Shown: piece after piece, positions 1-64,000 of the stretch
Numbering within the stretch: position 1 is the stretch's first letter
Layout: each line of letters starts with the position of its first letter
NCBI GenBank assembly: GCA_916048095.2
Contig: CAJZIA020000003.1
Coordinates: 619,001-683,000 of the forward strand
Direction of reading: 5' to 3'
DNA from: Sacculina carcini
Lineage: Eukaryota; Arthropoda; Thecostraca; Sacculinidae
Length of the DNA stretch: 64,000 nt
Position numbers and translations under genes: made by a program
The notes under the pieces: generated by a model
Seen by the model: only the letters and a program-made list of their open reading frames with translations
Told to the model about the DNA's origin: nothing
Database searches by the model: none

Positions 1-518
1 TATCCACAGTAGATGTTTCAGCCACATCGACAAGTCTAATTTTTAACACAGCGGTCGAAAATGAATGAAAAAGTCTGGACAGCCGAAATAAAATGTTACC
101 ATCATGAGTGATGTGTTTTCAGATTCTCGAATTCTTCTTACTTCTTGTTCTAAATGGTGTCCGGTCCAGTGTCCGGTCTAACCGATGTTGTTGTTTTTAT
201 CCAAATTAACCGCCAAAGGATATCTATTTCTGCAGCGTGGCATTAATTGGGTGGGAAAACAATAATTTGCATTATCCAACTGGAATGTTGTGCAGGCCTC
301 CCCATAACACACAAGCACACACACATCACTAGAGTTTGAAATTTTTGTGGTAAATTTAAGCGTTTTATCCTATTATTATTTGACGAAAAATGCCCGAATA
401 TGTTGTAAAAATCCCACAAACTTCATTTTCAAAATTTCAATTCCAAACATTCCAAACATTGAATTCAACACATGACACTGTGTGTGTATGTGAGGTGGTG
501 TGCATATCTGTGTGAGTG

Positions 519-650
519 TGGCGCCACAGGCAGCAATGAAAATGATCAATATATTAATTATTAAAAGGATATGCGGACACTACACAACTACAATCTTCCA
601 CGATCTGCCTCGTATACGAGTCACTCAACTCACACTCTGCGTCTCTCCCC
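519..650. repeat. Dispersed repeat, inverted relative to 6597-6735
   Basis: This stretch, beginning at a GTGGCGCCAC palindrome and including CGTATACGAG, is present in inverted orientation at 6597-6735 with high similarity by eye. One copy lies inside the TIR-bounded element and the other abuts the Gypsy RNase H scrap. The TGGCGCC next to the conserved edge resembles the start of a tRNA primer-binding site, so these may be LTR-edge scraps; that is inference. Confidence 0.55.
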
Positions 651-3358
651 CTCTTGTATTCCAGTAGAATTTCTGCTTCGTTTTTGACCTACTACGTCAT
701 CACGGCAACAGCCAATCAAAATCCAAAACGCTGAACGCTATACTTTACATTAAGGCATTTATACTTTACATTAAGGCATTTATATTACATTGAACGCACT
801 TTGTGACATACTTAACTAGGGACCCTTCGTTTTGCGCTAACCCATAGAGTCAACGTATGCTCAATAGGCTCCGCCCACCGGATTAGCCAGGCGCGCAAGG
901 AGGGATGGGGCTCCGCTCAGTGTGGCAAGAAAGAGTTTTGGAGCCGTCATTGCAGAGAATGAGTGTAACGCTTCAATTTCGCTGCGCGTTGAATAGAATT
1001 TAGTGTATTTCAAGACGCAAAGTAGCCTAGATTGTTCTTGTCGTTTTGAGATGATTGTTTGGGCTTTTTTCTAAACATAATTTCTAAGGCTCTCTGACGT
1101 GTTTTAGACACTCTGGAAAATATAAATAAATATTTTCAGAATTAAGTGGAGCTTTAATAATACGTGAGACCTTCATTGCTTCACTTTGAAACAGAAATAA
1201 GCTGCTTTTTGTAACGGAATTTTCACGTTTTTCAATGTAATAACTCAATAACTAAATGTAAATATTCAAATAAAAGTTTTACGAAAAAGTTTTCAGTTGC
1301 TCTATATTTCGATTTTTGATATTTTCAAGATATTTCGACTTTTGTGCCGCCCACAAACACATGAGAAATACATCAAAATGATATTTTCTATTACAATATT
1401 TTTCATGAGTTATATTTATCAAAACTGATGAACGCGCTGTTCTAGTGTTATTTTAGTGTGAAAATATATGCTGCTTGTGCCCGACCTCCACTACAGATGT
1501 AGAATCCAAATTTTCCGTCTCTTCACGTCTCCCATCTCCATCATTCTCCTCTCTTCACATCTCGTGAGGAATTTAAGCGGTGCAAAAACATCGAGCTTTC
1601 TCCCGGTTGTTACATTCGTTCTCAACAGGCCCCGGAGCAAAAACGCGTGTATTTTCAAGCCATTGCGAGTGATTTAACCACTTTAGACGCTCACCCGTAA
1701 ATTGCAGCTGAACTCGATCGAAAATCATTAAGCATTACGGAGACATGAGAAGGACATAACTAGCCACCCAAATAAGACAAGCCAAATAGCAGCGACAAAC
1801 CTTCCGGTCATGATGAGTTTCCAGCTCCTCGGATCGGTTTCGGTCATTCAGACTCCAAAGGTTCAAATTTTCAATTCGTAATGTCACAAATAATTATGTA
1901 CCCAAATACGCAAAACATATCACATGCACACGCCGGTCACGACATATCCACGACACCCACTCTGCAACAGCACCAAAAAATGACCCAATGACTGCCAATT
2001 TTCTGATACTGCTACTTGCATGACATATTGCAACTGAGCCAGACTCAAGACACTAACTTGCAGCATTTATACACATCCAGTGGACCCACAAGAGGTCAGT
2101 TCAGCGCATGCATAATCTGACCTCACATCACATGCACATGGCTAGAAAACATTTTTCAATACACAATCCCATGGTTTATTTTACGTATACACCATCTTCA
2201 TAAACATCTACACACTAACTGGCATCGTCACTACAGCCTCGCCATCAGCAAACAAGCACACCACCCGTCTCTCAATATCGCCAACACCACTAACATTGTC
2301 ATTAGCGTCACAAATGTCACCATTATTATCAGGTTTCTCACTAACACCACCACCAAAACACCGTACTAATAATCACAGACACTGAAACACCATTCACCAC
2401 CACGCACACACATCAACACTCCTGCTAAATGTTTATTAAATCAACACGCAAGATTATCGGAACGTCATACTGCTGCATTCTATACGCAAAATTGCAGTAT
2501 TTCCAAAAATCGCGATACATTTTCGCCATCACACCACCAAACGCCAACACTACACTAACGGTCGAGGAGGTGGACGTATTGCACTAGTACACAACACAAC
2601 AGGCTACACAAACACCAGCACATACACCTGCCCTCAAATGACAACACAAAAATAAATGCATTCAATCCAAACATGAACTCTTAGACTCACATACGTCAAA
2701 TAACAAGTTACTTTTCGACGCAAACGTCCCCCAAAACACACACACAATTATTAATCATTACACATCATATACAAATCAAGCATTATCCTGAACGAAAAGT
2801 TCAATACGAAACATGATTTACCAATAATCCGCATACTAGGTTAGTTAAGGCTCCCGAATACTGAAAACATTGCACATGCTCAATAATGTCTACATCTACC
2901 AGCAAATCCCACAATCACAAAGACATGCACAGCGCAGATCAAGCAAACGCAACGCAAAACAAAACGAAGTAACGCAAAACCAGAACACTCAGGACTCACA
3001 GACACACACACACACACATCAACTATTAATAAGAAAACCGGCCACAATTCACACACGATACATAACACCAGCTTACTGATTTAAAGAAATCACAGATCAG
3101 ATATGGCAAATACAGTGAAATACTTTAAATTCAGTAAAAAACTTGCAGGATAAAAAGCGTAAGACAAATATACATTCCAGAAGTCATAAAAAACGCATTT
3201 ATAAAAAATACAACCATTCATCAAACGGCGCAACACTGAAACACTCCAGCATGACACTCACACATGTCATAACAATCACTCAATTCAACAACCAAAAAAA
3301 AATGAGAAAAATTATTCAATCGGCACGAGTCGTACTAACACTGGGCATACATATAAAT
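651..3358. other. No gene seen; AT-rich interior of the TIR element
   Basis: Only short unsupported frames are present. A GC-richer island occupies about 835-1010 and contains CTCCGCCC-type boxes. A direct repeat around ACTTTACATTAAGGCATTTAT lies at about 741-784. The stretch 1900-3060 is CA-rich with a short (CA)n run near 3003-3018. I see no domain, RNA gene or splice pattern that I can support. Confidence 0.5.
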
Positions 3359-3535
3359 CAGTGGTTCTTAACCTGTGGGGAACTCCCCAAAGGCTCAATT
3401 CGTTTACTTTTGTTTCTAGTGACCTCTTGACATTTAGATTTATGTAACAACTGAATTTATGGAATTTATCAACGCTGTTCTGAAAAATATGGTAATGGCG
3501 AGAATTGGGGTATTAGAAAAAGTTAAGAACCACTA
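3359..3535. mobile_element. hAT-like MITE 1
   Basis: The ends are inverted copies of CAGTGGTTCTTAAC (right end reads GTTAAGAACCACTA), the terminal signature common to many hAT-superfamily MITEs. The element is about 177 bp and non-coding. No exact 8-bp target duplication is visible, so it is probably old or its edge is slightly misplaced. Confidence 0.65.
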
Positions 3536-3980
3536 GTATATACAGAACGCCCAGACATCACGCTAGCAAACAATAGCACAGCGCACTCTCACAAATCAAT
3601 CACAAATCAAACAGTTCCTTCAAACAAACAACAGTCAGAGACACACATACGAAATTCTCCATAGAAACTCACAAGACCTTTAAAAATGGTCTTACAGAAC
3701 CTTAAACACCAATCAACATCATCAAAAAATGCCAAACAACGACACAACAAAACCCCACGGAACACTTATGACCACATTACGTGAAACATTTCACATGTTT
3801 CCACGGAACAATTACACTTCACATTATCACCAGAAAGGGCTGGCCAGCTACCTACCAGACCGACTGATACCTGACTACATGACTGATGGATGTGCTCATG
3901 TGCAATATAATGACCAACCATCAAGTAGACGCAGCACAAACAGGATCCTACAATGTTCCATTATATCACCGACACTATAC

Positions 3981-4255
3981 CAGTGGTTATTAACCTTTCT
4001 TCCCCACTTCGTAAAAATACATATCTTCATTTTCCACAACAGCACTGATATATTCGATAAATACAATTGTTACATCAATGTAAACGTTCATGTAAATGTT
4101 AATGTGAATGTTAATTTGTCATTAAAAGCAAAAATAAACGACTTTGAATTGATAAATACCCACATATTTGTCCTTTTGTGCAACCTTTAGCTTTCCACTT
4201 TGCAAATCTTCCATTCCCCACCAGTGGGCAATTCCCCACAGGCTAAGAACCACTG
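3981..4255. mobile_element. hAT-like MITE 2
   Basis: Starts CAGTGGTTATTAACC and ends GGCTAAGAACCACTG, an inverted pair of hAT type related to the MITE at 3359. About 275 bp, non-coding. It contains a short run of GTNAATGTNAATGT repeats near 4076-4115. Its right half, with the flanking DNA, is duplicated at 8774-9253. Confidence 0.6.
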
Positions 4256-4620
4256 ATCTAGCCTAGATGGAGTAAACACCCACAGCCGCACTCATCACTA
4301 ACTGGAAATCAGAAAAATTATGCGCCATAAATTGCAATCAACAACACACTCATACCATACCCACTGATGATACCTGACATTAATTCCGATACACACGTCA
4401 TTCAAACAGCACATCACAAATACCCAAAACAAAATCACCACACACTTCGATACACTTCAACACAAATCAAGATCATTCGATCAAACGTCACAAAAAATCC
4501 TGATCATTGTATCAAGACAGCCACTGTGTGAAAACAGTGCATGAGATCTGTCACCGAATACGCAAGCCTGTTATGGGCTAGCAACGCGCCAAAAACCATA
4601 ACAATCACTGCAAAACACCA
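4139..4620. repeat. Segment duplicated at 8774-9253
   Basis: The right half of hAT-like MITE 2 plus about 365 bp of flank reappears at 8774-9253 in the same orientation, almost unchanged apart from scattered substitutions and small indels. Since the flank lies just inside the right TIR of the 1-4702 element, the second copy may be a scrap of another copy of that element or a local segmental duplication. Confidence 0.8.
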
Positions 4621-4829
4621 CAAACACCACTTTTTTATTCATTTTCGACCGCTTTGTTAAAAATTTGACTTGTCGATGTGGCTGAAACATCTACTGTGGA
4701 TACAGGTCCCCCTTTCCCGGAGGAAAGTATTATCCGCTCAGAGGCGGGGGTATCATAGCTGCCAAGCTACTCATTGTCGCCTGCTTTCAGTGTCTTCACA
4801 AATTCACCATGACACCGTGACACCTCGAG

Positions 4830-6590
4830 CTATATCAGTAACGGGCTGACATAGTGGAATCCTTCAAAGTCGCTCTGGTTGATACGTTGTGTACACGTAT
4901 TGTTGTCGAGTACCAGTTGCACCAGCTCATAGGTGAACTCGGGCGGAAAGTTGGCCATGTCGCGTTCGGTCTCGACGTGCGGCTTGTACGGTGGCGTCAG
5001 CTGTTTTTGCTCCAGTAACTGCCAGTCGACGCTCTCAAAGAACTTGTGACTAAATATGTCTTGGATACCGGTATCTGGATGACAGCCCAATCGCTCCACC
5101 GGGTTCTTCTTGAGAAATCCCTTGATGATGTTGCGCGCCTCCACTGACAAGAACAGTGGAATGTGGATAGTCTTCTGTAGAGCACACCTCATACGCCGTA
5201 TAATTGGTGGTATGTTGGTGTCATCTTTGGGTGTATGGAAAGTGTCGTCTCTATAGGACGTGTGAAATATCTTGTCACAGAACAGACATCCCAGACATAT
5301 CACGGACGTATCAGAAAAGTCGTAAATTTCGAACGTATCAAAATTTTTGTCAATATTGAACGGATTGCGACCCGTCATCATCACGTACATGAGCACGCCC
5401 AGCGACCACCAGTCCACATTGAAGTCGTAACTCTTGCCATAGACAATCTCCGGCGCCATGTAGCCGGACGAGCCCTGGATGGCGGACGTCTTGTCGCCCG
5501 GTCGCAATCCCTGTTTGCATATGCCGTAGTCAGTGAGCTTGATGTGACCCTCGTGGTCGATCAGCACATTGTGCGGCTTCAGGTCACGATGGATTATGCC
5601 TTTCTCGTGGAGAAATTTGAGTGCCAGGCAAATCCCGGCCGAGTAGAACCTGACGTGCTTCTCGGGCAGCTTGCCTTTGTTGTCCATGTGAAACAAGAGG
5701 TCGCCGCCACGCGCAATCTCAATCACGAAAAACAGCCTAGTGGGACTCTGGAAGCATGAGTGCAATCCCAACAGGAAGGGGTGGCTGGACACCGTCTCAA
5801 ACACGCTCTTCTCTGTCTGTAAGAGGTCGATTATCGCGCCGTTGGTGAACAATTCCTTCTTTATCACTTTCATGGCCTACACGCGTCGAGTTTGTCGCAG
5901 CTCCGCAATGAATACCTTGCCGTAGCCGCCACGTCCAATCACGCCAATCAGATCAAAATCAGCCAGTGAATAATTGGTGAGACTCGCGACCGCGTCAATC
6001 GAGCTGCTCGCCGCGGTCGCCGCAGGCACCAGGTCCACACTGGCCGTCTCTGTGTTGGTGCCGTCGACGACAAGTTGAGACGAGATAAGCTGAGAGCATG
6101 GCAAAGAACATGTCCTAGATGATGGTGATGGTGATGACAGTGAGGATAATGGTGGTAGTGATTTGTGTTTCGGCTGTAAATTGAATTTCACACTTGGCCT
6201 TGACGATAATAATGGCGACTTGTTTGGGTATAATTCTGGTGATAACGTGCTTGCACATTCCACAGATCCCTGCCGTAGATCCTTGCCGTAGCCGCCGCGT
6301 CCAATCACGCCAATCAGATCAAAATCAGCCAGTGAATAATTGCTGGACTCGCGACCGCGTCAATCCTGCTGTTCGCCGCGGCCGCCGCAGGCACCAGGTC
6401 CACACTGACCGTCTCAGTGCTGGTGCCGTCTACGACGAGTTGAGACGAGATAAGCTGAGAGCATGGCAAAGAACATGTCCTAGATGATGGCGATGGTGAT
6501 GACAGTTAGGATAATGGTGGTAGTGGTTTGTGTTTCGGCTGTAAATTGATTTTCACACTTGGCTTTGGCGATGATGATGGCGATGATAAT
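4830..6590 (-). pseudogene. Atypical protein kinase C-like kinase pseudogene (intronless)
   Basis: The minus strand encodes a serine/threonine kinase domain closest to atypical PKC (iota/zeta). In order: glycine loop GRGGYGKV, catalytic lysine in AMKV, the C-helix glutamate in LQTEKSVFE, NHPFLVGLHSCFQ-like segment, HRDLKPHN catalytic loop, aPKC-style DYG instead of DFG, MAPE, and a C-terminal tail ending FEGFHYVSPLLI that resembles the aPKC tail (FEGFEYINPLLM). There are no introns across the domain, no PB1 or C1 domain upstream, a TAG codon at 5877-5879 where family members carry the Tyr of VYAMK, about 30 extra residues after GRNPF, and the activation-loop Thr of the PDK1 site replaced by Ala. 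Only a Ser-rich linker precedes the kinase, followed upstream by a tandem duplicate of the 5' region in which the frame is lost. A 5'-truncated retrocopy is the simplest reading; a degraded exon of a real gene is the alternative. Confidence 0.75.
5914..6590. repeat. Tandem duplication, period about 366 bp, of the kinase 5' region
   Basis: The stretch from about 5914 to 6215 (glycine loop plus Ser-rich linker in the minus frame) recurs at about 6281-6590 with scattered substitutions and small indels. The second copy supplies the ATG of the upstream minus-strand frame (6308) but no longer reads through as kinase linker. The duplication therefore postdates the kinase sequence and adds to the case for a pseudogene. 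Confidence 0.85.
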
Positions 6591-6596
6591 GGGGAA

Positions 6597-6735
6597 TACG
6601 CGAGGGTGAAAGACGCAGAGTGTGTGTTGAGTGACTCGTATACGAGGCAGATCGTGGAAGATCGTAGTTGTGTAGTGTCCGCATATGCTATTAATAATTA
6701 ATCTTTTGATGGTTTTCATTCCTGTAGTGGCGCCA
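6597..6735. repeat. Dispersed repeat, inverted relative to 519-650
   Basis: Reverse-complement counterpart of 519-650, sharing CGTATACGAG, the GCATATGC-like segment, a TAATAATTAAT tract and the terminal GTGGCGCCAC. It abuts the Gypsy-like RNase H fragment, which fits an LTR-derived scrap but does not prove it. Confidence 0.55.
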
Positions 6736-6739
6736 CCCA

Positions 6740-6924
6740 GCGGTGAAGAGAACGTGGCGTGTTGTCTCGACGGCGTGTTTTCTGGGTTCTCTTCGCCTGG
6801 CACGTGTCGTATGTCGGTTGTGAGCTGCGAGATAAAGTCGAGATGACGGATCTCGCGCGGTGAGTACGTCTCTGAACCGGACACGATGGCTGCAGTCAGC
6901 GGTTTGTGGTCGGTGAAAATTGTT

Positions 6925-6925
<1 letters not shown>
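6740..6925 (-). mobile_element. Ty3/Gypsy-like pol fragment (RNase H end), fossil
   Basis: On the minus strand the translation reads FTDHKPLT, then YSPREIRHLDFISQ and DIRHVPGEENP, the characteristic end of the RNase H domain and following spacer of Ty3/Gypsy LTR retrotransposons. Only this scrap of pol remains. It is a broken old copy; no LTR pair, protease, reverse transcriptase or integrase is seen next to it. Confidence 0.8.

Positions 6926-6967
<42 letters not shown>
6926..6967. repeat. (TG)n microsatellite
   Basis: About 19 uninterrupted TG dinucleotides next to the Gypsy-like fragment. Further TG-rich runs lie at about 7287-7317 and 7418-7451; the stretch 6968-7286 between them holds nothing I can identify. 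Confidence 0.9.
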
Positions 6968-6968
<1 letters not shown>

Positions 6969-7417
6969 ATCAGACTGTTCCGTCCCACACCACCATTCAA
7001 GAGGCGGTGTATAGAGCAGCTTCCAACTGCTCTAGAAACCGGGACTTCTCAATGAGGTGTGTTCTCACAGAGTTCCGTTCTTTCAATTGAACTTTACGTG
7101 AATGGTTCCCTTTTTTGTTTTATTTTTAATTTTTCCTGTGTATTTCTAGGCGCGGGTTACACATGTGTGTGCCAACGTTAAGTCTTCATTAATTCAAATT
7201 ATATTCAACATCGCCAGTACATCTGTATCAGCTCATCTAGGTGTTAACCACAACTTGAAGACTTGATTCAGAATTAACATTGCGGTGTTGTGTATGTGTG
7301 TGTGTGTGTGTGTGTATGCATGTCAAACAGGTTTTCGAGAGCACCGGCGGTCAGTGTGTATGCGCGTGCGTATGTTTTGGTCTACCGCGAGGCACAGCAC
7401 GCGCGCGGGCGTATATA

Positions 7418-7451
7418 TGTTTGTGTGTGTGTGTGTGTGCGTGTGTGTGTA
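7418..7451. repeat. (TG)n microsatellite
   Basis: TG-rich run with a CG interruption, directly upstream of the first Polinton penton-like fragment. Frames reading through these runs give Cys/Val-rich peptides that are not genes. Confidence 0.75.
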
Positions 7452-7539
7452 TTTCTTCTTTTTATATAAATGTATTTTGTTTCCTGTTTGTATATATGGC
7501 CAACAAACGCATAAATATACTTAGTGTACTGGTCGACAT

Positions 7540-7760
7540 GAATGAGTTTTATGTGACGATGCCAAGTGTGGCAAGCACTAAGACCTTCGCACATAACACC
7601 ACCGCTGAATTCTCGGTGAATCTCGCTCAGCCTTTATGCTTAGATACACAACAATGGCAAGTGGCCTTACACTCTGTTATTCTGCCCACCAACTGGCTGA
7701 CCCTCAACAAAGATATGATATTTTCAGAGTACAGTCCAAATACGGACGATCTCAATAAAT
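7540..7760 (+). mobile_element. Polinton remnant A, penton-like N-terminal piece (fossil)
   Basis: The plus-strand translation includes EFYVTMPSVAS and LPTNWLTL, matching the first module of the penton-like protein encoded at 29633-31153 in the whole Polinton. It is a small piece of a broken Polinton copy with several breaks, and an inversion separates it from the next piece. Confidence 0.85.
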
Positions 7761-7821
7761 CATCAACAGTGTATGTTGGCAAGTATATGCAATTAGTATG
7801 TAATTAGTAGTATGGCAAGTA

Positions 7822-8773
7822 TGGCAATTTTCTTGGTGATTGGTTGGCGGGCAACAGTTTTTATTGCCGGTACCATCAGGCGCATGAGACCTCGTAAAAT
7901 ACTTCCTAAACCGCTTCCGCGCTGAATCATCGGATCACGAAAGACCAACTGTGCCTTAGTCATCACAGCTGCTTAAAGTGAAGTGTCAGGTACGACATTT
8001 CGTCTTGGAATGAAACCAATTAACCGTTACTTTGTCTTATATTTATACCAATGTCGGTAATATGCTCGTCTTCCGGCGGTACATACTGGATAGGGCTGAA
8101 CGTACGATGAATGTTTAACGTTTGCTGCTCCGTTGAATACGGACTGATGATTCGTAGAACGGGTGCCATACTGTCACCAATGAGTTCTGCTTGCACCTTG
8201 TCCATGTAGACGTACATTAGCGCAGGACTCAACCGATTAATGTCCATCAAATACAAGGACTGCGTGTTTGCATCAATTGACGGCGTACAGTTGTCGGGCA
8301 CTTGAACGTAGCCAATGCATGGGCCAGTCGACTGTTGACTATGACAACAACATTGACACTTGTCACGTGTCCACTGGCTAAAAGCGTAAACACTGTCTGC
8401 TTGCAAACTTGATTGATTGTCTCCAGCAAGGTTGTGTTGGTGTTGTAGTGGCCTGTGGGTATCAGGTGGGGGCTGCCGTTTAGCCACAAATAGTTTCGCG
8501 TCTTGTTAATATTGAGCCAATTTCGACCAAATGTGATGTCTGCCAAGCCTACCGACCACGAACGATCCAGACCAAGAGTTTGGGGTAGGTGGATACGTAA
8601 ACTGGCAGCTGAATTTTGAGGGTACAATTCGCGACAGCTACTGCTGTCCAGTGTTACATAGAAATCCTTTTGATCCATTCGTTGAAAGTGTAGAGTCAAT
8701 ATCAGTCCCGGGCCGGCGGCGAGCGGGAATTTGTTGTCTGATTCGTCGAGAATGTTAATGTTGACAGTGGTGA
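7822..8773 (-). mobile_element. Polinton remnant A, inverted penton-like and pVI-like piece (fossil)
   Basis: The minus strand corresponds to about 30340-31298 of the whole Polinton: the second penton-like module (DFYVTLDSSS, GLADITFGRNWLN), its C-terminal tail, and the start of the following GSGLGSIFRG-type basic protein. It lies in the opposite orientation to the piece at 7540-7760, so this copy is broken and rearranged. It is similar enough to the whole copy to belong to the same subfamily. Confidence 0.9.
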
Positions 8774-9253
8774 CGACTTTGAATTGATAAATACCCACAT
8801 ATTTGTCCTTTTGTGCAACCTTTAGCTTTCCACTTGGCAAATCTTCCATTCCCCACCCCAATTCCCCACAAGCTAAGAACCACTGATCTAGCCTAGATGG
8901 CGTAAGCACCCACAGCCGCACTCATCACTAACTGGAAAGCAGAAAAATTATGCGCCATAAATTGCATTCAACAACACTCTCATACCATACCCATTAATGA
9001 TACCTGACATTAATTCCGATACACACGTCATTCAAACAGCACATCACAAATACCCAAAACAAAATCACCACACACTTCGATACACTTCAACACAAATCAA
9101 GATCATTCGATCAAACGTCACAAAAAATCCTGATCATTGTATCAAGACAGCCACTGTGTGAAAACAGTGCATGAGATCTGTCACTGAATACGCAAGCCTG
9201 TTATGGGCTAGCAACGCGCCACAAACCATAACAATTACTGCAAAACACCACAT
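8774..9253. repeat. Second copy of 4139-4620
   Basis: Same orientation and near-identical content to 4139-4620, beginning within the right half of the hAT-like MITE and continuing into its flank. It joins directly to the edge of the inverted Polinton piece, marking a rearrangement junction at about 8773. Confidence 0.85.
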
Positions 9254-9697
9254 TGAAAATATGCACAGCCACACCTACCGGCCGCCTACATAAATGAGGC
9301 GAATTCCAAATACATCAGATAGTTGGAGACCGGTTCTAATTATTGAGCAAAGTGCGACGCATAAATAACAAAGTATTTATACAAATCCAGATCAACAAAT
9401 GACATGTGCAAGCACTCGGTTATTTCCATGGATATTCTTAACACAAAAATGAGAGATCTCAAAACAAACAAACAGGGTACGTACGTAATACAAATCAGGC
9501 ATAAATTCAGCCACAGTTATTACATGGGTATACAAGTGTATTGAACAAACGATAACACATGGAACATCAAACAAAAAACAAGCACAAAATCCACACCACA
9601 ATTAGTACGAACTGTGACTCCCGTTCGAATCAATCGAATGCGTCTTGAACAGGTTGAATATATTCTGCAGCGAAGAACAGAATCCGTTCTCCCACGT
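9254..9697. other. No gene seen
   Basis: AT-rich unique-looking DNA between the duplicated segment and the terminal repeat of the second Polinton remnant. I see no supported frame, RNA gene or repeat family. Confidence 0.5.
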
Positions 9698-9982
9698 AGT
9701 AGTAGGCCGGTACACTTTGTAACATTTGCACAGAGTGGGGGAAGGGGGAGGGTTTGTTTGCACGCCGCACCGCCCCCTTATGACGTCACAGGTTTTGCAC
9801 GGCTTAGGCTCCGCCCCCTTATGACGTAATTTTTGCACAATCAGGTGGATGCTTCTATACCTGACCGGTGGCGCCCTCTGTACTCGACCAGTAGCGCCGC
9901 CTATACCTGACCTGACCGGAAGTGGTGCCATCTATGGTGAGCGTTGGTACCTGTGAACGCAGCAGCGACATCTATACATATT

Positions 9983-10200
9983 TGAATCATTTTATTTATT
10001 TATTAATTCATTTATTTATTTATTAATTCATTTATTTATTTATTAATTCATTTATTTATTTATTAATTCATTTATTTATTTATTAATTCCTTTATTTATT
10101 TATTAATTCATTTATTTATTTATTAATTCATTTATTTATTTATTAATTCATTTATTTATTTATTAATTCATTTATTCATATATATATATATATATTTATT
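9983..10200. repeat. AT-rich minisatellite, 20-bp unit, in the remnant terminal repeat
   Basis: About nine tandem copies of TTTATTTATTTATTAATTCA with rare variants, ending in a short (AT)n run. In the whole Polinton the same place holds only one or two such units (about 20787-20820). This tract therefore expands easily, and it corresponds to the AT-rich segment that became the 9-bp array in the satellite. Confidence 0.9.
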
Positions 10201-10845
10201 TTATTGATTTAATTTATTTTATTGATTTAATTTTTTTTATTGATTTAATTTATTTTATTTATTTCATTAATTAAATTTAATTCATCTTATTTATTTCGAT
10301 TATTTGTGTGTAGAGGTTCAAGAGAGATGGTATAAATGTGGTATATATAGTGCGCAAGCACGAGTGTACAACTAATTTAATTTAGAATTGTGAGGCACTT
10401 GTGACGCACATGATACAATTATGGCGCACGTATTAATATTTATTATATTTGGTTATGTTAATTAATTAATTTATAGAATTGTTAGACACTTGTGGCGCAC
10501 ATGACACAATTGTGGCGCGCGTATTGGGCATATTAATGTTTATTATATTTGGTTATGTTAATTAATTAATTTATAGAGTTGTGAGACACTTGTGGCGCAC
10601 ATGATACAATTGTGACGCGCATATTAATGTTTATTAAATTAGTTTGAGAATTAAATTAATTTAGAGAATTGTGAGACAAATGCGGCGCACATGCTACAAT
10701 TGTGGCGCGCATATTAATGTATATTAAATTAGTTTACGTTAATTAAATTAGTTTATAGAATTGTGAGATACTTCTGGCGCACATGATACAATTGTGACGC
10801 ACGTATTTGGTATATTTATGTTTATTATATTTGGTTATGGTAAAC

Positions 10846-11895
10846 CAATCAAAAAACCATCATGTGTGTGGGACATACTTGTGTCCATTTATTACGGAAC
10901 GGGTTGCGAAGCAGGAGGCTTCCACCACCCCACACCGATGCTTTCTGCAGCCGCTTAAACCTGCTGCAATTAATCAGAAGCAATTGTATATTTTTTATGA
11001 TTTCGAGTGCATGAATATCCCTGAAACTAACCGTCATGTTCCCAACTATTGCGTGTGTCAGATTTGTTGTTCTGCTGGCTTCGAAAATATATCCGATCCT
11101 TGCTCTGTTTGCGGCACTAACCAGCATGAGTATGTATTCTCCGGACCGAATACGCTGCAGGACTTTGGTCGATGGTTGTTTTCCCACGATCAAGCCAAAG
11201 TCATGGCCCATTACGCACAAGGCTATTACAACAACTTGGTCGTGGAATATGCGCTGAGTCAGGGCATGTGGCCAGATCTCATAATGTACGGTCTAAAAAT
11301 CCTCTCCATCAAATTTCCCAACTCCAAACTTCATTTCCTTGATTCGTTCAGTTTTCTGCCTATGCCTCTCGCTAAATTTTCCAAAACATTCAATATTCCT
11401 GTCCGTAAAGGTTTCTTTCCTCACACGATGAACACTCCTGATCACCAATCCTATGTTGGACCGTTCCCGACAGTCGATATGTTTGATGCGGATCATATGT
11501 CGGTCGACCAGCGTGCCGAGTTTCTGACCTGCCATGCCAGTCAAATTGGCAAGACATATAATTTCCGCCGTGAAATGGGTGCATATTGTCGTGACGATGT
11601 CAATGTACTTCGTCTCGGCGCACTGCGCTTCCGTGACCAGTTCATTAGTGTCACGAAAACAGACCCGTTACAGTGTGTCACATTACCATCTGCGTGCCAC
11701 ACTGTCTGGCGGTCAAAGTATTTGCGCAAAAGCACTGTGGCTTTGGTTCCGAGTCAACTGCACTACCGTCCAACGGGTAACTATTCAAAGAAATCGATCC
11801 AGTGGTTGGAGATGGAGGCGTCGTCTCGCGGTATCAATATCCAGCACGCACTGAACTCTGGTGAAGTGCGTATTTGACCGTACAAAGTGGACGGC
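10846..11895 (+). pseudogene. Polinton protein-primed DNA polymerase B fragment (fossil)
   Basis: The translation covers the zinc-finger end and exonuclease region of the polymerase encoded at 22226-25813 (CGTYLCPF, FYDFECMN, GAYCRDDVNVLRLG, RPTGNYSKKSIQW) and stops well before the polymerase motifs. Part of broken Polinton remnant B. Confidence 0.93.
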
Positions 11896-11944
11896 TACGA
11901 CTCTAACACATCTATGCTCTACACACAAATAATCGAAATAAATT

Positions 11945-13012
11945 GGATGAATAAAATAAAATAAATAAAATAAATAAAATAGAGAAAATAAAGAAAATAA
12001 AGAAAATAAAGAAAATAAAGAAAATAAAGAAAATAAAGAAAATAAAGAAAATAAAGAAAATAAAGAAAATAAAGAAAATAAAGAAAATAAAGAAAATAAA
12101 GAAAATAAAGAAAATAAAGAAAATAAAGAAAATAAAGAAAATAAAGAAAATAAAGAAAATAAAGAAAATAAAGAAAATAAAGAAAATAAAGAAAATAAAG
12201 AAAATAAAGAAAATAAAGAAAATAAAGAAAATAAAGAAAATAAAGAAAATAAAGAAAATAAAGAAAATAAAGAAAATAAAGAAAATAAAGAAAATAAAGA
12301 AAATAAAGAAAATAAAGAAAATAAAGAAAATAAAGAAAATAAAGAAAATAAAGAAAATATAGATGACGTCAGCAGTGCTGACTCAGCACTGCATTCAATG
12401 TCACCTTGGCTGATGCAATGCACACACCATGATACCGCGCTGACGTCTGCGCATGCGCAGTACATCAAACACATTCCCCGCCAGTCTGGCGCCATCTCAA
12501 GGTAACCTCGGATGGTGCACAATCACGCACCGCGTACGTGATACCGCGGTGACGTCTGCGCATGCGCAGTTTGAACAAATCATTGTTATAGACATCTTCT
12601 ACCATCCACCGTCTATTCACCCGTTTAAACACACTTGATAAATATTTTTCAAATTAATTTCATTATATTTTTTAATCAACTTGTTTTAACACAACTAATT
12701 ATCATAACCTAATATAATAAACATTAATATACGAAATACGTGCGCCACAATTGTATCATGTGCGCCACAAGTGTCTCACAATTCTATGAATTAATTTAAT
12801 TCTCAAACTAATTTAAAAAACATTAATATACCTAATACGCGCGCCACAATTGTATCATGTGCGTCACAAGTGCTTCACAATTCTCTAAATTTATTTAATT
12901 CATAGAATTGTGAGACACTTGTGGCGCACATGATACAATTGTGGCGCACGTATTTCGTATATTAATGTTTATTATATTAGGTTATGATAATTAGTTGTGT
13001 TAAAACAAGTTA
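11945..13012 (+). repeat. Satellite unit 1 (rearranged block with fold-back)
   Basis: Tract 11945-12358, mostly GAAAATAAA. The block 12359-13012 begins as a type A block, but from about 12896 to 13012 it carries an inverted copy of its own 12682-12800 segment, making a fold-back in place of the tRNA-like end. The next tract starts directly after. Confidence 0.9.
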
Positions 13013-14096
13013 AGAAAATAAAGAAAATAAAGAAAATAAAGAAAATAAAGAAAATAAAGAAAATAAAGAAAATAAAGAAAATAAAGAAAATAAAGAAAAT
13101 AAAGAAAATAAAGAAAATAAAGAAAATAAAGAAAATAAAGAAAATAAAGAAAATAAAGAAAATAAAGAAAATAAAGAAAATAAAGAAAATAAATAAAATA
13201 AAGAAAATAAAGAAAATAAAGAAAATAAAGAAAATAAAGAAAATAAAGAAAATAAAGAAAATAAAGAAAATAAAGAAAATAAAGAAAATAAAGAAAATAA
13301 AGAAAATAAAGGAAATAAAGAAAATAAAGAAAATAAAGAAAATAAAGAAAATAAGGAAAATAAAGAAAATAAAGAAAATATAGATGACGTCAGCAGTGCT
13401 GACTCAGCACTGCATTCAAGGTCACCTTGGCTGATGCAATGCACACACCATGATACCGCGCTGACGTCTGCGCATGCGCAGTACATCAAACACATTCCCC
13501 GCCAGTCTGGCGCCATCTCAATGTAACCTTGGATGGTGCACAATCACGCACCGCGTACGTGATACCGCGCTGACGTCTGCGCATGCGCAGTTTGAACAAA
13601 TCATTGTTATAGACATCTTCTACCATCCACCGTCTATTCACCCGTTTAAACACACTTGATAAATATTTTTCAAATTAATTTCATTATATTTTTTAATCAA
13701 CTTGTTTTAACACAACTAATTATCATAACCTAATATAATAAACATTAATATACGAAATACGCGCGCCACAATTGTATCATGTGCATTTGTCTCACAACTC
13801 TAAATTAATTTAGTTAGCATAACCAAATATAATAAACATTAATATATCTAATACGTGCGCCACAATTGTATCATGTGCGCCACAAGTATCTCACAATTCT
13901 ATATATTAATTGTACACTCGTGCTTGCGCACTATATATACCACATATAAACCATCTCTCTTGAACATCTACAATGGCCGAACCGCGTAAGACTCTGCTCG
14001 AACCCCGAGGACCTCGGTTCGAATCCCAGCCAGGTAATAACTTTCTTCACTCAACACTAAACTCTACACACAAATAATCGAAATAAATTGGATGAA
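13013..14096 (+). repeat. Satellite unit 2 (short type A block)
   Basis: Tract 13013-13378; block 13379-14096 (about 718 bp), with fewer subrepeats than a full type A block. tRNA-like B box at 14016-14026. Confidence 0.9.
13972..14034 (+). other. tRNA-like segment (class-II Ser/Leu type), representative copy
   Basis: TGGCCGAACCGCGTAAGAC resembles the A box and D arm of tRNA-Ser/Leu, and GGTTCGAATCC (14016-14026) is an exact Pol III B box, about 30 bp apart. The T arm mostly pairs, but the would-be acceptor strands do not, so this is a tRNA-derived relic rather than a tRNA gene. B boxes of the other plus-strand copies end at 15015, 17419, 18931, 37416, 38739, 40225, 42223, 44231, 45637, 46752, 47984, 49282, 50433, 51629, 52411, 53591, 54391, 56945, 58249 and 60093. 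Inverted copies lie at 61604-61614 and 63279-63289. Both Polinton terminal repeats carry one too (20940-20950 inverted, 36850-36860). Confidence 0.7.
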
Positions 14097-15085
14097 TAAA
14101 ATAAAATAAATAAAATAAATAAAATAAATAAAATAGAGAAAATAAAGAAAATAAAGAAAATAAAGAAAATAAAGAAAATAAAGAAAATAAAGAAAATAAA
14201 GAAAATAAAGAAAATAAAGAAAATAAAGAAAATAAAGAAAATAAAGAAAATAAAGAAAATAAAGAAAATAAAGAAAATAAAGAAAATAAAGAAAATAAAG
14301 AAAATAAAGAAAATAAAGAAAATAAAGAAAATAAAGAAAATAAAGAAAATAAAGAAAATAAAGAAAATATAGATGACGTCAGCAGTGCTGACTCAGCACT
14401 GCATTCAAGGTCACCTTGGCTGATGCAATGCACACACCATGATACCGCGCTGACGTCTGCGCATGCGCAGTACATCAAACACATTCCCCGCCAGTCTGGC
14501 GCCATCTCAATGTAACCTTGGATGGTGCACAATCACGCACCGCGTACGTGATACCGCGCTGACGTCTGCGCATGCGCAGTTTGAACAAATCATTGTTATA
14601 GACATCTTCTACCATCCACCGTCTATTCACCCGTTTAAACACACTTGATAAATATTTTTCAAATTAATTTCATTATATTTTTAAATCAACTTGTTTTAAC
14701 ACAACTAATTATCATAACCTAATATAATAAACATTAATATACGAAATACGCGCGCCACAATTGTATGATGTGCATTTGTCTCACAACTCTAAATTAATTT
14801 AGTTAGCATAACCAAATATAATAAACATTAATATATCTAATACGTGCGCCACAATTGTATCATGTGCGCCACAAGTATCTCACAATCCTATATATTAATT
14901 GTACACTCGTGCTTGCGCACTATATATACCACATATAAACCATCTCTCTTGAACATCTACAATGGCCGAACCGCGTAAGACTCTGCTCGAACCCCGAGGA
15001 CCTCGGTTCGAATCCCAGCCAGGTAATAACTTTCTTCACTCAACACTAAACTCTACACACAAATAATCGAAATAAATTGGATGAA
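14097..15085 (+). repeat. Satellite unit 3 (short type A block)
   Basis: Tract 14097-14368; block 14369-15085, nearly identical to the unit 2 block, pointing to a recent duplication of the pair. B box at 15005-15015. Confidence 0.9.
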
Positions 15086-17489
15086 TAAAATAAAATAAAT
15101 AAAATAAATAAAATAGAGAAAATAAAGAAAATAAAGAAAATAAAGAAAATAAAGAAAATAAAGAAAATAAAGAAAATAAAGAAAATAAAGAAAATAAAGA
15201 AAATAAAGAAAATAAAGAAAATAAAGAAAATAAAGAAAATAAAGAAAATAAAGAAAATAAAGAAAATAAAGAAAATAAAGAAAATAAAGAAAATAAAGAA
15301 AATAAAGAAAATAAAGAAAATAAAGAAAATAAAGAAAATAAAGAAAATAAAGAAAATAAAGAAAATAAAGAAAATAAAGAAAATAAAGAAAATAAAGAAA
15401 ATAAAGAAAATAAAGAAAATAAAGAAAATAAAGAAAATAAAGAAAATAAAGAAAATAAAGAAAATAAAGAAAATAAAGAAAATAAAGAAAATAAAGAAAA
15501 TAAAGAAAATAAAGAAAATAAAGAAAATAAAGAAAATAAAGAAAATAAAGAAAATAAAGAAAATAAAGAAAATAAAGAAAATAAAGAAAATAAAGAAAAT
15601 AAATAAAATAAATAAAATAAATAAAATAAATAAAATAAATAAAATAAATAAAATAAATAAAATAAATAAAATAAATAAAATAAATAAAATAAATAAAATA
15701 AATAAAATAAATAAAATAAATAAAATAAATAAAAAAAATAAAATAAATAAAATAAATAAAATAAATAAAATAAATAAAATAAATAAAATAAATAAAATAA
15801 ATAAAATAAATAAAATAAATAAAATAAATAAAATAAATAAAATAAATAAAATAAAGAAAATAAAGAAAATAAAGAAAATAAAGAAAATAAAGAAAATAAA
15901 GAAAATAAAGAAAATAAAGAAAATAAAGAAAATAAAGAAAATAAAGAAAATAAAGAAAATAAAGAAAATAAATAAAATAAATAAAATAAATAAAATAAAT
16001 AAAATAAATAAAATAAATAAAATAAATAAAATAAATAAAATAAATAAAATAAATAAAATAAAGAAAATAAATAAAATAAATAAAATAAATAAAATAAATA
16101 AAATAAATAAAATAAATAAAATAAATAAAATAAATAAAATAAATAAAATAAATAAAATAAATAAAATAAATAAAATAAATAAAATAAATAAAATAAATAA
16201 AATAAATAAAATAAATAAAATATAGAAAATATAGAAAATATAGAAAATATAGAAAATATAGAAAATATAGAAAATATAGAAAATAAATAAAATAAATAAA
16301 ATAAAGAAAATAAAGAAAATAAAGAAAATAAAGAAAATAAAGAAAATAAAGAAAATAAAGAAAATAAAGAAAATAAAGAAAATAAAGAAAATAAAGAAAA
16401 TAAAGAAAATATAGAAAATATAGAAAATAAAGAAAATAAAGAAAATAAAGAAAATATAGAAAATAAAGAAAATAAAGAAAATAAAGAAAATAAAGAAAAT
16501 AAAGAAAATAAAGAAAATAAAGAAAATAAAGAAAATAAAGAAAATAAAGAAAATAAAGAAAATAAAGAAAATATAGATGACGTCAGCAGTGCTGACTCAG
16601 CACTGCATTCAAGGTCACCTTGGCTGATGCAATGCACACACCATGATACCGCGCTGACGTCTGCGCATGCGCAGTACATCAAACACATTCCCCGCCAGTC
16701 TGGCGCCATCTCAAGGTAACCTTGGATGGTGCACAATCACGCACCGCGTACGTGATACCGCGCTGACGTCTGCGCATGCGCAGTTTGAACAAATCATTGT
16801 TATAGACATCTTCTACCATCCACCGTCTATTCACCCGTTTAAACACACTTGATAAATATTTTTCAAATTAATTTCATTATATTTTTAAATCAACTTGTTT
16901 TAACACAACTAATTATCATAACCTAATATAACAAACATTAATATACGAAATACGTGCGCCACAATTATATCATGTGCGCCACAAGTGTATCACAATTCTA
17001 TGAATTAATTTAATTCTCAAACTAATTTAAAAAACATTAATATACCTAATACGCGCGCCACAATTGTATCATGTGCGTCACAAATGTTTCACAATTCTCT
17101 AAATTTATTTAATTAGCATAACATAATATAATAAACATTAATATACCAAATACGCGCGCCACAATTGTATCATGTGCATTTGTCTCACAACTCTAAATTA
17201 ATTTAGTTAGCAAAACCAAATATAATAAACATTAATATATCTAATACGTGCGCCACAATTGTATCATGTGCGCCACAAGTATCTCACAATTCTATATATT
17301 AATTGTACACTCGTGCTTGCGCACTATATATACCACATATAAACCATCTCTCTTGAACATCTACAATGGCCGAACCGCGTAAGACTCTGCTCGAACCCCG
17401 AGGACCTCGGTTCGAATCCCAGCCAGGTAATAACTTTCTTCACTCAACACTAAACTCTACACACAAATAATCGAAATAAATTGGATGAA
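15086..17489 (+). repeat. Satellite unit 4 (full type A block, long mosaic tract)
   Basis: Tract 15086-16571 alternates long runs of GAAAATAAA and TAAAATAAA with a short GAAAATATA run near 16220-16285. Block 16572-17489 is a full 918-bp type A block. B box at 17409-17419. Confidence 0.9.
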
Positions 17490-19002
17490 TAAAATAAAAT
17501 AAAGAAAATAAAGAAAATAAAGAAAATAAAGAAAATAAAGAAAATAAAGAAAATAAAGAAAATAAAGAAAATAAAGAAAATAAAGAAAATAAATAAAATA
17601 AATAAAATAAATAAAATAAATAAAATAAAGAAAATAAAGAAAATAAATAAAATAAATAAAATAAATAAAATAAAGAAAATAAAGAAAATAAAGAAAATAA
17701 AGAAAATAAAGAAAATAAAGAAAATAAAGAAAATAAATAAAATAAATAAAATAAATAAAATAAATAAAATAAAGAAAATAAAGAAAATAAAGAAAATAAA
17801 TAAAATAAATAAAATAAATAAAATAAATAAAATAAATAAAATAAATAAAATAAATAAAATAAATAAAATAAATAAAATAAATAAAATAAATAAAATAAAT
17901 AAAATAAATAAAATAAATAAAATAAAGAAAATGAAGAAAATGAAGAAAATGAAGAAAATGAAGAAAATAAATAAAATAAATAAAATAAATAAAATAAATA
18001 AAATAAATAAAATAAAGAAAATAAATAAAATAAATAAAATAAATAAAATAAAGAAAATAAAGAAAATAAAGAAAATAAAGAAAATAAAGAAAATAAAGAA
18101 AATAAAGAAAATAAAGAAAATAAAGAAAATAAAGAAAATAAAGAAAATAAAGAAAATAAAGAAAATAAAGAAAATAAAGAAAATAAAGAAAATAAAGAAA
18201 ATAAAGAAAATAAAGAAAATAAAGAAAATAAAGAAAATAAAGAAAATAAAGAAAATAAAGAAAATAAAGAAAATAAAGAAAATAAAGAAAATAAAGAAAA
18301 TAAAGAAAATAAAGAAAATAAAGAAAATAAAGAAAATAAAGAAAAATAAAGAAAATAAAGAAAATAAAGAAAATAAAGAAAATAAAGAAAATAAAGAAAA
18401 TAAAGAAAATAAAGAAAATAAAGAAAATAAAGAAAATAAAGAAAATAAAGAAAATAAAGAAAATAAAGAAAATAAAGAAAATAAAGAAAATAAAGAAAAT
18501 AAAGAAAATAAAGAAAATAAAGAAAATAAAGAAAATAAAGAAAATAACTTAATATACCTAATACGCGCGCCACAATTGTATCATGTGCGTCACAAGTGTT
18601 TCACAATTCTCTAAATTTATTTAATTAGCATAACATAATATAATAAACATTAATATACCAAATACGCGCGCCACAATTGTATCATGTGCATTTGTCTCAC
18701 AACTCTAAATTAATTTAGTTAGCATAACCAAATATAATAAACATTAATATATCTAATACGTGCGCCACAATTGTATCATGTGCGCCACAAGTATCTCACA
18801 ATTCTATATATTAATTGTACACTCGTGCTTGCGCACTATATATACCACATATAAACCATCTCTCTTGAACATCTACAATGGCCGAACCGCGTAAGACTCT
18901 GCTCGAACCCCGAGGACCTCGGTTCGAATCCCAGCCAGGTAATAACTTTCTTCACTCAACACTAAACTCTACACACAAATAATCGAAATAAATTGGATGA
19001 AT
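17490..19002 (+). repeat. Satellite unit 5 (type B block)
   Basis: Tract 17490-18546 with a GAAAATGAA cluster near 17928-17960. Block 18547-19002 is type B: it starts at ACTTAATATACC and lacks the CRE/MARE/NRF1 module and first subrepeats. It keeps CACTCGTGC before the tRNA-like segment (B box 18921-18931). Confidence 0.9.
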
Positions 19003-20444
19003 AAAATAAAATAAATAAAATAAAGAAAATAAAGAAAATAAAGAAAATAAAGAAAATAAAGAAAATAAAGAAAATAAAGAAAATAACGAAAATAAATAAA
19101 ATAAATAAAATAAATAAAATAAATAAAATAAAGAAAATGAATAAAATAAAGAAAATAAATAAAATAAATAAAATAAATAAAATAAATAAAATAAATAAAA
19201 TAAATAAAATAAATAAAATAAATAAAATAAATAAAATAAATAAAATAAATAAAATAAATAAAATAAATAAAATAAAGAAAATGAAGAAAATGAAGAAAAT
19301 GAAGAAAATAAATAAAATAAATAAAATAAATAAAATAAATAAAATAAATAAAATAAAGAAAATAAATAAAATAAATAAAATAAATAAAATAAATAAAATA
19401 AAGAAAATAAAGAAAATAAAGAAAATAAAGAAAATAAAGAAAATAAAGAAAATAAAGAAAATAAAGAAAATAAAGAAAATAAAGAAAATAAAGAAAATAA
19501 AGAAAATAAAGAAAATAAAGAAAATAAAGAAAATAAAGAAAATAAAGAAAATAAAGAAAATAAAGAAAATAAAGAAAATAAAGAAAATAAAGAAAATAAA
19601 GAAAATAAAGAAAATAAAGAAAATAAAGAAAATAAAGAAAATAAAGAAAATAAAGAAAATAAAGAAAATAAAGAAAATATAGATGACGTCAGCAGTGCTG
19701 ACTCAGCACTGCATTCAAGGTCACCTTGGCTGATGCAATGCACACACCATGATACCGCGCTGACGTCTGCGCATGCGCAGTACATCAAACACATTCCCCG
19801 CCAGTCTGGCGCCATCTCAAGGTAACCTTGGATGGCGCACAATCACGCACCGCGTACGTGATACCGCGCTGACGTCTGCGCATGCGCAGTTTGAACAAAT
19901 CATTGTTATAGACATCTTCTACCATCCACCGTCTATTCACCCGTTTAAACACACTTGATAAATATTTTTCAAATTAATTTCATTATATTTTTAAATCAAC
20001 TTGTTTTAACACAACTAATTATCATAACCTAATATAACAAACATTAATATACGAAATAAGTGCGCCACAATTATATCATGTGCGCCACAAGTGTATCACA
20101 ATTCTATGAATTAATTTAATTCTCAAACTAATTTAAAAAACATTAATATACCTAATACGCGCGCCACAATTGTATCATGTGCGTCACAAATGTTTCACAA
20201 TTCTCTAAATTTATTTAATTAGCATAACATAATATAATAAACATTAATATACCAAATACGCGCGCCACAATTGTATCATGTGCATTTGTCTCACAACTCT
20301 AAATTAATTTAGTTAGCAAAACCAAATATAATAAACATTAATATATCTAATACGTGCGCCACAATTGTATCATGTGCGCCACAAGTATCTCACAATTCTA
20401 TATATTAATTGTACACTCGTGCTTGCGCACTATATATACCACAT
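19003..20444 (+). repeat. Satellite unit 6, first part (type A block split by Polinton)
   Basis: Tract 19003-19678; block part 19679-20444 (766 bp) ends at TATACCACAT, where the Polinton is inserted. The remaining 152 bp, after the duplicated CACAT, lie at 37336-37487; together they give 918 bp, the length of a full type A block. Confidence 0.95.
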
Positions 20445-21640
20445 AGTAGTAGGCCGGTACACTTTGTGACATTTGCACAAGTGGGGGAAGTGGGGAGGGG
20501 GAGGGGGGGTTTTTGCACGCTTTAGGCCCCGCCCCCTTATGACGTCACAGGTTTTTGCACGGTTTAGGCCCCGCCCCCTTATGACGTCATTTTTGCACAT
20601 GTGGCTCCCTCTATACCTGACCGGTGGCGCCCTCTATACCGGAAGTGGCGCCCTCCATACTTGACAAGTAGCGCCGCCTATACCTGACCAGTGGCGCCGC
20701 CTATACCTGACCTGACCGGAAGTGGTGCCATCTATGGTGAGCGTCGGTACCTGTGAACGCAGCAGCGACATCTATACATTTTTGAATCAATTTATTTATT
20801 TATTAATTCATTTATTTATTTTATTGATTTACTTTATTTATTTAATTTAATTTACTTATTTTATTTAATTCATCTTATTTATTTCGATTATTTGTGTGTA
20901 GAGTGTAGTGTCGAGTGAAGAAAGTTTTTTACCTGGCTGGGATTCGAACCGAGGTCCTCGGGGTTCGAGCAGAGTCTTACGCAGTTCGGCTATTGTAGAG
21001 GTTCAAGAGGATGGTTTAAATGTGGTATATATAGTGCGCAAGCACGAGTGTACAATTAAATTAATTTCGAATTGTGAGACACTTGTGACGCACATGATAC
21101 AATTATGGCGCAGGTATTAATGTTTATTATATTTGGTTATGTTAATTAATCAATTTATAGAATTGTGAGACACTTGTGGCGCACATGATAAAATTGTGAC
21201 GCGCATATTAATGTTTATTATATTTGGTTATGTTAATTAATTAATTTATAGAATTGTGAGACAAATGTGGCGCGCATGATACAATTATGGCGCACGTATT
21301 AATGTTTATTATATTTGGTTATGAGAATTAAATTAATTTCGAATTGTGAGACACTTGTGACGCACATGATACATTAGTGGCGCGCGTATTTGGTATATTA
21401 TATTAGGTTATGGTAATTAATTGTGTTAAAACAAGTTGATTTAAAAATATTTATCAAGTGTGTTTAAACTGCGCATGCGCAGACGTCAGCACGGTATCAT
21501 GATGTGTGTATTGCATTATCCAAGGTGACCTTGAGATGGCGCCAGACTGGCGGGGAATGTGTTTGATGTACTGCGCATGCGCAGACGTCAGCACGGTATC
21601 ATGATGTGTGCATGTTTTTGATATACTGCGCATGCGCTGA
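20445..21640 (+). repeat. Polinton left terminal inverted repeat
   Basis: Order from the tip: GC-rich tip to about 20780, AT-rich tract (20787-20890), tRNA-like segment in inverted orientation, a TATATATAGTGCGCAAGCAC segment, four copies of the roughly 90-bp subrepeat (about 21060-21415), then NRF1-like palindromes at 21470-21481 and 21572-21583. The mirror copy is at about 36000-37330. The part inside the GC-rich tip is the source sequence of the surrounding satellite. Confidence 0.93.
20508..20608. promoter_or_regulatory. Duplicated GC-box/CRE segment in the Polinton tip
   Basis: Two direct copies of a segment of about 45 bp, each containing CCCCGCCCCCTTATGACGTCA (GC box next to the CRE palindrome TGACGTCA) followed by TTTTTGCAC. 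The same pair appears inverted at about 37180-37260 and, slightly diverged, at about 9765-9835. Downstream, to about 20730, five or six degenerate units contain GGCGCC with flanking TATACCTGACC. Regulatory or terminal-protein binding roles are possible; only the repeats are seen. Confidence 0.5.
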
Positions 21641-21680
21641 CGTCATCATCCAGCGTATATAAATTGTCGAGTCAGTGCGC
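21627..21680 (+). promoter_or_regulatory. Promoter of the Polinton replication genes
   Basis: An NRF1-like TGCGCATGCGCT (21627-21638) runs into TGACGTCA (21638-21645), followed by TATATAAA (21656-21663). A TCAGTG initiator-like hexamer lies at 21672-21677 but is only about 18 bp from the TATA box, so the true start may lie further downstream. Two more NRF1 palindromes are upstream at 21470 and 21572. Confidence 0.6.
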
Positions 21681-21783
21681 ATCTATCATTTCGTTTCATC
21701 GTTTGTCGGGTGCGGGTCGGTCTTTACTGCTCCATTGTTTTTTCGTGTTTGTTATATTTGCTGCCATATTGTTTCGGAGAGAG

Positions 21784-22146
21784 ATGGCTGCAAAGCATCG
21801 GTTGAGTGATGAGGAAGACTGTTCGCCAATGAAGCGTGGAGACACTGCCGAGGTGAGCAATATCCGATGTGTTTTGCAAGACGTGAGCTCAAGGTACGTT
21901 CGGCGATTCAGAGCTCAAGGAAAATCGTACCACCTGGAGCTCAACTTTACGGAGCCCGACAACGTCATTGGAGCAATTGCTTCAATTGAGGCGACCATCG
22001 ACGCTGTGGTGGGTCAGGTGCTCCAAGGAGTGGACCCTGACGATTATGTGGGCATTACTCTGCGCAACGCCGACTACAAGCAGGCCGCATACCTGGTGCC
22101 TCGGCGCGTCAGAGATTTCGACGCGTCACTTTTGTCAAAAAGGTAA
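21784..22146 (+). CDS. Polinton ORF upstream of the polymerase (replication-protein N-terminal-type domain)
   Basis: Begins at the first ATG after the terminal-repeat promoter (MAAKHRLSDEED); 120 aa. The middle, around LEGVDPDDYVG-like LQGVDPDDYVGITLRNADY and VPRRVRDF, resembles the N-terminal domain commonly found ahead of Polinton/adintovirus polymerases in invertebrates (family recognition from memory). The gap to the next open frame is under 100 bp and looks like a short intron. The two may therefore belong to one transcript, but the sequence alone does not prove that. It has an acidic N terminus and no membrane segment. Confidence 0.7.
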   Translation: MAAKHRLSDEEDCSPMKRGDTAEVSNIRCVLQDVSSRYVRRFRAQGKSYHLELNFTEPDNVIGAIASIEATIDAVVGQVLQGVDPDDYVGITLRNADYKQAAYLVPRRVRDFDASLLSKR

Positions 22147-22225
22147 GCGGTTTTGTATTATTATTTAGTTTTATTTACTAGATTTTATTTACGAGATTAA
22201 ATAATCAAATTAAAAATGAATTTGG

Positions 22226-25200
22226 TTGTTTGTTTCAAGGCTCGAATCCATCACACAGTCAAACGCGTCATTCATCAGCAACAACTCCACATTACACCTC
22301 ACAGTCACACACATCAAACAACAATCAACCATGGATATCGACATTCACGGCGCTGCTAGGCTAAAGCTCAAGGGGGACGTGAAGTCCTGGTTTACCAACA
22401 AGAAATGTTTCTTTCGGATTGCCGGGACTCACTGCCTCCCACGAGCTCTGGCAGCTGCCATATACATACACAACAACACAGACAAAAGTGCACGACACCG
22501 CCAAGGCATGAAGAGGTTGGAGGAAAGAACGGATTCATTTGAGGAGGAGGCGAAACGACTGTGCATGGCATCGCAACTGGACTGGACGGCACGGATGGGG
22601 ACAAGGGAAGTGGACATTTTCACACAGCACCTGCACGACTACACAATACACATTTACTCGTCAGAACACATGCACAAACACGTACACACCTCGGGCACGG
22701 GAAACACACACCTGTACCTGTATCACACGCACGAACATTTTGACGTAATCACTTCTATCACTGCATTCCTTTCCATACCCTACTTTTGCCATCACTGTCA
22801 AACATCGTACAAGAACAAAAACGAACACACCTGTGCCGGGGGATGCCACGACTGCGGATCACCAACAAAATGCGTGAGGGAAGGTGCTCTGGTCCACTGT
22901 CCCGATTGTAATTTGAATTTCATTTCAGCCTCTTGTTTCGCGGTCCACAAGAATGTTCGTTGTTGTGTTCGACGTGGATGTCGTACTTGTGGTGACGTCA
23001 CGTATAAATCACACTCAAAAAACCATCATGTGTGTGGGACATATTTGTGTCCATTTTGTACGGAGCGGGTCGCGAAGCAGGATGTTTCCACCACCCCACA
23101 CAGATGCTTTCTGCAGCCGCTTAAGCCTGCTGCAATTAATCAGAAGCAATTGTATATTTTTTATGATTTCGAGTGCATGAACATCCCTGAAACTAACCGT
23201 CATGTTCCCAACTATTGCGTGTGTCAGATTTGCTGTTCTGCTTGCTTCGAGAATATCTCCGATCCTTGTTCTGCTTGCGGCACTAACCAGCATGAGTTTG
23301 TATTCTCCGGACCGAATACACTGCAGGACTTTGGTCGATGGTTGTTTTCCCACGATCAAGCAAAAGTCATAGCGCATTACGCACAAGGCTATGACAACAA
23401 CTTGGTCGTGGAATATGCGTTGAGTCAGGGAATGTTGCCAGATCTCATAATGAACGGTCGAAAAATCCTCTCCATCAAATTTCCCAACTCCAAACTTCAT
23501 TTCCTTGATTCGTTCAGTTTCCTGCCTATGCCTCTCGCTAAATTTTCCAAAACATTCAATATTTCCGTCCGCAAAGGTTTCTTTCCTCACACGATGAACA
23601 CTCCTGATCACCAATCCTATGCTGGACCGTTCCCGACAGTCGACATGTTTGATGCGGATCGTATGTCGGTCGACCAGCGTGCCGAGTTTTTGACCTGGCA
23701 TTCCAGTCAAGTTGGCAAGACATATGATTTCCGCCGTGAAATGGGTGCATATTGTCGAGACGATGTCAATGTTCTTCGTCTCGGCGCCATGCGTTTCCGT
23801 GACCAGTTCATCGGTGTCACGAAAACAGACCCGTTCCAGTGTGTCACATTACCGTCTGCGTGCCACACTGTCTGGCGGTCAAACTATTTGCGCAAAAACA
23901 CTGTGGCTTTGGTTCCGAGTCAGCTGCACTACCGTCCAACGGGTAACTACTCAAAGAAATCGATCCAGTGGCTGGAGCTGGAGGCGTCGTCTCGCGGTAT
24001 CAATATCCAGCACGCACTGAACTCTGGTGAAGTGTGTATTGGACCGTACAAAGTGGACGGCTACGTCAAAGCGGGAGACCATCACCAACTTTTCGAGTTT
24101 CTCGGGTGTTATTTCCATGGACACGGGCACTCTGGTGAGTGTAGCAATAAGAGCGTCAGCAAAAACTGCCGCTCGGTGATGAACACCGGATGTCGGACAC
24201 CAAAGCAGCTCTACGATCGCACACTACAACGCCTTGAACAACTGGCCTCCCGGTCGGATACAGAAGTAATTTCCATCTGGGAATGCGAGTACGACGCCAT
24301 GATTAGGCACGACGAAACCAAACGTCGTTTCACCGAATCTGTGCGTCCAGTCGAGCCAATGAATGTTCGCGACGCACTGTACGGCGGAAGAACCGAGGTG
24401 TTTCGTCACTTTGTAGAATGCTCTGAAACCGAAAAAATTCACTATGTAGACGTTTGCTCCCTCTATCCTTATATTCTAAAGTATGGCAAGTTTCCAGTTG
24501 GTCATCCCGAGTTTTTGTTTCGTCCTTCCGTTTCTGATTTCCACAAGTACTTTGGCATTGTTCACTGTAGGATCCTACCTCCTCGCAATATTCACCTCCC
24601 AGTCCTTCCGGCCCGAGTGAACGAGCGCCTCGTTTTTTCGTTGTGCAGGAGCTGTTCCGAGCAGCACGTTGGCGACGGCAAAGACTTCTGTACCGGTCGG
24701 ATAGTGTGCGAGCACGATGATGAGCAGCGCAGTTTCACTTCCAGTTGGGTGTCGTTGGAAGTAGCAAAAGCTTTGAGCATGGGCTATCGTCTGTTGGAAA
24801 TTTTCGAATTTTGGCACTTTCCAGCCACCACTCGGTTCAATGACGGCCGTGGAGGGTTGTTTGCCGGCTACATCAACGATTTTTATGCGTTGAAGGTGGC
24901 TGCGGAGGGATATCCTGCTCACGTTCAATGTGACGCCGAGCGTGAAACGTATCGACGTGACATTGAACAGCGTGAGCAGATTACCCTTCCGACTGTTGCC
25001 AAGAACCCAGGCCTGAGAGCTGTGGCCAAGCTGTGCCTCAACAGTCAGTGGGGCAAGTTGGCTCAGCGCTGCAACCTCGACCAGACCGAACTCGTCACTT
25101 CACGGCAGCGTTTCTTTGAGTTGATGGATGATCCAGCTCTGGACGTCACGGCCTGTGATCTCATTCCTTTCCTGTCGGCCGACGCTTCGGAGGATGGTGA

Positions 25201-25813
25201 CATTGACGAAGAAGAGGACGCTGTCATGCGCATAACACACAAACACAAGACAGACGAGACAGTCACTGGACCGCTTAAAACAAACATTATTCTTGCCTCT
25301 TTTGTTACTGCTCAAGCCCGTCTCTATCTGTATTCATTCATGGAAAAGCTTCAGTCTAACCAACTAATTTATTGTGACACCGACAGCATAATTTACCTTT
25401 CTGCGCCTACGCTTCCGCAAATTCACACTGGTCGCTTTCTGGGTGAAATGACGGACGAACTAACTGCTTTTGGTCCGGAGAGCTTTATTAATTCTGTAAT
25501 CTGCTTGTCTCCCAAAAACTACGCCTTCACTGTGACTAACTCTGCTAACGAGGCATGCACCGTTATCAAAATGCGCGGAATAACACAGTCATACGCCACT
25601 AACCAACTAATCACTGCAGAAAGTTTCAATTCCCTCTTGACAACCCCGGGCACCCAGATTAAAGTACCCATTCAGACGTTCAAGAAAACGATAGATTTTC
25701 ACATTGTAACTGTAAGGGGGGAGAAGATTAATAGGATAGTTGCCAGCAAGAGGGGGGTCCTTCCCGACTACAGCACCTTTCCTCACGGGTACATGCACAC
25801 ACAAACACACTAA
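22226..25813 (+). CDS. Protein-primed DNA polymerase B (Polinton pPolB)
   Basis: Frame of 1195 codons. The first ATG is at 22331; the frame is open upstream to 22226 without an ATG, and that part continues the N-terminal domain type of the preceding ORF. Residues are numbered from 22226. A region of about 50-170 is of the Polinton N-terminal type, followed by Cys/His clusters (about 190-280, CHHC, CPDC, CGTYLCPFC). Exonuclease motif I is DFE (314-316); the others are AHYAQGYDNN and YCRDD. Polymerase motif A is DVCSLYP (Asp 742), motif B KLCLNSQWG (935-943) and motif C YCDTDS (Asp 1051 and 1053). It replicates the linear element by protein priming at the terminal repeats. The length fits the family, and all catalytic motifs are visible. 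Confidence 0.97.
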   Translation: MFVSRLESITQSNASFISNNSTLHLTVTHIKQQSTMDIDIHGAARLKLKGDVKSWFTNKKCFFRIAGTHCLPRALAAAIYIHNNTDKSARHRQGMKRLEERTDSFEEEAKRLCMASQLDWTARMGTREVDIFTQHLHDYTIHIYSSEHMHKHVHTSGTGNTHLYLYHTHEHFDVITSITAFLSIPYFCHHCQTSYKNKNEHTCAGGCHDCGSPTKCVREGALVHCPDCNLNFISASCFAVHKNVRCCVRRGCRTCGDVTYKSHSKNHHVCGTYLCPFCTERVAKQDVSTTPHRCFLQPLKPAAINQKQLYIFYDFECMNIPETNRHVPNYCVCQICCSACFENISDPCSACGTNQHEFVFSGPNTLQDFGRWLFSHDQAKVIAHYAQGYDNNLVVEYALSQGMLPDLIMNGRKILSIKFPNSKLHFLDSFSFLPMPLAKFSKTFNISVRKGFFPHTMNTPDHQSYAGPFPTVDMFDADRMSVDQRAEFLTWHSSQVGKTYDFRREMGAYCRDDVNVLRLGAMRFRDQFIGVTKTDPFQCVTLPSACHTVWRSNYLRKNTVALVPSQLHYRPTGNYSKKSIQWLELEASSRGINIQHALNSGEVCIGPYKVDGYVKAGDHHQLFEFLGCYFHGHGHSGECSNKSVSKNCRSVMNTGCRTPKQLYDRTLQRLEQLASRSDTEVISIWECEYDAMIRHDETKRRFTESVRPVEPMNVRDALYGGRTEVFRHFVECSETEKIHYVDVCSLYPYILKYGKFPVGHPEFLFRPSVSDFHKYFGIVHCRILPPRNIHLPVLPARVNERLVFSLCRSCSEQHVGDGKDFCTGRIVCEHDDEQRSFTSSWVSLEVAKALSMGYRLLEIFEFWHFPATTRFNDGRGGLFAGYINDFYALKVAAEGYPAHVQCDAERETYRRDIEQREQITLPTVAKNPGLRAVAKLCLNSQWGKLAQRCNLDQTELVTSRQRFFELMDDPALDVTACDLIPFLSADASEDGDIDEEEDAVMRITHKHKTDETVTGPLKTNIILASFVTAQARLYLYSFMEKLQSNQLIYCDTDSIIYLSAPTLPQIHTGRFLGEMTDELTAFGPESFINSVICLSPKNYAFTVTNSANEACTVIKMRGITQSYATNQLITAESFNSLLTTPGTQIKVPIQTFKKTIDFHIVTVRGEKINRIVASKRGVLPDYSTFPHGYMHTQTH

Positions 25814-25930
25814 CAAATATTTTGTTTTTGCCCATGATTTGTGTATAAATATAAAATGATGTATAAACGTGTGTCTGTATACATGTCAACATCATATCGT
25901 TGGTGCTTCTCACCGTACTAGCTTTGTTTC

Positions 25931-25966
25931 TATAAATACACGTAAAACTCTGTTGAATCATCAGTG
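25931..25966 (+). promoter_or_regulatory. TATA plus TCAGT initiator ahead of the ATPase gene
   Basis: TATAAATA at 25931-25938 and TCAGTG at 25961-25966. The TATA box starts 32 bp before the predicted start base, and the ATG follows at 25984. The spacing is that of a standard Pol II core promoter. Confidence 0.65.
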
Positions 25967-25983
25967 AGTCATACTCGGTGGCC

Positions 25984-26643
25984 ATGGAAACACACGACGC
26001 CAGACTGGTCACACCCTTCACAATGATATTATCGGGTCCTTCGGGATCCGGGAAGAGTCGGTTTATAGCCGACATGCTGACTCGGTCTGATCAAGTGCTC
26101 ACCACTCGACCAGATCATGTATTGTACTGTCATGGAAATGTGGCACCCGATCATATTGGTAGTCATTTGGTCAACGAAATGCGACACGGACTACCTACGC
26201 ACGAGGAAATACAACAGTTGGCCGGTAAACATAAACGCAGAAACGGGTGCATGGTGATAATTGACGATATGCTGGAGGCGGTCGAAGGGTCGTTGGTACG
26301 CGACATGTTTACCAAAATATCCCGTCACGACAATATGAGTGTAGTGTTTGTCACTCAAAACACGTTTTTGAAATCGCCCAATTATCGTACAATCAGTTTG
26401 AATACAAATTATTACGTGTTTTTTCGCAACTTTCGCGATAAAACTCCGCTACGTGCATTTGCTCAGCAGTACATGCCGGAAAACAGCAAGTTTATCATGG
26501 ATGTGTACCACGATGTAATGCAGCGTTCATATGGACATTTGCTGGTGGATTTGCGACAACAAACCGACAACAGATTACGTGTGCGCAGCAATGTGCTGGA
26601 AGAACCAATTATCGTGTACTTGGCGGCACTAAGGTATAAATAG
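25984..26643 (+). CDS. Genome-packaging ATPase (FtsK/HerA, A32-like)
   Basis: 219 aa from the ATG at 25984. Walker A is GPSGSGKS at residues 18-25, and Walker B is MVIIDD with acidic residues at about 94-95. A later VVFVTQNTF is a sensor-like strand. This is the compact packaging ATPase shared by Polintons, adintoviruses and other double-jelly-roll viruses, which pumps DNA into the capsid. Its own TATA/initiator lies upstream, and its stop codon overlaps the TATA box of the next gene (26635-26643). Confidence 0.95.
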   Translation: METHDARLVTPFTMILSGPSGSGKSRFIADMLTRSDQVLTTRPDHVLYCHGNVAPDHIGSHLVNEMRHGLPTHEEIQQLAGKHKRRNGCMVIIDDMLEAVEGSLVRDMFTKISRHDNMSVVFVTQNTFLKSPNYRTISLNTNYYVFFRNFRDKTPLRAFAQQYMPENSKFIMDVYHDVMQRSYGHLLVDLRQQTDNRLRVRSNVLEEPIIVYLAALRYK

Positions 26644-26665
26644 CCGTACACTTTGCCGACCAGTG
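26635..26665 (+). promoter_or_regulatory. TATA box overlapping the ATPase stop codon
   Basis: TATAAATAG at 26635-26643 contains the TAG stop of the ATPase frame. A CCAGTG initiator-like site lies about 27 bp downstream, and the next ATG is at 26678. This is compact use of the sequence for both coding and promotion. Confidence 0.6.
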
Positions 26666-26677
26666 TCATTTGCCAAA

Positions 26678-27007
26678 ATGTCTTTGGCGTTGAAACGTCG
26701 TTGGTCCACCATCGAAGCTCTTCCACGTCTCACGCATCGTCAACAAAAAGCCGTTCTCAACACGTACGACCCTGCTCTGATACGGGCGATTTGTGAAATT
26801 TGCAACAACGTGCTACAAGACCGTGTTCCTTTGGAAAAGAAACAAAAACGTCGTCTATCTAAATACAAGAGCATACTGCGTAAATTGTGTGACAAACGTC
26901 CGTCACTGAAGAAAAAACAACGAGTGCTGGTGCAAAGCGGAAAATTTCTCTCCGCCCTTATACCCGTGGTTGCATCGGTTATAAGCTGTATACTGTCTGC
27001 AAAATAA
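26678..27007 (+). CDS. Small basic Polinton protein with hydrophobic tail
   Basis: 109 aa from the ATG at 26678. It is Lys/Arg-rich in the middle (KKQKRRLSKYK, SLKKKQRVLVQ) and ends in a hydrophobic stretch FLSALIPVVASVISCIL. The pattern of a basic core followed by LVQxGxFL and a hydrophobic end is common in Polinton/adintovirus genomes, where the protein is usually small and unassigned; a DNA-binding core or membrane-active virion protein is plausible. Its TAA stop overlaps the next ATG (TAATG at 27005-27009), so the two are probably translated from one mRNA. Confidence 0.8.
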   Translation: MSLALKRRWSTIEALPRLTHRQQKAVLNTYDPALIRAICEICNNVLQDRVPLEKKQKRRLSKYKSILRKLCDKRPSLKKKQRVLVQSGKFLSALIPVVASVISCILSAK

Positions 27008-27588
27008 TGAGCGCCTTCCAACGAATGGTTCTCATATCGCAAGCGACGTATATGGAGATGCAGAATCGGATCGCACCTACTCCCATACCGGAGCGGGAAC
27101 AAATACTCTTCAACCCAACGGCCAGTGACGAAACCAAACGAATTCAGTTTGTTGATGCATGGCATCCGAAACGAGAGACTGCTACAGCTCCACCATCGGT
27201 AGAACGAATCGAAAACAAGGATAAATGGCTAGATCTGGTTCCACTCACATATAAACGTCAGGCACGGTACGTTCTCGATCGGTTGGCTACAGTGCTCGAA
27301 TGGGATAACAAAACGGGGACGCTCCATCTTGACCGAAACCCAATTCCGTATAGTAATATTGTTGATTTGATAAATTATATTGTGCGTCAACGGAAAGGTG
27401 TAACACAACCCGTGGGGTGGGCACAAATAAAACCGTTGGTGGAATCGCTAAACTTGCCGCGCGAAGCAGCACCAAATTTACATACTGTTCAAACAACACA
27501 CAAACGTCGTCAGACGGTGGAGGAGGAAGACAGTAGCGATCGTGAGATACTGTCCACGAAACGAAAATGGCTCAAGTATCCACGTTGA
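27007..27588 (+). CDS. Conserved Polinton protein of unknown function
   Basis: 193 aa. The central part (YVLDRLATVLEWDNKTG, GTLHLDRNPIP, SNIVDLINYIVRQRKG, PVGWAQIKPLVESLNLPRE) matches a family I know as a conserved companion of Polinton integrase and ATPase genes, with no established activity. The C terminus is acidic then basic (EEEDSSD, TKRKW). The start overlaps the preceding stop, and the end overlaps the integrase start by 22 bp. Confidence 0.8.
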   Translation: MSAFQRMVLISQATYMEMQNRIAPTPIPEREQILFNPTASDETKRIQFVDAWHPKRETATAPPSVERIENKDKWLDLVPLTYKRQARYVLDRLATVLEWDNKTGTLHLDRNPIPYSNIVDLINYIVRQRKGVTQPVGWAQIKPLVESLNLPREAAPNLHTVQTTHKRRQTVEEEDSSDREILSTKRKWLKYPR

Positions 27589-28382
27589 AGTGGTCGCAGA
27601 CCACTCGTGAATTGCATAGGCAAGTGCGTAAACGGTTTGCACGTAATCCGTACACCAGCTCGGGCTTGAACGATACATGGCAAGTGGATTTGTGCGATGT
27701 CTGTCGTTTGCGAGGTCACAATACACAGGTAAAGTACCTGTTGGCCGCTGTAGATGTATTCAGCAGGCAAGCACATGTGCGCACATTACGCAGCAAGAAC
27801 GGACCGGCAGTGGCCAAGGCAATGGACTCTATTCTCAAGGACAATTGTATACCGATGCAGATAATGAGCGACAAGGGACGAGAATTCACCGGACACGAAT
27901 TCAAGCGTGTAATGAAAGAATACAATATTCATCATTATACAACAACCACAATTATTCGAAAAGCATGGATAGTCGAGCGATTTTTCAGAACATTTCTCTC
28001 GCTCATATACAAATACATGACCGAAAACAATACAAAACGATATGTGAAAATGCTTCCGTGGCTTTTGGAGCAATACAACAACACTCATCACCGATCCGTC
28101 GGGATGGCGCCAAGTCACGTGAAAATGGCGACGCAGCACTTGGTTGATGTGAGAAAACCACGTAAACAGACGCCGAAATTACGCGTCGGCGATAAAGTGC
28201 GTCTCGCTCTACCGAAAACAATATTTGAGAAAGGCTATACGCAGACATTTTCCAGCGAGGTGTTTATCATATCGGCGATATGTACCCGTCGACCTGTACC
28301 AATGTACAAGCTGCAAGACACGAGCGGAAAGACAATAGCCGGATCATATTATCAGCAAGAGCTGGGGCGTGTTGCTACGTAG
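27567..28382 (+). CDS. Retroviral-type (rve, DDE) integrase of Polinton
   Basis: 271 aa from the ATG at 27567. The catalytic core has Asp 41 in TWQVDL, Asp 102 in MSDKGREF and Glu 137 in IVERF, with 34 residues between the last two. A C-terminal SH3/chromo-like part (LRVGDKVRLA, YKLQDTSGK) follows. No strong N-terminal zinc finger is seen. It is expected to bind the terminal repeats and insert the linear element, making short target duplications like the CACAT pair flanking this copy. Confidence 0.96.
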   Translation: MAQVSTLKWSQTTRELHRQVRKRFARNPYTSSGLNDTWQVDLCDVCRLRGHNTQVKYLLAAVDVFSRQAHVRTLRSKNGPAVAKAMDSILKDNCIPMQIMSDKGREFTGHEFKRVMKEYNIHHYTTTTIIRKAWIVERFFRTFLSLIYKYMTENNTKRYVKMLPWLLEQYNNTHHRSVGMAPSHVKMATQHLVDVRKPRKQTPKLRVGDKVRLALPKTIFEKGYTQTFSSEVFIISAICTRRPVPMYKLQDTSGKTIAGSYYQQELGRVAT

Positions 28383-28617
28383 ATGCTCTATCACAATATT
28401 GTTGACATTATGGTATCGGCGTTGAAGCAATGTCAGCATGCTCGACATGTGTTTTGCTTCTCGGTGCTGAGTCAGCGACTGACAAAGACAAAGACACAAT
28501 GTACAATGCATGATTTGTCAGCATACAGCCGCGCATACAATCGATGAATTGGATGAACAAGTTGTCGATGAACATCAGTCGTTGTCACGGATTGCCAGTG
28601 CTCACTTGTCTTGCCTC
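28383..28617 (+). other. Leader region between integrase and the proline-rich genes
   Basis: No separate gene. The frame of the first proline-rich gene is open here from 28510, but the conserved start (compare its paralogue) is at 28618, so this is probably a promoter/leader region. Confidence 0.45.
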
Positions 28618-29019
28618 ATGGATCTTTACGTGACTGTGCGTATTGCGGCCCACACAGGGCCAGAGGTGCTTGCATGGTGGTGGCAACTGGCACCAGCGCC
28701 TCCGTCGCCACAACCGTTACTGACGCCACCAACACCGTCGCCGACGCCGTCACCAACACCGTCGCCACCACCGCCGTCACCATCATCGATGCCACCACCA
28801 TCATCTCCGTCGCCACCACAACCGTCACCATCTACGCCGCCACCACCATCATCGCCGTCGCCACCATCAACTTCACAACCGTCAACATCTACGCCGCCAA
28901 CAACATCGCCGCTACATCATCCAGATTTTATGGATGATGTAAGTTTCAAAATCACAATTCCACCGGCGCCAGAAATTACACAGCACGAACTAGAGGATAT
29001 TTTTGAGAGTGAGTATTGA
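28618..29019 (+). CDS. Proline-rich Polinton protein, paralogue 1
   Basis: Starts at MDLYVTVRI (28618; an in-frame ATG at 28510 is less likely because the paralogue begins at the same motif). About 133 aa: MDLYVTVRI, then EVLAWWWQLAP, then a long Pro/Ser/Thr-rich region of PSP, TPSP and PPPP repeats encoded by a CCACCGTCA-like repeat, then an acidic tail (HHPDFMDDV, ELEDIFESEY). The next gene has the same layout, so these are tandem paralogues. Function unknown; a virion spike stalk, scaffold or host-interaction protein are all possible. Confidence 0.75.
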   Translation: MDLYVTVRIAAHTGPEVLAWWWQLAPAPPSPQPLLTPPTPSPTPSPTPSPPPPSPSSMPPPSSPSPPQPSPSTPPPPSSPSPPSTSQPSTSTPPTTSPLHHPDFMDDVSFKITIPPAPEITQHELEDIFESEY

Positions 29020-29194
29020 TGTGAGTTTTGTTGTGCTATTAATATTAACTAATGCTTGTTTTTGTTTGTTTGTTTTTTGTTCATTTGTTTGTGTACTAAT
29101 ACATACCAGCATTTCTGACAAGTGTTTCAGTCGTTTTCGATTAATTTGTGTCGTTGAAGAATTACGTTTTCAATGAGAAACACTTTCGATAAAC
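29020..29194 (+). other. Intergenic leader before paralogue 2
   Basis: AT-rich, without a frame; ends at the TATA box at 29195. Confidence 0.5.
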
Positions 29195-29223
29195 TATAAA
29201 AGGTAGTATCCATGCACTCAGTC
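29195..29223 (+). promoter_or_regulatory. TATA plus TCAGTC initiator for paralogue 2
   Basis: TATAAAAGG at 29195-29203 with TCAGTC at 29218-29223 and the ATG at 29237. The spacing of about 25 bp is slightly short but within the normal Pol II range. Confidence 0.65.
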
Positions 29224-29236
29224 GTCAATCGTTGTC

Positions 29237-29593
29237 ATGGATCGTCAGGGCATGGACCTTTACATTGTCACAAGAATATCTAGTGGTAGTGCGACACCTG
29301 AAATATGTCACTGGTGGTGGCAACCGACATCAATGCCACCGCCACCGGCGCCACCGTCGTCACCGTTACAGCCACAGCCATTACCAACACTTTCACCACC
29401 AACACCATCGCCCCCACCGTCTTGGCCGCCAGCACTTTGGCCACGTCGACGACGACGACAACGACAAATTTGTCGTGTGGTGCCATATAGACATCAACCG
29501 ACGACTCTGCCCCCGATACCAACGTCTCCTGATTTGTTTGAATCAGACGCTTCAACACACTTTGAAGATGATGAGGAAAATGACGATTATTAA
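29237..29593 (+). CDS. Proline-rich Polinton protein, paralogue 2
   Basis: 118 aa: MDRQGMDLYIVTRIS, then EICHWWWQPTS, then a Pro-rich stretch, then an Arg-rich patch (RRRRRQRQ) absent from paralogue 1, then an acidic tail (LFESDAS, FEDDEENDDY). It shares the MDLY-VTRI and WWWQ motifs and the tail with the gene at 28618-29019, so it arose by tandem duplication. It has its own TATA/initiator promoter. Function unknown. Confidence 0.75.
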   Translation: MDRQGMDLYIVTRISSGSATPEICHWWWQPTSMPPPPAPPSSPLQPQPLPTLSPPTPSPPPSWPPALWPRRRRRQRQICRVVPYRHQPTTLPPIPTSPDLFESDASTHFEDDEENDDY

Positions 29594-29665
29594 CAATTAA
29601 CAATTATTTTTGGTTTAAAAACAGCGAGCACAATGCATGCGATTATAGTTTGCTCACAGACAGCA

Positions 29666-31153
29666 ATGGAGTCGGACGGGTTTTATGTCACGCTCCCCAG
29701 TGTCGCCAGCACATCAACGTTCCCAAACAACACAACAGCCAATTTTACCGTGAATCTGCCCCATCCGATTCATCTCGACAACACCCAATGGCGTGTCGCT
29801 TTGCACTCTATAATTCTCCCCACCAATTGGCTGACAATCGACAACGACATTATCATTTCGGAATCGGCAAACCACGAGGACTTTATAGACGGTAAATTCA
29901 CGAGGGTAGACATTATCAAACCCGGCACCTATACTTTATCACAACTGGTCAGAGTATTGCAAGAAACACTGTCCAGCGACAAAATAAAGACGAGTGTATT
30001 GCCCGACAACCATTTACGGCTAAACTTGGAAAACACAGTGTTGACAATTAGCCGGAATCTTGCCCAGATGATGGTCGTACACTATGCGTCCGACTATGTA
30101 CGACACACAGAGTCCCTTACAATATTCAACTCGGCGGCAAAACAAAGTGAGTTGAGTATATATTTTCGCCTAAGCAACGTGTTTGAAAAACACTTGAAAA
30201 TCCGTTCCGATTTGGTCCAGGCACAAATACACAATGACCATTTACAACCACAATTGAGACACATGCAAGTGAGCAAGCGTACCCCGACACAAGAAATTGT
30301 ATTTAACCATCTGTATTATCTGCCGCTGTCACAGTCAACCGTCAACACTGTCAACATCAACATTCTCGACGAATCAGACAACAAATTCCCGTTCACCGCC
30401 GGCCCGGGACTGATATTGACTCTGCACTTTCAACGAATGGATCAAAAGGATTTCTATGTAACACTGGACAGCAGTAGCTGTCGCGAAATGTACCCTCAAA
30501 ATTCAGCTGCCAGTTTTCGTATCCACCTACCCCAAACTCTTGGCCTGGATCGTTCGTGGTCGGTAGGTTTGGCAGACATCACATTTGGTCGTAATTGGCT
30601 CAATATTGACAAGACGCTAAACTATTTGTGGCTAAACGGCAGCCCCCACCTGATACCCACAGGCCACTACAACACCAACACAACCTTGCTGGAGACAATT
30701 AATCGAGTTTGCAAGCAGACAGTGTTTACGCTTTTACCCAGTGGACACGTGACAAGTGCAAATGTTGTTGTCATAGTCAACAGTCGACTGGCCCATGCAT
30801 TGGGCTACGTTCAAGTGCCCGACAACGGTACGCCGTCAATTGATGCAAACACGCAGTCCTTGTATTTGATGGACATTAATCGGTTGAATCCTGCGCTAAT
30901 GTACGTCTACATGGACAAGGTGCAGGCACAACTCATTGGTGACAGTATGGCGCCCGTTCTACGAATCATCAGTCCGTATTCAACGGAGCAGCAAACGTTA
31001 AACATTCATCGTACGTTCAGTCCTATTCAGTATGTACCGTTGGAAGACGAGCATATTTCCGACATTGGTATAAATATAAGACAAAGTAACGGTGAATTGG
31101 TTTCATTCCAAGAAGAAACGTCGTACCTGACACTTCACTTTAAGCAGCTGTGA
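29666..31153 (+). CDS. Penton-like minor capsid protein with doubled module
   Basis: The frame is open from an ATG at 29633, but MESDGFYV at 29666 aligns with the family start and is preferred. Module 1 (GFYVTLPSVAS to LPTNWLTID) is echoed by module 2 (DFYVTLDSSS to FGRNWLNID, about 270 residues later), both of the FYVTLPSNSS-like minor capsid/penton type common in Polintons and adintoviruses. The C-terminal end (DIGINIRQSNGE, TSYLTLHF) is also family-typical. One frame thus contains two related modules, which looks like an ancient fusion. Expected to form the vertex or penton. The stop TGA overlaps the next ATG. Pieces of this gene form remnant A at 7540-8773. Confidence 0.88.
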   Translation: MESDGFYVTLPSVASTSTFPNNTTANFTVNLPHPIHLDNTQWRVALHSIILPTNWLTIDNDIIISESANHEDFIDGKFTRVDIIKPGTYTLSQLVRVLQETLSSDKIKTSVLPDNHLRLNLENTVLTISRNLAQMMVVHYASDYVRHTESLTIFNSAAKQSELSIYFRLSNVFEKHLKIRSDLVQAQIHNDHLQPQLRHMQVSKRTPTQEIVFNHLYYLPLSQSTVNTVNINILDESDNKFPFTAGPGLILTLHFQRMDQKDFYVTLDSSSCREMYPQNSAASFRIHLPQTLGLDRSWSVGLADITFGRNWLNIDKTLNYLWLNGSPHLIPTGHYNTNTTLLETINRVCKQTVFTLLPSGHVTSANVVVIVNSRLAHALGYVQVPDNGTPSIDANTQSLYLMDINRLNPALMYVYMDKVQAQLIGDSMAPVLRIISPYSTEQQTLNIHRTFSPIQYVPLEDEHISDIGINIRQSNGELVSFQEETSYLTLHFKQL

Positions 31154-31548
31154 TGACTAAGGCACAGTTGGTCTTTCGCGGTCCGATGATTCAGCGCGGA
31201 AGCGGTTTAGGAAGTATTTTCCGAGGCCTCATGCGCGTGATGGTACCTGCAATAAAAACAGTTGCCCGCCAACCAATCACCAAGAAAATTGCCAAGTCGG
31301 CACTAAAGACCGGTGTACGTTCGCTACAGGATGTGCTTGAAGGCGAGTCGGCCGGTGCAGCACTAAAGCATCGCTCCAAACAAGAAGCTCGGCACTTGCT
31401 TCAGACAGGTATAAATAGACTGAACCAAACACCCCCGGCTTCAGTCATTCGACGACCTGCGAAACGTACAGTTGTCAAGCGACGCCGACCGACACGTGTT
31501 TCCAGCGATATTTTTAATAATGCAAAACGTCCAAGAGGGAACATGTGA
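31153..31548 (+). CDS. Basic pVI/pX-like minor virion protein
   Basis: 131 aa from the ATG at 31153. The N-terminal part has RGSGLGSIFRGLMRVMVPAIK followed by alternating Ala/Lys segments (KKIAKSALKTGVRSLQDVLEG, SAGAALKHR), then a strongly basic C terminus (RRPAKRTVVKRRRPTR). The GxGLGSxFRG opening and the DVLEG motif are typical of a small Polinton/adintovirus virion protein likened to adenovirus core or lytic peptides. Its end overlaps the start of the major capsid gene in another frame. Confidence 0.8.
   Translation: MTKAQLVFRGPMIQRGSGLGSIFRGLMRVMVPAIKTVARQPITKKIAKSALKTGVRSLQDVLEGESAGAALKHRSKQEARHLLQTGINRLNQTPPASVIRRPAKRTVVKRRRPTRVSSDIFNNAKRPRGNM
31410..31446 (+). promoter_or_regulatory. 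TATA plus TCAGTC initiator for the major capsid gene
   Basis: TATAAATAG at 31410-31418 and TCAGTC at 31441-31446, about 33 bp from TATA to the predicted start base; the capsid ATG is at 31520. It lies inside the preceding coding region, so promoter and codons share sequence. Confidence 0.65.
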
Positions 31549-32809
31549 AATTGCCGAAGTATTTAGCCGACCTGCTCTGGAGACAAGCACCAAAGCATCG
31601 AAAACCTATGTCTATTATCCTGTGAGTCGATTAAACAGTCAGGGACCGTTTGAGTTTCATCTTCCTCCGCTAGGGTCGTCATCAACACGTCCGTCCAAGA
31701 CTAAACTCTACGGACGCGTCCGTATTGTGGAAAGTGATGGAAGTAATATCTCGGATACCGATAATGTAAGCGTGGTCAATCTGTTTCCACATGCACTCTT
31801 CAAACAAGTGGACTACCAGATTGGTGACACAATTATTTCCGACGCGTCGTCCATGTACGGCTATCGTGCCTATCTGGAAACGCTTTTGTCGTACAATAGC
31901 AACGCCAAAGCGGGACATTTACGTTCGGGCATGTGGTGTAAAGACACTTGCGGTCAAATGGACGAGACCGGCTCGGAAAACTCGGGATATACCGTACGTA
32001 AAGGATGGGTCGGCAAGAGTAAAGTGTTTGATTTCTGTATTCCGCTGCAACTGGACACCAACCACCAATGCCGTATACTGCCAAGCACCGTGTCCGAGAA
32101 AATAAAACTGGTACGCAATTCCGACAAGTTTGCTCTGCTGAGCGACGCTGACAATTACCGTATTGAGATTGACGAGCTTTGCTTGCACGTGGAAAAAATC
32201 ACACCACAAGACTCTGTGTGGGTAAACTTTCATAAACACTTGAGCAAAATTCCGGCCAGATACCCTATACCTCGCGTTCTCATGAAATCCTACACTCTGC
32301 CAAAGGGCAACATGGGTGGAACTCTAAACAATATTTTCACCTCCCAAGTGCCGCGTCAGTTGTTGTTGGGTATTGTCAGCACAGAAGCCTACCATGGTGC
32401 CATTGATAAAAATCCATGGAACTTTCAACACTACCAACTAAATAGTCTCCAATTTTTTGTCAACGGTGAACCGTTCCCCACGCAAGCGTATAGACCAAAT
32501 TTCGACAAGGGACTCTACATGCGATCCTACCTGTCCTTGTACGACGGCACCGGACTGGATACGGAGAATCAAGGTTTAGATATAACACACGCCGACTACG
32601 GTGCCGGTTATTCACTCTTCATTGTTGATTTGACTCCCGACCGGTGTGGCGGCGATCATTTACATCCCAAAGAATTTGGAAACGTGCGTTGTGAATTGAC
32701 ATTTGCTTCGGCATTGCCGGAAACTGTCAATGTCCTGATCTACGCCACGTTTGAAAACGAAATACAAATCGACAGCACGGGACGTGTGACTACCGACTTT
32801 CAAGTATGA
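31520..32809 (+). CDS. Major capsid protein (double jelly-roll, hexon-like)
   Basis: 429 aa from MQNVQEG at 31520 (the frame is open slightly upstream, without family support). Motifs of Polinton/adintovirus major capsids: PFEFHLPPLG near residue 38, TKLYGRVRIVESDG, NVSVVNLFPHALFKQVDYQIGD, YGYRAYLETLLSYNSNAK, and late FVNGEPFP and FIVDLTPD. The double-jelly-roll fold is inferred from the family. Forms trimeric capsomers. The stop overlaps the protease start (ATGA at 32806-32809). Length is normal for the family. Confidence 0.95.
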   Translation: MQNVQEGTCEIAEVFSRPALETSTKASKTYVYYPVSRLNSQGPFEFHLPPLGSSSTRPSKTKLYGRVRIVESDGSNISDTDNVSVVNLFPHALFKQVDYQIGDTIISDASSMYGYRAYLETLLSYNSNAKAGHLRSGMWCKDTCGQMDETGSENSGYTVRKGWVGKSKVFDFCIPLQLDTNHQCRILPSTVSEKIKLVRNSDKFALLSDADNYRIEIDELCLHVEKITPQDSVWVNFHKHLSKIPARYPIPRVLMKSYTLPKGNMGGTLNNIFTSQVPRQLLLGIVSTEAYHGAIDKNPWNFQHYQLNSLQFFVNGEPFPTQAYRPNFDKGLYMRSYLSLYDGTGLDTENQGLDITHADYGAGYSLFIVDLTPDRCGGDHLHPKEFGNVRCELTFASALPETVNVLIYATFENEIQIDSTGRVTTDFQV

Positions 32810-33288
32810 ACGCTGTCGAGCTAGAACAATTGCTGAGTGTTTTGCCCACATTTTGCGGTGTGTGGGCCTCGGATCGGTTGCGACATTTCACGTTTTCGCC
32901 CAACCAACGCATGTCTATTGTTGTCAATGTACAACCTCGCTGGCAACCCGGTCTTCATTGGGTGGTTTTTGCGTGGGATGGTGAAAATCTTCAATTCTTT
33001 GATTCATCTGGCACCCCACCCATCTGGCATCCTTCGTTTACCGAATTTATAAACAAGCATGGAGGTTATAAATGTTGTGTTGTAAGCACACGCATCATTC
33101 AAGCTGTTGAGACTGACGTGTGCGGACATTACTGTGCTCTATTTGTGTCATTGTTTGACGCCGGCTGGAATCTGCAAGATTTCGTCGCGTGCTTCACTGA
33201 CAAATTACACGTCAACAATCGACTTGTTGAGACGGTATGGTTATCCTTATCGACTGCGAAGGGTTTCAATATAAGGAATCACAACTAA
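32806..33288 (+). CDS. Adenain-like cysteine maturation protease
   Basis: 160 aa. The order of catalytic residues matches adenovirus protease: His 51 in PGLHWV, Asp 66 in FFDSSG, Gln 99 and Cys 106 in ETDVCGHYCA. GVWASDRL near the N terminus is also family-typical. Expected to cleave capsid precursor proteins during maturation. It starts inside the stop of the major capsid gene and its end overlaps the next gene by about 50 bp. Confidence 0.95.
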   Translation: MNAVELEQLLSVLPTFCGVWASDRLRHFTFSPNQRMSIVVNVQPRWQPGLHWVVFAWDGENLQFFDSSGTPPIWHPSFTEFINKHGGYKCCVVSTRIIQAVETDVCGHYCALFVSLFDAGWNLQDFVACFTDKLHVNNRLVETVWLSLSTAKGFNIRNHN

Positions 33289-33758
33289 TCGTCAAGGAGC
33301 TGGCCATATACGACATGATGTCCGGGTATATGTGGCACACAATACTGCCCGCACCACGGCAGGTTGTCAACCCTGAACGGCGCAGACATTTCACGTATTT
33401 GACCGCCACGCTGCACGGACTGGACTACCATTACAACCCCTACAGCACAACAAAGTACGAGCGCAAGCTGCGGGACGCCACTCGTCTCATCCAGAGCTTA
33501 GCTCCTGATCGGATTTACGCCAAGGGCTTGGACAAAGCTCACCGTCTATCCCAACTTCTCACCCTCAACATTGAAAACTTGGAAGATGTCCTACCGCCAG
33601 AATTCGCCTCAAGTGTTCGAACCACCCCAATCACATACGTTACGCCATGCCCATATGACCACACGTTCCCCACCAACTGTGCCCTTGTTAGATGTCAATA
33701 CTTTGGAAAAATCGCCTATGCCATGTATATGCCTGTGCCTCGCATGTTGCCGTTTTAA
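33237..33758 (+). CDS. DVEGFQ-like conserved Polinton protein
   Basis: 173 aa beginning MVILIDCEGFQYKESQLIVKELAIYD, the start of a family frequent in invertebrate Polintons and related elements (usually DVEGFQ...KELAI). Other family-like parts are LHGLDYHYN, the RIYAKGLDKAHRL segment, and a Cys/His region near the end (CPYDH, NCALVRC). The acidic pair in the first strand recalls DEDD/RNase H-fold nucleases, but activity is not established. Its TAA stop overlaps an AATAAA signal (33757-33762). Confidence 0.75.
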   Translation: MVILIDCEGFQYKESQLIVKELAIYDMMSGYMWHTILPAPRQVVNPERRRHFTYLTATLHGLDYHYNPYSTTKYERKLRDATRLIQSLAPDRIYAKGLDKAHRLSQLLTLNIENLEDVLPPEFASSVRTTPITYVTPCPYDHTFPTNCALVRCQYFGKIAYAMYMPVPRMLPF

Positions 33759-33791
33759 TAAATTGACAGTTTCAACAAGTGACTTTTTATT
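33757..33791. terminator. Convergent polyadenylation signals
   Basis: AATAAA on the plus strand at 33757-33762, overlapping the stop of the preceding gene, and AATAAA on the minus strand (TTTATT at 33786-33791) for the opposing gene. This marks the end of the long plus-strand gene block. Confidence 0.6.
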
Positions 33792-33886
33792 ATACGCGTC
33801 AAAATAAAACAAACATGGTAAATTCAAATGTATATTTGTTGCCGGGTTAAACATCCGAATAAATCCAAACGATGTAAAACATGAAA

Positions 33887-34531
33887 TCAACAAACTTTTC
33901 TCTTCTTGCGTCTCGGAGTTCCCGATGCCTCAACGGCCAGCACTTGTTCAAATCCCTCGCCATTGAACGGCTCGTAGCGACGTGTCTCCTTCAGATATTT
34001 CTTGCGGTCAATGTGGTAGCTGAGCGTAATTCGTTTGGCCCAGCGCATGGAGTTGCTTGTTTCGTTGGGCGGCTGAAACACTTGAGTTTCGTCTGCGCAC
34101 GTTAGCGCAACGTAGTCGATATTCATATCCATGCTATCGAATATAGTATCCAACAGCACGGTTCGCATTGCCCGACTCATGACAGTATCCAAAACAATTT
34201 GTAGCCGACTGTTCTTTTTGAATATTTTCACTCGCGCCGTGCGAATGTTCCAATACGGGTCAAAGTACTGTTCAAAGGACATGAGCTTTTCTAGTTTCTT
34301 GGCCAGTTTTCTGAATACGACGTTGGTCACCGGTTCTTTGGTCTCTGCAAAGAGTATCCAAATCCGTTGTTCTAGTGGCTTGCCGCATATTGTAGGATAA
34401 TTTGTGACAAAACTCACACCGTGCTGCTTCAGCGGTAGAATCCTCTCGGTCGTTTCGACTTGATCCGGTTGAGGCATACTAACACATGCCATGTTGAAAC
34501 TTGGTATTTGCGACATGAGGTCTTGAGACAT
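33887..34531 (-). CDS. Minus-strand Polinton protein, unknown function
   Basis: 214 aa and the only minus-strand gene of the element. It begins MSQDLMSQIPSF and ends in a basic cluster PRRKKRKVC that resembles a nuclear localisation signal. The middle is mixed alpha/beta in character (RIWILFAE, EQYFDPYWNIRTARVKIF, RLQIVLDTVMSRAMRTVLLDTIFDSMDM). I do not recognise the family. The opposite orientation, divergent promoter and NLS suggest an early regulatory or DNA-binding protein; that is inference. Confidence 0.75.
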   Translation of the reverse strand: MSQDLMSQIPSFNMACVSMPQPDQVETTERILPLKQHGVSFVTNYPTICGKPLEQRIWILFAETKEPVTNVVFRKLAKKLEKLMSFEQYFDPYWNIRTARVKIFKKNSRLQIVLDTVMSRAMRTVLLDTIFDSMDMNIDYVALTCADETQVFQPPNETSNSMRWAKRITLSYHIDRKKYLKETRRYEPFNGEGFEQVLAVEASGTPRRKKRKVC

Positions 34532-34595
34532 GTTGAGACGAAAATTTCACAAGCAGCGAGGCGTACACGTCAGCTCACAACCACTGCTCTCGTTC

Positions 34596-34627
34596 AACTG
34601 ACTGTCGTCGCTAACCGCTAGTTATAT
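34596..34627 (-). promoter_or_regulatory. TATA plus TCAGTT initiator for the minus-strand gene
   Basis: Read on the minus strand: TATAAC starting at 34626 and TCAGTT at 34601-34596, about 27 bp apart. The ATG follows at 34531. TCAGTT is the arthropod initiator consensus. Confidence 0.65.
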
Positions 34628-34975
34628 GTTGACTGCGCAATAGAACTTGTTTAGACTTGCATACTTGACTGTATGTCTGTATGTTAACTGCGCAATAGCA
34701 CTTGTTTAGACTTGACTGTATGTCTGTATGCTAACTGCGCAATAGCACTTGTTTAGACTTGCATACTTGACTGTATGTCTGTATGTTAACTGCGCAATAG
34801 CACTTGCATACTTGACTGTATGTCTGTATGTTAACTGCGCAATAAGACTTGCATACTTGACTGTATGTCTGTATGTTAACTGCGCAATAGCACTTGCATA
34901 CTTGGCTGTATGTCTGTATGCTAACTGCGCAATAAGACTTGCTCAGACTTGGTTGTATGCCAGCTGCGCATTATA
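34622..34975. repeat. Minisatellite in the divergent promoter region
   Basis: Six good copies plus degenerate edges of a 45-54-bp unit containing GACTGTATGTCTGTATGTTA, followed by ACTGCGCAATA and ACTTGCATACTT-type spacers. It lies exactly between the minus-strand gene and the rightmost plus-strand genes, so it may act as a shared enhancer. TGCGCAAT resembles a C/EBP-type site. The translated repeat gives a Leu/Tyr/Cys-rich peptide that I do not regard as a gene. Confidence 0.85.
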
Positions 34976-34985
34976 ATTTGTTGAA

Positions 34986-34992
34986 TATATAG
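34986..34992 (+). promoter_or_regulatory. TATA-like box for the rightmost genes
   Basis: TATATAG about 50 bp upstream of the ATG at 35039. No clear TCAGT initiator follows. Confidence 0.4.
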
Positions 34993-35038
34993 TACCGCAT
35001 GTCACAATTTTTCCCTAGTTGCTCACCAACCTTGGGTG

Positions 35039-35338
35039 ATGACGGACGTGCACATGTCGTGCGTATCTCCATCCACACAAATTCCCAACTATAATTATCG
35101 ATATATTGGCGGTCAGCAAAACAATCTGCAAATTCTCGCTGAATCGACCCAGGAATTCACCTCGTTCAAACAGTGTCTATCTACAGCACTCAAGGACGGT
35201 GTGTCCGTTCCCGATACATGGACTGCCGATCTCGAAATTATCTACGAAACTGCAGACGTCATTTATATTTTGAAGATTGACCGACAGATCAGTAAACACG
35301 TGTGCTCTCGCTGCGCCGCTCCGCGTCGCGCCCGCTAA
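35039..35338 (+). CDS. Unknown Polinton protein 1 of the right-end pair
   Basis: About 99 aa from the ATG at 35039. It contains YNYRYIGGQQNN and TWTADLEIIYETADVIYILKIDR, and ends in a Cys/Arg-rich tail (CSRCAAPRRAR). Not recognised. It shares a promoter region with the minus-strand gene and is followed 10 bp later by the next gene. Confidence 0.55.
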   Translation: MTDVHMSCVSPSTQIPNYNYRYIGGQQNNLQILAESTQEFTSFKQCLSTALKDGVSVPDTWTADLEIIYETADVIYILKIDRQISKHVCSRCAAPRRAR

Positions 35339-35347
35339 CACCCAAAC

Positions 35348-35722
35348 ATGGAATTGGAATTTAGATCGTCGTCGGAGGACGAAGGGTACAACTCTGACAA
35401 TGTTGTACCCCGTGAACACGCCTACAATCAATGCAGAAGACATTTCCTCGAACGCATGGAAAGGGCAGCCGAAACTGTTCTGCACGAATACGACCTCGGT
35501 AACCCTGACGCCGACAGCGATAAAGTATACTTTTTTGCAATATTTGACAATGAGGGTGCATTGCATGTGCCAACGCACGGATACCATTCATTCACCGAAT
35601 GCTATGGCGATGCTCAAGACATGTCTCTAGAACTTCCAAATTGTTTACGAGTCTTGATCATGTATGATCTGTTGACATTGTATTTCACTGTATTTGATAA
35701 TGAATACAACGGAATGGTTTGA
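35348..35722 (+). CDS. Unknown Polinton protein 2 of the right-end pair
   Basis: 124 aa. Acidic start MELEFRSSSEDEGYNSD, then a helix-like HAYNQCRRHFLERMERAAETVL, and a C-terminal half rich in aromatic and hydrophobic residues (KVYFFAIFDNEGALHV, LLTLYFTVFDNEYNG) that contains FAIFDNE and FTVFDNE, a possible internal duplication. Not recognised. Probably cotranscribed with the gene before it. Confidence 0.6.
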   Translation: MELEFRSSSEDEGYNSDNVVPREHAYNQCRRHFLERMERAAETVLHEYDLGNPDADSDKVYFFAIFDNEGALHVPTHGYHSFTECYGDAQDMSLELPNCLRVLIMYDLLTLYFTVFDNEYNGMV

Positions 35723-35929
35723 AACAAACAGTTTTGAAATATTTATACTCAAAGCAAAGACAGAAACGTTCCCCGTCAGTATGGTACCATCTCAAGGTCA
35801 CCTTGGATGATGCACAATCACGCATCGCGCACGTGATAGCAACTCTGCTTTTCTTAGCAGCTCTGCAACTCTGCAAAGTACCCCATGACCTCGGTGCAAT
35901 GCACACACCATGATAACGTGCTGACGTCA
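35723..35929. other. Right-end intergenic region
   Basis: No gene. It includes a CATCTCAAGGTCACCTTGGATG segment related to the terminal-repeat module, a diverged start of the right terminal repeat. Confidence 0.5.
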
Positions 35930-37330
35930 ACAGTGCTGACGTCAGCGCATGCGCAGTACATCAAACACATTCCCCGCCAGTCTGGCGCCATCTCAAGGTC
36001 ACCTTGGCTGATGCAATGCACACATCATGATACCGTGCTGACGTCTGCGCATGCGCAGTACATCAAACACATTCCCCGCCAGTCTGGCGCCATCTCAAGG
36101 TCACCTTGGATAATGCAATACACACACCATGATACCGTGCTGACGTCTGCGCATGCGCAGTTTAAACACACTTGATAAATATTTTTAAATCAACTTGTTT
36201 TAACACAATTAATTACCATAACCTAATATAATATACCAAATACGCGCACCACTATTGTATCATGTGCGCCACAAGTGCCTCACAATTCTATAAATTAATT
36301 AACATAACCAAATATAATAAACATTAATACGTGCGCCACAATTGTATCATGTGCGCCACAAGTGTCTCACAATTCTATAAATTAATTAATTAACATAACC
36401 AAATATAATAAACATTAATACGCGCGCCACAATTGTATAATGTGCGCCACAAGTGTCTCACAATTCTATAAATTAATTAACATAACCAAATATAATAAAC
36501 ATTAATACGCGCGCCACAATTGTATAATGTGCGCCACAAGTGTCTCACAATTCTATAAATTAAATTTAATTCTCAAACTAATTTAATAAACATTAATATG
36601 CGCGTCACAATTTTATCATGTGCGCCACAAGTGTCTCACAAATCTATAAATTAATTAGCATAACCAAATATACTAAACATTAATACGCGCGCCACTATTG
36701 TATCATGCGCGCCACATTTGTCTCACAATTCGAAATTAATTTAATTGTACACTCGTGCTTGCGCACTATATATACCACATTTAAACCATCCTCTTGAACC
36801 TCTACAATAGCCGAACTGCGTAAGACTCTGCTCGAACCCCGAGGACCTCGGTTCGAATCCCAGCCAGGTAAAAAACTTTCTTCACTCGACACTACACTCT
36901 ACACACAAATAATCGAAATATATAAGATGAATTAAATAAAATAAATAAATTAAATAAAATAAATAAAGTAAATCAATAAAATAAATAAATGAATTAATAA
37001 ATAAATAAATTGATTCAAATATGTATAGATGTCGCTGCTGCGCTCACAGGTACCAACGCTCACCATAGATGGCACCACTTCCGGTCAGGTCAGGTATAGG
37101 CAGCGCCACCGGTCAGGTATAGGCGGCGCCACTTCCAGTATAGAGGGCGCCACTTCCAGTATAGAGGGCGCCACATGTGCAAAAATGACGTCATAAGGGG
37201 GCGGGGCCTAAACCGTGCAAAAACCTGTGACGTCATAAGGGGGCGGGGCCTAAAGCGTGCAAAAAAAACCCTCCCCCTCCCCCCTTCCCCCACTCTGTGC
37301 AAATGTCACAAAGTGTACCGGCCTACTACT
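35930..37330 (-). repeat. Polinton right terminal inverted repeat
   Basis: Mirror of the left repeat: CRE-like TGACGTCAGC and NRF1-like palindromes (from about 35940), six roughly 90-bp subrepeats (about 36235-36740), a CACTCGTGCTTGCGCAC segment, the tRNA-like segment (B box 36850-36860), an AT-rich tract (36925-37015) and the GC-rich tip ending at 37330. On the plus strand the order is the same as in the satellite blocks. It has more subrepeats than the left repeat, so the two have diverged slightly in copy number. Confidence 0.93.
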
Positions 37331-37335
37331 CACAT

Positions 37336-37487
37336 ATAAACCATCTCTCTTGAACATCTACAATGGCCGAACCGCGTAAGACTCTGCTCGAACCCCGAGG
37401 ACCTCGGTTCGAATCCCAGCCAGGTAATAACTTTCTTCACTCAACACTAAACTCTACACACAAATAATCGAAATAAATTGGATGAAT
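37336..37487 (+). repeat. Satellite unit 6, second part (after the Polinton)
   Basis: Continues the block interrupted at 20444, starting after the duplicated CACAT, and carries the tRNA-like segment (B box 37406-37416). Confidence 0.93.
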
Positions 37488-38810
37488 TAAATAAAATAAA
37501 TAAAATAAAGAAAATAAATAAAATAAATAAAATAAATAAAATAAATAAAATAAATAAAATAAATAAAATAAATAAAATGAAGAAAATAAATAAAATAAAT
37601 AAAATAAATAAAATAAAGAAAAAAAATAAAATAAAAAAAATAAAGAAAATGAAGAAAATAAAGAAAATAAAGAAAATAAAGAAAATAAAGAAAATAAAGA
37701 AAATAAAGAAAATAAAGAAAATAAAGAAAATAAAGAAAATAAAGAAAATAAAGAAAATAAAGAAAATAAAGAAAATAAAGAAAATAAAGAAAATAAAGAA
37801 AATAAAGAAAATAAAGAAAATAAAGAAAATAAAGAAAATAAAGAAAATAAAGAAAATAAAGAAAATAAAGAAAATAAAGAAAATAAAGAAAATAAAGAAA
37901 ATAAAGAAAATAAAGAAAATAAAGAAAATAAAGAAAATAAAGAAAATAAAGAAAATAAAGAAAATAAAGAAAATAAAGAAAATAAAGAAAATAAAGAAAA
38001 TAAAGAAAATAAAGAAAATAAAGAAAATAAAGAAAATAAAGAAAATAAAGAAAATAAAGAAAATAAAGAAAACAAAGAAAATAAAGAAAATAAAGAAAAT
38101 AAAGAAAATAAAGAAAATAAAGAAAATAAAGAAAATAAAGAAAATAAAGAAAATAAAGAAAAATAAAGAAAATAAAGAAAATAAAGAAAATAAAGAAAAT
38201 AAAGAAAATAAAGAAAATAAAGAAAATAAAGAAAATAAAGAAAATAAAGAAAATAAAGAAAATAAAGAAAATAAAGAAAATAAAGAAAATAAAGAAAATA
38301 AAGAAAATAAAGAAAATAAAGAAAATAAAGAAAATAAAGAAAATAAAGAAAATAACTTAATATACCTAATACGCGCGCCACAATTGTATCATGTGCGTCA
38401 CAAGTGTTTCACAATTCTCTAAATTTATTTAATTAGCATAACATAATATAATAAACATTAATATACCAAATACGCGCGCCACAATTGTATCATGTGCATT
38501 TGTCTCACAACTCTAAATTAATTTAGTTAGCATAACCAAATATAATAAACATTAATATATCTAATACGTGCGCCACAATTGTATCATGTGCGCCACAAGT
38601 ATCTCACAATTCTATATATTAATTGTACACTCGTGCTTGCGCACTATATATACCACATATAAACCATCTCTCTTGAACATCTACAATGGCCGAACCGCGT
38701 AAGACTCTGCTCGAACCCCGAGGACCTCGGTTCGAATCCCAGCCAGGTAATAACTTTCTTCACTCAACACTAAACTCTACACACAAATAATCGAAATAAA
38801 TTGGATGAAT
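37488..38810 (+). repeat. Satellite unit 7 (type B, CACTCG)
   Basis: Tract 37488-38354, block 38355-38810; B box 38729-38739. The block is nearly identical to the unit 5 block. Confidence 0.9.
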
Positions 38811-40296
38811 AAAATAAAATAAATAAAATAAAGAAAATAAAGAAAATAAAGAAAATAAAGAAAATAAAGAAAATAAAGAAAATAAAGAAAATAAAGAAAA
38901 TAAAGAAAATAAAGAAAATAAATAAAATAAATAAAATAAATAAAATAAATAAAATAAAGAAAATAAATAAAATAAATAAAATAAATAAAATAAATAAAAT
39001 AAATAAAATAAATAAAATAAATAAAATAAATAAAATAAATAAAATAAATAAAATAAAGAAAATGAAGAAAATGAAGAAAATGAAGAAAATAAATAAAATA
39101 AATAAAATAAAGAAAATAAAGAAAATAAATAAAATAAATAAAATAAATAAAATAAATAAAATAAATAAAATAAAAAAATAAAGAAAATAAAGAAAATAAA
39201 GAAAATAAAGAAAATAAAGAAAATAAAGAAAATAAAGAAAATAAAGAAAATAAAGAAAATAAAGAAAATAAAGAAAATAAAGAAAATAAAGAAAATAAAG
39301 AAAATAAAGAAAATAAAGAAAATAAAGAAAATAAAGAAAATAAAGAAAATAAAGAAAATAAAGAAAATAAAGAAAATATAGATGACGTCAGCAGTGCTGA
39401 CTCAGCACTGCATTCAAGGTCACCTTGGCTGATGCAATGCACACACCATGATACCGCGCTGACGTCTGCGCATGCGCAGTACATCAAACACATTCCCCGC
39501 CAGTCTGGCGCCATCTCAAGGTTACCTTGAGATGGCGCACAATCACGCACCGCGTACGTGATACCGCGCTGACGTCTGCGCATGCGCAGTTTGAACAAAT
39601 CATTGTTATAGACATCTTCTACCATCCACCGTCTATTCACCCGTTTAAACACACTTGATAAATATTTTTCAAATTAATTTCATTATATTTTTTAATCAAC
39701 TTGTTTTAACACAACTAATTATCATAACCTAATATAATAAACATTAATATACGAAATACGTGCGCCACAATTATATCATGTGCGCCACAAGTGTCTCACA
39801 ATTCTATGAATTAATTTAATTCTCAAACTAATTTAAAAAACATTAACATACCTAATACGCGCGCCACAATTGTATCATGTGCGTCACAAGTGTTTCACAA
39901 TTCTCTAAATTTATTTAATTAGCATAACATAATATAATAAACATTAATATACCAAATACGCCCGCCACAATTGTATCATGTGCATTTGTCTCACAACTCT
40001 AAATTAATTTAGTTAGCATAACCAAATATAATAAACATTAATATATCTAATACGTGCGCCACAATTGTATCATGTGCGCCACAAGTATCTCACAATTCTA
40101 TATATTAATTGTACACTCGTGCTTGCGCACTATATATACCACATATAAACCATCTCTCTTGAACATCTACAATGGCCGAACCGCGTAAGACTCTGCTCGA
40201 ACCCCGAGGACCTCGGTTCGAATCCCAGCCAGGTAATAACTTTCTTCACTCAACACTAAACTCTACACACAAATAATCGAAATAAATTGGATGAAT
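38811..40296 (+). repeat. Satellite unit 8 (type A)
   Basis: Tract 38811-39377 with a GAAAATGAA cluster near 39058-39090; block 39378-40296; B box 40215-40225. Confidence 0.9.
39383..39590. promoter_or_regulatory. Representative CRE/MARE/NRF1-like module of type A blocks
   Basis: In this unit: TGACGTCA (CRE palindrome) at 39383-39390; TGCTGACTCAGCA, an exact T-MARE/AP-1-type palindrome inside the 19-bp palindrome CAGTGCTGACTCAGCACTG, at 39395-39407; and TGCGCATGCGCA, an exact NRF1-type palindrome, at 39467-39478 and 39577-39588. The same module recurs in every type A block. The NRF1 and CRE motifs are also next to the first-gene promoter in the Polinton left terminal repeat. Motif matches are seen; factor binding is inference. 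Confidence 0.7.
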
Positions 40297-42296
40297 TAAA
40301 TAAAATAAATAAAAAAAATAAAATAAATAAAATAAATAAAATAAATAAAATAAATAAAATAAATAAAATAAATAAAATAAATAAAATAAAGAAAATAAAT
40401 AAAAAAATAAAATAAAGAAAATAAATAAAAAAAATAAAATAAATAAAATAAATAAAATAAATAAAATAAATAAAATAAATAAAATAAATAAAATAAATAA
40501 AATGAAGAAAATAAATAAAATAAATAAAATAAAGAAAATAAAGAAAATAAAGAAAATAAAGAAAATAAATAAAATAAATAAAATAAATAAAATAAAGAAA
40601 ATAAAGAAAATAAAGAAAATAAAGAAAATAAAGAAAATAAAGAAAATAAAGAAAATAAAGAAAATAAAGAAAATAAAGAAAATAAAGAAAATAAAGAAAA
40701 TAAAGAAAATAAAGAAAATAAAGAAAATAAAGAAAATAAAGAAAATAAAGAAAATAAAGAAAATAAAGAAAATAAAGAAAATAAAGAAAATAAAGAAAAT
40801 CAAGAAAATCAAGAAAATAAAGAAAATAAAGAAAATAAAGAAAATAAAGAAAATAAAGAAAATAAAGAAAATAAAGAAAATAAAGAAAATAAAGAAAATA
40901 AAGAAAATAAAGAAAATAAAGAAAATAAAGAAAATAAAGAAAATAAAGAAAATAAAGAAAATAAAGAAAATAAAGAAAATAAAGAAAATAAAGAAAATAA
41001 AGAAAATAAAGAAAATAAAGAAAATAAAAAAAATAAAGAAAAAAAAGAAAATAAAGAAAATAAAGAAAATAAAGAAAATAAAGAAAATAAAGAAAATAAA
41101 GAAAATAAAGAAAATAAAGAAAATAAAGAAAATAAAGAAAATAAAGAAAATAAAGAAAATACAGAAAATACAGAAAATACAGAAAATACAGAAAATACAG
41201 AAAATACAGAAAATAAAGAAAATAAAGAAAATAAAGAAAATAAAGAAAATACAGAAAATACAGAAAATACAGAAAATACAGAAAATACAGAAAATACAGA
41301 AAATACAGAAAATACAGAAAATACAGAAAATAAAGAAAATAAAGAAAATAAAGAAAATAAAGAAAATAAAGAAAATATAGATGACGTCAGCAGTGCTGAC
41401 TCAGCACTGCATTCAAGGTCACCTTGGCTGATGCAATGCACACACCATGATACCGCGCTGACGTCTGCGCATGCGCAGTACATCAAACACATTCCCCGCC
41501 AGTCTGGCGCCATCTCAAGGTAACCTTGGATGGCGCACAATCACGCACCGCGTACGTGATACCGCGCTGACGTCTGCGCATGCGCAGTTTGAACAAATCA
41601 TTGTTATAGACATCTTCTACCATCCACCGTCTATTCACCCGTTTAAACACACTTGATAAATATTTTTCAAATTAATTTCATTATATTTTTAAATCAACTT
41701 GTTTTAACACAACTAATTATCATAACCTAATATAATAAACATTAATATACGAAATACGTGCGCCACAATTATATCATGTGCGCCACAAGTGTCTCACAAT
41801 TCTATGAATTAATTTAATTCTCAAACTAATTTAAAAAACATTAACATACCTAATACGCGCGCCACAATTGTATCATGTGCGTCACAAGTGTTTCACAATT
41901 CTCTAAATTTATTTAATTAGCATAACATAATATAATAAACATTAATATACCAAATACGCGCGCCACAATTGTATCATGTGCATTTGTCTCACAACTCTAA
42001 ATTAATTTAGTTAGCAAAACCAAATATAATAAACATTAATATATCTAATACGTGCGCCACAATTGTATCATGTGCGCCACAAGTATCTCACAATTCTATA
42101 TATTAATTGTACACTCGTGCTTGCGCACTATATATACCACATATAAACCATCTCTCTTGAACATCTACAATGGCCGAACCGCGTAAGACTCTGCTCGAAC
42201 CCCGAGGACCTCGGTTCGAATCCCAGCCAGGTAATAACTTTCTTCACTCAACACTAAACTCTACACACAAATAATCGAAATAAATTGGATGAATTA
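40297..42296 (+). repeat. Satellite unit 9 (type A, ACA-variant tract)
   Basis: Tract 40297-41376 ends with an ordered pattern: about 6 GAAAATACA, 4 GAAAATAAA, 9 GAAAATACA, then GAAAATAAA. Block 41377-42296; B box 42213-42223. Confidence 0.9.
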
Positions 42297-44301
42297 AATA
42301 AAATAAATAAAATAAATAAAATAAATAAAATAAATAAAATAAATAAAATAAAAAAAATAAAAAAAATAAAAAAAATAAAAAAAATAAATAAAATAAATAA
42401 AATAAATAAAATAAATAAAATAAATAAAATAAATAAAATAAATAAAATAAATAAAATAAATAAAATAAATAAAATAAATAAAATAAATAAAATAAATAAA
42501 ATAAATAAAATAAATAAAATGAAGAAAATGAAGAAAATAAATAAAATAAATAAAATAAATAAAATAAATAAAATAAAGAAAATAAAGAAAATAAAGAAAA
42601 TAAAGAAAATAAAGAAAATAAATAAAATAAATAAAATAAATAAAATAAAGAAAATAAAAAAATAAAGAAAATAAAGAAAATAAAGAAAATAAAGAAAATA
42701 AAGAAAATAAAGAAAATAAAGAAAATAAAGAAAATAAAGAAAATAAAGAAAATAAAGAAAATAAAGAAAATAAAGAAAATAAAGAAAATAAAGAAAATAA
42801 AGAAAATAAAGAAAATCAAGAAAATCAAGAAAATCAAGAAAATAAAGAAAATAAAGAAAATAAAGAAAATAAAGAAAATAAAGAAAATAAAGAAAATAAA
42901 GAAAATAAAGAAAATAAAGAAAATAAAGAAAATAAAGAAAATAAAGAAAATAAAGAAAATAAAGAAAATAAAGAAAATAAAGAAAATAAAGAAAATAAAG
43001 AAAATAAAGAAAATAAAGAAAATAAAGAAAATAAAGAAAATAAAGAAAATAAAGAAAATAAAGAAAATAAAGAAAATAAAGAAAATAAAGAAAATAAAGA
43101 AAATAAAGAAAATAAAGAAAATAAAGAAAATAAAGAAAATAAAGAAAATAAAGAAAATAAAGAAAATACAGAAAATACAGAAAATACAGAAAATACAGAA
43201 AATACAGAAAATACAGAAAATAAAGAAAATAAAGAAAATAAAGAAAATAAAGAAAATACAGAAAATACAGAAAATACAGAAAATACAGAAAATACAGAAA
43301 ATACAGAAAATACAGAAAATACAGAAAATACAGAAAATAAAGAAAATAAAGAAAATAAAGAAAATAAAGAAAATAAAGAAAATATAGATGACGTCAGCAG
43401 TGCTGACTCAGCACTGCATTCAAGGTCACCTTGGCTGATGCAATGCACACACCATGATACCGCGCTGACCTCTGCGCATGCGCAGTACATCAAACACATT
43501 CCCCGCCAGTCTGGCGCCATCTCAAGGTAACCTTGGATGGCGCACAATCACGCACCGCGTACGTGATACCGCGCTGACGTCTGCGCATGCGCAGTTTGAA
43601 CAAATCATTGTTATAGACATCTTCTACCATCCACCGTCTATTCACCCGTTTAAACACACTTGATAAATATTTTTCAAATTAATTTCATTATATTTTTAAA
43701 TCAACTTGTTTTAACACAACTAATTATCATAACACTAATATAACAAACATTAATATACGAAATACGTGCGCCACAATTATATCATGTGCGCCACAAGTGT
43801 ATCACAATTCTATGAATTAATTTAATTCTCAAACTAATTTAAAAAACATTAATATACCTAATACGCGCGCCACAATTGTATCATGTGCGTCACAAATGTT
43901 TCACAATTCTCTAAATTTATTTAATTAGCATAACATAATATAATAAACATTAATATACCAAATACGCGCGCCACAATTGTATCATGTGCATTTGTCTCAC
44001 AACTCTAAATTAATTTAGTTAGCAAAACCAAATATAATAAACATTAATATATCTAATACGTGCGCCACAATTGTATCATGTGCGCCACAAGTATCTCACA
44101 ATTCTATATATTAATTGTACACTCGTGCTTGCGCACTATATATACCACATATAAACCATCTCTCTTGAACATCTACAATGGCCGAACCGCGTAAGACTCT
44201 GCTCGAACCCCGAGGACCTCGGTTCGAATCCCAGCCAGGTAATAACTTTCTTCACTCAACACTAAACTCTACACACAAATAATCGAAATAAATAGGATGA
44301 A
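42297..44301 (+). repeat. Satellite unit 10 (type A, ACA-variant tract)
   Basis: Tract 42297-43382 ends with the same ACA-variant order as unit 9; block 43383-44301; B box 44221-44231. The first GACGTC before NRF1 reads GACCTC here and in unit 11. Confidence 0.9.
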
Positions 44302-45706
44302 ATAAATAAAATAAATAAAATAAATAAAATAAATAAAATAAATAAAATAAATAAAATAAATAAAATAAATAAAATAAATAAAATAAATAAAATAAATAAA
44401 ATAAATAAAATAAATAAAATAAAGAAAATAAAGAAAATAAAGAAAATAAAGAAAATAAAGAAAATAAAGAAAATAAAGAAAATGAAGAAAATGAAGAAAA
44501 TAAAGAAAATAAAGAAAATAAAGAAAATAAAGAAAATAAAGAAAATAAAGAAAATAAAGAAAATACAGAAAATACAGAAAATACAGAAAATACAGAAAAT
44601 ACAGAAAATACAGAAAATACAGAAAATAAAGAAAATAAAGAAAATAAAGAAAATAAAGAAAATACAGAAAATACAGAAAATACAGAAAATACAGAAAATA
44701 CAGAAAATACAGAAAATACAGAAAATACAGAAAATACAGAAAATAAAGAAAATAAAGAAAATAAAGAAAATAAAGAAAATAAAGAAAATATAGATGACGT
44801 CAGCAGTGCTGACTCAGCACTGCATTCAAGGTCACCTTGGCTGATGCAATGCACACACCATGATACCGCGCTGACCTCTGCGCATGCGCAGTACATCAAA
44901 CACATTCCCCGCCAGTCTGGCGCCATCTCAAGGTAACCTTGGATGGCGCACAATCACGCACCGCGTACGTGATACCGCGCTGACGTCTGCGCATGCGCAG
45001 TTTGAACAAATCATTGTTATAGACATCTTCTACCATCCACCGTCTATTCACCCGTTTAAACACACTTGATAAATATTTTTCAAATTAATTTCATTATATT
45101 TTTAAATCAACTTGTTTTAACACAACTAATTATCATAACACTAATATAACAAACATTAATATACGAAATACGTGCGCCACAATTATATCATGTGCGCCAC
45201 AAGTGTATCACAATTCTATGAATTAATTTAATTCTCAAACTAATTTAAAAAACATTAATATACCTAATACGCGCGCCACAATTGTATCATGTGCGTCACA
45301 AATGTTTCACAATTCTCTAAATTTATTTAATTAGCATAACATAATATAATAAACATTAATATACCAAATACGCGCGCCACAATTGTATCATGTGCATTTG
45401 TCTCACAACTCTAAATTAATTTAGTTAGCAAAACCAAATATAATAAACATTAATATATCTAATACGTGCGCCACAATTGTATCATGTGCGCCACAAGTAT
45501 CTCACAATTCTATATATTAATTGTACACTCGTGCTTGCGCACTATATATACCACATATAAACCATCTCTCTTGAACATCTACAATGGCCGAACCGCGTAA
45601 GACTCTGCTCGAACCCCGAGGACCTCGGTTCGAATCCCAGCCAGGTAATAACTTTCTTCACTCAACACTAAACTCTACACACAAATAATCGAAATAAATT
45701 GGATGA
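44302..45706 (+). repeat. Satellite unit 11 (type A, ACA-variant tract)
   Basis: Tract 44302-44789 with the same ACA-variant order, slightly longer first run; block 44790-45706; B box 45627-45637. Confidence 0.9.
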
Positions 45707-46825
45707 AATAAATAAAATAAATAAAATAAATAAAATAAATAAAATAAATAAAATAAATAAAATAAATAAAATAAATAAAATAAATAAAATAAATAAAATA
45801 AATAAAATAAATAAAATAAAGAAAATAAAGAAAATAAAGAAAATAAAGAAAATAAAGAAAATAAAGAAAATAAAGAAAATGAAGAAAATGAAGAAAATGA
45901 ATAAAATAAAGAAAATAAAGAAAATAAAGAAAATAAAGAAAATAAAGAAAATAAAGAAAATAAAGAAAATAAAGAAAATAAAGAAAATAAAGAAAATAAA
46001 GAAAATAAAGAAAAAAAAGAAAATAAAGAAAAAAAAGAAAATAAAGAAAATAAAGAAAATAAAGAAAATAAAGAAAATAAAGAAAATAAAGAAAGTAAAG
46101 AAAATAAAGAAAATAAAGAAAATAAAGAAAATAAAGAAAATAAAGAAAATAAAGAAAATAAAGAAAATAAAGAAAATAAAGAAAATAAAGAAAATAAAGA
46201 AAATAAAGAAAATAAAGAAAATAAAGAAAATAAAGAAAATAAAGAAAATAAAGAAAATAAAGAAAATAAAGAAAATAAAGAAAATAAAGAAAATAAAGAA
46301 AATAAAGAAAATAAAGAAAATAAAGAAAATAAAGAAAATAAAGAAAATAAGGAAAATAAAGAAAATAACTTAATATACCTAATACGCGCGCCACAATTGT
46401 ATCATGTGCGTCACAAGTGTTTCACAATTCTCTAAATTTATTTAATTAGCATAACATAATATAATAAACATTAATATACCAAATACGCGCGCCACAATTG
46501 TATCATGTGCATTTGTCTCACAACTCTAAATTAATTTAGTTAGCATAACCAAATATAATAAACATTAATATATCTAATACGTGCGCCACAATTGTATCAT
46601 GTGCGCCACAAGTATCTCACAATTCTATATATTAATTGTACAATAGTGCTTGCGCACTATATATACCACATATAAACCATCTCTCTTGAACATCTACAAT
46701 GGCCGAACCGCGTAAGACTCTGCTCGAACCCCGAGGACCTCGGTTCGAATCCCAGCCAGGTAATAACTTTCTTCACTCAACACTAAACTCTACACACAAA
46801 TAATCGAAATAAATTGGATGAATTA
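45707..46825 (+). repeat. Satellite unit 12 (type B, CAATAG)
   Basis: Tract 45707-46368: TAAAATAAA run, GAAAATAAA run, GAAAATGAA pair, one TAAAATAAA, long GAAAATAAA run with one GAAAGTAAA, and a GGAAAATAAA near the end. Block 46369-46825; B box 46742-46752. Confidence 0.9.
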
Positions 46826-48053
46826 AATAAAATAAATAAAATAAATAAAATAAATAAAATAAATAAAATAAATAAAATAAATAAAATAAATAAAATAAAT
46901 AAAATAAAGAAAATAAAGAAAATAAAGAAAATAAAGAAAATAAAGAAAATAAAGAAAATAAAGAAAATGAAGAAAATGAAGAAAATGAAGAAAATGAATA
47001 AAATAAAGAAAATAAAGAAAATAAAGAAAATAAAGAAAATAAAGAAAATAAAGAAAATAAAGAAAATAAAGAAAATAAAGAAAATAAAGAAAATAAAGAA
47101 AATAAAGAAAATAAAGAAAATAAAGAAAATAAAGAAAATAAAGAAAATAAAGAAAATAAAGAAAATAAAGAAAATAAAGAAAATAAAGAAAATAAAGAAA
47201 ATAAAGAAAATAAAGAAAATAAAGAAAATAAAGAAAATAAAGAAAATAAAGAAAATAAAGAAAATAAAGAAAATAAAGAAAATAAAGAAAATAAAGAAAA
47301 TAAAGAAAATAAAGAAAATAAAGAAAATAAAGAAAATAAAGAAAATAAAGAAAATAAAGAAAATAAAGAAAATAAAGAAAATAAAGAAAATAAAGAAAAT
47401 AAAGAAAATAAAGAAAATAAAGAAAGTAAAGAAAATAAAGAAAATAAAGAAAATAAAGAAAATAAAGAAAATAAAGAAAATAAAGAAAATAAAGAAAATA
47501 AAGAAAATAAAGAAAATAAAGAAAATAAAGAAAATAAAGAAAATAAAGAAAATAAAGAAAATAAAGAAAATAAAGAAAATAAGGAAAATAAAGAAAATAA
47601 CTTAATATACCTAATACGCGCGCCACAATTGTATCATGTGCGTCACAAGTGTTTCACAATTCTCTAAATTTATTTAATTAGCATAACATAATATAATAAA
47701 CATTAATATACCAAATACGCGCGCCACAATTGTATCATGTGCATTTGTCTCACAACTCTAAATTAATTTAGTTAGCATAACCAAATATAATAAACATTAA
47801 TATATCTAATACGTGCGCCACAATTGTATCATGTGCGCCACAAGTATCTCACAATTCTATATATTAATTGTACAATAGTGCTTGCGCACTATATATACCA
47901 CATATAAACCATCTCTCTTGAACATCTACAATGGCCGAACCGCGTAAGACTCTGCTCGAACCCCGAGGACCTCGGTTCGAATCCCAGCCAGGTAATAACT
48001 TTCTTCACTCAACACTAAACTCTACACACAAATAATCGAAATAAATTGGATGA
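46826..48053 (+). repeat. Satellite unit 13 (type B, CAATAG)
   Basis: Tract 46826-47600 with the same variant order as unit 12; block 47601-48053; B box 47974-47984. Confidence 0.9.
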
Positions 48054-49351
48054 AATAAATAAAATAAATAAAATAAATAAAATAAAGAAAATAAATAAAA
48101 TAAATAAAATAAAGAAAATAAAGAAAATAAAGAAAATAAAGAAAATAAAGAAAATAAAGAAAATAAAGAAAATAAAGAAAATGAAGAAAATGAAGAAAAT
48201 GAATAAAATAAAGAAAATAAAGAAAATAAAGAAAATAAAGAAAATAAAGAAAATAAAGAAAATAAAGAAAATAAAGAAAATAAAGAAAATAAAGAAAATA
48301 AAGAAAATAAAGAAAATAAAGAAAATAAAGAAAATAAAGAAAATAAAGAAAATTAAGAAAATAAAGAAAATAAAGAAAATAAAGAAAATAAAGAAAATAA
48401 AGAAAATAAAGAAAATAAAGAAAATAAAGAAAATATAGATGACGTCAGCAGTGCTGACTCAGCACTGCATTCAAGGTCACCTTGGCTGATGCAATGCACA
48501 CACCATGATACCGCGCTGACGTCTGCGCATGCGCAGTACATCAAACACATTCCCCGCCAGTCTGGCGCCATCTCAAGGTAACCTTGGATGGTGCACAATC
48601 ACGCACCGCGTACGTGATACCGCGCTGACGTCTGCGCATGCGCAGTTTGAACAAATCATTGTTATAGACATCTTCTACCATCCACCGTCTATTCACCCGT
48701 TTAAACACACTTGATAAATATTTTTCAAATTAATTTCATTATATTTTTAAATCAACTTGTTTTAACACAACTAATTATCATAACACTAATATAACAAACA
48801 TTAATATACGAAATACGTGCGCCACAATTATATCATGTGCGCCACAAGTGTATCACAATTCTATGAATTAATTTAATTCTCAAACTAATTTAAAAAACAT
48901 TAATATACCTAATACGCGCGCCACAATTGTATCATGTGCGTCACAAATGTTTCACAATTCTCTAAATTTATTTAATTAGCATAACATAATATAATAAACA
49001 TTAATATACCAAATACGCGCGCCACAATTGTATCATGTGCATTTGTCTCACAACTCTAAATTAATTTAGTTAGCAAAACCAAATATAATAAACATTAATA
49101 TATCTAATACGTGCGCCACAATTGTATCATGTGCGCCACAAGTATCTCACAATTCTATATATTAATTGTACACTCGTGCTTGCGCACTATATATACCACA
49201 TATAAACCATCTCTCTTGAACATCTACAATGGCCGAACCGCGTAAGACTCTGCTCGAACCCCGAGGACCTCGGTTCGAATCCCAGCCAGGTAATAACTTT
49301 CTTCACTCAACACTAAACTCTACACACAAATAATCGAAATAAATTGGATGA
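48054..49351 (+). repeat. Satellite unit 14 (type A)
   Basis: Tract 48054-48433 with one GAAAATTAA variant; block 48434-49351; B box 49272-49282. Confidence 0.9.
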
Positions 49352-50502
49352 AATAAATAAAATAAATAAAATAAATAAAATAAATAAAATAAATAAAATA
49401 AATAAAATAAATAAAATAAATAAAATAAATAAAATAAATAAAATAAAGAAAATAAAGAAAATAAAGAAAATAAAGAAAATAAAGAAAATAAAGAAAATAA
49501 AGAAAATAAAGAAAATGAAGAAAATGAAGAAAATGAATAAAATAAAGAAAATAAAGAAAATAAAGAAAATAAAGAAAATAAAGAAAATAAAGAAAATAAA
49601 GAAAATAAAGAAAATAAAGAAAATAAAGAAAATAAAGAAAATAAAGAAAATAAAGAAAATAAAGAAAATAAAGAAAATAAAGAAAATAAAGAAAATAAAG
49701 AAAATAAAGAAAATAAAGAAAATAAAGAAAATAAAGAAAATAAAGAAAATAAAGAAAATAAAGAAAGTAAAGAAAATAAAGAAAATAAAGAAAATAAAGA
49801 AAATAAAGAAAATAAAGAAAATAAAGAAAATAAAGAAAATAAAGAAAATAAAGAAAATAAAGAAAATAAAGAAAATAAAGAAAATAAAGAAAATAAAGAA
49901 AATAAAGAAAATAAAGAAAATAAAGAAAATAAAGAAAATAAAGAAAATAAAGAAAATAAAGAAAATAAAGAAAATAAAGAAAATAAAGAAAATAAAGAAA
50001 ATAAAGAAAATAAAGAAAATAAAGAAAATAAGGAAAATAAAGAAAATAACTTAATATACCTAATACGCGCGCCACAATTGTATCATGTGCGTCACAAGTG
50101 TTTCACAATTCTCTAAATTTATTTAATTAGCATAACATAATATAATAAACATTAATATACCAAATACGCGCGCCACAATTGTATCATGTGCATTTGTCTC
50201 ACAACTCTAAATTAATTTAGTTAGCATAACCAAATATAATAAACATTAATATATCTAATACGTGCGCCACAATTGTATCATGTGCGCCACAAGTATCTCA
50301 CAATTCTATATATTAATTGTACAATAGTGCTTGCGCACTATATATACCACATATAAACCATCTCTCTTGAACATCTACAATGGCCGAACCGCGTAAGACT
50401 CTGCTCGAACCCCGAGGACCTCGGTTCGAATCCCAGCCAGGTAATAACTTTCTTCACTCAACACTAAACTCTACACACAAATAATCGAAATAAATTGGAT
50501 GA
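49352..50502 (+). repeat. Satellite unit 15 (type B, CAATAG)
   Basis: Tract 49352-50048, unit-12-type variant order with one GAAAGTAAA; block 50049-50502; B box 50423-50433. Confidence 0.9.
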
Positions 50503-51698
50503 AATAAATAAAATAAATAAAATAAATAAAATAAATAAAATAAATAAAATAAATAAAATAAATAAAATAAAGAAAATAAAGAAAATAAAGAAAATAAAGA
50601 AAATAAAGAAAATAAAGAAAATAAAGAAAATAAAGAAAATAAAGAAAATGAAGAAAATGAAGAAAATGAATAAAATAAAGAAAATAAAGAAAATAAAGAA
50701 AATAAAGAAAATAAAGAAAATAAAGAAAATAAAGAAAATAAAGAAAATAAAGAAAATAAAGAAAATAAAGAAAATAAAGAAAATAAAGAAAATAAAGAAA
50801 ATAAAGAAAATAAAGAAAATAAAGAAAATAAAGAAAATAAAGAAAATAAAGAAAATAAAGAAAATAAAGAAAATAAAGAAAATAAAGAAAATAAAGAAAA
50901 TAAAGAAAATAAAGAAAATAAAGAAAATAAAGAAAATAAAGAAAATAAAGAAAATAAAGAAAATAAAGAAAATAAAGAAAATAAAGAAAATAAAGAAAAT
51001 AAAGAAAATAAAGAAAATAAAGAAAATAAAGAAAATAAAGAAAAAAAAGAAAATAAAGAAAATAAAGAAAATAAAGAAAATAAAGAAAATAAAGAAAGTA
51101 AAGAAAATAAAGAAAATAAAGAAAATAAAGAAAATAAAGAAAATAAAGAAAATAAAGAAAATAAAGAAAATAAAGAAAATAAAGAAAATAAAGAAAATAA
51201 AGAAAATAAAGAAAATAAAGAAAATAAGGAAAATAAAGAAAATAACTTAATATACCTAATACGCGCGCCACAATTGTATCATGTGCGTCACAAGTGTTTC
51301 ACAATTCTCTAAATTTATTTAATTAGCATAACATAATATAATAAACATTAATATACCAAATACGCGCGCCACAATTGTATCATGTGCATTTGTCTCACAA
51401 CTCTAAATTAATTTAGTTAGCATAACCAAATATAATAAACATTAATATATCTAATACGTGCGCCACAATTGTATCATGTGCGCCACAAGTATCTCACAAT
51501 TCTATATATTAATTGTACAATAGTGCTTGCGCACTATATATACCACATATAAACCATCTCTCTTGAACATCTACAATGGCCGAACCGCGTAAGACTCTGC
51601 TCGAACCCCGAGGACCTCGGTTCGAATCCCAGCCAGGTAATAACTTTCTTCACTCAACACTAAACTCTACACACAAATAATCGAAATAAATTGGATGA
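50503..51698 (+). repeat. Satellite unit 16 (type B, CAATAG)
   Basis: Tract 50503-51244, unit-12-type order with one AAAAAAAGAA slip; block 51245-51698; B box 51619-51629. Confidence 0.9.
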
Positions 51699-52481
51699 AA
51701 TAAATAAAATAAATAAAATAAATAAAATAAATAAAATAAATAAAATAAATAAAATAAAGAAAATAAAGAAAATAAAGAAAATAAAGAAAATAAAGAAAAT
51801 AAAGAAAATAAAGAAAATAAAGAAAATGAAGAAAATGAAGAAAATGAATAAAATAAAGAAAATAAAAAAAATAAAGAAAATAAAGAAAATAAAGAAAATA
51901 AAGAAAATAAAGAAAATAAAGAAAATAAAGAAAATAAAGAAAATAAAGAAAATAAAGAAAATAAAGAAAATAAAGAAAATAAAGAAAATAAAGAAAATAA
52001 AGAAAATAAGGAAAATAAAGAAAATAACTTAATATACCTAATACGCGCGCCACAATTGTATCATGTGCGTCACAAGTGTTTCACAATTCTCTAAATTTAT
52101 TTAATTAGCATAACATAATATAATAAACATTAATATACCAAATACGCGCGCCACAATTGTATCATGTGCATTTGTCTCACAACTCTAAATTAATTTAGTT
52201 AGCATAACCAAATATAATAAACATTAATATATCTAATACGTGCGCCACAATTGTATCATGTGCGCCACAAGTATCTCACAATTCTATATATTAATTGTAC
52301 AATAGTGCTTGCGCACTATATATACCACATATAAACCATCTCTCTTGAACATCTACAATGGCCGAACCGCGTAAGACTCTGCTCGAACCCCGAGGACCTC
52401 GGTTCGAATCCCAGCCAGGTAATAACTTTCTTCACTCAACACTAAACTCTACACACAAATAATCGAAATAAATTGGATGAA
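51699..52481 (+). repeat. Satellite unit 17 (type B, CAATAG)
   Basis: Short tract 51699-52026 with unit-12-type order; block 52027-52481; B box 52401-52411. Confidence 0.9.
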
Positions 52482-53663
52482 ATAAATAAAATAAATAAAA
52501 TAAATAAAATAAATAAAATAAATAAAATAAATAAAATAAATAAAATAAAGAAAATAAAGAAAATAAAGAAAATAAAGAAAATAAAGAAAATAAAGAAAAT
52601 AAAGAAAATAAAGAAAATAAAGAAAATAAAGAAAATGAAGAGAATGAAGAAAATGAATAAAATAAAGAAAATAAAGAAAATAAAGAAAATAAAGAAAATA
52701 AAGAAAATAAAGAAAATAAAGAAAATAAAGAAAATAAAGAAAATATAGATGACGTCAGCAGTGCTGACTCAGCACTGCATTCAAGGTCACCTTGGCTGAT
52801 GCAATGCACACACCATGATACCGCGCTGACGTCTGCGCATGCGCAGTACATCAAACACATTCCCCGCCAGTCTGGCGCCATCTCAAGGTAACCTTGGATG
52901 GCGCACAATCACGCACCGCGTACGTGATACCGCGCTGACGTCTGCGCATGCGCAGTTTGAACAAATCATTGTTATAGACATCTTCTACCATCCACCGTCT
53001 ATTCACCCGTTTAAACACACTTGATAAATATTTTTCAAATTAATTTCATTATATTTTTAAATCAACTTGTTTTAACACAACTAATTATCATAACCTAATA
53101 TAATAAACATTAATATACGAAATACGTGCGCCACAATTATATCATGTGCGCCACAAGTGTCTCACAATTCTATGAATTAATTTAATTCTCAAACTAATTT
53201 AAAAAACATTAACATACCTAATACGCGCGCCACAATTGTATCATGTGCGTCACAAGTGTTTCACAATTCTCTAAATTTATTTAATTAGCATAACATAATA
53301 TAATAAACATTAATATACCAAATACGCGCGCCACAATTGTATCATGTGCATTTGTCTCACAACTCTAAATTAATTTAGTTAGCAAAACCAAATATAATAA
53401 ACATTAATATATCTAATACGTGCGCCACAATTGTATCATGTGCGCCACAAGTATCTCACAATTCTATATATTAATTGTACACTCGTGCTTGCGCACTATA
53501 TATACCACATATAAACCATCTCTCTTGAACATCTACAATGGCCGAACCGCGTAAGACTCTGCTCGAACCCCGAGGACCTCGGTTCGAATCCCAGCCAGGT
53601 AATAACTTTCTTCACTCAACACTAAACTCTACACACAAATAATCGAAATAAATTGGATGAATT
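52482..53663 (+). repeat. Satellite unit 18 (type A)
   Basis: Shortest tract, 52482-52743, with a GAGAATGAA variant; block 52744-53663; B box 53581-53591. Confidence 0.9.
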
Positions 53664-54461
53664 AAATAAAATAAATAAAATAAATAAAATAAATAAAATA
53701 AATAAAATAAATAAAATAAAGAAAATAAAGAAAATAAAGAAAATAAAGAAAATAAAGAAAATAAAGAAAATAAAGAAAATAAAGAAAATAAAGAAAATGA
53801 AGAAAATGAAGAAAATGAATAAAATAAAGAAAATAAAGAAAATAAAGAAAATAAAGAAAATAAAGAAAATAAAGAAAATAAAGAAAATAAAGAAAATAAA
53901 GAAAATAAAGAAAATAAAGAAAATAAAGAAAATAAAGAAAATAAAGAAAATAAAGAAAATAAAGAAAATAAAGAAAATAAAGAAAATAAGGAAAATAAAG
54001 AAAATAACTTAATATACCTAATACGCGCGCCACAATTGTATCATGTGCGTCACAAGTGTTTCACAATTCTCTAAATTTATTTAATTAGCATAACATAATA
54101 TAATAAACATTAATATACCAAATACGCGCGCCACAATTGTATCATGTGCATTTGTCTCACAACTCTAAATTAATTTAGTTAGCATAACCAAATATAATAA
54201 ACATTAATATATCTAATACGTGCGCCACAATTGTATCATGTGCGCCACAAGTATCTCACAATTCTATATATTAATTGTACAATAGTGCTTGCGCACTATA
54301 TATACCACATATAAACCATCTCTCTTGAACATCTACAATGGCCGAACCGCGTAAGACTCTGCTCGAACCCCGAGGACCTCGGTTCGAATCCCAGCCAGGT
54401 AATAACTTTCTTCACTCAACACTAAACTCTACACACAAATAATCGAAATAAATTGGATGAA
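53664..54461 (+). repeat. Satellite unit 19 (type B, CAATAG)
   Basis: Tract 53664-54006, unit-12-type order; block 54007-54461; B box 54381-54391. Confidence 0.9.
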
Positions 54462-57014
54462 ATAAATAAAATAAATAAAATAAATAAAATAAATAAAATA
54501 AATAAAATAAATAAAATAAATAAAATAAATAAAATAAATAAAATAAAGAAAATAAAGAAAATAAAGAAAATAAAGAAAATAAAGAAAATAAAGAAAATAA
54601 AGAAAATAAAGAAAATAAAGAAAATGAAGAGAATGAAGAGAATGAAGAAAATGAATAAAATAAAGAAAATAAAGAAAATAAAGAAAATAAAGAAAATAAA
54701 GAAAATAAAGAAAATAAAGAAAATAAAGAAAATAAAGAAAATAAAGAAAATAAAGAAAATAAAGAAAATAAAGAAAATAAAGAAAATAAAGAAAATAAAG
54801 AAAATAAAGAAAATAAAGAAAATAAAGAAAATGAAGAAAATGAAGAAAATGAATAAAATAAAGAAAATAAAGAAAATAAAGAAAATAAAGAAAATAAAGA
54901 AAATAAAGAAAATAAAGAAAATAAAGAAAATAAAGAAAATAAAGAAAATAAAGAAAATAAAGAAAATAAAGAAAATAAAGAAAATAAAGAAAATAAAGAA
55001 AATTAAGAAAATAAAGAAAATAAAGAAAATAAAGAAAATAAAGAAAATAAAGAAAATAAAGAAAATAAAGAAAGTAAAGAAAATAAAGAAAGTAAAGAAA
55101 ATAAAGAAAATAAAGAAAATAAAGAAAATAAAGAAAATAAAGAAAATAAAGAAAATAAAGAAAATAAAGAAAATAAAGAAAATAAAGAAAATAAAGAAAA
55201 TAAAGAAAATAAAGAAAATAAAGAAAATAAAGAAAATAAAGAAAATAAAGAAAATAAAGAAAATAAAGAAAATAAAGAAAATAAAGAAAATAAAGAAAAT
55301 AAAGAAAATAAAGAAAATAAAGAAAATAAAGAAAATAAAGAAAATAAAGAAAATAAAGAAAATAAAGAAAATAAAGAAAATAAAGAAAATAAAGAAAATA
55401 CAGAAAATAAAGAAAATAAAGAAAATAAAGAAAATAAAGAAAATAAAGAAAATAAAGAAAATAAAGAAAATAAAGAAAATAAAGAAAATAAAGAAAATAA
55501 AGAAAATAAAGAAAATAAAGAAAATAAAGAAAATAAAGAAAATAAAGAAAATAAAGAAAATAAAGAAAATAAAGAAAATAAAGAAAATAAAGAAAATAAA
55601 GAAAATAAAGAAAATAAAGAAAATAAAGAAAATAAAGAAAATAAAGAAAATAAAGAAAATATGAAAATAAAGAAAATAAAGAAAATAAAGAAAATAAAGA
55701 AAATAAAGAAAATAAAGAAAATAAAGAAAATAAAGAAAATAAAGAAAATAAAGAAAATAAAGAAAATAAAGAAAATACAGAAAATAAAGAAAATAAAGAA
55801 AATAAAGAAAATAAAGAAAATAAAGAAAATAAAGAAAATAAAGAAAATAAAGAAAATAAAGAAAATAAAGAAAATAAAGAAAATAAAGAAAATAAAGAAA
55901 ATAAAGAAAATAAAGAAAATAAAGAAAATAAAGAAAATAAAGAAAATAAAGAAAATAAAGAAAATAAAGAAAATAAAGAAAATAAAGAAAATAAAGAAAA
56001 TAAAGAAAATAAAGAAAATAAAGAAAATAAAGAAAATAAAGAAAATAAAGAAAATAAAGAAAATAAAGAAAATAAAGAAAATAAAGAAAATAAAGAAAAT
56101 AAAGAAAATAAAGAAAATAAAGAAAATAAAGAAAATAAAGAAAATAAAGAAAATAAAGAAAATAAAGAAAATAAAGAAAATAAAGAAAATAAAGAAAATA
56201 AAGAAAATAAAGAAAATAAAGAAAATAAAGAAAATAAAGAAAATAAAGAAAGTAAAGAAAATAAAGAAAGTAAAGAAAATAAAGAAAATAAAGAAAATAA
56301 AGAAAATAAAGAAAATAAAGAAAATAAAGAAAATAAAGAAAATAAAGAAAATAAAGAAAATAAAGAAAATAAAGAAAATAAAGAAAGTAAAGAAAATAAA
56401 GAAAATAAAGAAAATAAAGAAAATAAAGAAAATAAAGAAAATAAAGAAAATAAAGAAAATAAAGAAAATAAAGAAAATAAAGAAAATAAAGAAAATAAAG
56501 AAAATAAAGAAAATAAAGAAAATAAAGAAAATAAAGAAAATAAGGAAAATAAAGAAAATAACTTAATATACCTAATACGCGCGCCACAATTGTATCATGT
56601 GCGTCACAAGTGTTTCACAATTCTCTAAATTTATTTAATTAGCATAACATAATATAATAAACATTAATATACCAAATACGCGCGCCACAATTGTATCATG
56701 TGCATTTGTCTCACAACTCTAAATTAATTTAGTTAGCATAACCAAATATAATAAACATTAATATATCTAATACGTGCGCCACAATTGTATCATGTGCGCC
56801 ACAAGTATCTCACAATTCTATATATTAATTGTACAATAGTGCTTGCGCACTATATATACCACATATAAACCATCTCTCTTGAACATCTACAATGGCCGAA
56901 CCGCGTAAGACTCTGCTCGAACCCCGAGGACCTCGGTTCGAATCCCAGCCAGGTAATAACTTTCTTCACTCAACACTAAACTCTACACACAAATAATCGA
57001 AATAAATTGGATGA
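54462..57014 (+). repeat. Satellite unit 20 (type B, longest tract)
   Basis: Tract 54462-56561, about 2.1 kb, with internal repeats of the variant order (two GAAAATGAA clusters, two pairs of GAAAGTAAA, two lone GAAAATACA about 370 bp apart), showing segmental duplication inside the tract. Block 56562-57014; B box 56935-56945. Confidence 0.9.
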
Positions 57015-58318
57015 AATAAATAAAATAAATAAAATAAATAAAATAAATAAAATAAATAAAATAAATAAAATAAATAAAATAAATAAAATAAAGAAAATAA
57101 AGAAAATAAAGAAAATAAAGAAAATAAAGAAAATAAAGAAAATAAAGAAAATAAAGAAAATAAAGAAAATGAAGAAAATGAAGAAAATGAATAAAATGAA
57201 TAAAATAAAGAAAATAAAGAAAATAAAGAAAATAAAGAAAATAAAGAAAATAAAGAAAATAAAGAAAATAAAGAAAATAAAGAAAATAAAGAAAATAAAG
57301 AAAATAAAGAAAATAAAGAAAATAAAGAAAATAAAGAAAATAAAGAAAATTAAGAAAATTAAGAAAATTAAGAAAATTAAGAAAATAAAGAAAATAAAGA
57401 AAATAAAGAAAATAAAGAAAATAAAGAAAATAAAGAAAATAAAGAAAATAAAGAAAATAAAGAAAATAAAGAAAATAAAGAAAATAAAGAAAATAAAGAA
57501 AATAAAGAAAATAAAGAAAATAAAGAAAATAAAGAAAATAAAGAAAATAAAGAAAATAAAGAAAATAAAGAAAATAAAGAAAATAAAGAAAATAAAGAAA
57601 ATAAAGAAAATAAAGAAAATAAAGAAAATAAAGAAAATAAAGAAAATAAAGAAAATAAAGAAAATAAAGAAAATAAAGAAAATAAAGAAAATGAAGAAAA
57701 TAAAGAAAATAAAGAAAATAAAGAAAATAAAGAAAATAAAGAAAATAAAGAAAATAAAGAAAATAAAGAAAATAAAGAAAATAAAGAAAATAAAGAAAAT
57801 AAAGAAAATAAAGAAAATAAAGAAAATAAAGAAAATAAAGAAAATAAGGAAAATAAAGAAAATAACTTAATATACCTAATACGCGCGCCACAATTGTATC
57901 ATGTGCGTCACAAGTGTTTCACAATTCTCTAAATTTATTTAATTAGCATAACATAATATAATAAACATTAATATACCAAATACGCGCGCCACAATTGTAT
58001 CATGTGCATTTGTCTCACAACTCTAAATTAATTTAGTTAGCATAACCAAATATAATAAACATTAATATATCTAATACGTGCGCCACAATTGTATCATGTG
58101 CGCCACAAGTATCTCACAATTCTATATATTAATTGTACAATAGTGCTTGCGCACTATATATACCACATATAAACCATCTCTCTTGAACATCTACAATGGC
58201 CGAACCGCGTAAGACTCTGCTCGAACCCCGAGGACCTCGGTTCGAATCCCAGCCAGGTAATAACTTTCTTCACTCAACACTAAACTCTACACACAAATAA
58301 TCGAAATAAATTGGATGA
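57015..58318 (+). repeat. Satellite unit 21 (type B, CAATAG)
   Basis: Tract 57015-57864 with a run of four GAAAATTAA near 57346-57380; block 57865-58318; B box 58239-58249. Confidence 0.9.
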
Positions 58319-60165
58319 AATAAATAAAATAAATAAAATAAATAAAATAAATAAAATAAATAAAATAAATAAAATAAATAAAATAAATAAAATAAATAAA
58401 ATAAATAAAATAAAGAAAATAAAGAAAATAAAGAAAATAAAGAAAATAAAGAAAATAAAGAAAATAAAGAAAATAAAGAAAATAAAGAAAATGAAGAAAA
58501 TGAAGAAAATGAAGAAAATGAATAAAATAAAGAAAATAAAGAAAATAAAGAAAATAAAGAAAATAAAGAAAATAAAGAAAATAAAGAAAATAAAGAAAAT
58601 AAAGAAAATAAAGAAAATAAAGAAAATAAAGAAAATAAAGAAAATAAAGAAAATAAAGAAAATAAAGAAAATAAAGAAAATAAAGAAAATAAAGAAAATA
58701 AAGAAAATAAAGAAAATAAAGAAAATAAAGAAAATAAAGAAAATAAAGAAAATAAAGAAAGTAAAGAAAATAAAGAAAATAAAGAAAATAAAGAAAATAA
58801 AGAAAATAAAGAAAATAAAGAAAATAAAGAAAATAAAGAAAATAAAGAAAATAAAGAAAATAAAGAAAATAAAGAAAATAAAGAAAATAAAGAAAATAAA
58901 GAAAATAAAGAAAATAAAGAAAATAAAGAAAATAAAGAAAATAAAGAAAATAAAGAAAATAAAGAAAATAAAGAAAATAAAGAAAATAAAGAAAATAAAG
59001 AAAATAAAGAAAATAAAGAAAATAAAGAAAATAAAGAAAATAAAGAAAATAAAGAAAATAAAGAAAATAAAGAAAATAAAGAAAATAAAGAAAATAAAGA
59101 AAATAAAGAAAATAAAGAAAATAAAGAAAATAAAGAAAATAAAGAAAATAAAGAAAATAAAGAAAATAAAGAAAATAAAGAAAATAAAGAAAATAAAGAA
59201 AATAAAGAAAATAAAGAAAATAAAGAAAATAAAGAAAATAAAGAAAATAAAGAAAATAAAGAAAATAAAGAAAATAAAGAAAATAAAGAAAATAAAGAAA
59301 ATAAAGAAAATAAAGAAAATAAAGAAAATAAAGAAAGTAAAGAAAATAAAGAAAATAAAGAAAATAAAGAAAATAAAGAAAATAAAGAAAATAAAGAAAA
59401 TAAAGAAAATAAAGAAAATAAAGAAAATAAAGAAAATAAAGAAAGTAAAGAAAATAAAGAAAATAAAGAAAATAAAGAAAATAAAGAAAATAAAGAAAAT
59501 AAAGAAAATAAAGAAAATAAAGAAAATAAAGAAAATAAAGAAAATAAAGAAAATAAAGAAAATAAAGAAAATAAAGAAAATAAAGAAAGTAAAGAAAATA
59601 AAGAAAATAAAGAAAATAAAGAAAATAAAGAAAATCAAGAAAATCAAGAAAATCAAGAAAATCAAGAAAATAAACAAAATAAAGAAAATAAAGAAAATAA
59701 AGAAAATAACTTAATATACCTAATACGCGCGCCACAATTGTATCATGTGCGTCACAAGTGTTTCACAATTCTCTAAATTTATTTAATTAGCATAACATAA
59801 TATAATAAACATTAATATACCAAATACGCGCGCCACAATTGTATCATGTGCATTTGTCTCACAACTCTAAATTAATTTAGTTAGCATAACCAAATATAAT
59901 AAACATTAATATATCTAATACGTGCGCCACAATTGTATCATGTGCGCCACAAGTATCTCACAATTCTATATATTAATTGTACAATAGTGCTTGCGCACTA
60001 TATATACCACATATAAACCATCTCTCTTGAACATCTACAATGGCCGAACCGCGTAAGACTCTGCTCGAACCCCGAGGACCTCGGTTCGAATCCCAGCCAG
60101 GTAATAACTTTCTTCACTCAACACTAAACTCTACACACAAATAATCGAAATAAATTGGATGAATA
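58319..60165 (+). repeat. Satellite unit 22 (type B, CAATAG)
   Basis: Tract 58319-59708, about 1.4 kb, with four GAAAGTAAA and a GAAAATCAA run near the end; block 59709-60165; B box 60083-60093. Confidence 0.9.
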
Positions 60166-61531
60166 AAATAAAATAAATAAAATAAAGAAAATAAAGAAAA
60201 TAAAGAAAATAAAGAAAATAAAGAAAATAAAGAAAATAAAGAAAATAAAGAAAATAAAGAAAATAAAGAAAATAAATAAAATGAAGAAAATGAATAAAAT
60301 AAACAAAATAAAGAAAATAAAGAAAATAAAGAAAATAAAGAAAATAAAGAAAATAAAGAAAATAAAGAAAATAAAGAAAATAAAGAAAATAAAGAAAATA
60401 AAGAAAATAAAGAAAATAAAGAAAATAAAGAAAATAAAGAAAATAAAGAAAATAAAGAAAATAAAGAAAATAAAGAAAATAAATAAAATGAAGAAAATGA
60501 ATAAAATAAAGAAAATAAAGAAAATAAAGAAAATAAAGAAAATAAAGAAAATAAAGAAAATAAAGAAAATAAAGAAAATAAAGAAAATAAAGAAAATAAA
60601 GAAAATAAAGAAAATAAAGAAAATAAAGAAAATAAAGAAAATAAAGAAAATAAAGAAAATAAAGAAAATAAAGAAAATAAAGAAAATAAAGAAAATAAAG
60701 AAAATAAAGAAAATAAAGAAAATAAAGAAAATAAAGAAAATAAAGAAAATAAAGAAAATAAAGAAAATAAAGAAAATAAAGAAAATAAAGAAAATCAAGA
60801 AAATAAAGAAAATAAAGAAAATAAAGAAAATAAAGAAAATAAAGAAAATAAAGAAAATAAAGAAAATAAAGAAAATAAAGAAAATAAAGAAAATAAAGAA
60901 AATAAAGAAAATAAAGAAAATAAAGAAAATAAAGAAAATAAAGAAAATAAAGAAAATAAAGAAAATAAAGAAAATAAAGAAAATAAAGAAAATAAAGAAA
61001 ATAAAGAAAATAAAGAAAATAAAGAAAATAAAGAAAATAAAGAAAATAAAGAAAATCAAGAAAATAAAGAAAATAAATAAAATGAAGAAAATGAATAAAA
61101 TAAAGAAAATAAAGAAAATAAAGAAAATAAAGAAAATAAAGAAAATAAAGAAAATAAAGAAAATAAAGAAAATAAAGAAAATAAAGAAAATAAAGAAAAT
61201 AAAGAAAATAAAGAAAATAAAGAAAATAAAGAAGATTTTCTTTATTTTCTTTATTTTCTTTATTTTCTTTATTTTCTTTATTTTCTTTATTTTCTTTATT
61301 TTCTTTATTTTCTTTATTTTCTTTATTTTATTTATTTTCTTTATTCTCTTTATTTTATTTATTTTATTTATTTTCTTCATTTTATTTATTTTCTTTATTT
61401 TCTTTATTTTCTTTATTTTCTTTATTTTCTTTATTTTCTTTATTTTCTTTATTTTCTTTATTTTCTTTATTTTCTTTATTTTCTTTATTTTCTTTATTTT
61501 CTTTATTTTATTTATTTTATTTATTTTATTT
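60166..61531. repeat. Tract 23 with orientation switch
   Basis: GAAAATAAA-type tract to about 61233, where AAAGAAGATTTTCTTT marks a switch to its complement (TTTTCTTTA-type) until 61531. Both arms are long, so the region is a large near-perfect inverted repeat. The left arm has three TAAAATGAA/GAAAATGAA clusters (near 60277, 60484 and 61080). Confidence 0.93.
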
Positions 61532-62451
61532 TATTCATCCAATTTATTTCGATTATTTGTGTGTAGAGTTTAGTGTTGAGTGAAGAAAGTTATTACCTGG
61601 CTGGGATTCGAACCGAGGTCCTCGGGGTTCGAGCAGAGTCTTACGCGGTTCGGCCATTGTGGATGTTCAATTGAGATGGTTTATATGTGGTATATATAGT
61701 GCGCAAGCACGAGTGTACAATTAATATATAGAATTGTGAGATACTTGTGGCGCACATGATACAATTGTGGCGCACGTATTAGATATATTAATGTTTATTA
61801 TATTTGGTTATGCTAACTAAATTAATTTAGAGTTGTGAGACGAATGCACATGATACAATTGTGGCGCGCGTACTTGGTATATTAATGTTTATTATATTAT
61901 GTTATGCTAATTAAATAAATTTAGAGAATTGTGAAACACTTGTGACGCACATGATACAATTGTGGCGCGCGTATTAGGTATATTAATGTTTTTTAAATTA
62001 GTTTGAGAATTAAATTAATTCATAGAATTGTGAGACACTTGTGGCGCACATGATACAATTGTGGCGCACGTATTTCGTATATTAATGTTTATTATATTAG
62101 GTTATGATAATTAGTTGTGTTAAAACAAGTTGATTTAAAAATATAATGAAATTAATTTGAAAAATATTTATCAAGTGTGTTTAAACGGGTGAATAGACGG
62201 TGGATGGTAGAAGATGTCTATAACAATGATTTGTTCAAACTGCGCATGCGCAGACGTCAGCGCGGTATCACGTACGCGGTGCGTGATTGTGCACCATCCA
62301 AGGTTACCTTGAGATGGCGCCAGACTGGCGGGGAATGTGTTTGATGTACTGCGCATGCGCAGACGTCAGCGCGGTATCATGGTGTGTGCATTGCATCAGC
62401 CAAGGTGACCTTGAATGCAGTGCTGAGTCAGCACTGCTGACGTCATCTATA
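61532..62451 (-). repeat. Satellite unit 24, inverted (type A)
   Basis: Reverse-complement type A block with tRNA-like B box at 61604-61614, subrepeats, NRF1 and CRE motifs. It carries small differences from the forward blocks (for example around the CATTGTGGATG segment), so it belongs to a separate lineage. Confidence 0.92.
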
Positions 62452-63208
62452 TTTTCTTTATTTTCTTTATTTTCTTTATTTTCTTTATTTTCTTTATTTT
62501 CTTTATTTTCTTTATTTTCTTTATTTTCTTTATTTTCTTTATTTTCTTTATTTTCTTTATTTTCTTTATTTTCTTTATTTTATTTATTTTCTTTATTTTA
62601 TTTATTTTATTTATTTTATTTATTTTATTTATTTTATTTATTTACTTTATTTACTTTATTTACTTTATTTACTTTATTTACTTTATTTACTTTATTTACT
62701 TTATTTACTTTATTTACTTTATTTACTTTATTTTCTTTATTTTCTTTATTTTCTTTATTTTCTTTATTTTCTTTATTTTCTTTATTTTCTTTATTTTCTT
62801 TATTTTCTTTATTTTCTTTATTTTCTTTATTTTCTTTATTTTCTTTATTTTCTTTATTTTCTTTATTTTCTTTATTTTCTTTATTTTCTTTATTTTCTTT
62901 ATTTTCTTTATTTTCTTTATTTTCTTTATTTTCTTTATTTTCTTTATTTTCTTTATTTTCTTTATTTTCTTTATTTTATTTATTTTCTTTATTTTCTTTA
63001 TTTTCTTTATTTTATTTATTTTATTTATTTTATTTATTCTCTTTATTTTATTTATTTTATTTATTTTCTTCATTTTCTTCATTTTCTTTATTTTCTTTAT
63101 TTTCTTTATTTTCTTTATTTTCTTTATTTTCTTTATTTTCTTTATTTTCTTTATTTTCTTTATTTTCTTTATTTTCTTTATTTTATTTATTTTATTTATT
63201 TTATTTTA
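62452..63208 (-). repeat. Inverted 9-bp tract with TAC variant
   Basis: TTTTCTTTA-type tract with a run of about ten TTTACTTTA-type units near 62640-62730 that occurs in no forward tract, again separating the inverted lineage. Confidence 0.92.
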
Positions 63209-64000
63209 TTCATCCAATTTATTTCGATTATTTGTGTGTAGAGTTTAGTGTTGAGTGAAGAAAGTTATTACCTGGCTGGGATTCGAACCGAGGTCCTCGG
63301 GGTTCGAGCAGAGTCTTACGCGGTTCGGCCATTGTGGATGTTCAAGTGAGATGGTTTATATGTGGTATATATAGTGCGCAAGCACGAGTGTACAATTAAT
63401 ATATAGAATTGTGAGATACTTGTGGCGCACATGATACAATTGTGGCGCACGTATTAGATATATTAATGTTTATTATATTTGGTTATGCTAACTAAATTAA
63501 TTTAGAGTTGTGAGACGAATGCACATGATACAATTGTGGCGCGCGTATTTGGTATATTAATGTTTATTATATTATGTTATGCTAATTAAATAAATTTAGA
63601 GAATTGTGAAACACTTGTGACGCACATGATACAATTGTGGCGCGCGTATTAGGTATATTAATGTTTTTTAAATTAGTTTGAGAATTAAATTAATTCATAG
63701 AATTGTGAGACACTTGTGGCGCACATGATACAATTGTGGCGCACGTATTTCGTATATTAATGTTTATTATATTAGGTTATGATAATTAGTTGTGTTAAAA
63801 CAAGTTGATTTAAAAATATAATGAAATTAATTTGAAAAATATTTATCAAGTGTGTTTAAACGGGTGAATAGACGGTGGATGGTAGAAGATGTCTATAACA
63901 ATGATTTGTTCAAACTGCGCATGCGCAGACGTCAGCGCGGTATCACGTACGCGGTGCGTGATTGTGCACCATCCAAGGTTACCTTGAGATGGCGCCAGAC
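63209..64000 (-). repeat. Satellite unit 25, inverted, cut by the window end
   Basis: Second inverted type A block, nearly identical to 61532-62451; B box 63279-63289. The window ends within its NRF1/CATCTC region. Confidence 0.92.

Follow-up and report, generated by a model that had tools for sequence, protein, structure and literature searches.

Satellite DNA of Sacculina carcini with a probable origin in the terminal repeats of a Polinton

The window analysed here, a 64,000-nucleotide stretch of the Sacculina carcini genome, contains long tandem arrays of a satellite family that very probably descends from the terminal repeats (TIRs) of Polintons by the stepwise route proposed below. Because of their homology, satellite and Polinton TIR have a common origin. 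Descent from TIR to satellite is the best-supported direction; it is favoured because no Polinton-type row falls within the satellite clade of our tree, because the parts of a full unit occur in Polinton TIRs in the same order, because a 9-bp tract expands in ordinary TIRs, and because a decayed Polinton end on contig C19 has an array and has lost its tip without tandem duplication.

Tandem blocks that are 82-84% identical to the TIR of Polinton A fill positions 11917-64000 except for Polinton A itself (20445-37330), which a preliminary description of the window had counted as satellite. BLAST of both TIRs against the window returned satellite-block matches with E-values down to 0, the longer ones at 82-84% identity over about 540-700 bp. 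The sequence and order that this description had reported as shared are thus confirmed, but the homology it assigned to the right TIR is equally a match to the left. Block parts stand in TIR order and, as previously described, without the GC-rich tip, which within the window is confined to the two ends of Polinton A and to remnant B; 9-bp arrays lie between the blocks. The satellite is arranged as follows:
11917..20444, plus strand: satellite block 1, made of truncated, full and medium units oriented as the right TIR is, with 9-bp arrays
37331..61234, plus strand: satellite block 2, a head-to-tail series of full and medium units
61235..64000, minus strand: satellite block 3, inverted, with a head-to-head switch within a 9-bp array
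The orientation of the satellite flips at 61234/61235, and an inverted stretch is present near 12911-13011 within satellite block 1.

Units are ordered as a CRE/NRF1 segment, subrepeats of about 90-99 bp, CACTCGTGCTTGCGCAC, a B-box segment, AATAATCGAAATA and a 9-bp array, with a core of 913 bp in full units and 462 bp in medium units. Core identity to the reference is 98.5-100% for most units and 93.6-93.8% for two with internal deletions. Representative features are:
41382..42294, plus strand: reference full unit core (CRE/NRF1 segment, subrepeats, motif, B-box segment, AATAATCGAAATA)
16578..17490, plus strand: example full unit core of 913 bp, 99.5% identical to core 41382-42294
54002..54461, plus strand: example medium unit with a core of about 462 bp, 98.7% identical to the core and beginning inside the second subrepeat
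42295..43388, plus strand: example 9-bp array, mostly AAATAAAAT beside the unit, AAAGAAAAT farther out, with AAAATATAGATG as its end at the next unit
The exact unit start of the medium example occurs 31 times, on contig C32 only. Across arrays AAATAAAAT tends to adjoin the unit and AAAGAAAAT to lie farther out, with exceptions (e.g. 15736-16221). The satellite junction between AAAATATAGATG and ACGTCAGC carries TATAGATG in 14 of 14 cases found, and in the 46 TIR contexts found the same string stands at the tip's inner edge, both searches having required part of it; as a landmark it is only suggestive, because TATAGA also occurs as an array variant (locus L004). The tRNA-like segment of the preliminary description amounts to box-A/box-B-like strings alone. 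ARAGORN reported 0 tRNAs across the window and Rfam gave no match at E<=1 for 42080-42320, leaving a tRNA gene or a tRNA-derived SINE unsupported.

Two Polinton-related elements are present in the window:
9698..11916, plus strand: remnant B, a Polinton left tip and TIR fused to a polB fragment
20440..20444, plus strand: target duplication CACAT, left copy
20445..37330, plus strand: Polinton A, inserted within a satellite unit, with polB, A32-like ATPase, rve integrase and C5-like protease
20445..21613, minus strand: left TIR of Polinton A with its GC-rich tip outermost; two overlapping pieces are 90.8% and 94.1% identical to the right TIR
36016..37330, plus strand: right TIR of Polinton A
37030..37330, plus strand: GC-rich tip of the TIR
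37331..37335, plus strand: target duplication CACAT, right copy, where the interrupted satellite unit picks up again

Element A is a Polinton/Maverick, encoding a viral/organellar type B polymerase (DNA_pol_B_2, E 3.4e-47, ORF 22220-25813), a retroviral-type integrase (rve, E 2.7e-13, 27546-28382), a packaging ATPase (Pox_A32, E 2.2e-07) and an adenovirus-type protease (Peptidase_C5, E 1.7e-06), the last two with whole-protein scores exceeding the curated cut-offs, between long TIRs and a short target duplication. Major and minor capsid proteins were sought in its 519-aa and 461-aa ORFs (29594 and 31424), which gave no Pfam match. Polinton target duplications measure 5-6 bp, and an exact 5-bp duplication was found in 8 of 11 element pairs, Polinton A among them. 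Identity of 98-99% in polB among copies of the Polinton A subfamily suggests that it was recently active.

Satellite adjoins remnant B in the orientation of that element's missing right TIR and flanks Polinton A, as it would if either remnant B, through its own right TIR, or Polinton A had given rise to the arrays of the window. Such a local origin is very improbable. Polinton A is not the satellite source, because it was inserted with a 5-bp duplication into an existing unit, the last of satellite block 1 (19684-20444). The left TIR of remnant B has the Polinton-type states CATTTA and GAACCTC, not the satellite states, and its junction with the satellite was found once, whereas C1 and C29 both carry units that have the satellite-only states. 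Both elements were rejected as local sources on these grounds. Remnant B, whose polB fragment is recognisable (DNA_pol_B_2, E 6.3e-17, ORF 10798-11877), had also been invoked against capture of a satellite by the element; the argument carries little weight, given a host flank that recurs in 13 other fetched loci and a unique satellite junction.

The satellite extends well beyond the window, with 2435 occurrences of a satellite-type string in the genome and 2720 occurrences of the 17-base motif in 264 Mb, versus 0 for the reversed pattern. Among 257 Gb of prokaryote contigs the motif was found in 36 stretches, about chance level (~30 expected by our own arithmetic). One match to it was seen in a viral contig. 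Among the matches listed, satellite falls on at least seven contigs, as runs on C1, C10, C19, C25, C29 and C32 and singly on C11; sampling of units at fixed spacing gave three matches, all on C1. Mean p-distance is 0.015 among satellite units (35 units, three contigs) versus 0.045 among 39 Polinton-type copies. These are long head-to-tail arrays of homogenised units at several chromosomal sites, that is, satellite DNA, and their low diversity may reflect homogenisation rather than youth. The arrays are repetitive and on the 712-kb contig C32 satellite sits close to either end, which would suit an assembly in which arrays were mis-joined or inflated around collapsed Polinton ends, but such an artefact is extremely unlikely: units are of varied type, length and orientation, several long contigs have them in their interior with unit classes that differ, and the target duplication around Polinton A is exact.

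A tree of satellite units and TIRs was built from 74 of 75 copies of a 190-bp segment (one with N excluded), which gave 42 distinct rows once identical copies were merged. It covers copies in which at least 85% of the segment was matched, and so leaves out remnant B, truncated L072 and L100, and ten internally deleted loci on C32 (L047-L050, L052, L057, L058, L060, L062 and L064). The 15 distinct satellite rows (from C32, C1 and C29) form one clade (branch support 96/98) and none of the 27 distinct Polinton-type rows is nested in it, but the root is not fixed, a tree holding the satellite with the C23 copy not being rejected (p-AU 0.196). Three substitutions and a one-base deletion are present in 15/15 satellite rows and 0/27 others. 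The satellite has other states in common with both the C23 copy and the outer TIR of C19, and its inner segment of about 50 bp is shared with many other copies; its grouping with the C19 and C23 copies is supported at only 71/45. No single progenitor TIR was found, because the satellite is a mosaic, the closest Polinton copy changing from one stretch to another. In a six-row polB tree the C23 copy is basal (90/89, not starred), and the C19 Polinton, decayed in frame, groups with Polinton A (84/80). The C23 copy is only weakly indicated as the oldest branch: it is 88% identical over the protein, yet 97.0% identical to Polinton A in a 781-base polB piece, in which another copy is more divergent. 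A second Polinton subfamily (66% in polB) was tried as a TIR outgroup, but the five flanks fetched for three of its copies (L084, L085, L103-L105) gave no match to the TIR studied here.

Intermediate states occur among the Polintons themselves. In 46 TIRs with a tip edge the AT tract measures 41-539 bp, with perfect 9-bp runs of up to 178 bp; the table includes only TIRs with that edge within 900 bp, so longer tracts would escape it. The unit AAATAAAAT is native to these tip-bearing TIRs, and AAAGAAAAT was found in 0/46. The 9-bp array, previously described as a gain of the satellite, is instead an expansion of the TIR's own tract. The decayed Polinton end on C19 has a 1414-bp AAATAAAAT array, no tip and no tandem copy, and 760 bp read past the array gave no match to Polinton A.

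The opposite direction, in which a Polinton ancestor early on acquired an already existing satellite at its two ends and present TIRs descend from that satellite, is unlikely. The unfixed root would allow it, and the Polinton-type rows all lie on one side of the satellite branch, as a single early capture would give. Against it, every full-unit part found can be matched in Polinton TIRs; in the C23 copy the CRE/NRF1 segment, subrepeats, motif, tract and tip edge are all in place already, in the order of the satellite unit and TIR; tip-bearing TIRs have AAATAAAAT as a native unit, whereas AAAGAAAAT is absent from those tabulated; and capture is required at both element ends. The earlier proposal of a satellite from a Polinton end therefore stands as the better-supported direction, but Polinton A was not the source and the tree alone does not fix the root.

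For descent from TIR to satellite we propose six steps, in which the multiplying entity would be a sequence without mobility of its own. First, the AT-rich tract that separates AATAATCGAAATA from the GC-rich tip would grow by slippage of its own 9-bp unit AAATAAAAT; the expanded state is seen in tip-bearing TIRs. The tip, carrier of the transposition ends, would then be lost, and the end could therefore no longer move; the decayed C19 Polinton is in this tipless state, and the placing of the loss after expansion is our conjecture. Third, the outer edge of one tipless repeat would be joined to the inner CRE segment of another, perhaps by recombination or rolling-circle copying, giving the head-to-tail units whose junction is observed. 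Fourth, unequal exchange and conversion may have spread the units and the AAAGAAAAT array variant to several chromosomes, where arrays are now found. Fifth, deletions would have yielded the medium and minimal units and inversions would have flipped parts, both products being present. Last, Polinton A, of the presumably recently active subfamily, inserted in one unit, an event that the window records. A broader possibility, which we regard as doubtful, is that Polinton TIRs are serial satellite nurseries: the 9-bp tract might keep expanding in active elements and tipless ends be repeatedly born, one lineage having become a main structural satellite, an array on most chromosomes with the CRE/NRF1 promoter boxes of the element and a box-B string, perhaps with a putative centromeric or heterochromatin role.

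To our knowledge, intermediates of satellite birth are rarely seen together. Here intact TIRs with short tracts, TIRs that keep the tip but have expanded 9-bp tracts, a tipless end carrying a 1.4-kb array, and full arrays containing a derived array variant all occur in one genome; with these side by side, the order of satellite-birth events becomes testable. The findings suggest that the ends of a large virus-like DNA element can act as a seed of satellite DNA, and lay out possible steps from mobile element to bulk satellite DNA.

Transposon-derived satellites are known, among them those derived from the ends of foldback, MITE or LTR elements or from double TE insertions, in which ends or subrepeats are amplified in tandem; these derive from other element classes, whereas here the origin would be a Polinton TIR with an expanding AT tract. 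Tandem repeats similar to a Polinton, like the present satellite, include LmiSat34-299 of Locusta, similar to Polinton coding sequence (PMC4935994), and CgiSat52 of Crassostrea gigas, labelled DNA/Polinton, with a 1656-bp monomer and 17 monomers on one chromosome of one assembly and 6 on one of the other (PMC8268682). In contrast to the present satellite, the passages of those papers that concern them describe for neither an origin in a terminal repeat, with its direction or intermediates. In the Helitron-associated satellites of bivalves, as described in the relevant part of PMC8268682, a mobile element with a microsatellite and tandem repeats likewise gives rise to standalone arrays; those arrays lie inside rolling-circle elements, whereas the source here would be the terminal repeat of a self-synthesising element, with loss of the tip.

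BLAST of both Polinton A terminal repeats (TIRs) against the window, together with reading of the junctions, revealed satellite homology from about position 11917 to the window end; the preliminary description of 11917..64000 as satellite therefore holds except for 20445-37330, which is Polinton A itself. Full satellite units have a core of 913 bp, medium units (n=11) have a 462-bp core starting inside the second subrepeat, and 9-bp arrays stand between units, the longest being:

window:54462-56555, 9-bp array, ~2.1 kb

Identity to the reference full-unit core (window:41382-42294) is 98.5-100% for most units, 93.6-93.8% for two with internal deletions, and 97.9% and 99.0% for two pieces on contig C29. 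Satellite and TIR share 82-84% identity in the longer BLAST matches. The blocks had been described as lacking the GC-rich outermost TIR part (the tip), and this was borne out: within the window the tip is found only at both ends of Polinton A and in remnant B (window:9698-11916), and it is absent from all seven satellite loci read on C1 and C29.

Polinton A encodes polB, an A32-like ATPase, an rve integrase, and a C5-like protease. Its TIRs match in two overlapping pieces (90.8% and 94.1%), and its termini, AGTAGTAG...CTACTACT, are flanked on each side by CACAT. Because the element has these flanks and splits a single satellite unit in two, the satellite predates its insertion. Such 5-bp duplications are exact in 8 of the 11 element pairs examined, one of the others being a TA run and two mismatched. 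The Polinton A TIR lacks an inner segment of ~50 bp that the satellite has in common with Polinton C (C1) and other copies, as well as part of the AT stretch adjoining that segment. Polinton A ends, on its right side, 33 bp upstream of a satellite unit's box-A-like string; a 45-bp tandem repeat (window:34625-34959) is located near this end. Repeats of TIR origin host two Polinton insertions (window:20445-37330 and C19:2130049), which are too few cases for a claim of target preference.

The left TIR of remnant B carries Polinton-type, not satellite-type, states. The junction of its polB fragment with the satellite occurs once in the genome; its tip and host flank were found again in 13 other fetched loci, and 28 of the 30 exact genome-wide copies of its tip variant are on C32, a 712-kb contig with satellite near both its ends. 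One host flank common to 14 fetched sources including the window (e.g. L048-L064), together with this concentration on C32, suggests that a Polinton remnant was amplified segmentally on that contig. We read remnant B as one copy of the amplified remnant, abutting the satellite by chance.

The direction of descent was addressed with a tree of a 190-bp segment, in which 74 copies gave 42 distinct rows (15 satellite, 27 Polinton-type). The 15 satellite rows form one side of a branch (support 96/98), and three substitutions and a one-base deletion occur in 15/15 satellite rows vs 0/27 others. As to the Polinton repeats nested in satellite diversity for which the preliminary description had proposed to look, 0 of 27 Polinton-type rows fall inside the satellite group; the root is not fixed, since a tree constrained to group the satellite and the C23 copy could not be rejected (p-AU 0.196). 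The C23 copy, in which the TIR order is already present, is by protein identity the most divergent of the subfamily (88%) and is basal in a six-row polB tree (support 90/89, not starred); counting against a basal position, it is 97.0% identical to A in a 781-base polB piece where another copy is more divergent. The CRE stretches of the satellite differ in their nearest copy: C23 over 85 bp (96.5%), a C32 copy over 185 bp (94.1%), and Polinton C over 32 bp (96.9%). Some states link the satellite to the C23 copy and to the C19 copy, and the ~50-bp inner segment links it to others; from these sequence comparisons, the satellite appears to be a mosaic of Polinton states.

Tract, array, and tip data (labelled INTERMEDIATES) were compared using 46 TIRs with a tip edge within 900 bp. 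Their AT tracts are 41-539 bp long, one C36 copy has a perfect 9-bp run of 178 bp, two C32 copies have 18-bp-period runs of ~300 bp, and AAAGAAAAT is present in 0 of the 46. In satellite arrays AAATAAAAT mostly adjoins the unit and AAAGAAAAT lies further out, with exceptions; the outer edge is AAAATATAGATG followed by the next unit's ACGTCAGC in 14/14 cases. TATAGATG also sits at the inner tip edge in 46 TIR contexts, a likeness that is only suggestive as a trace of TIR origin because both search patterns hold part of the string and TATAGA is also an array variant.

A tipless Polinton end is found on C19. The Polinton there is decayed in frame (polB at 2147989-2150760, 91%, 7 stops), and the outer end of the adjoining TIR consists of a AAATAAAAT array of 1414 bp. 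Over the next 760 bases there is no match to Polinton A, and the tip is therefore missing; no tandem copy follows the array in the stretch read. A younger Polinton is inserted within this TIR, with a GTTAT duplication.

Tract expansion in TIRs, tip loss, tandem units, and an AAAG variant are all observed as states, and shortened satellite units, inversions, and a later Polinton insertion as products. Tract expansion would have come first, followed by tip loss and then tandem units, joined head-to-tail perhaps by recombination or rolling-circle copying; the satellite, presumably without mobility of its own, may have spread by unequal exchange and conversion.

In this genome (264 Mb, 43 contigs) the window occupies C32:619001-683000. 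Across all contigs, the 17-base TIR/satellite motif occurs 2720 times and a longer satellite-type string 2435 times.

Satellite locations, among the matches listed
C1, 8.905 to at least 8.974 Mb, plus then minus strand
C29, 3.114-3.244 Mb, plus strand
C29, from 3.430 Mb, minus strand
C32, near both ends
C19, 3.26-3.36 Mb
C10, 6.41 Mb
C25, 4.25-4.26 Mb
C11, one match

Exact matches to the full-unit junction number 86 on the plus strand (75 on C29, 11 in the window) and 169 on the minus strand, the 25 listed of the latter all being on C29; in contig order, the first full-unit junction match listed is on C29. All 31 exact copies of the medium-unit start are on C32, and all five C1 array loci read contain minimal units made of the motif-to-AATAATCG part and array only. 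By our own arithmetic, assuming a unit length between 0.7 kb (as on C1) and 1.6 kb (as in the window), the satellite totals very roughly 1.7-3.9 Mb, ~1% of the genome. In the C1, C19, and C29 arrays, plus-strand matches precede minus-strand ones among the matches listed, a layout that would suit arrays pointing toward one another from either side of a midpoint.

A further Polinton subfamily (C4, C10, C18, and others; 14 long matches with 66% polB identity) has equal stop numbers in many copies, and none of five flanks read has a DNA match to the TIR of A's subfamily. The window also contains a 347-aa stop-to-stop ORF without introns (4830-5873, minus strand) that spans most of a protein kinase domain, is most similar to atypical PKC (E 1.9e-115 with PKC iota chains), and is possibly a retrocopy or large exon.

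We make no claim of a first report; satellites with Polinton similarity are already present in two surveys, as CgiSat52, by label only (PMC8268682), and as LmiSat34-299, which has similarity to Polinton coding sequence (satellitome survey, PMC4935994).
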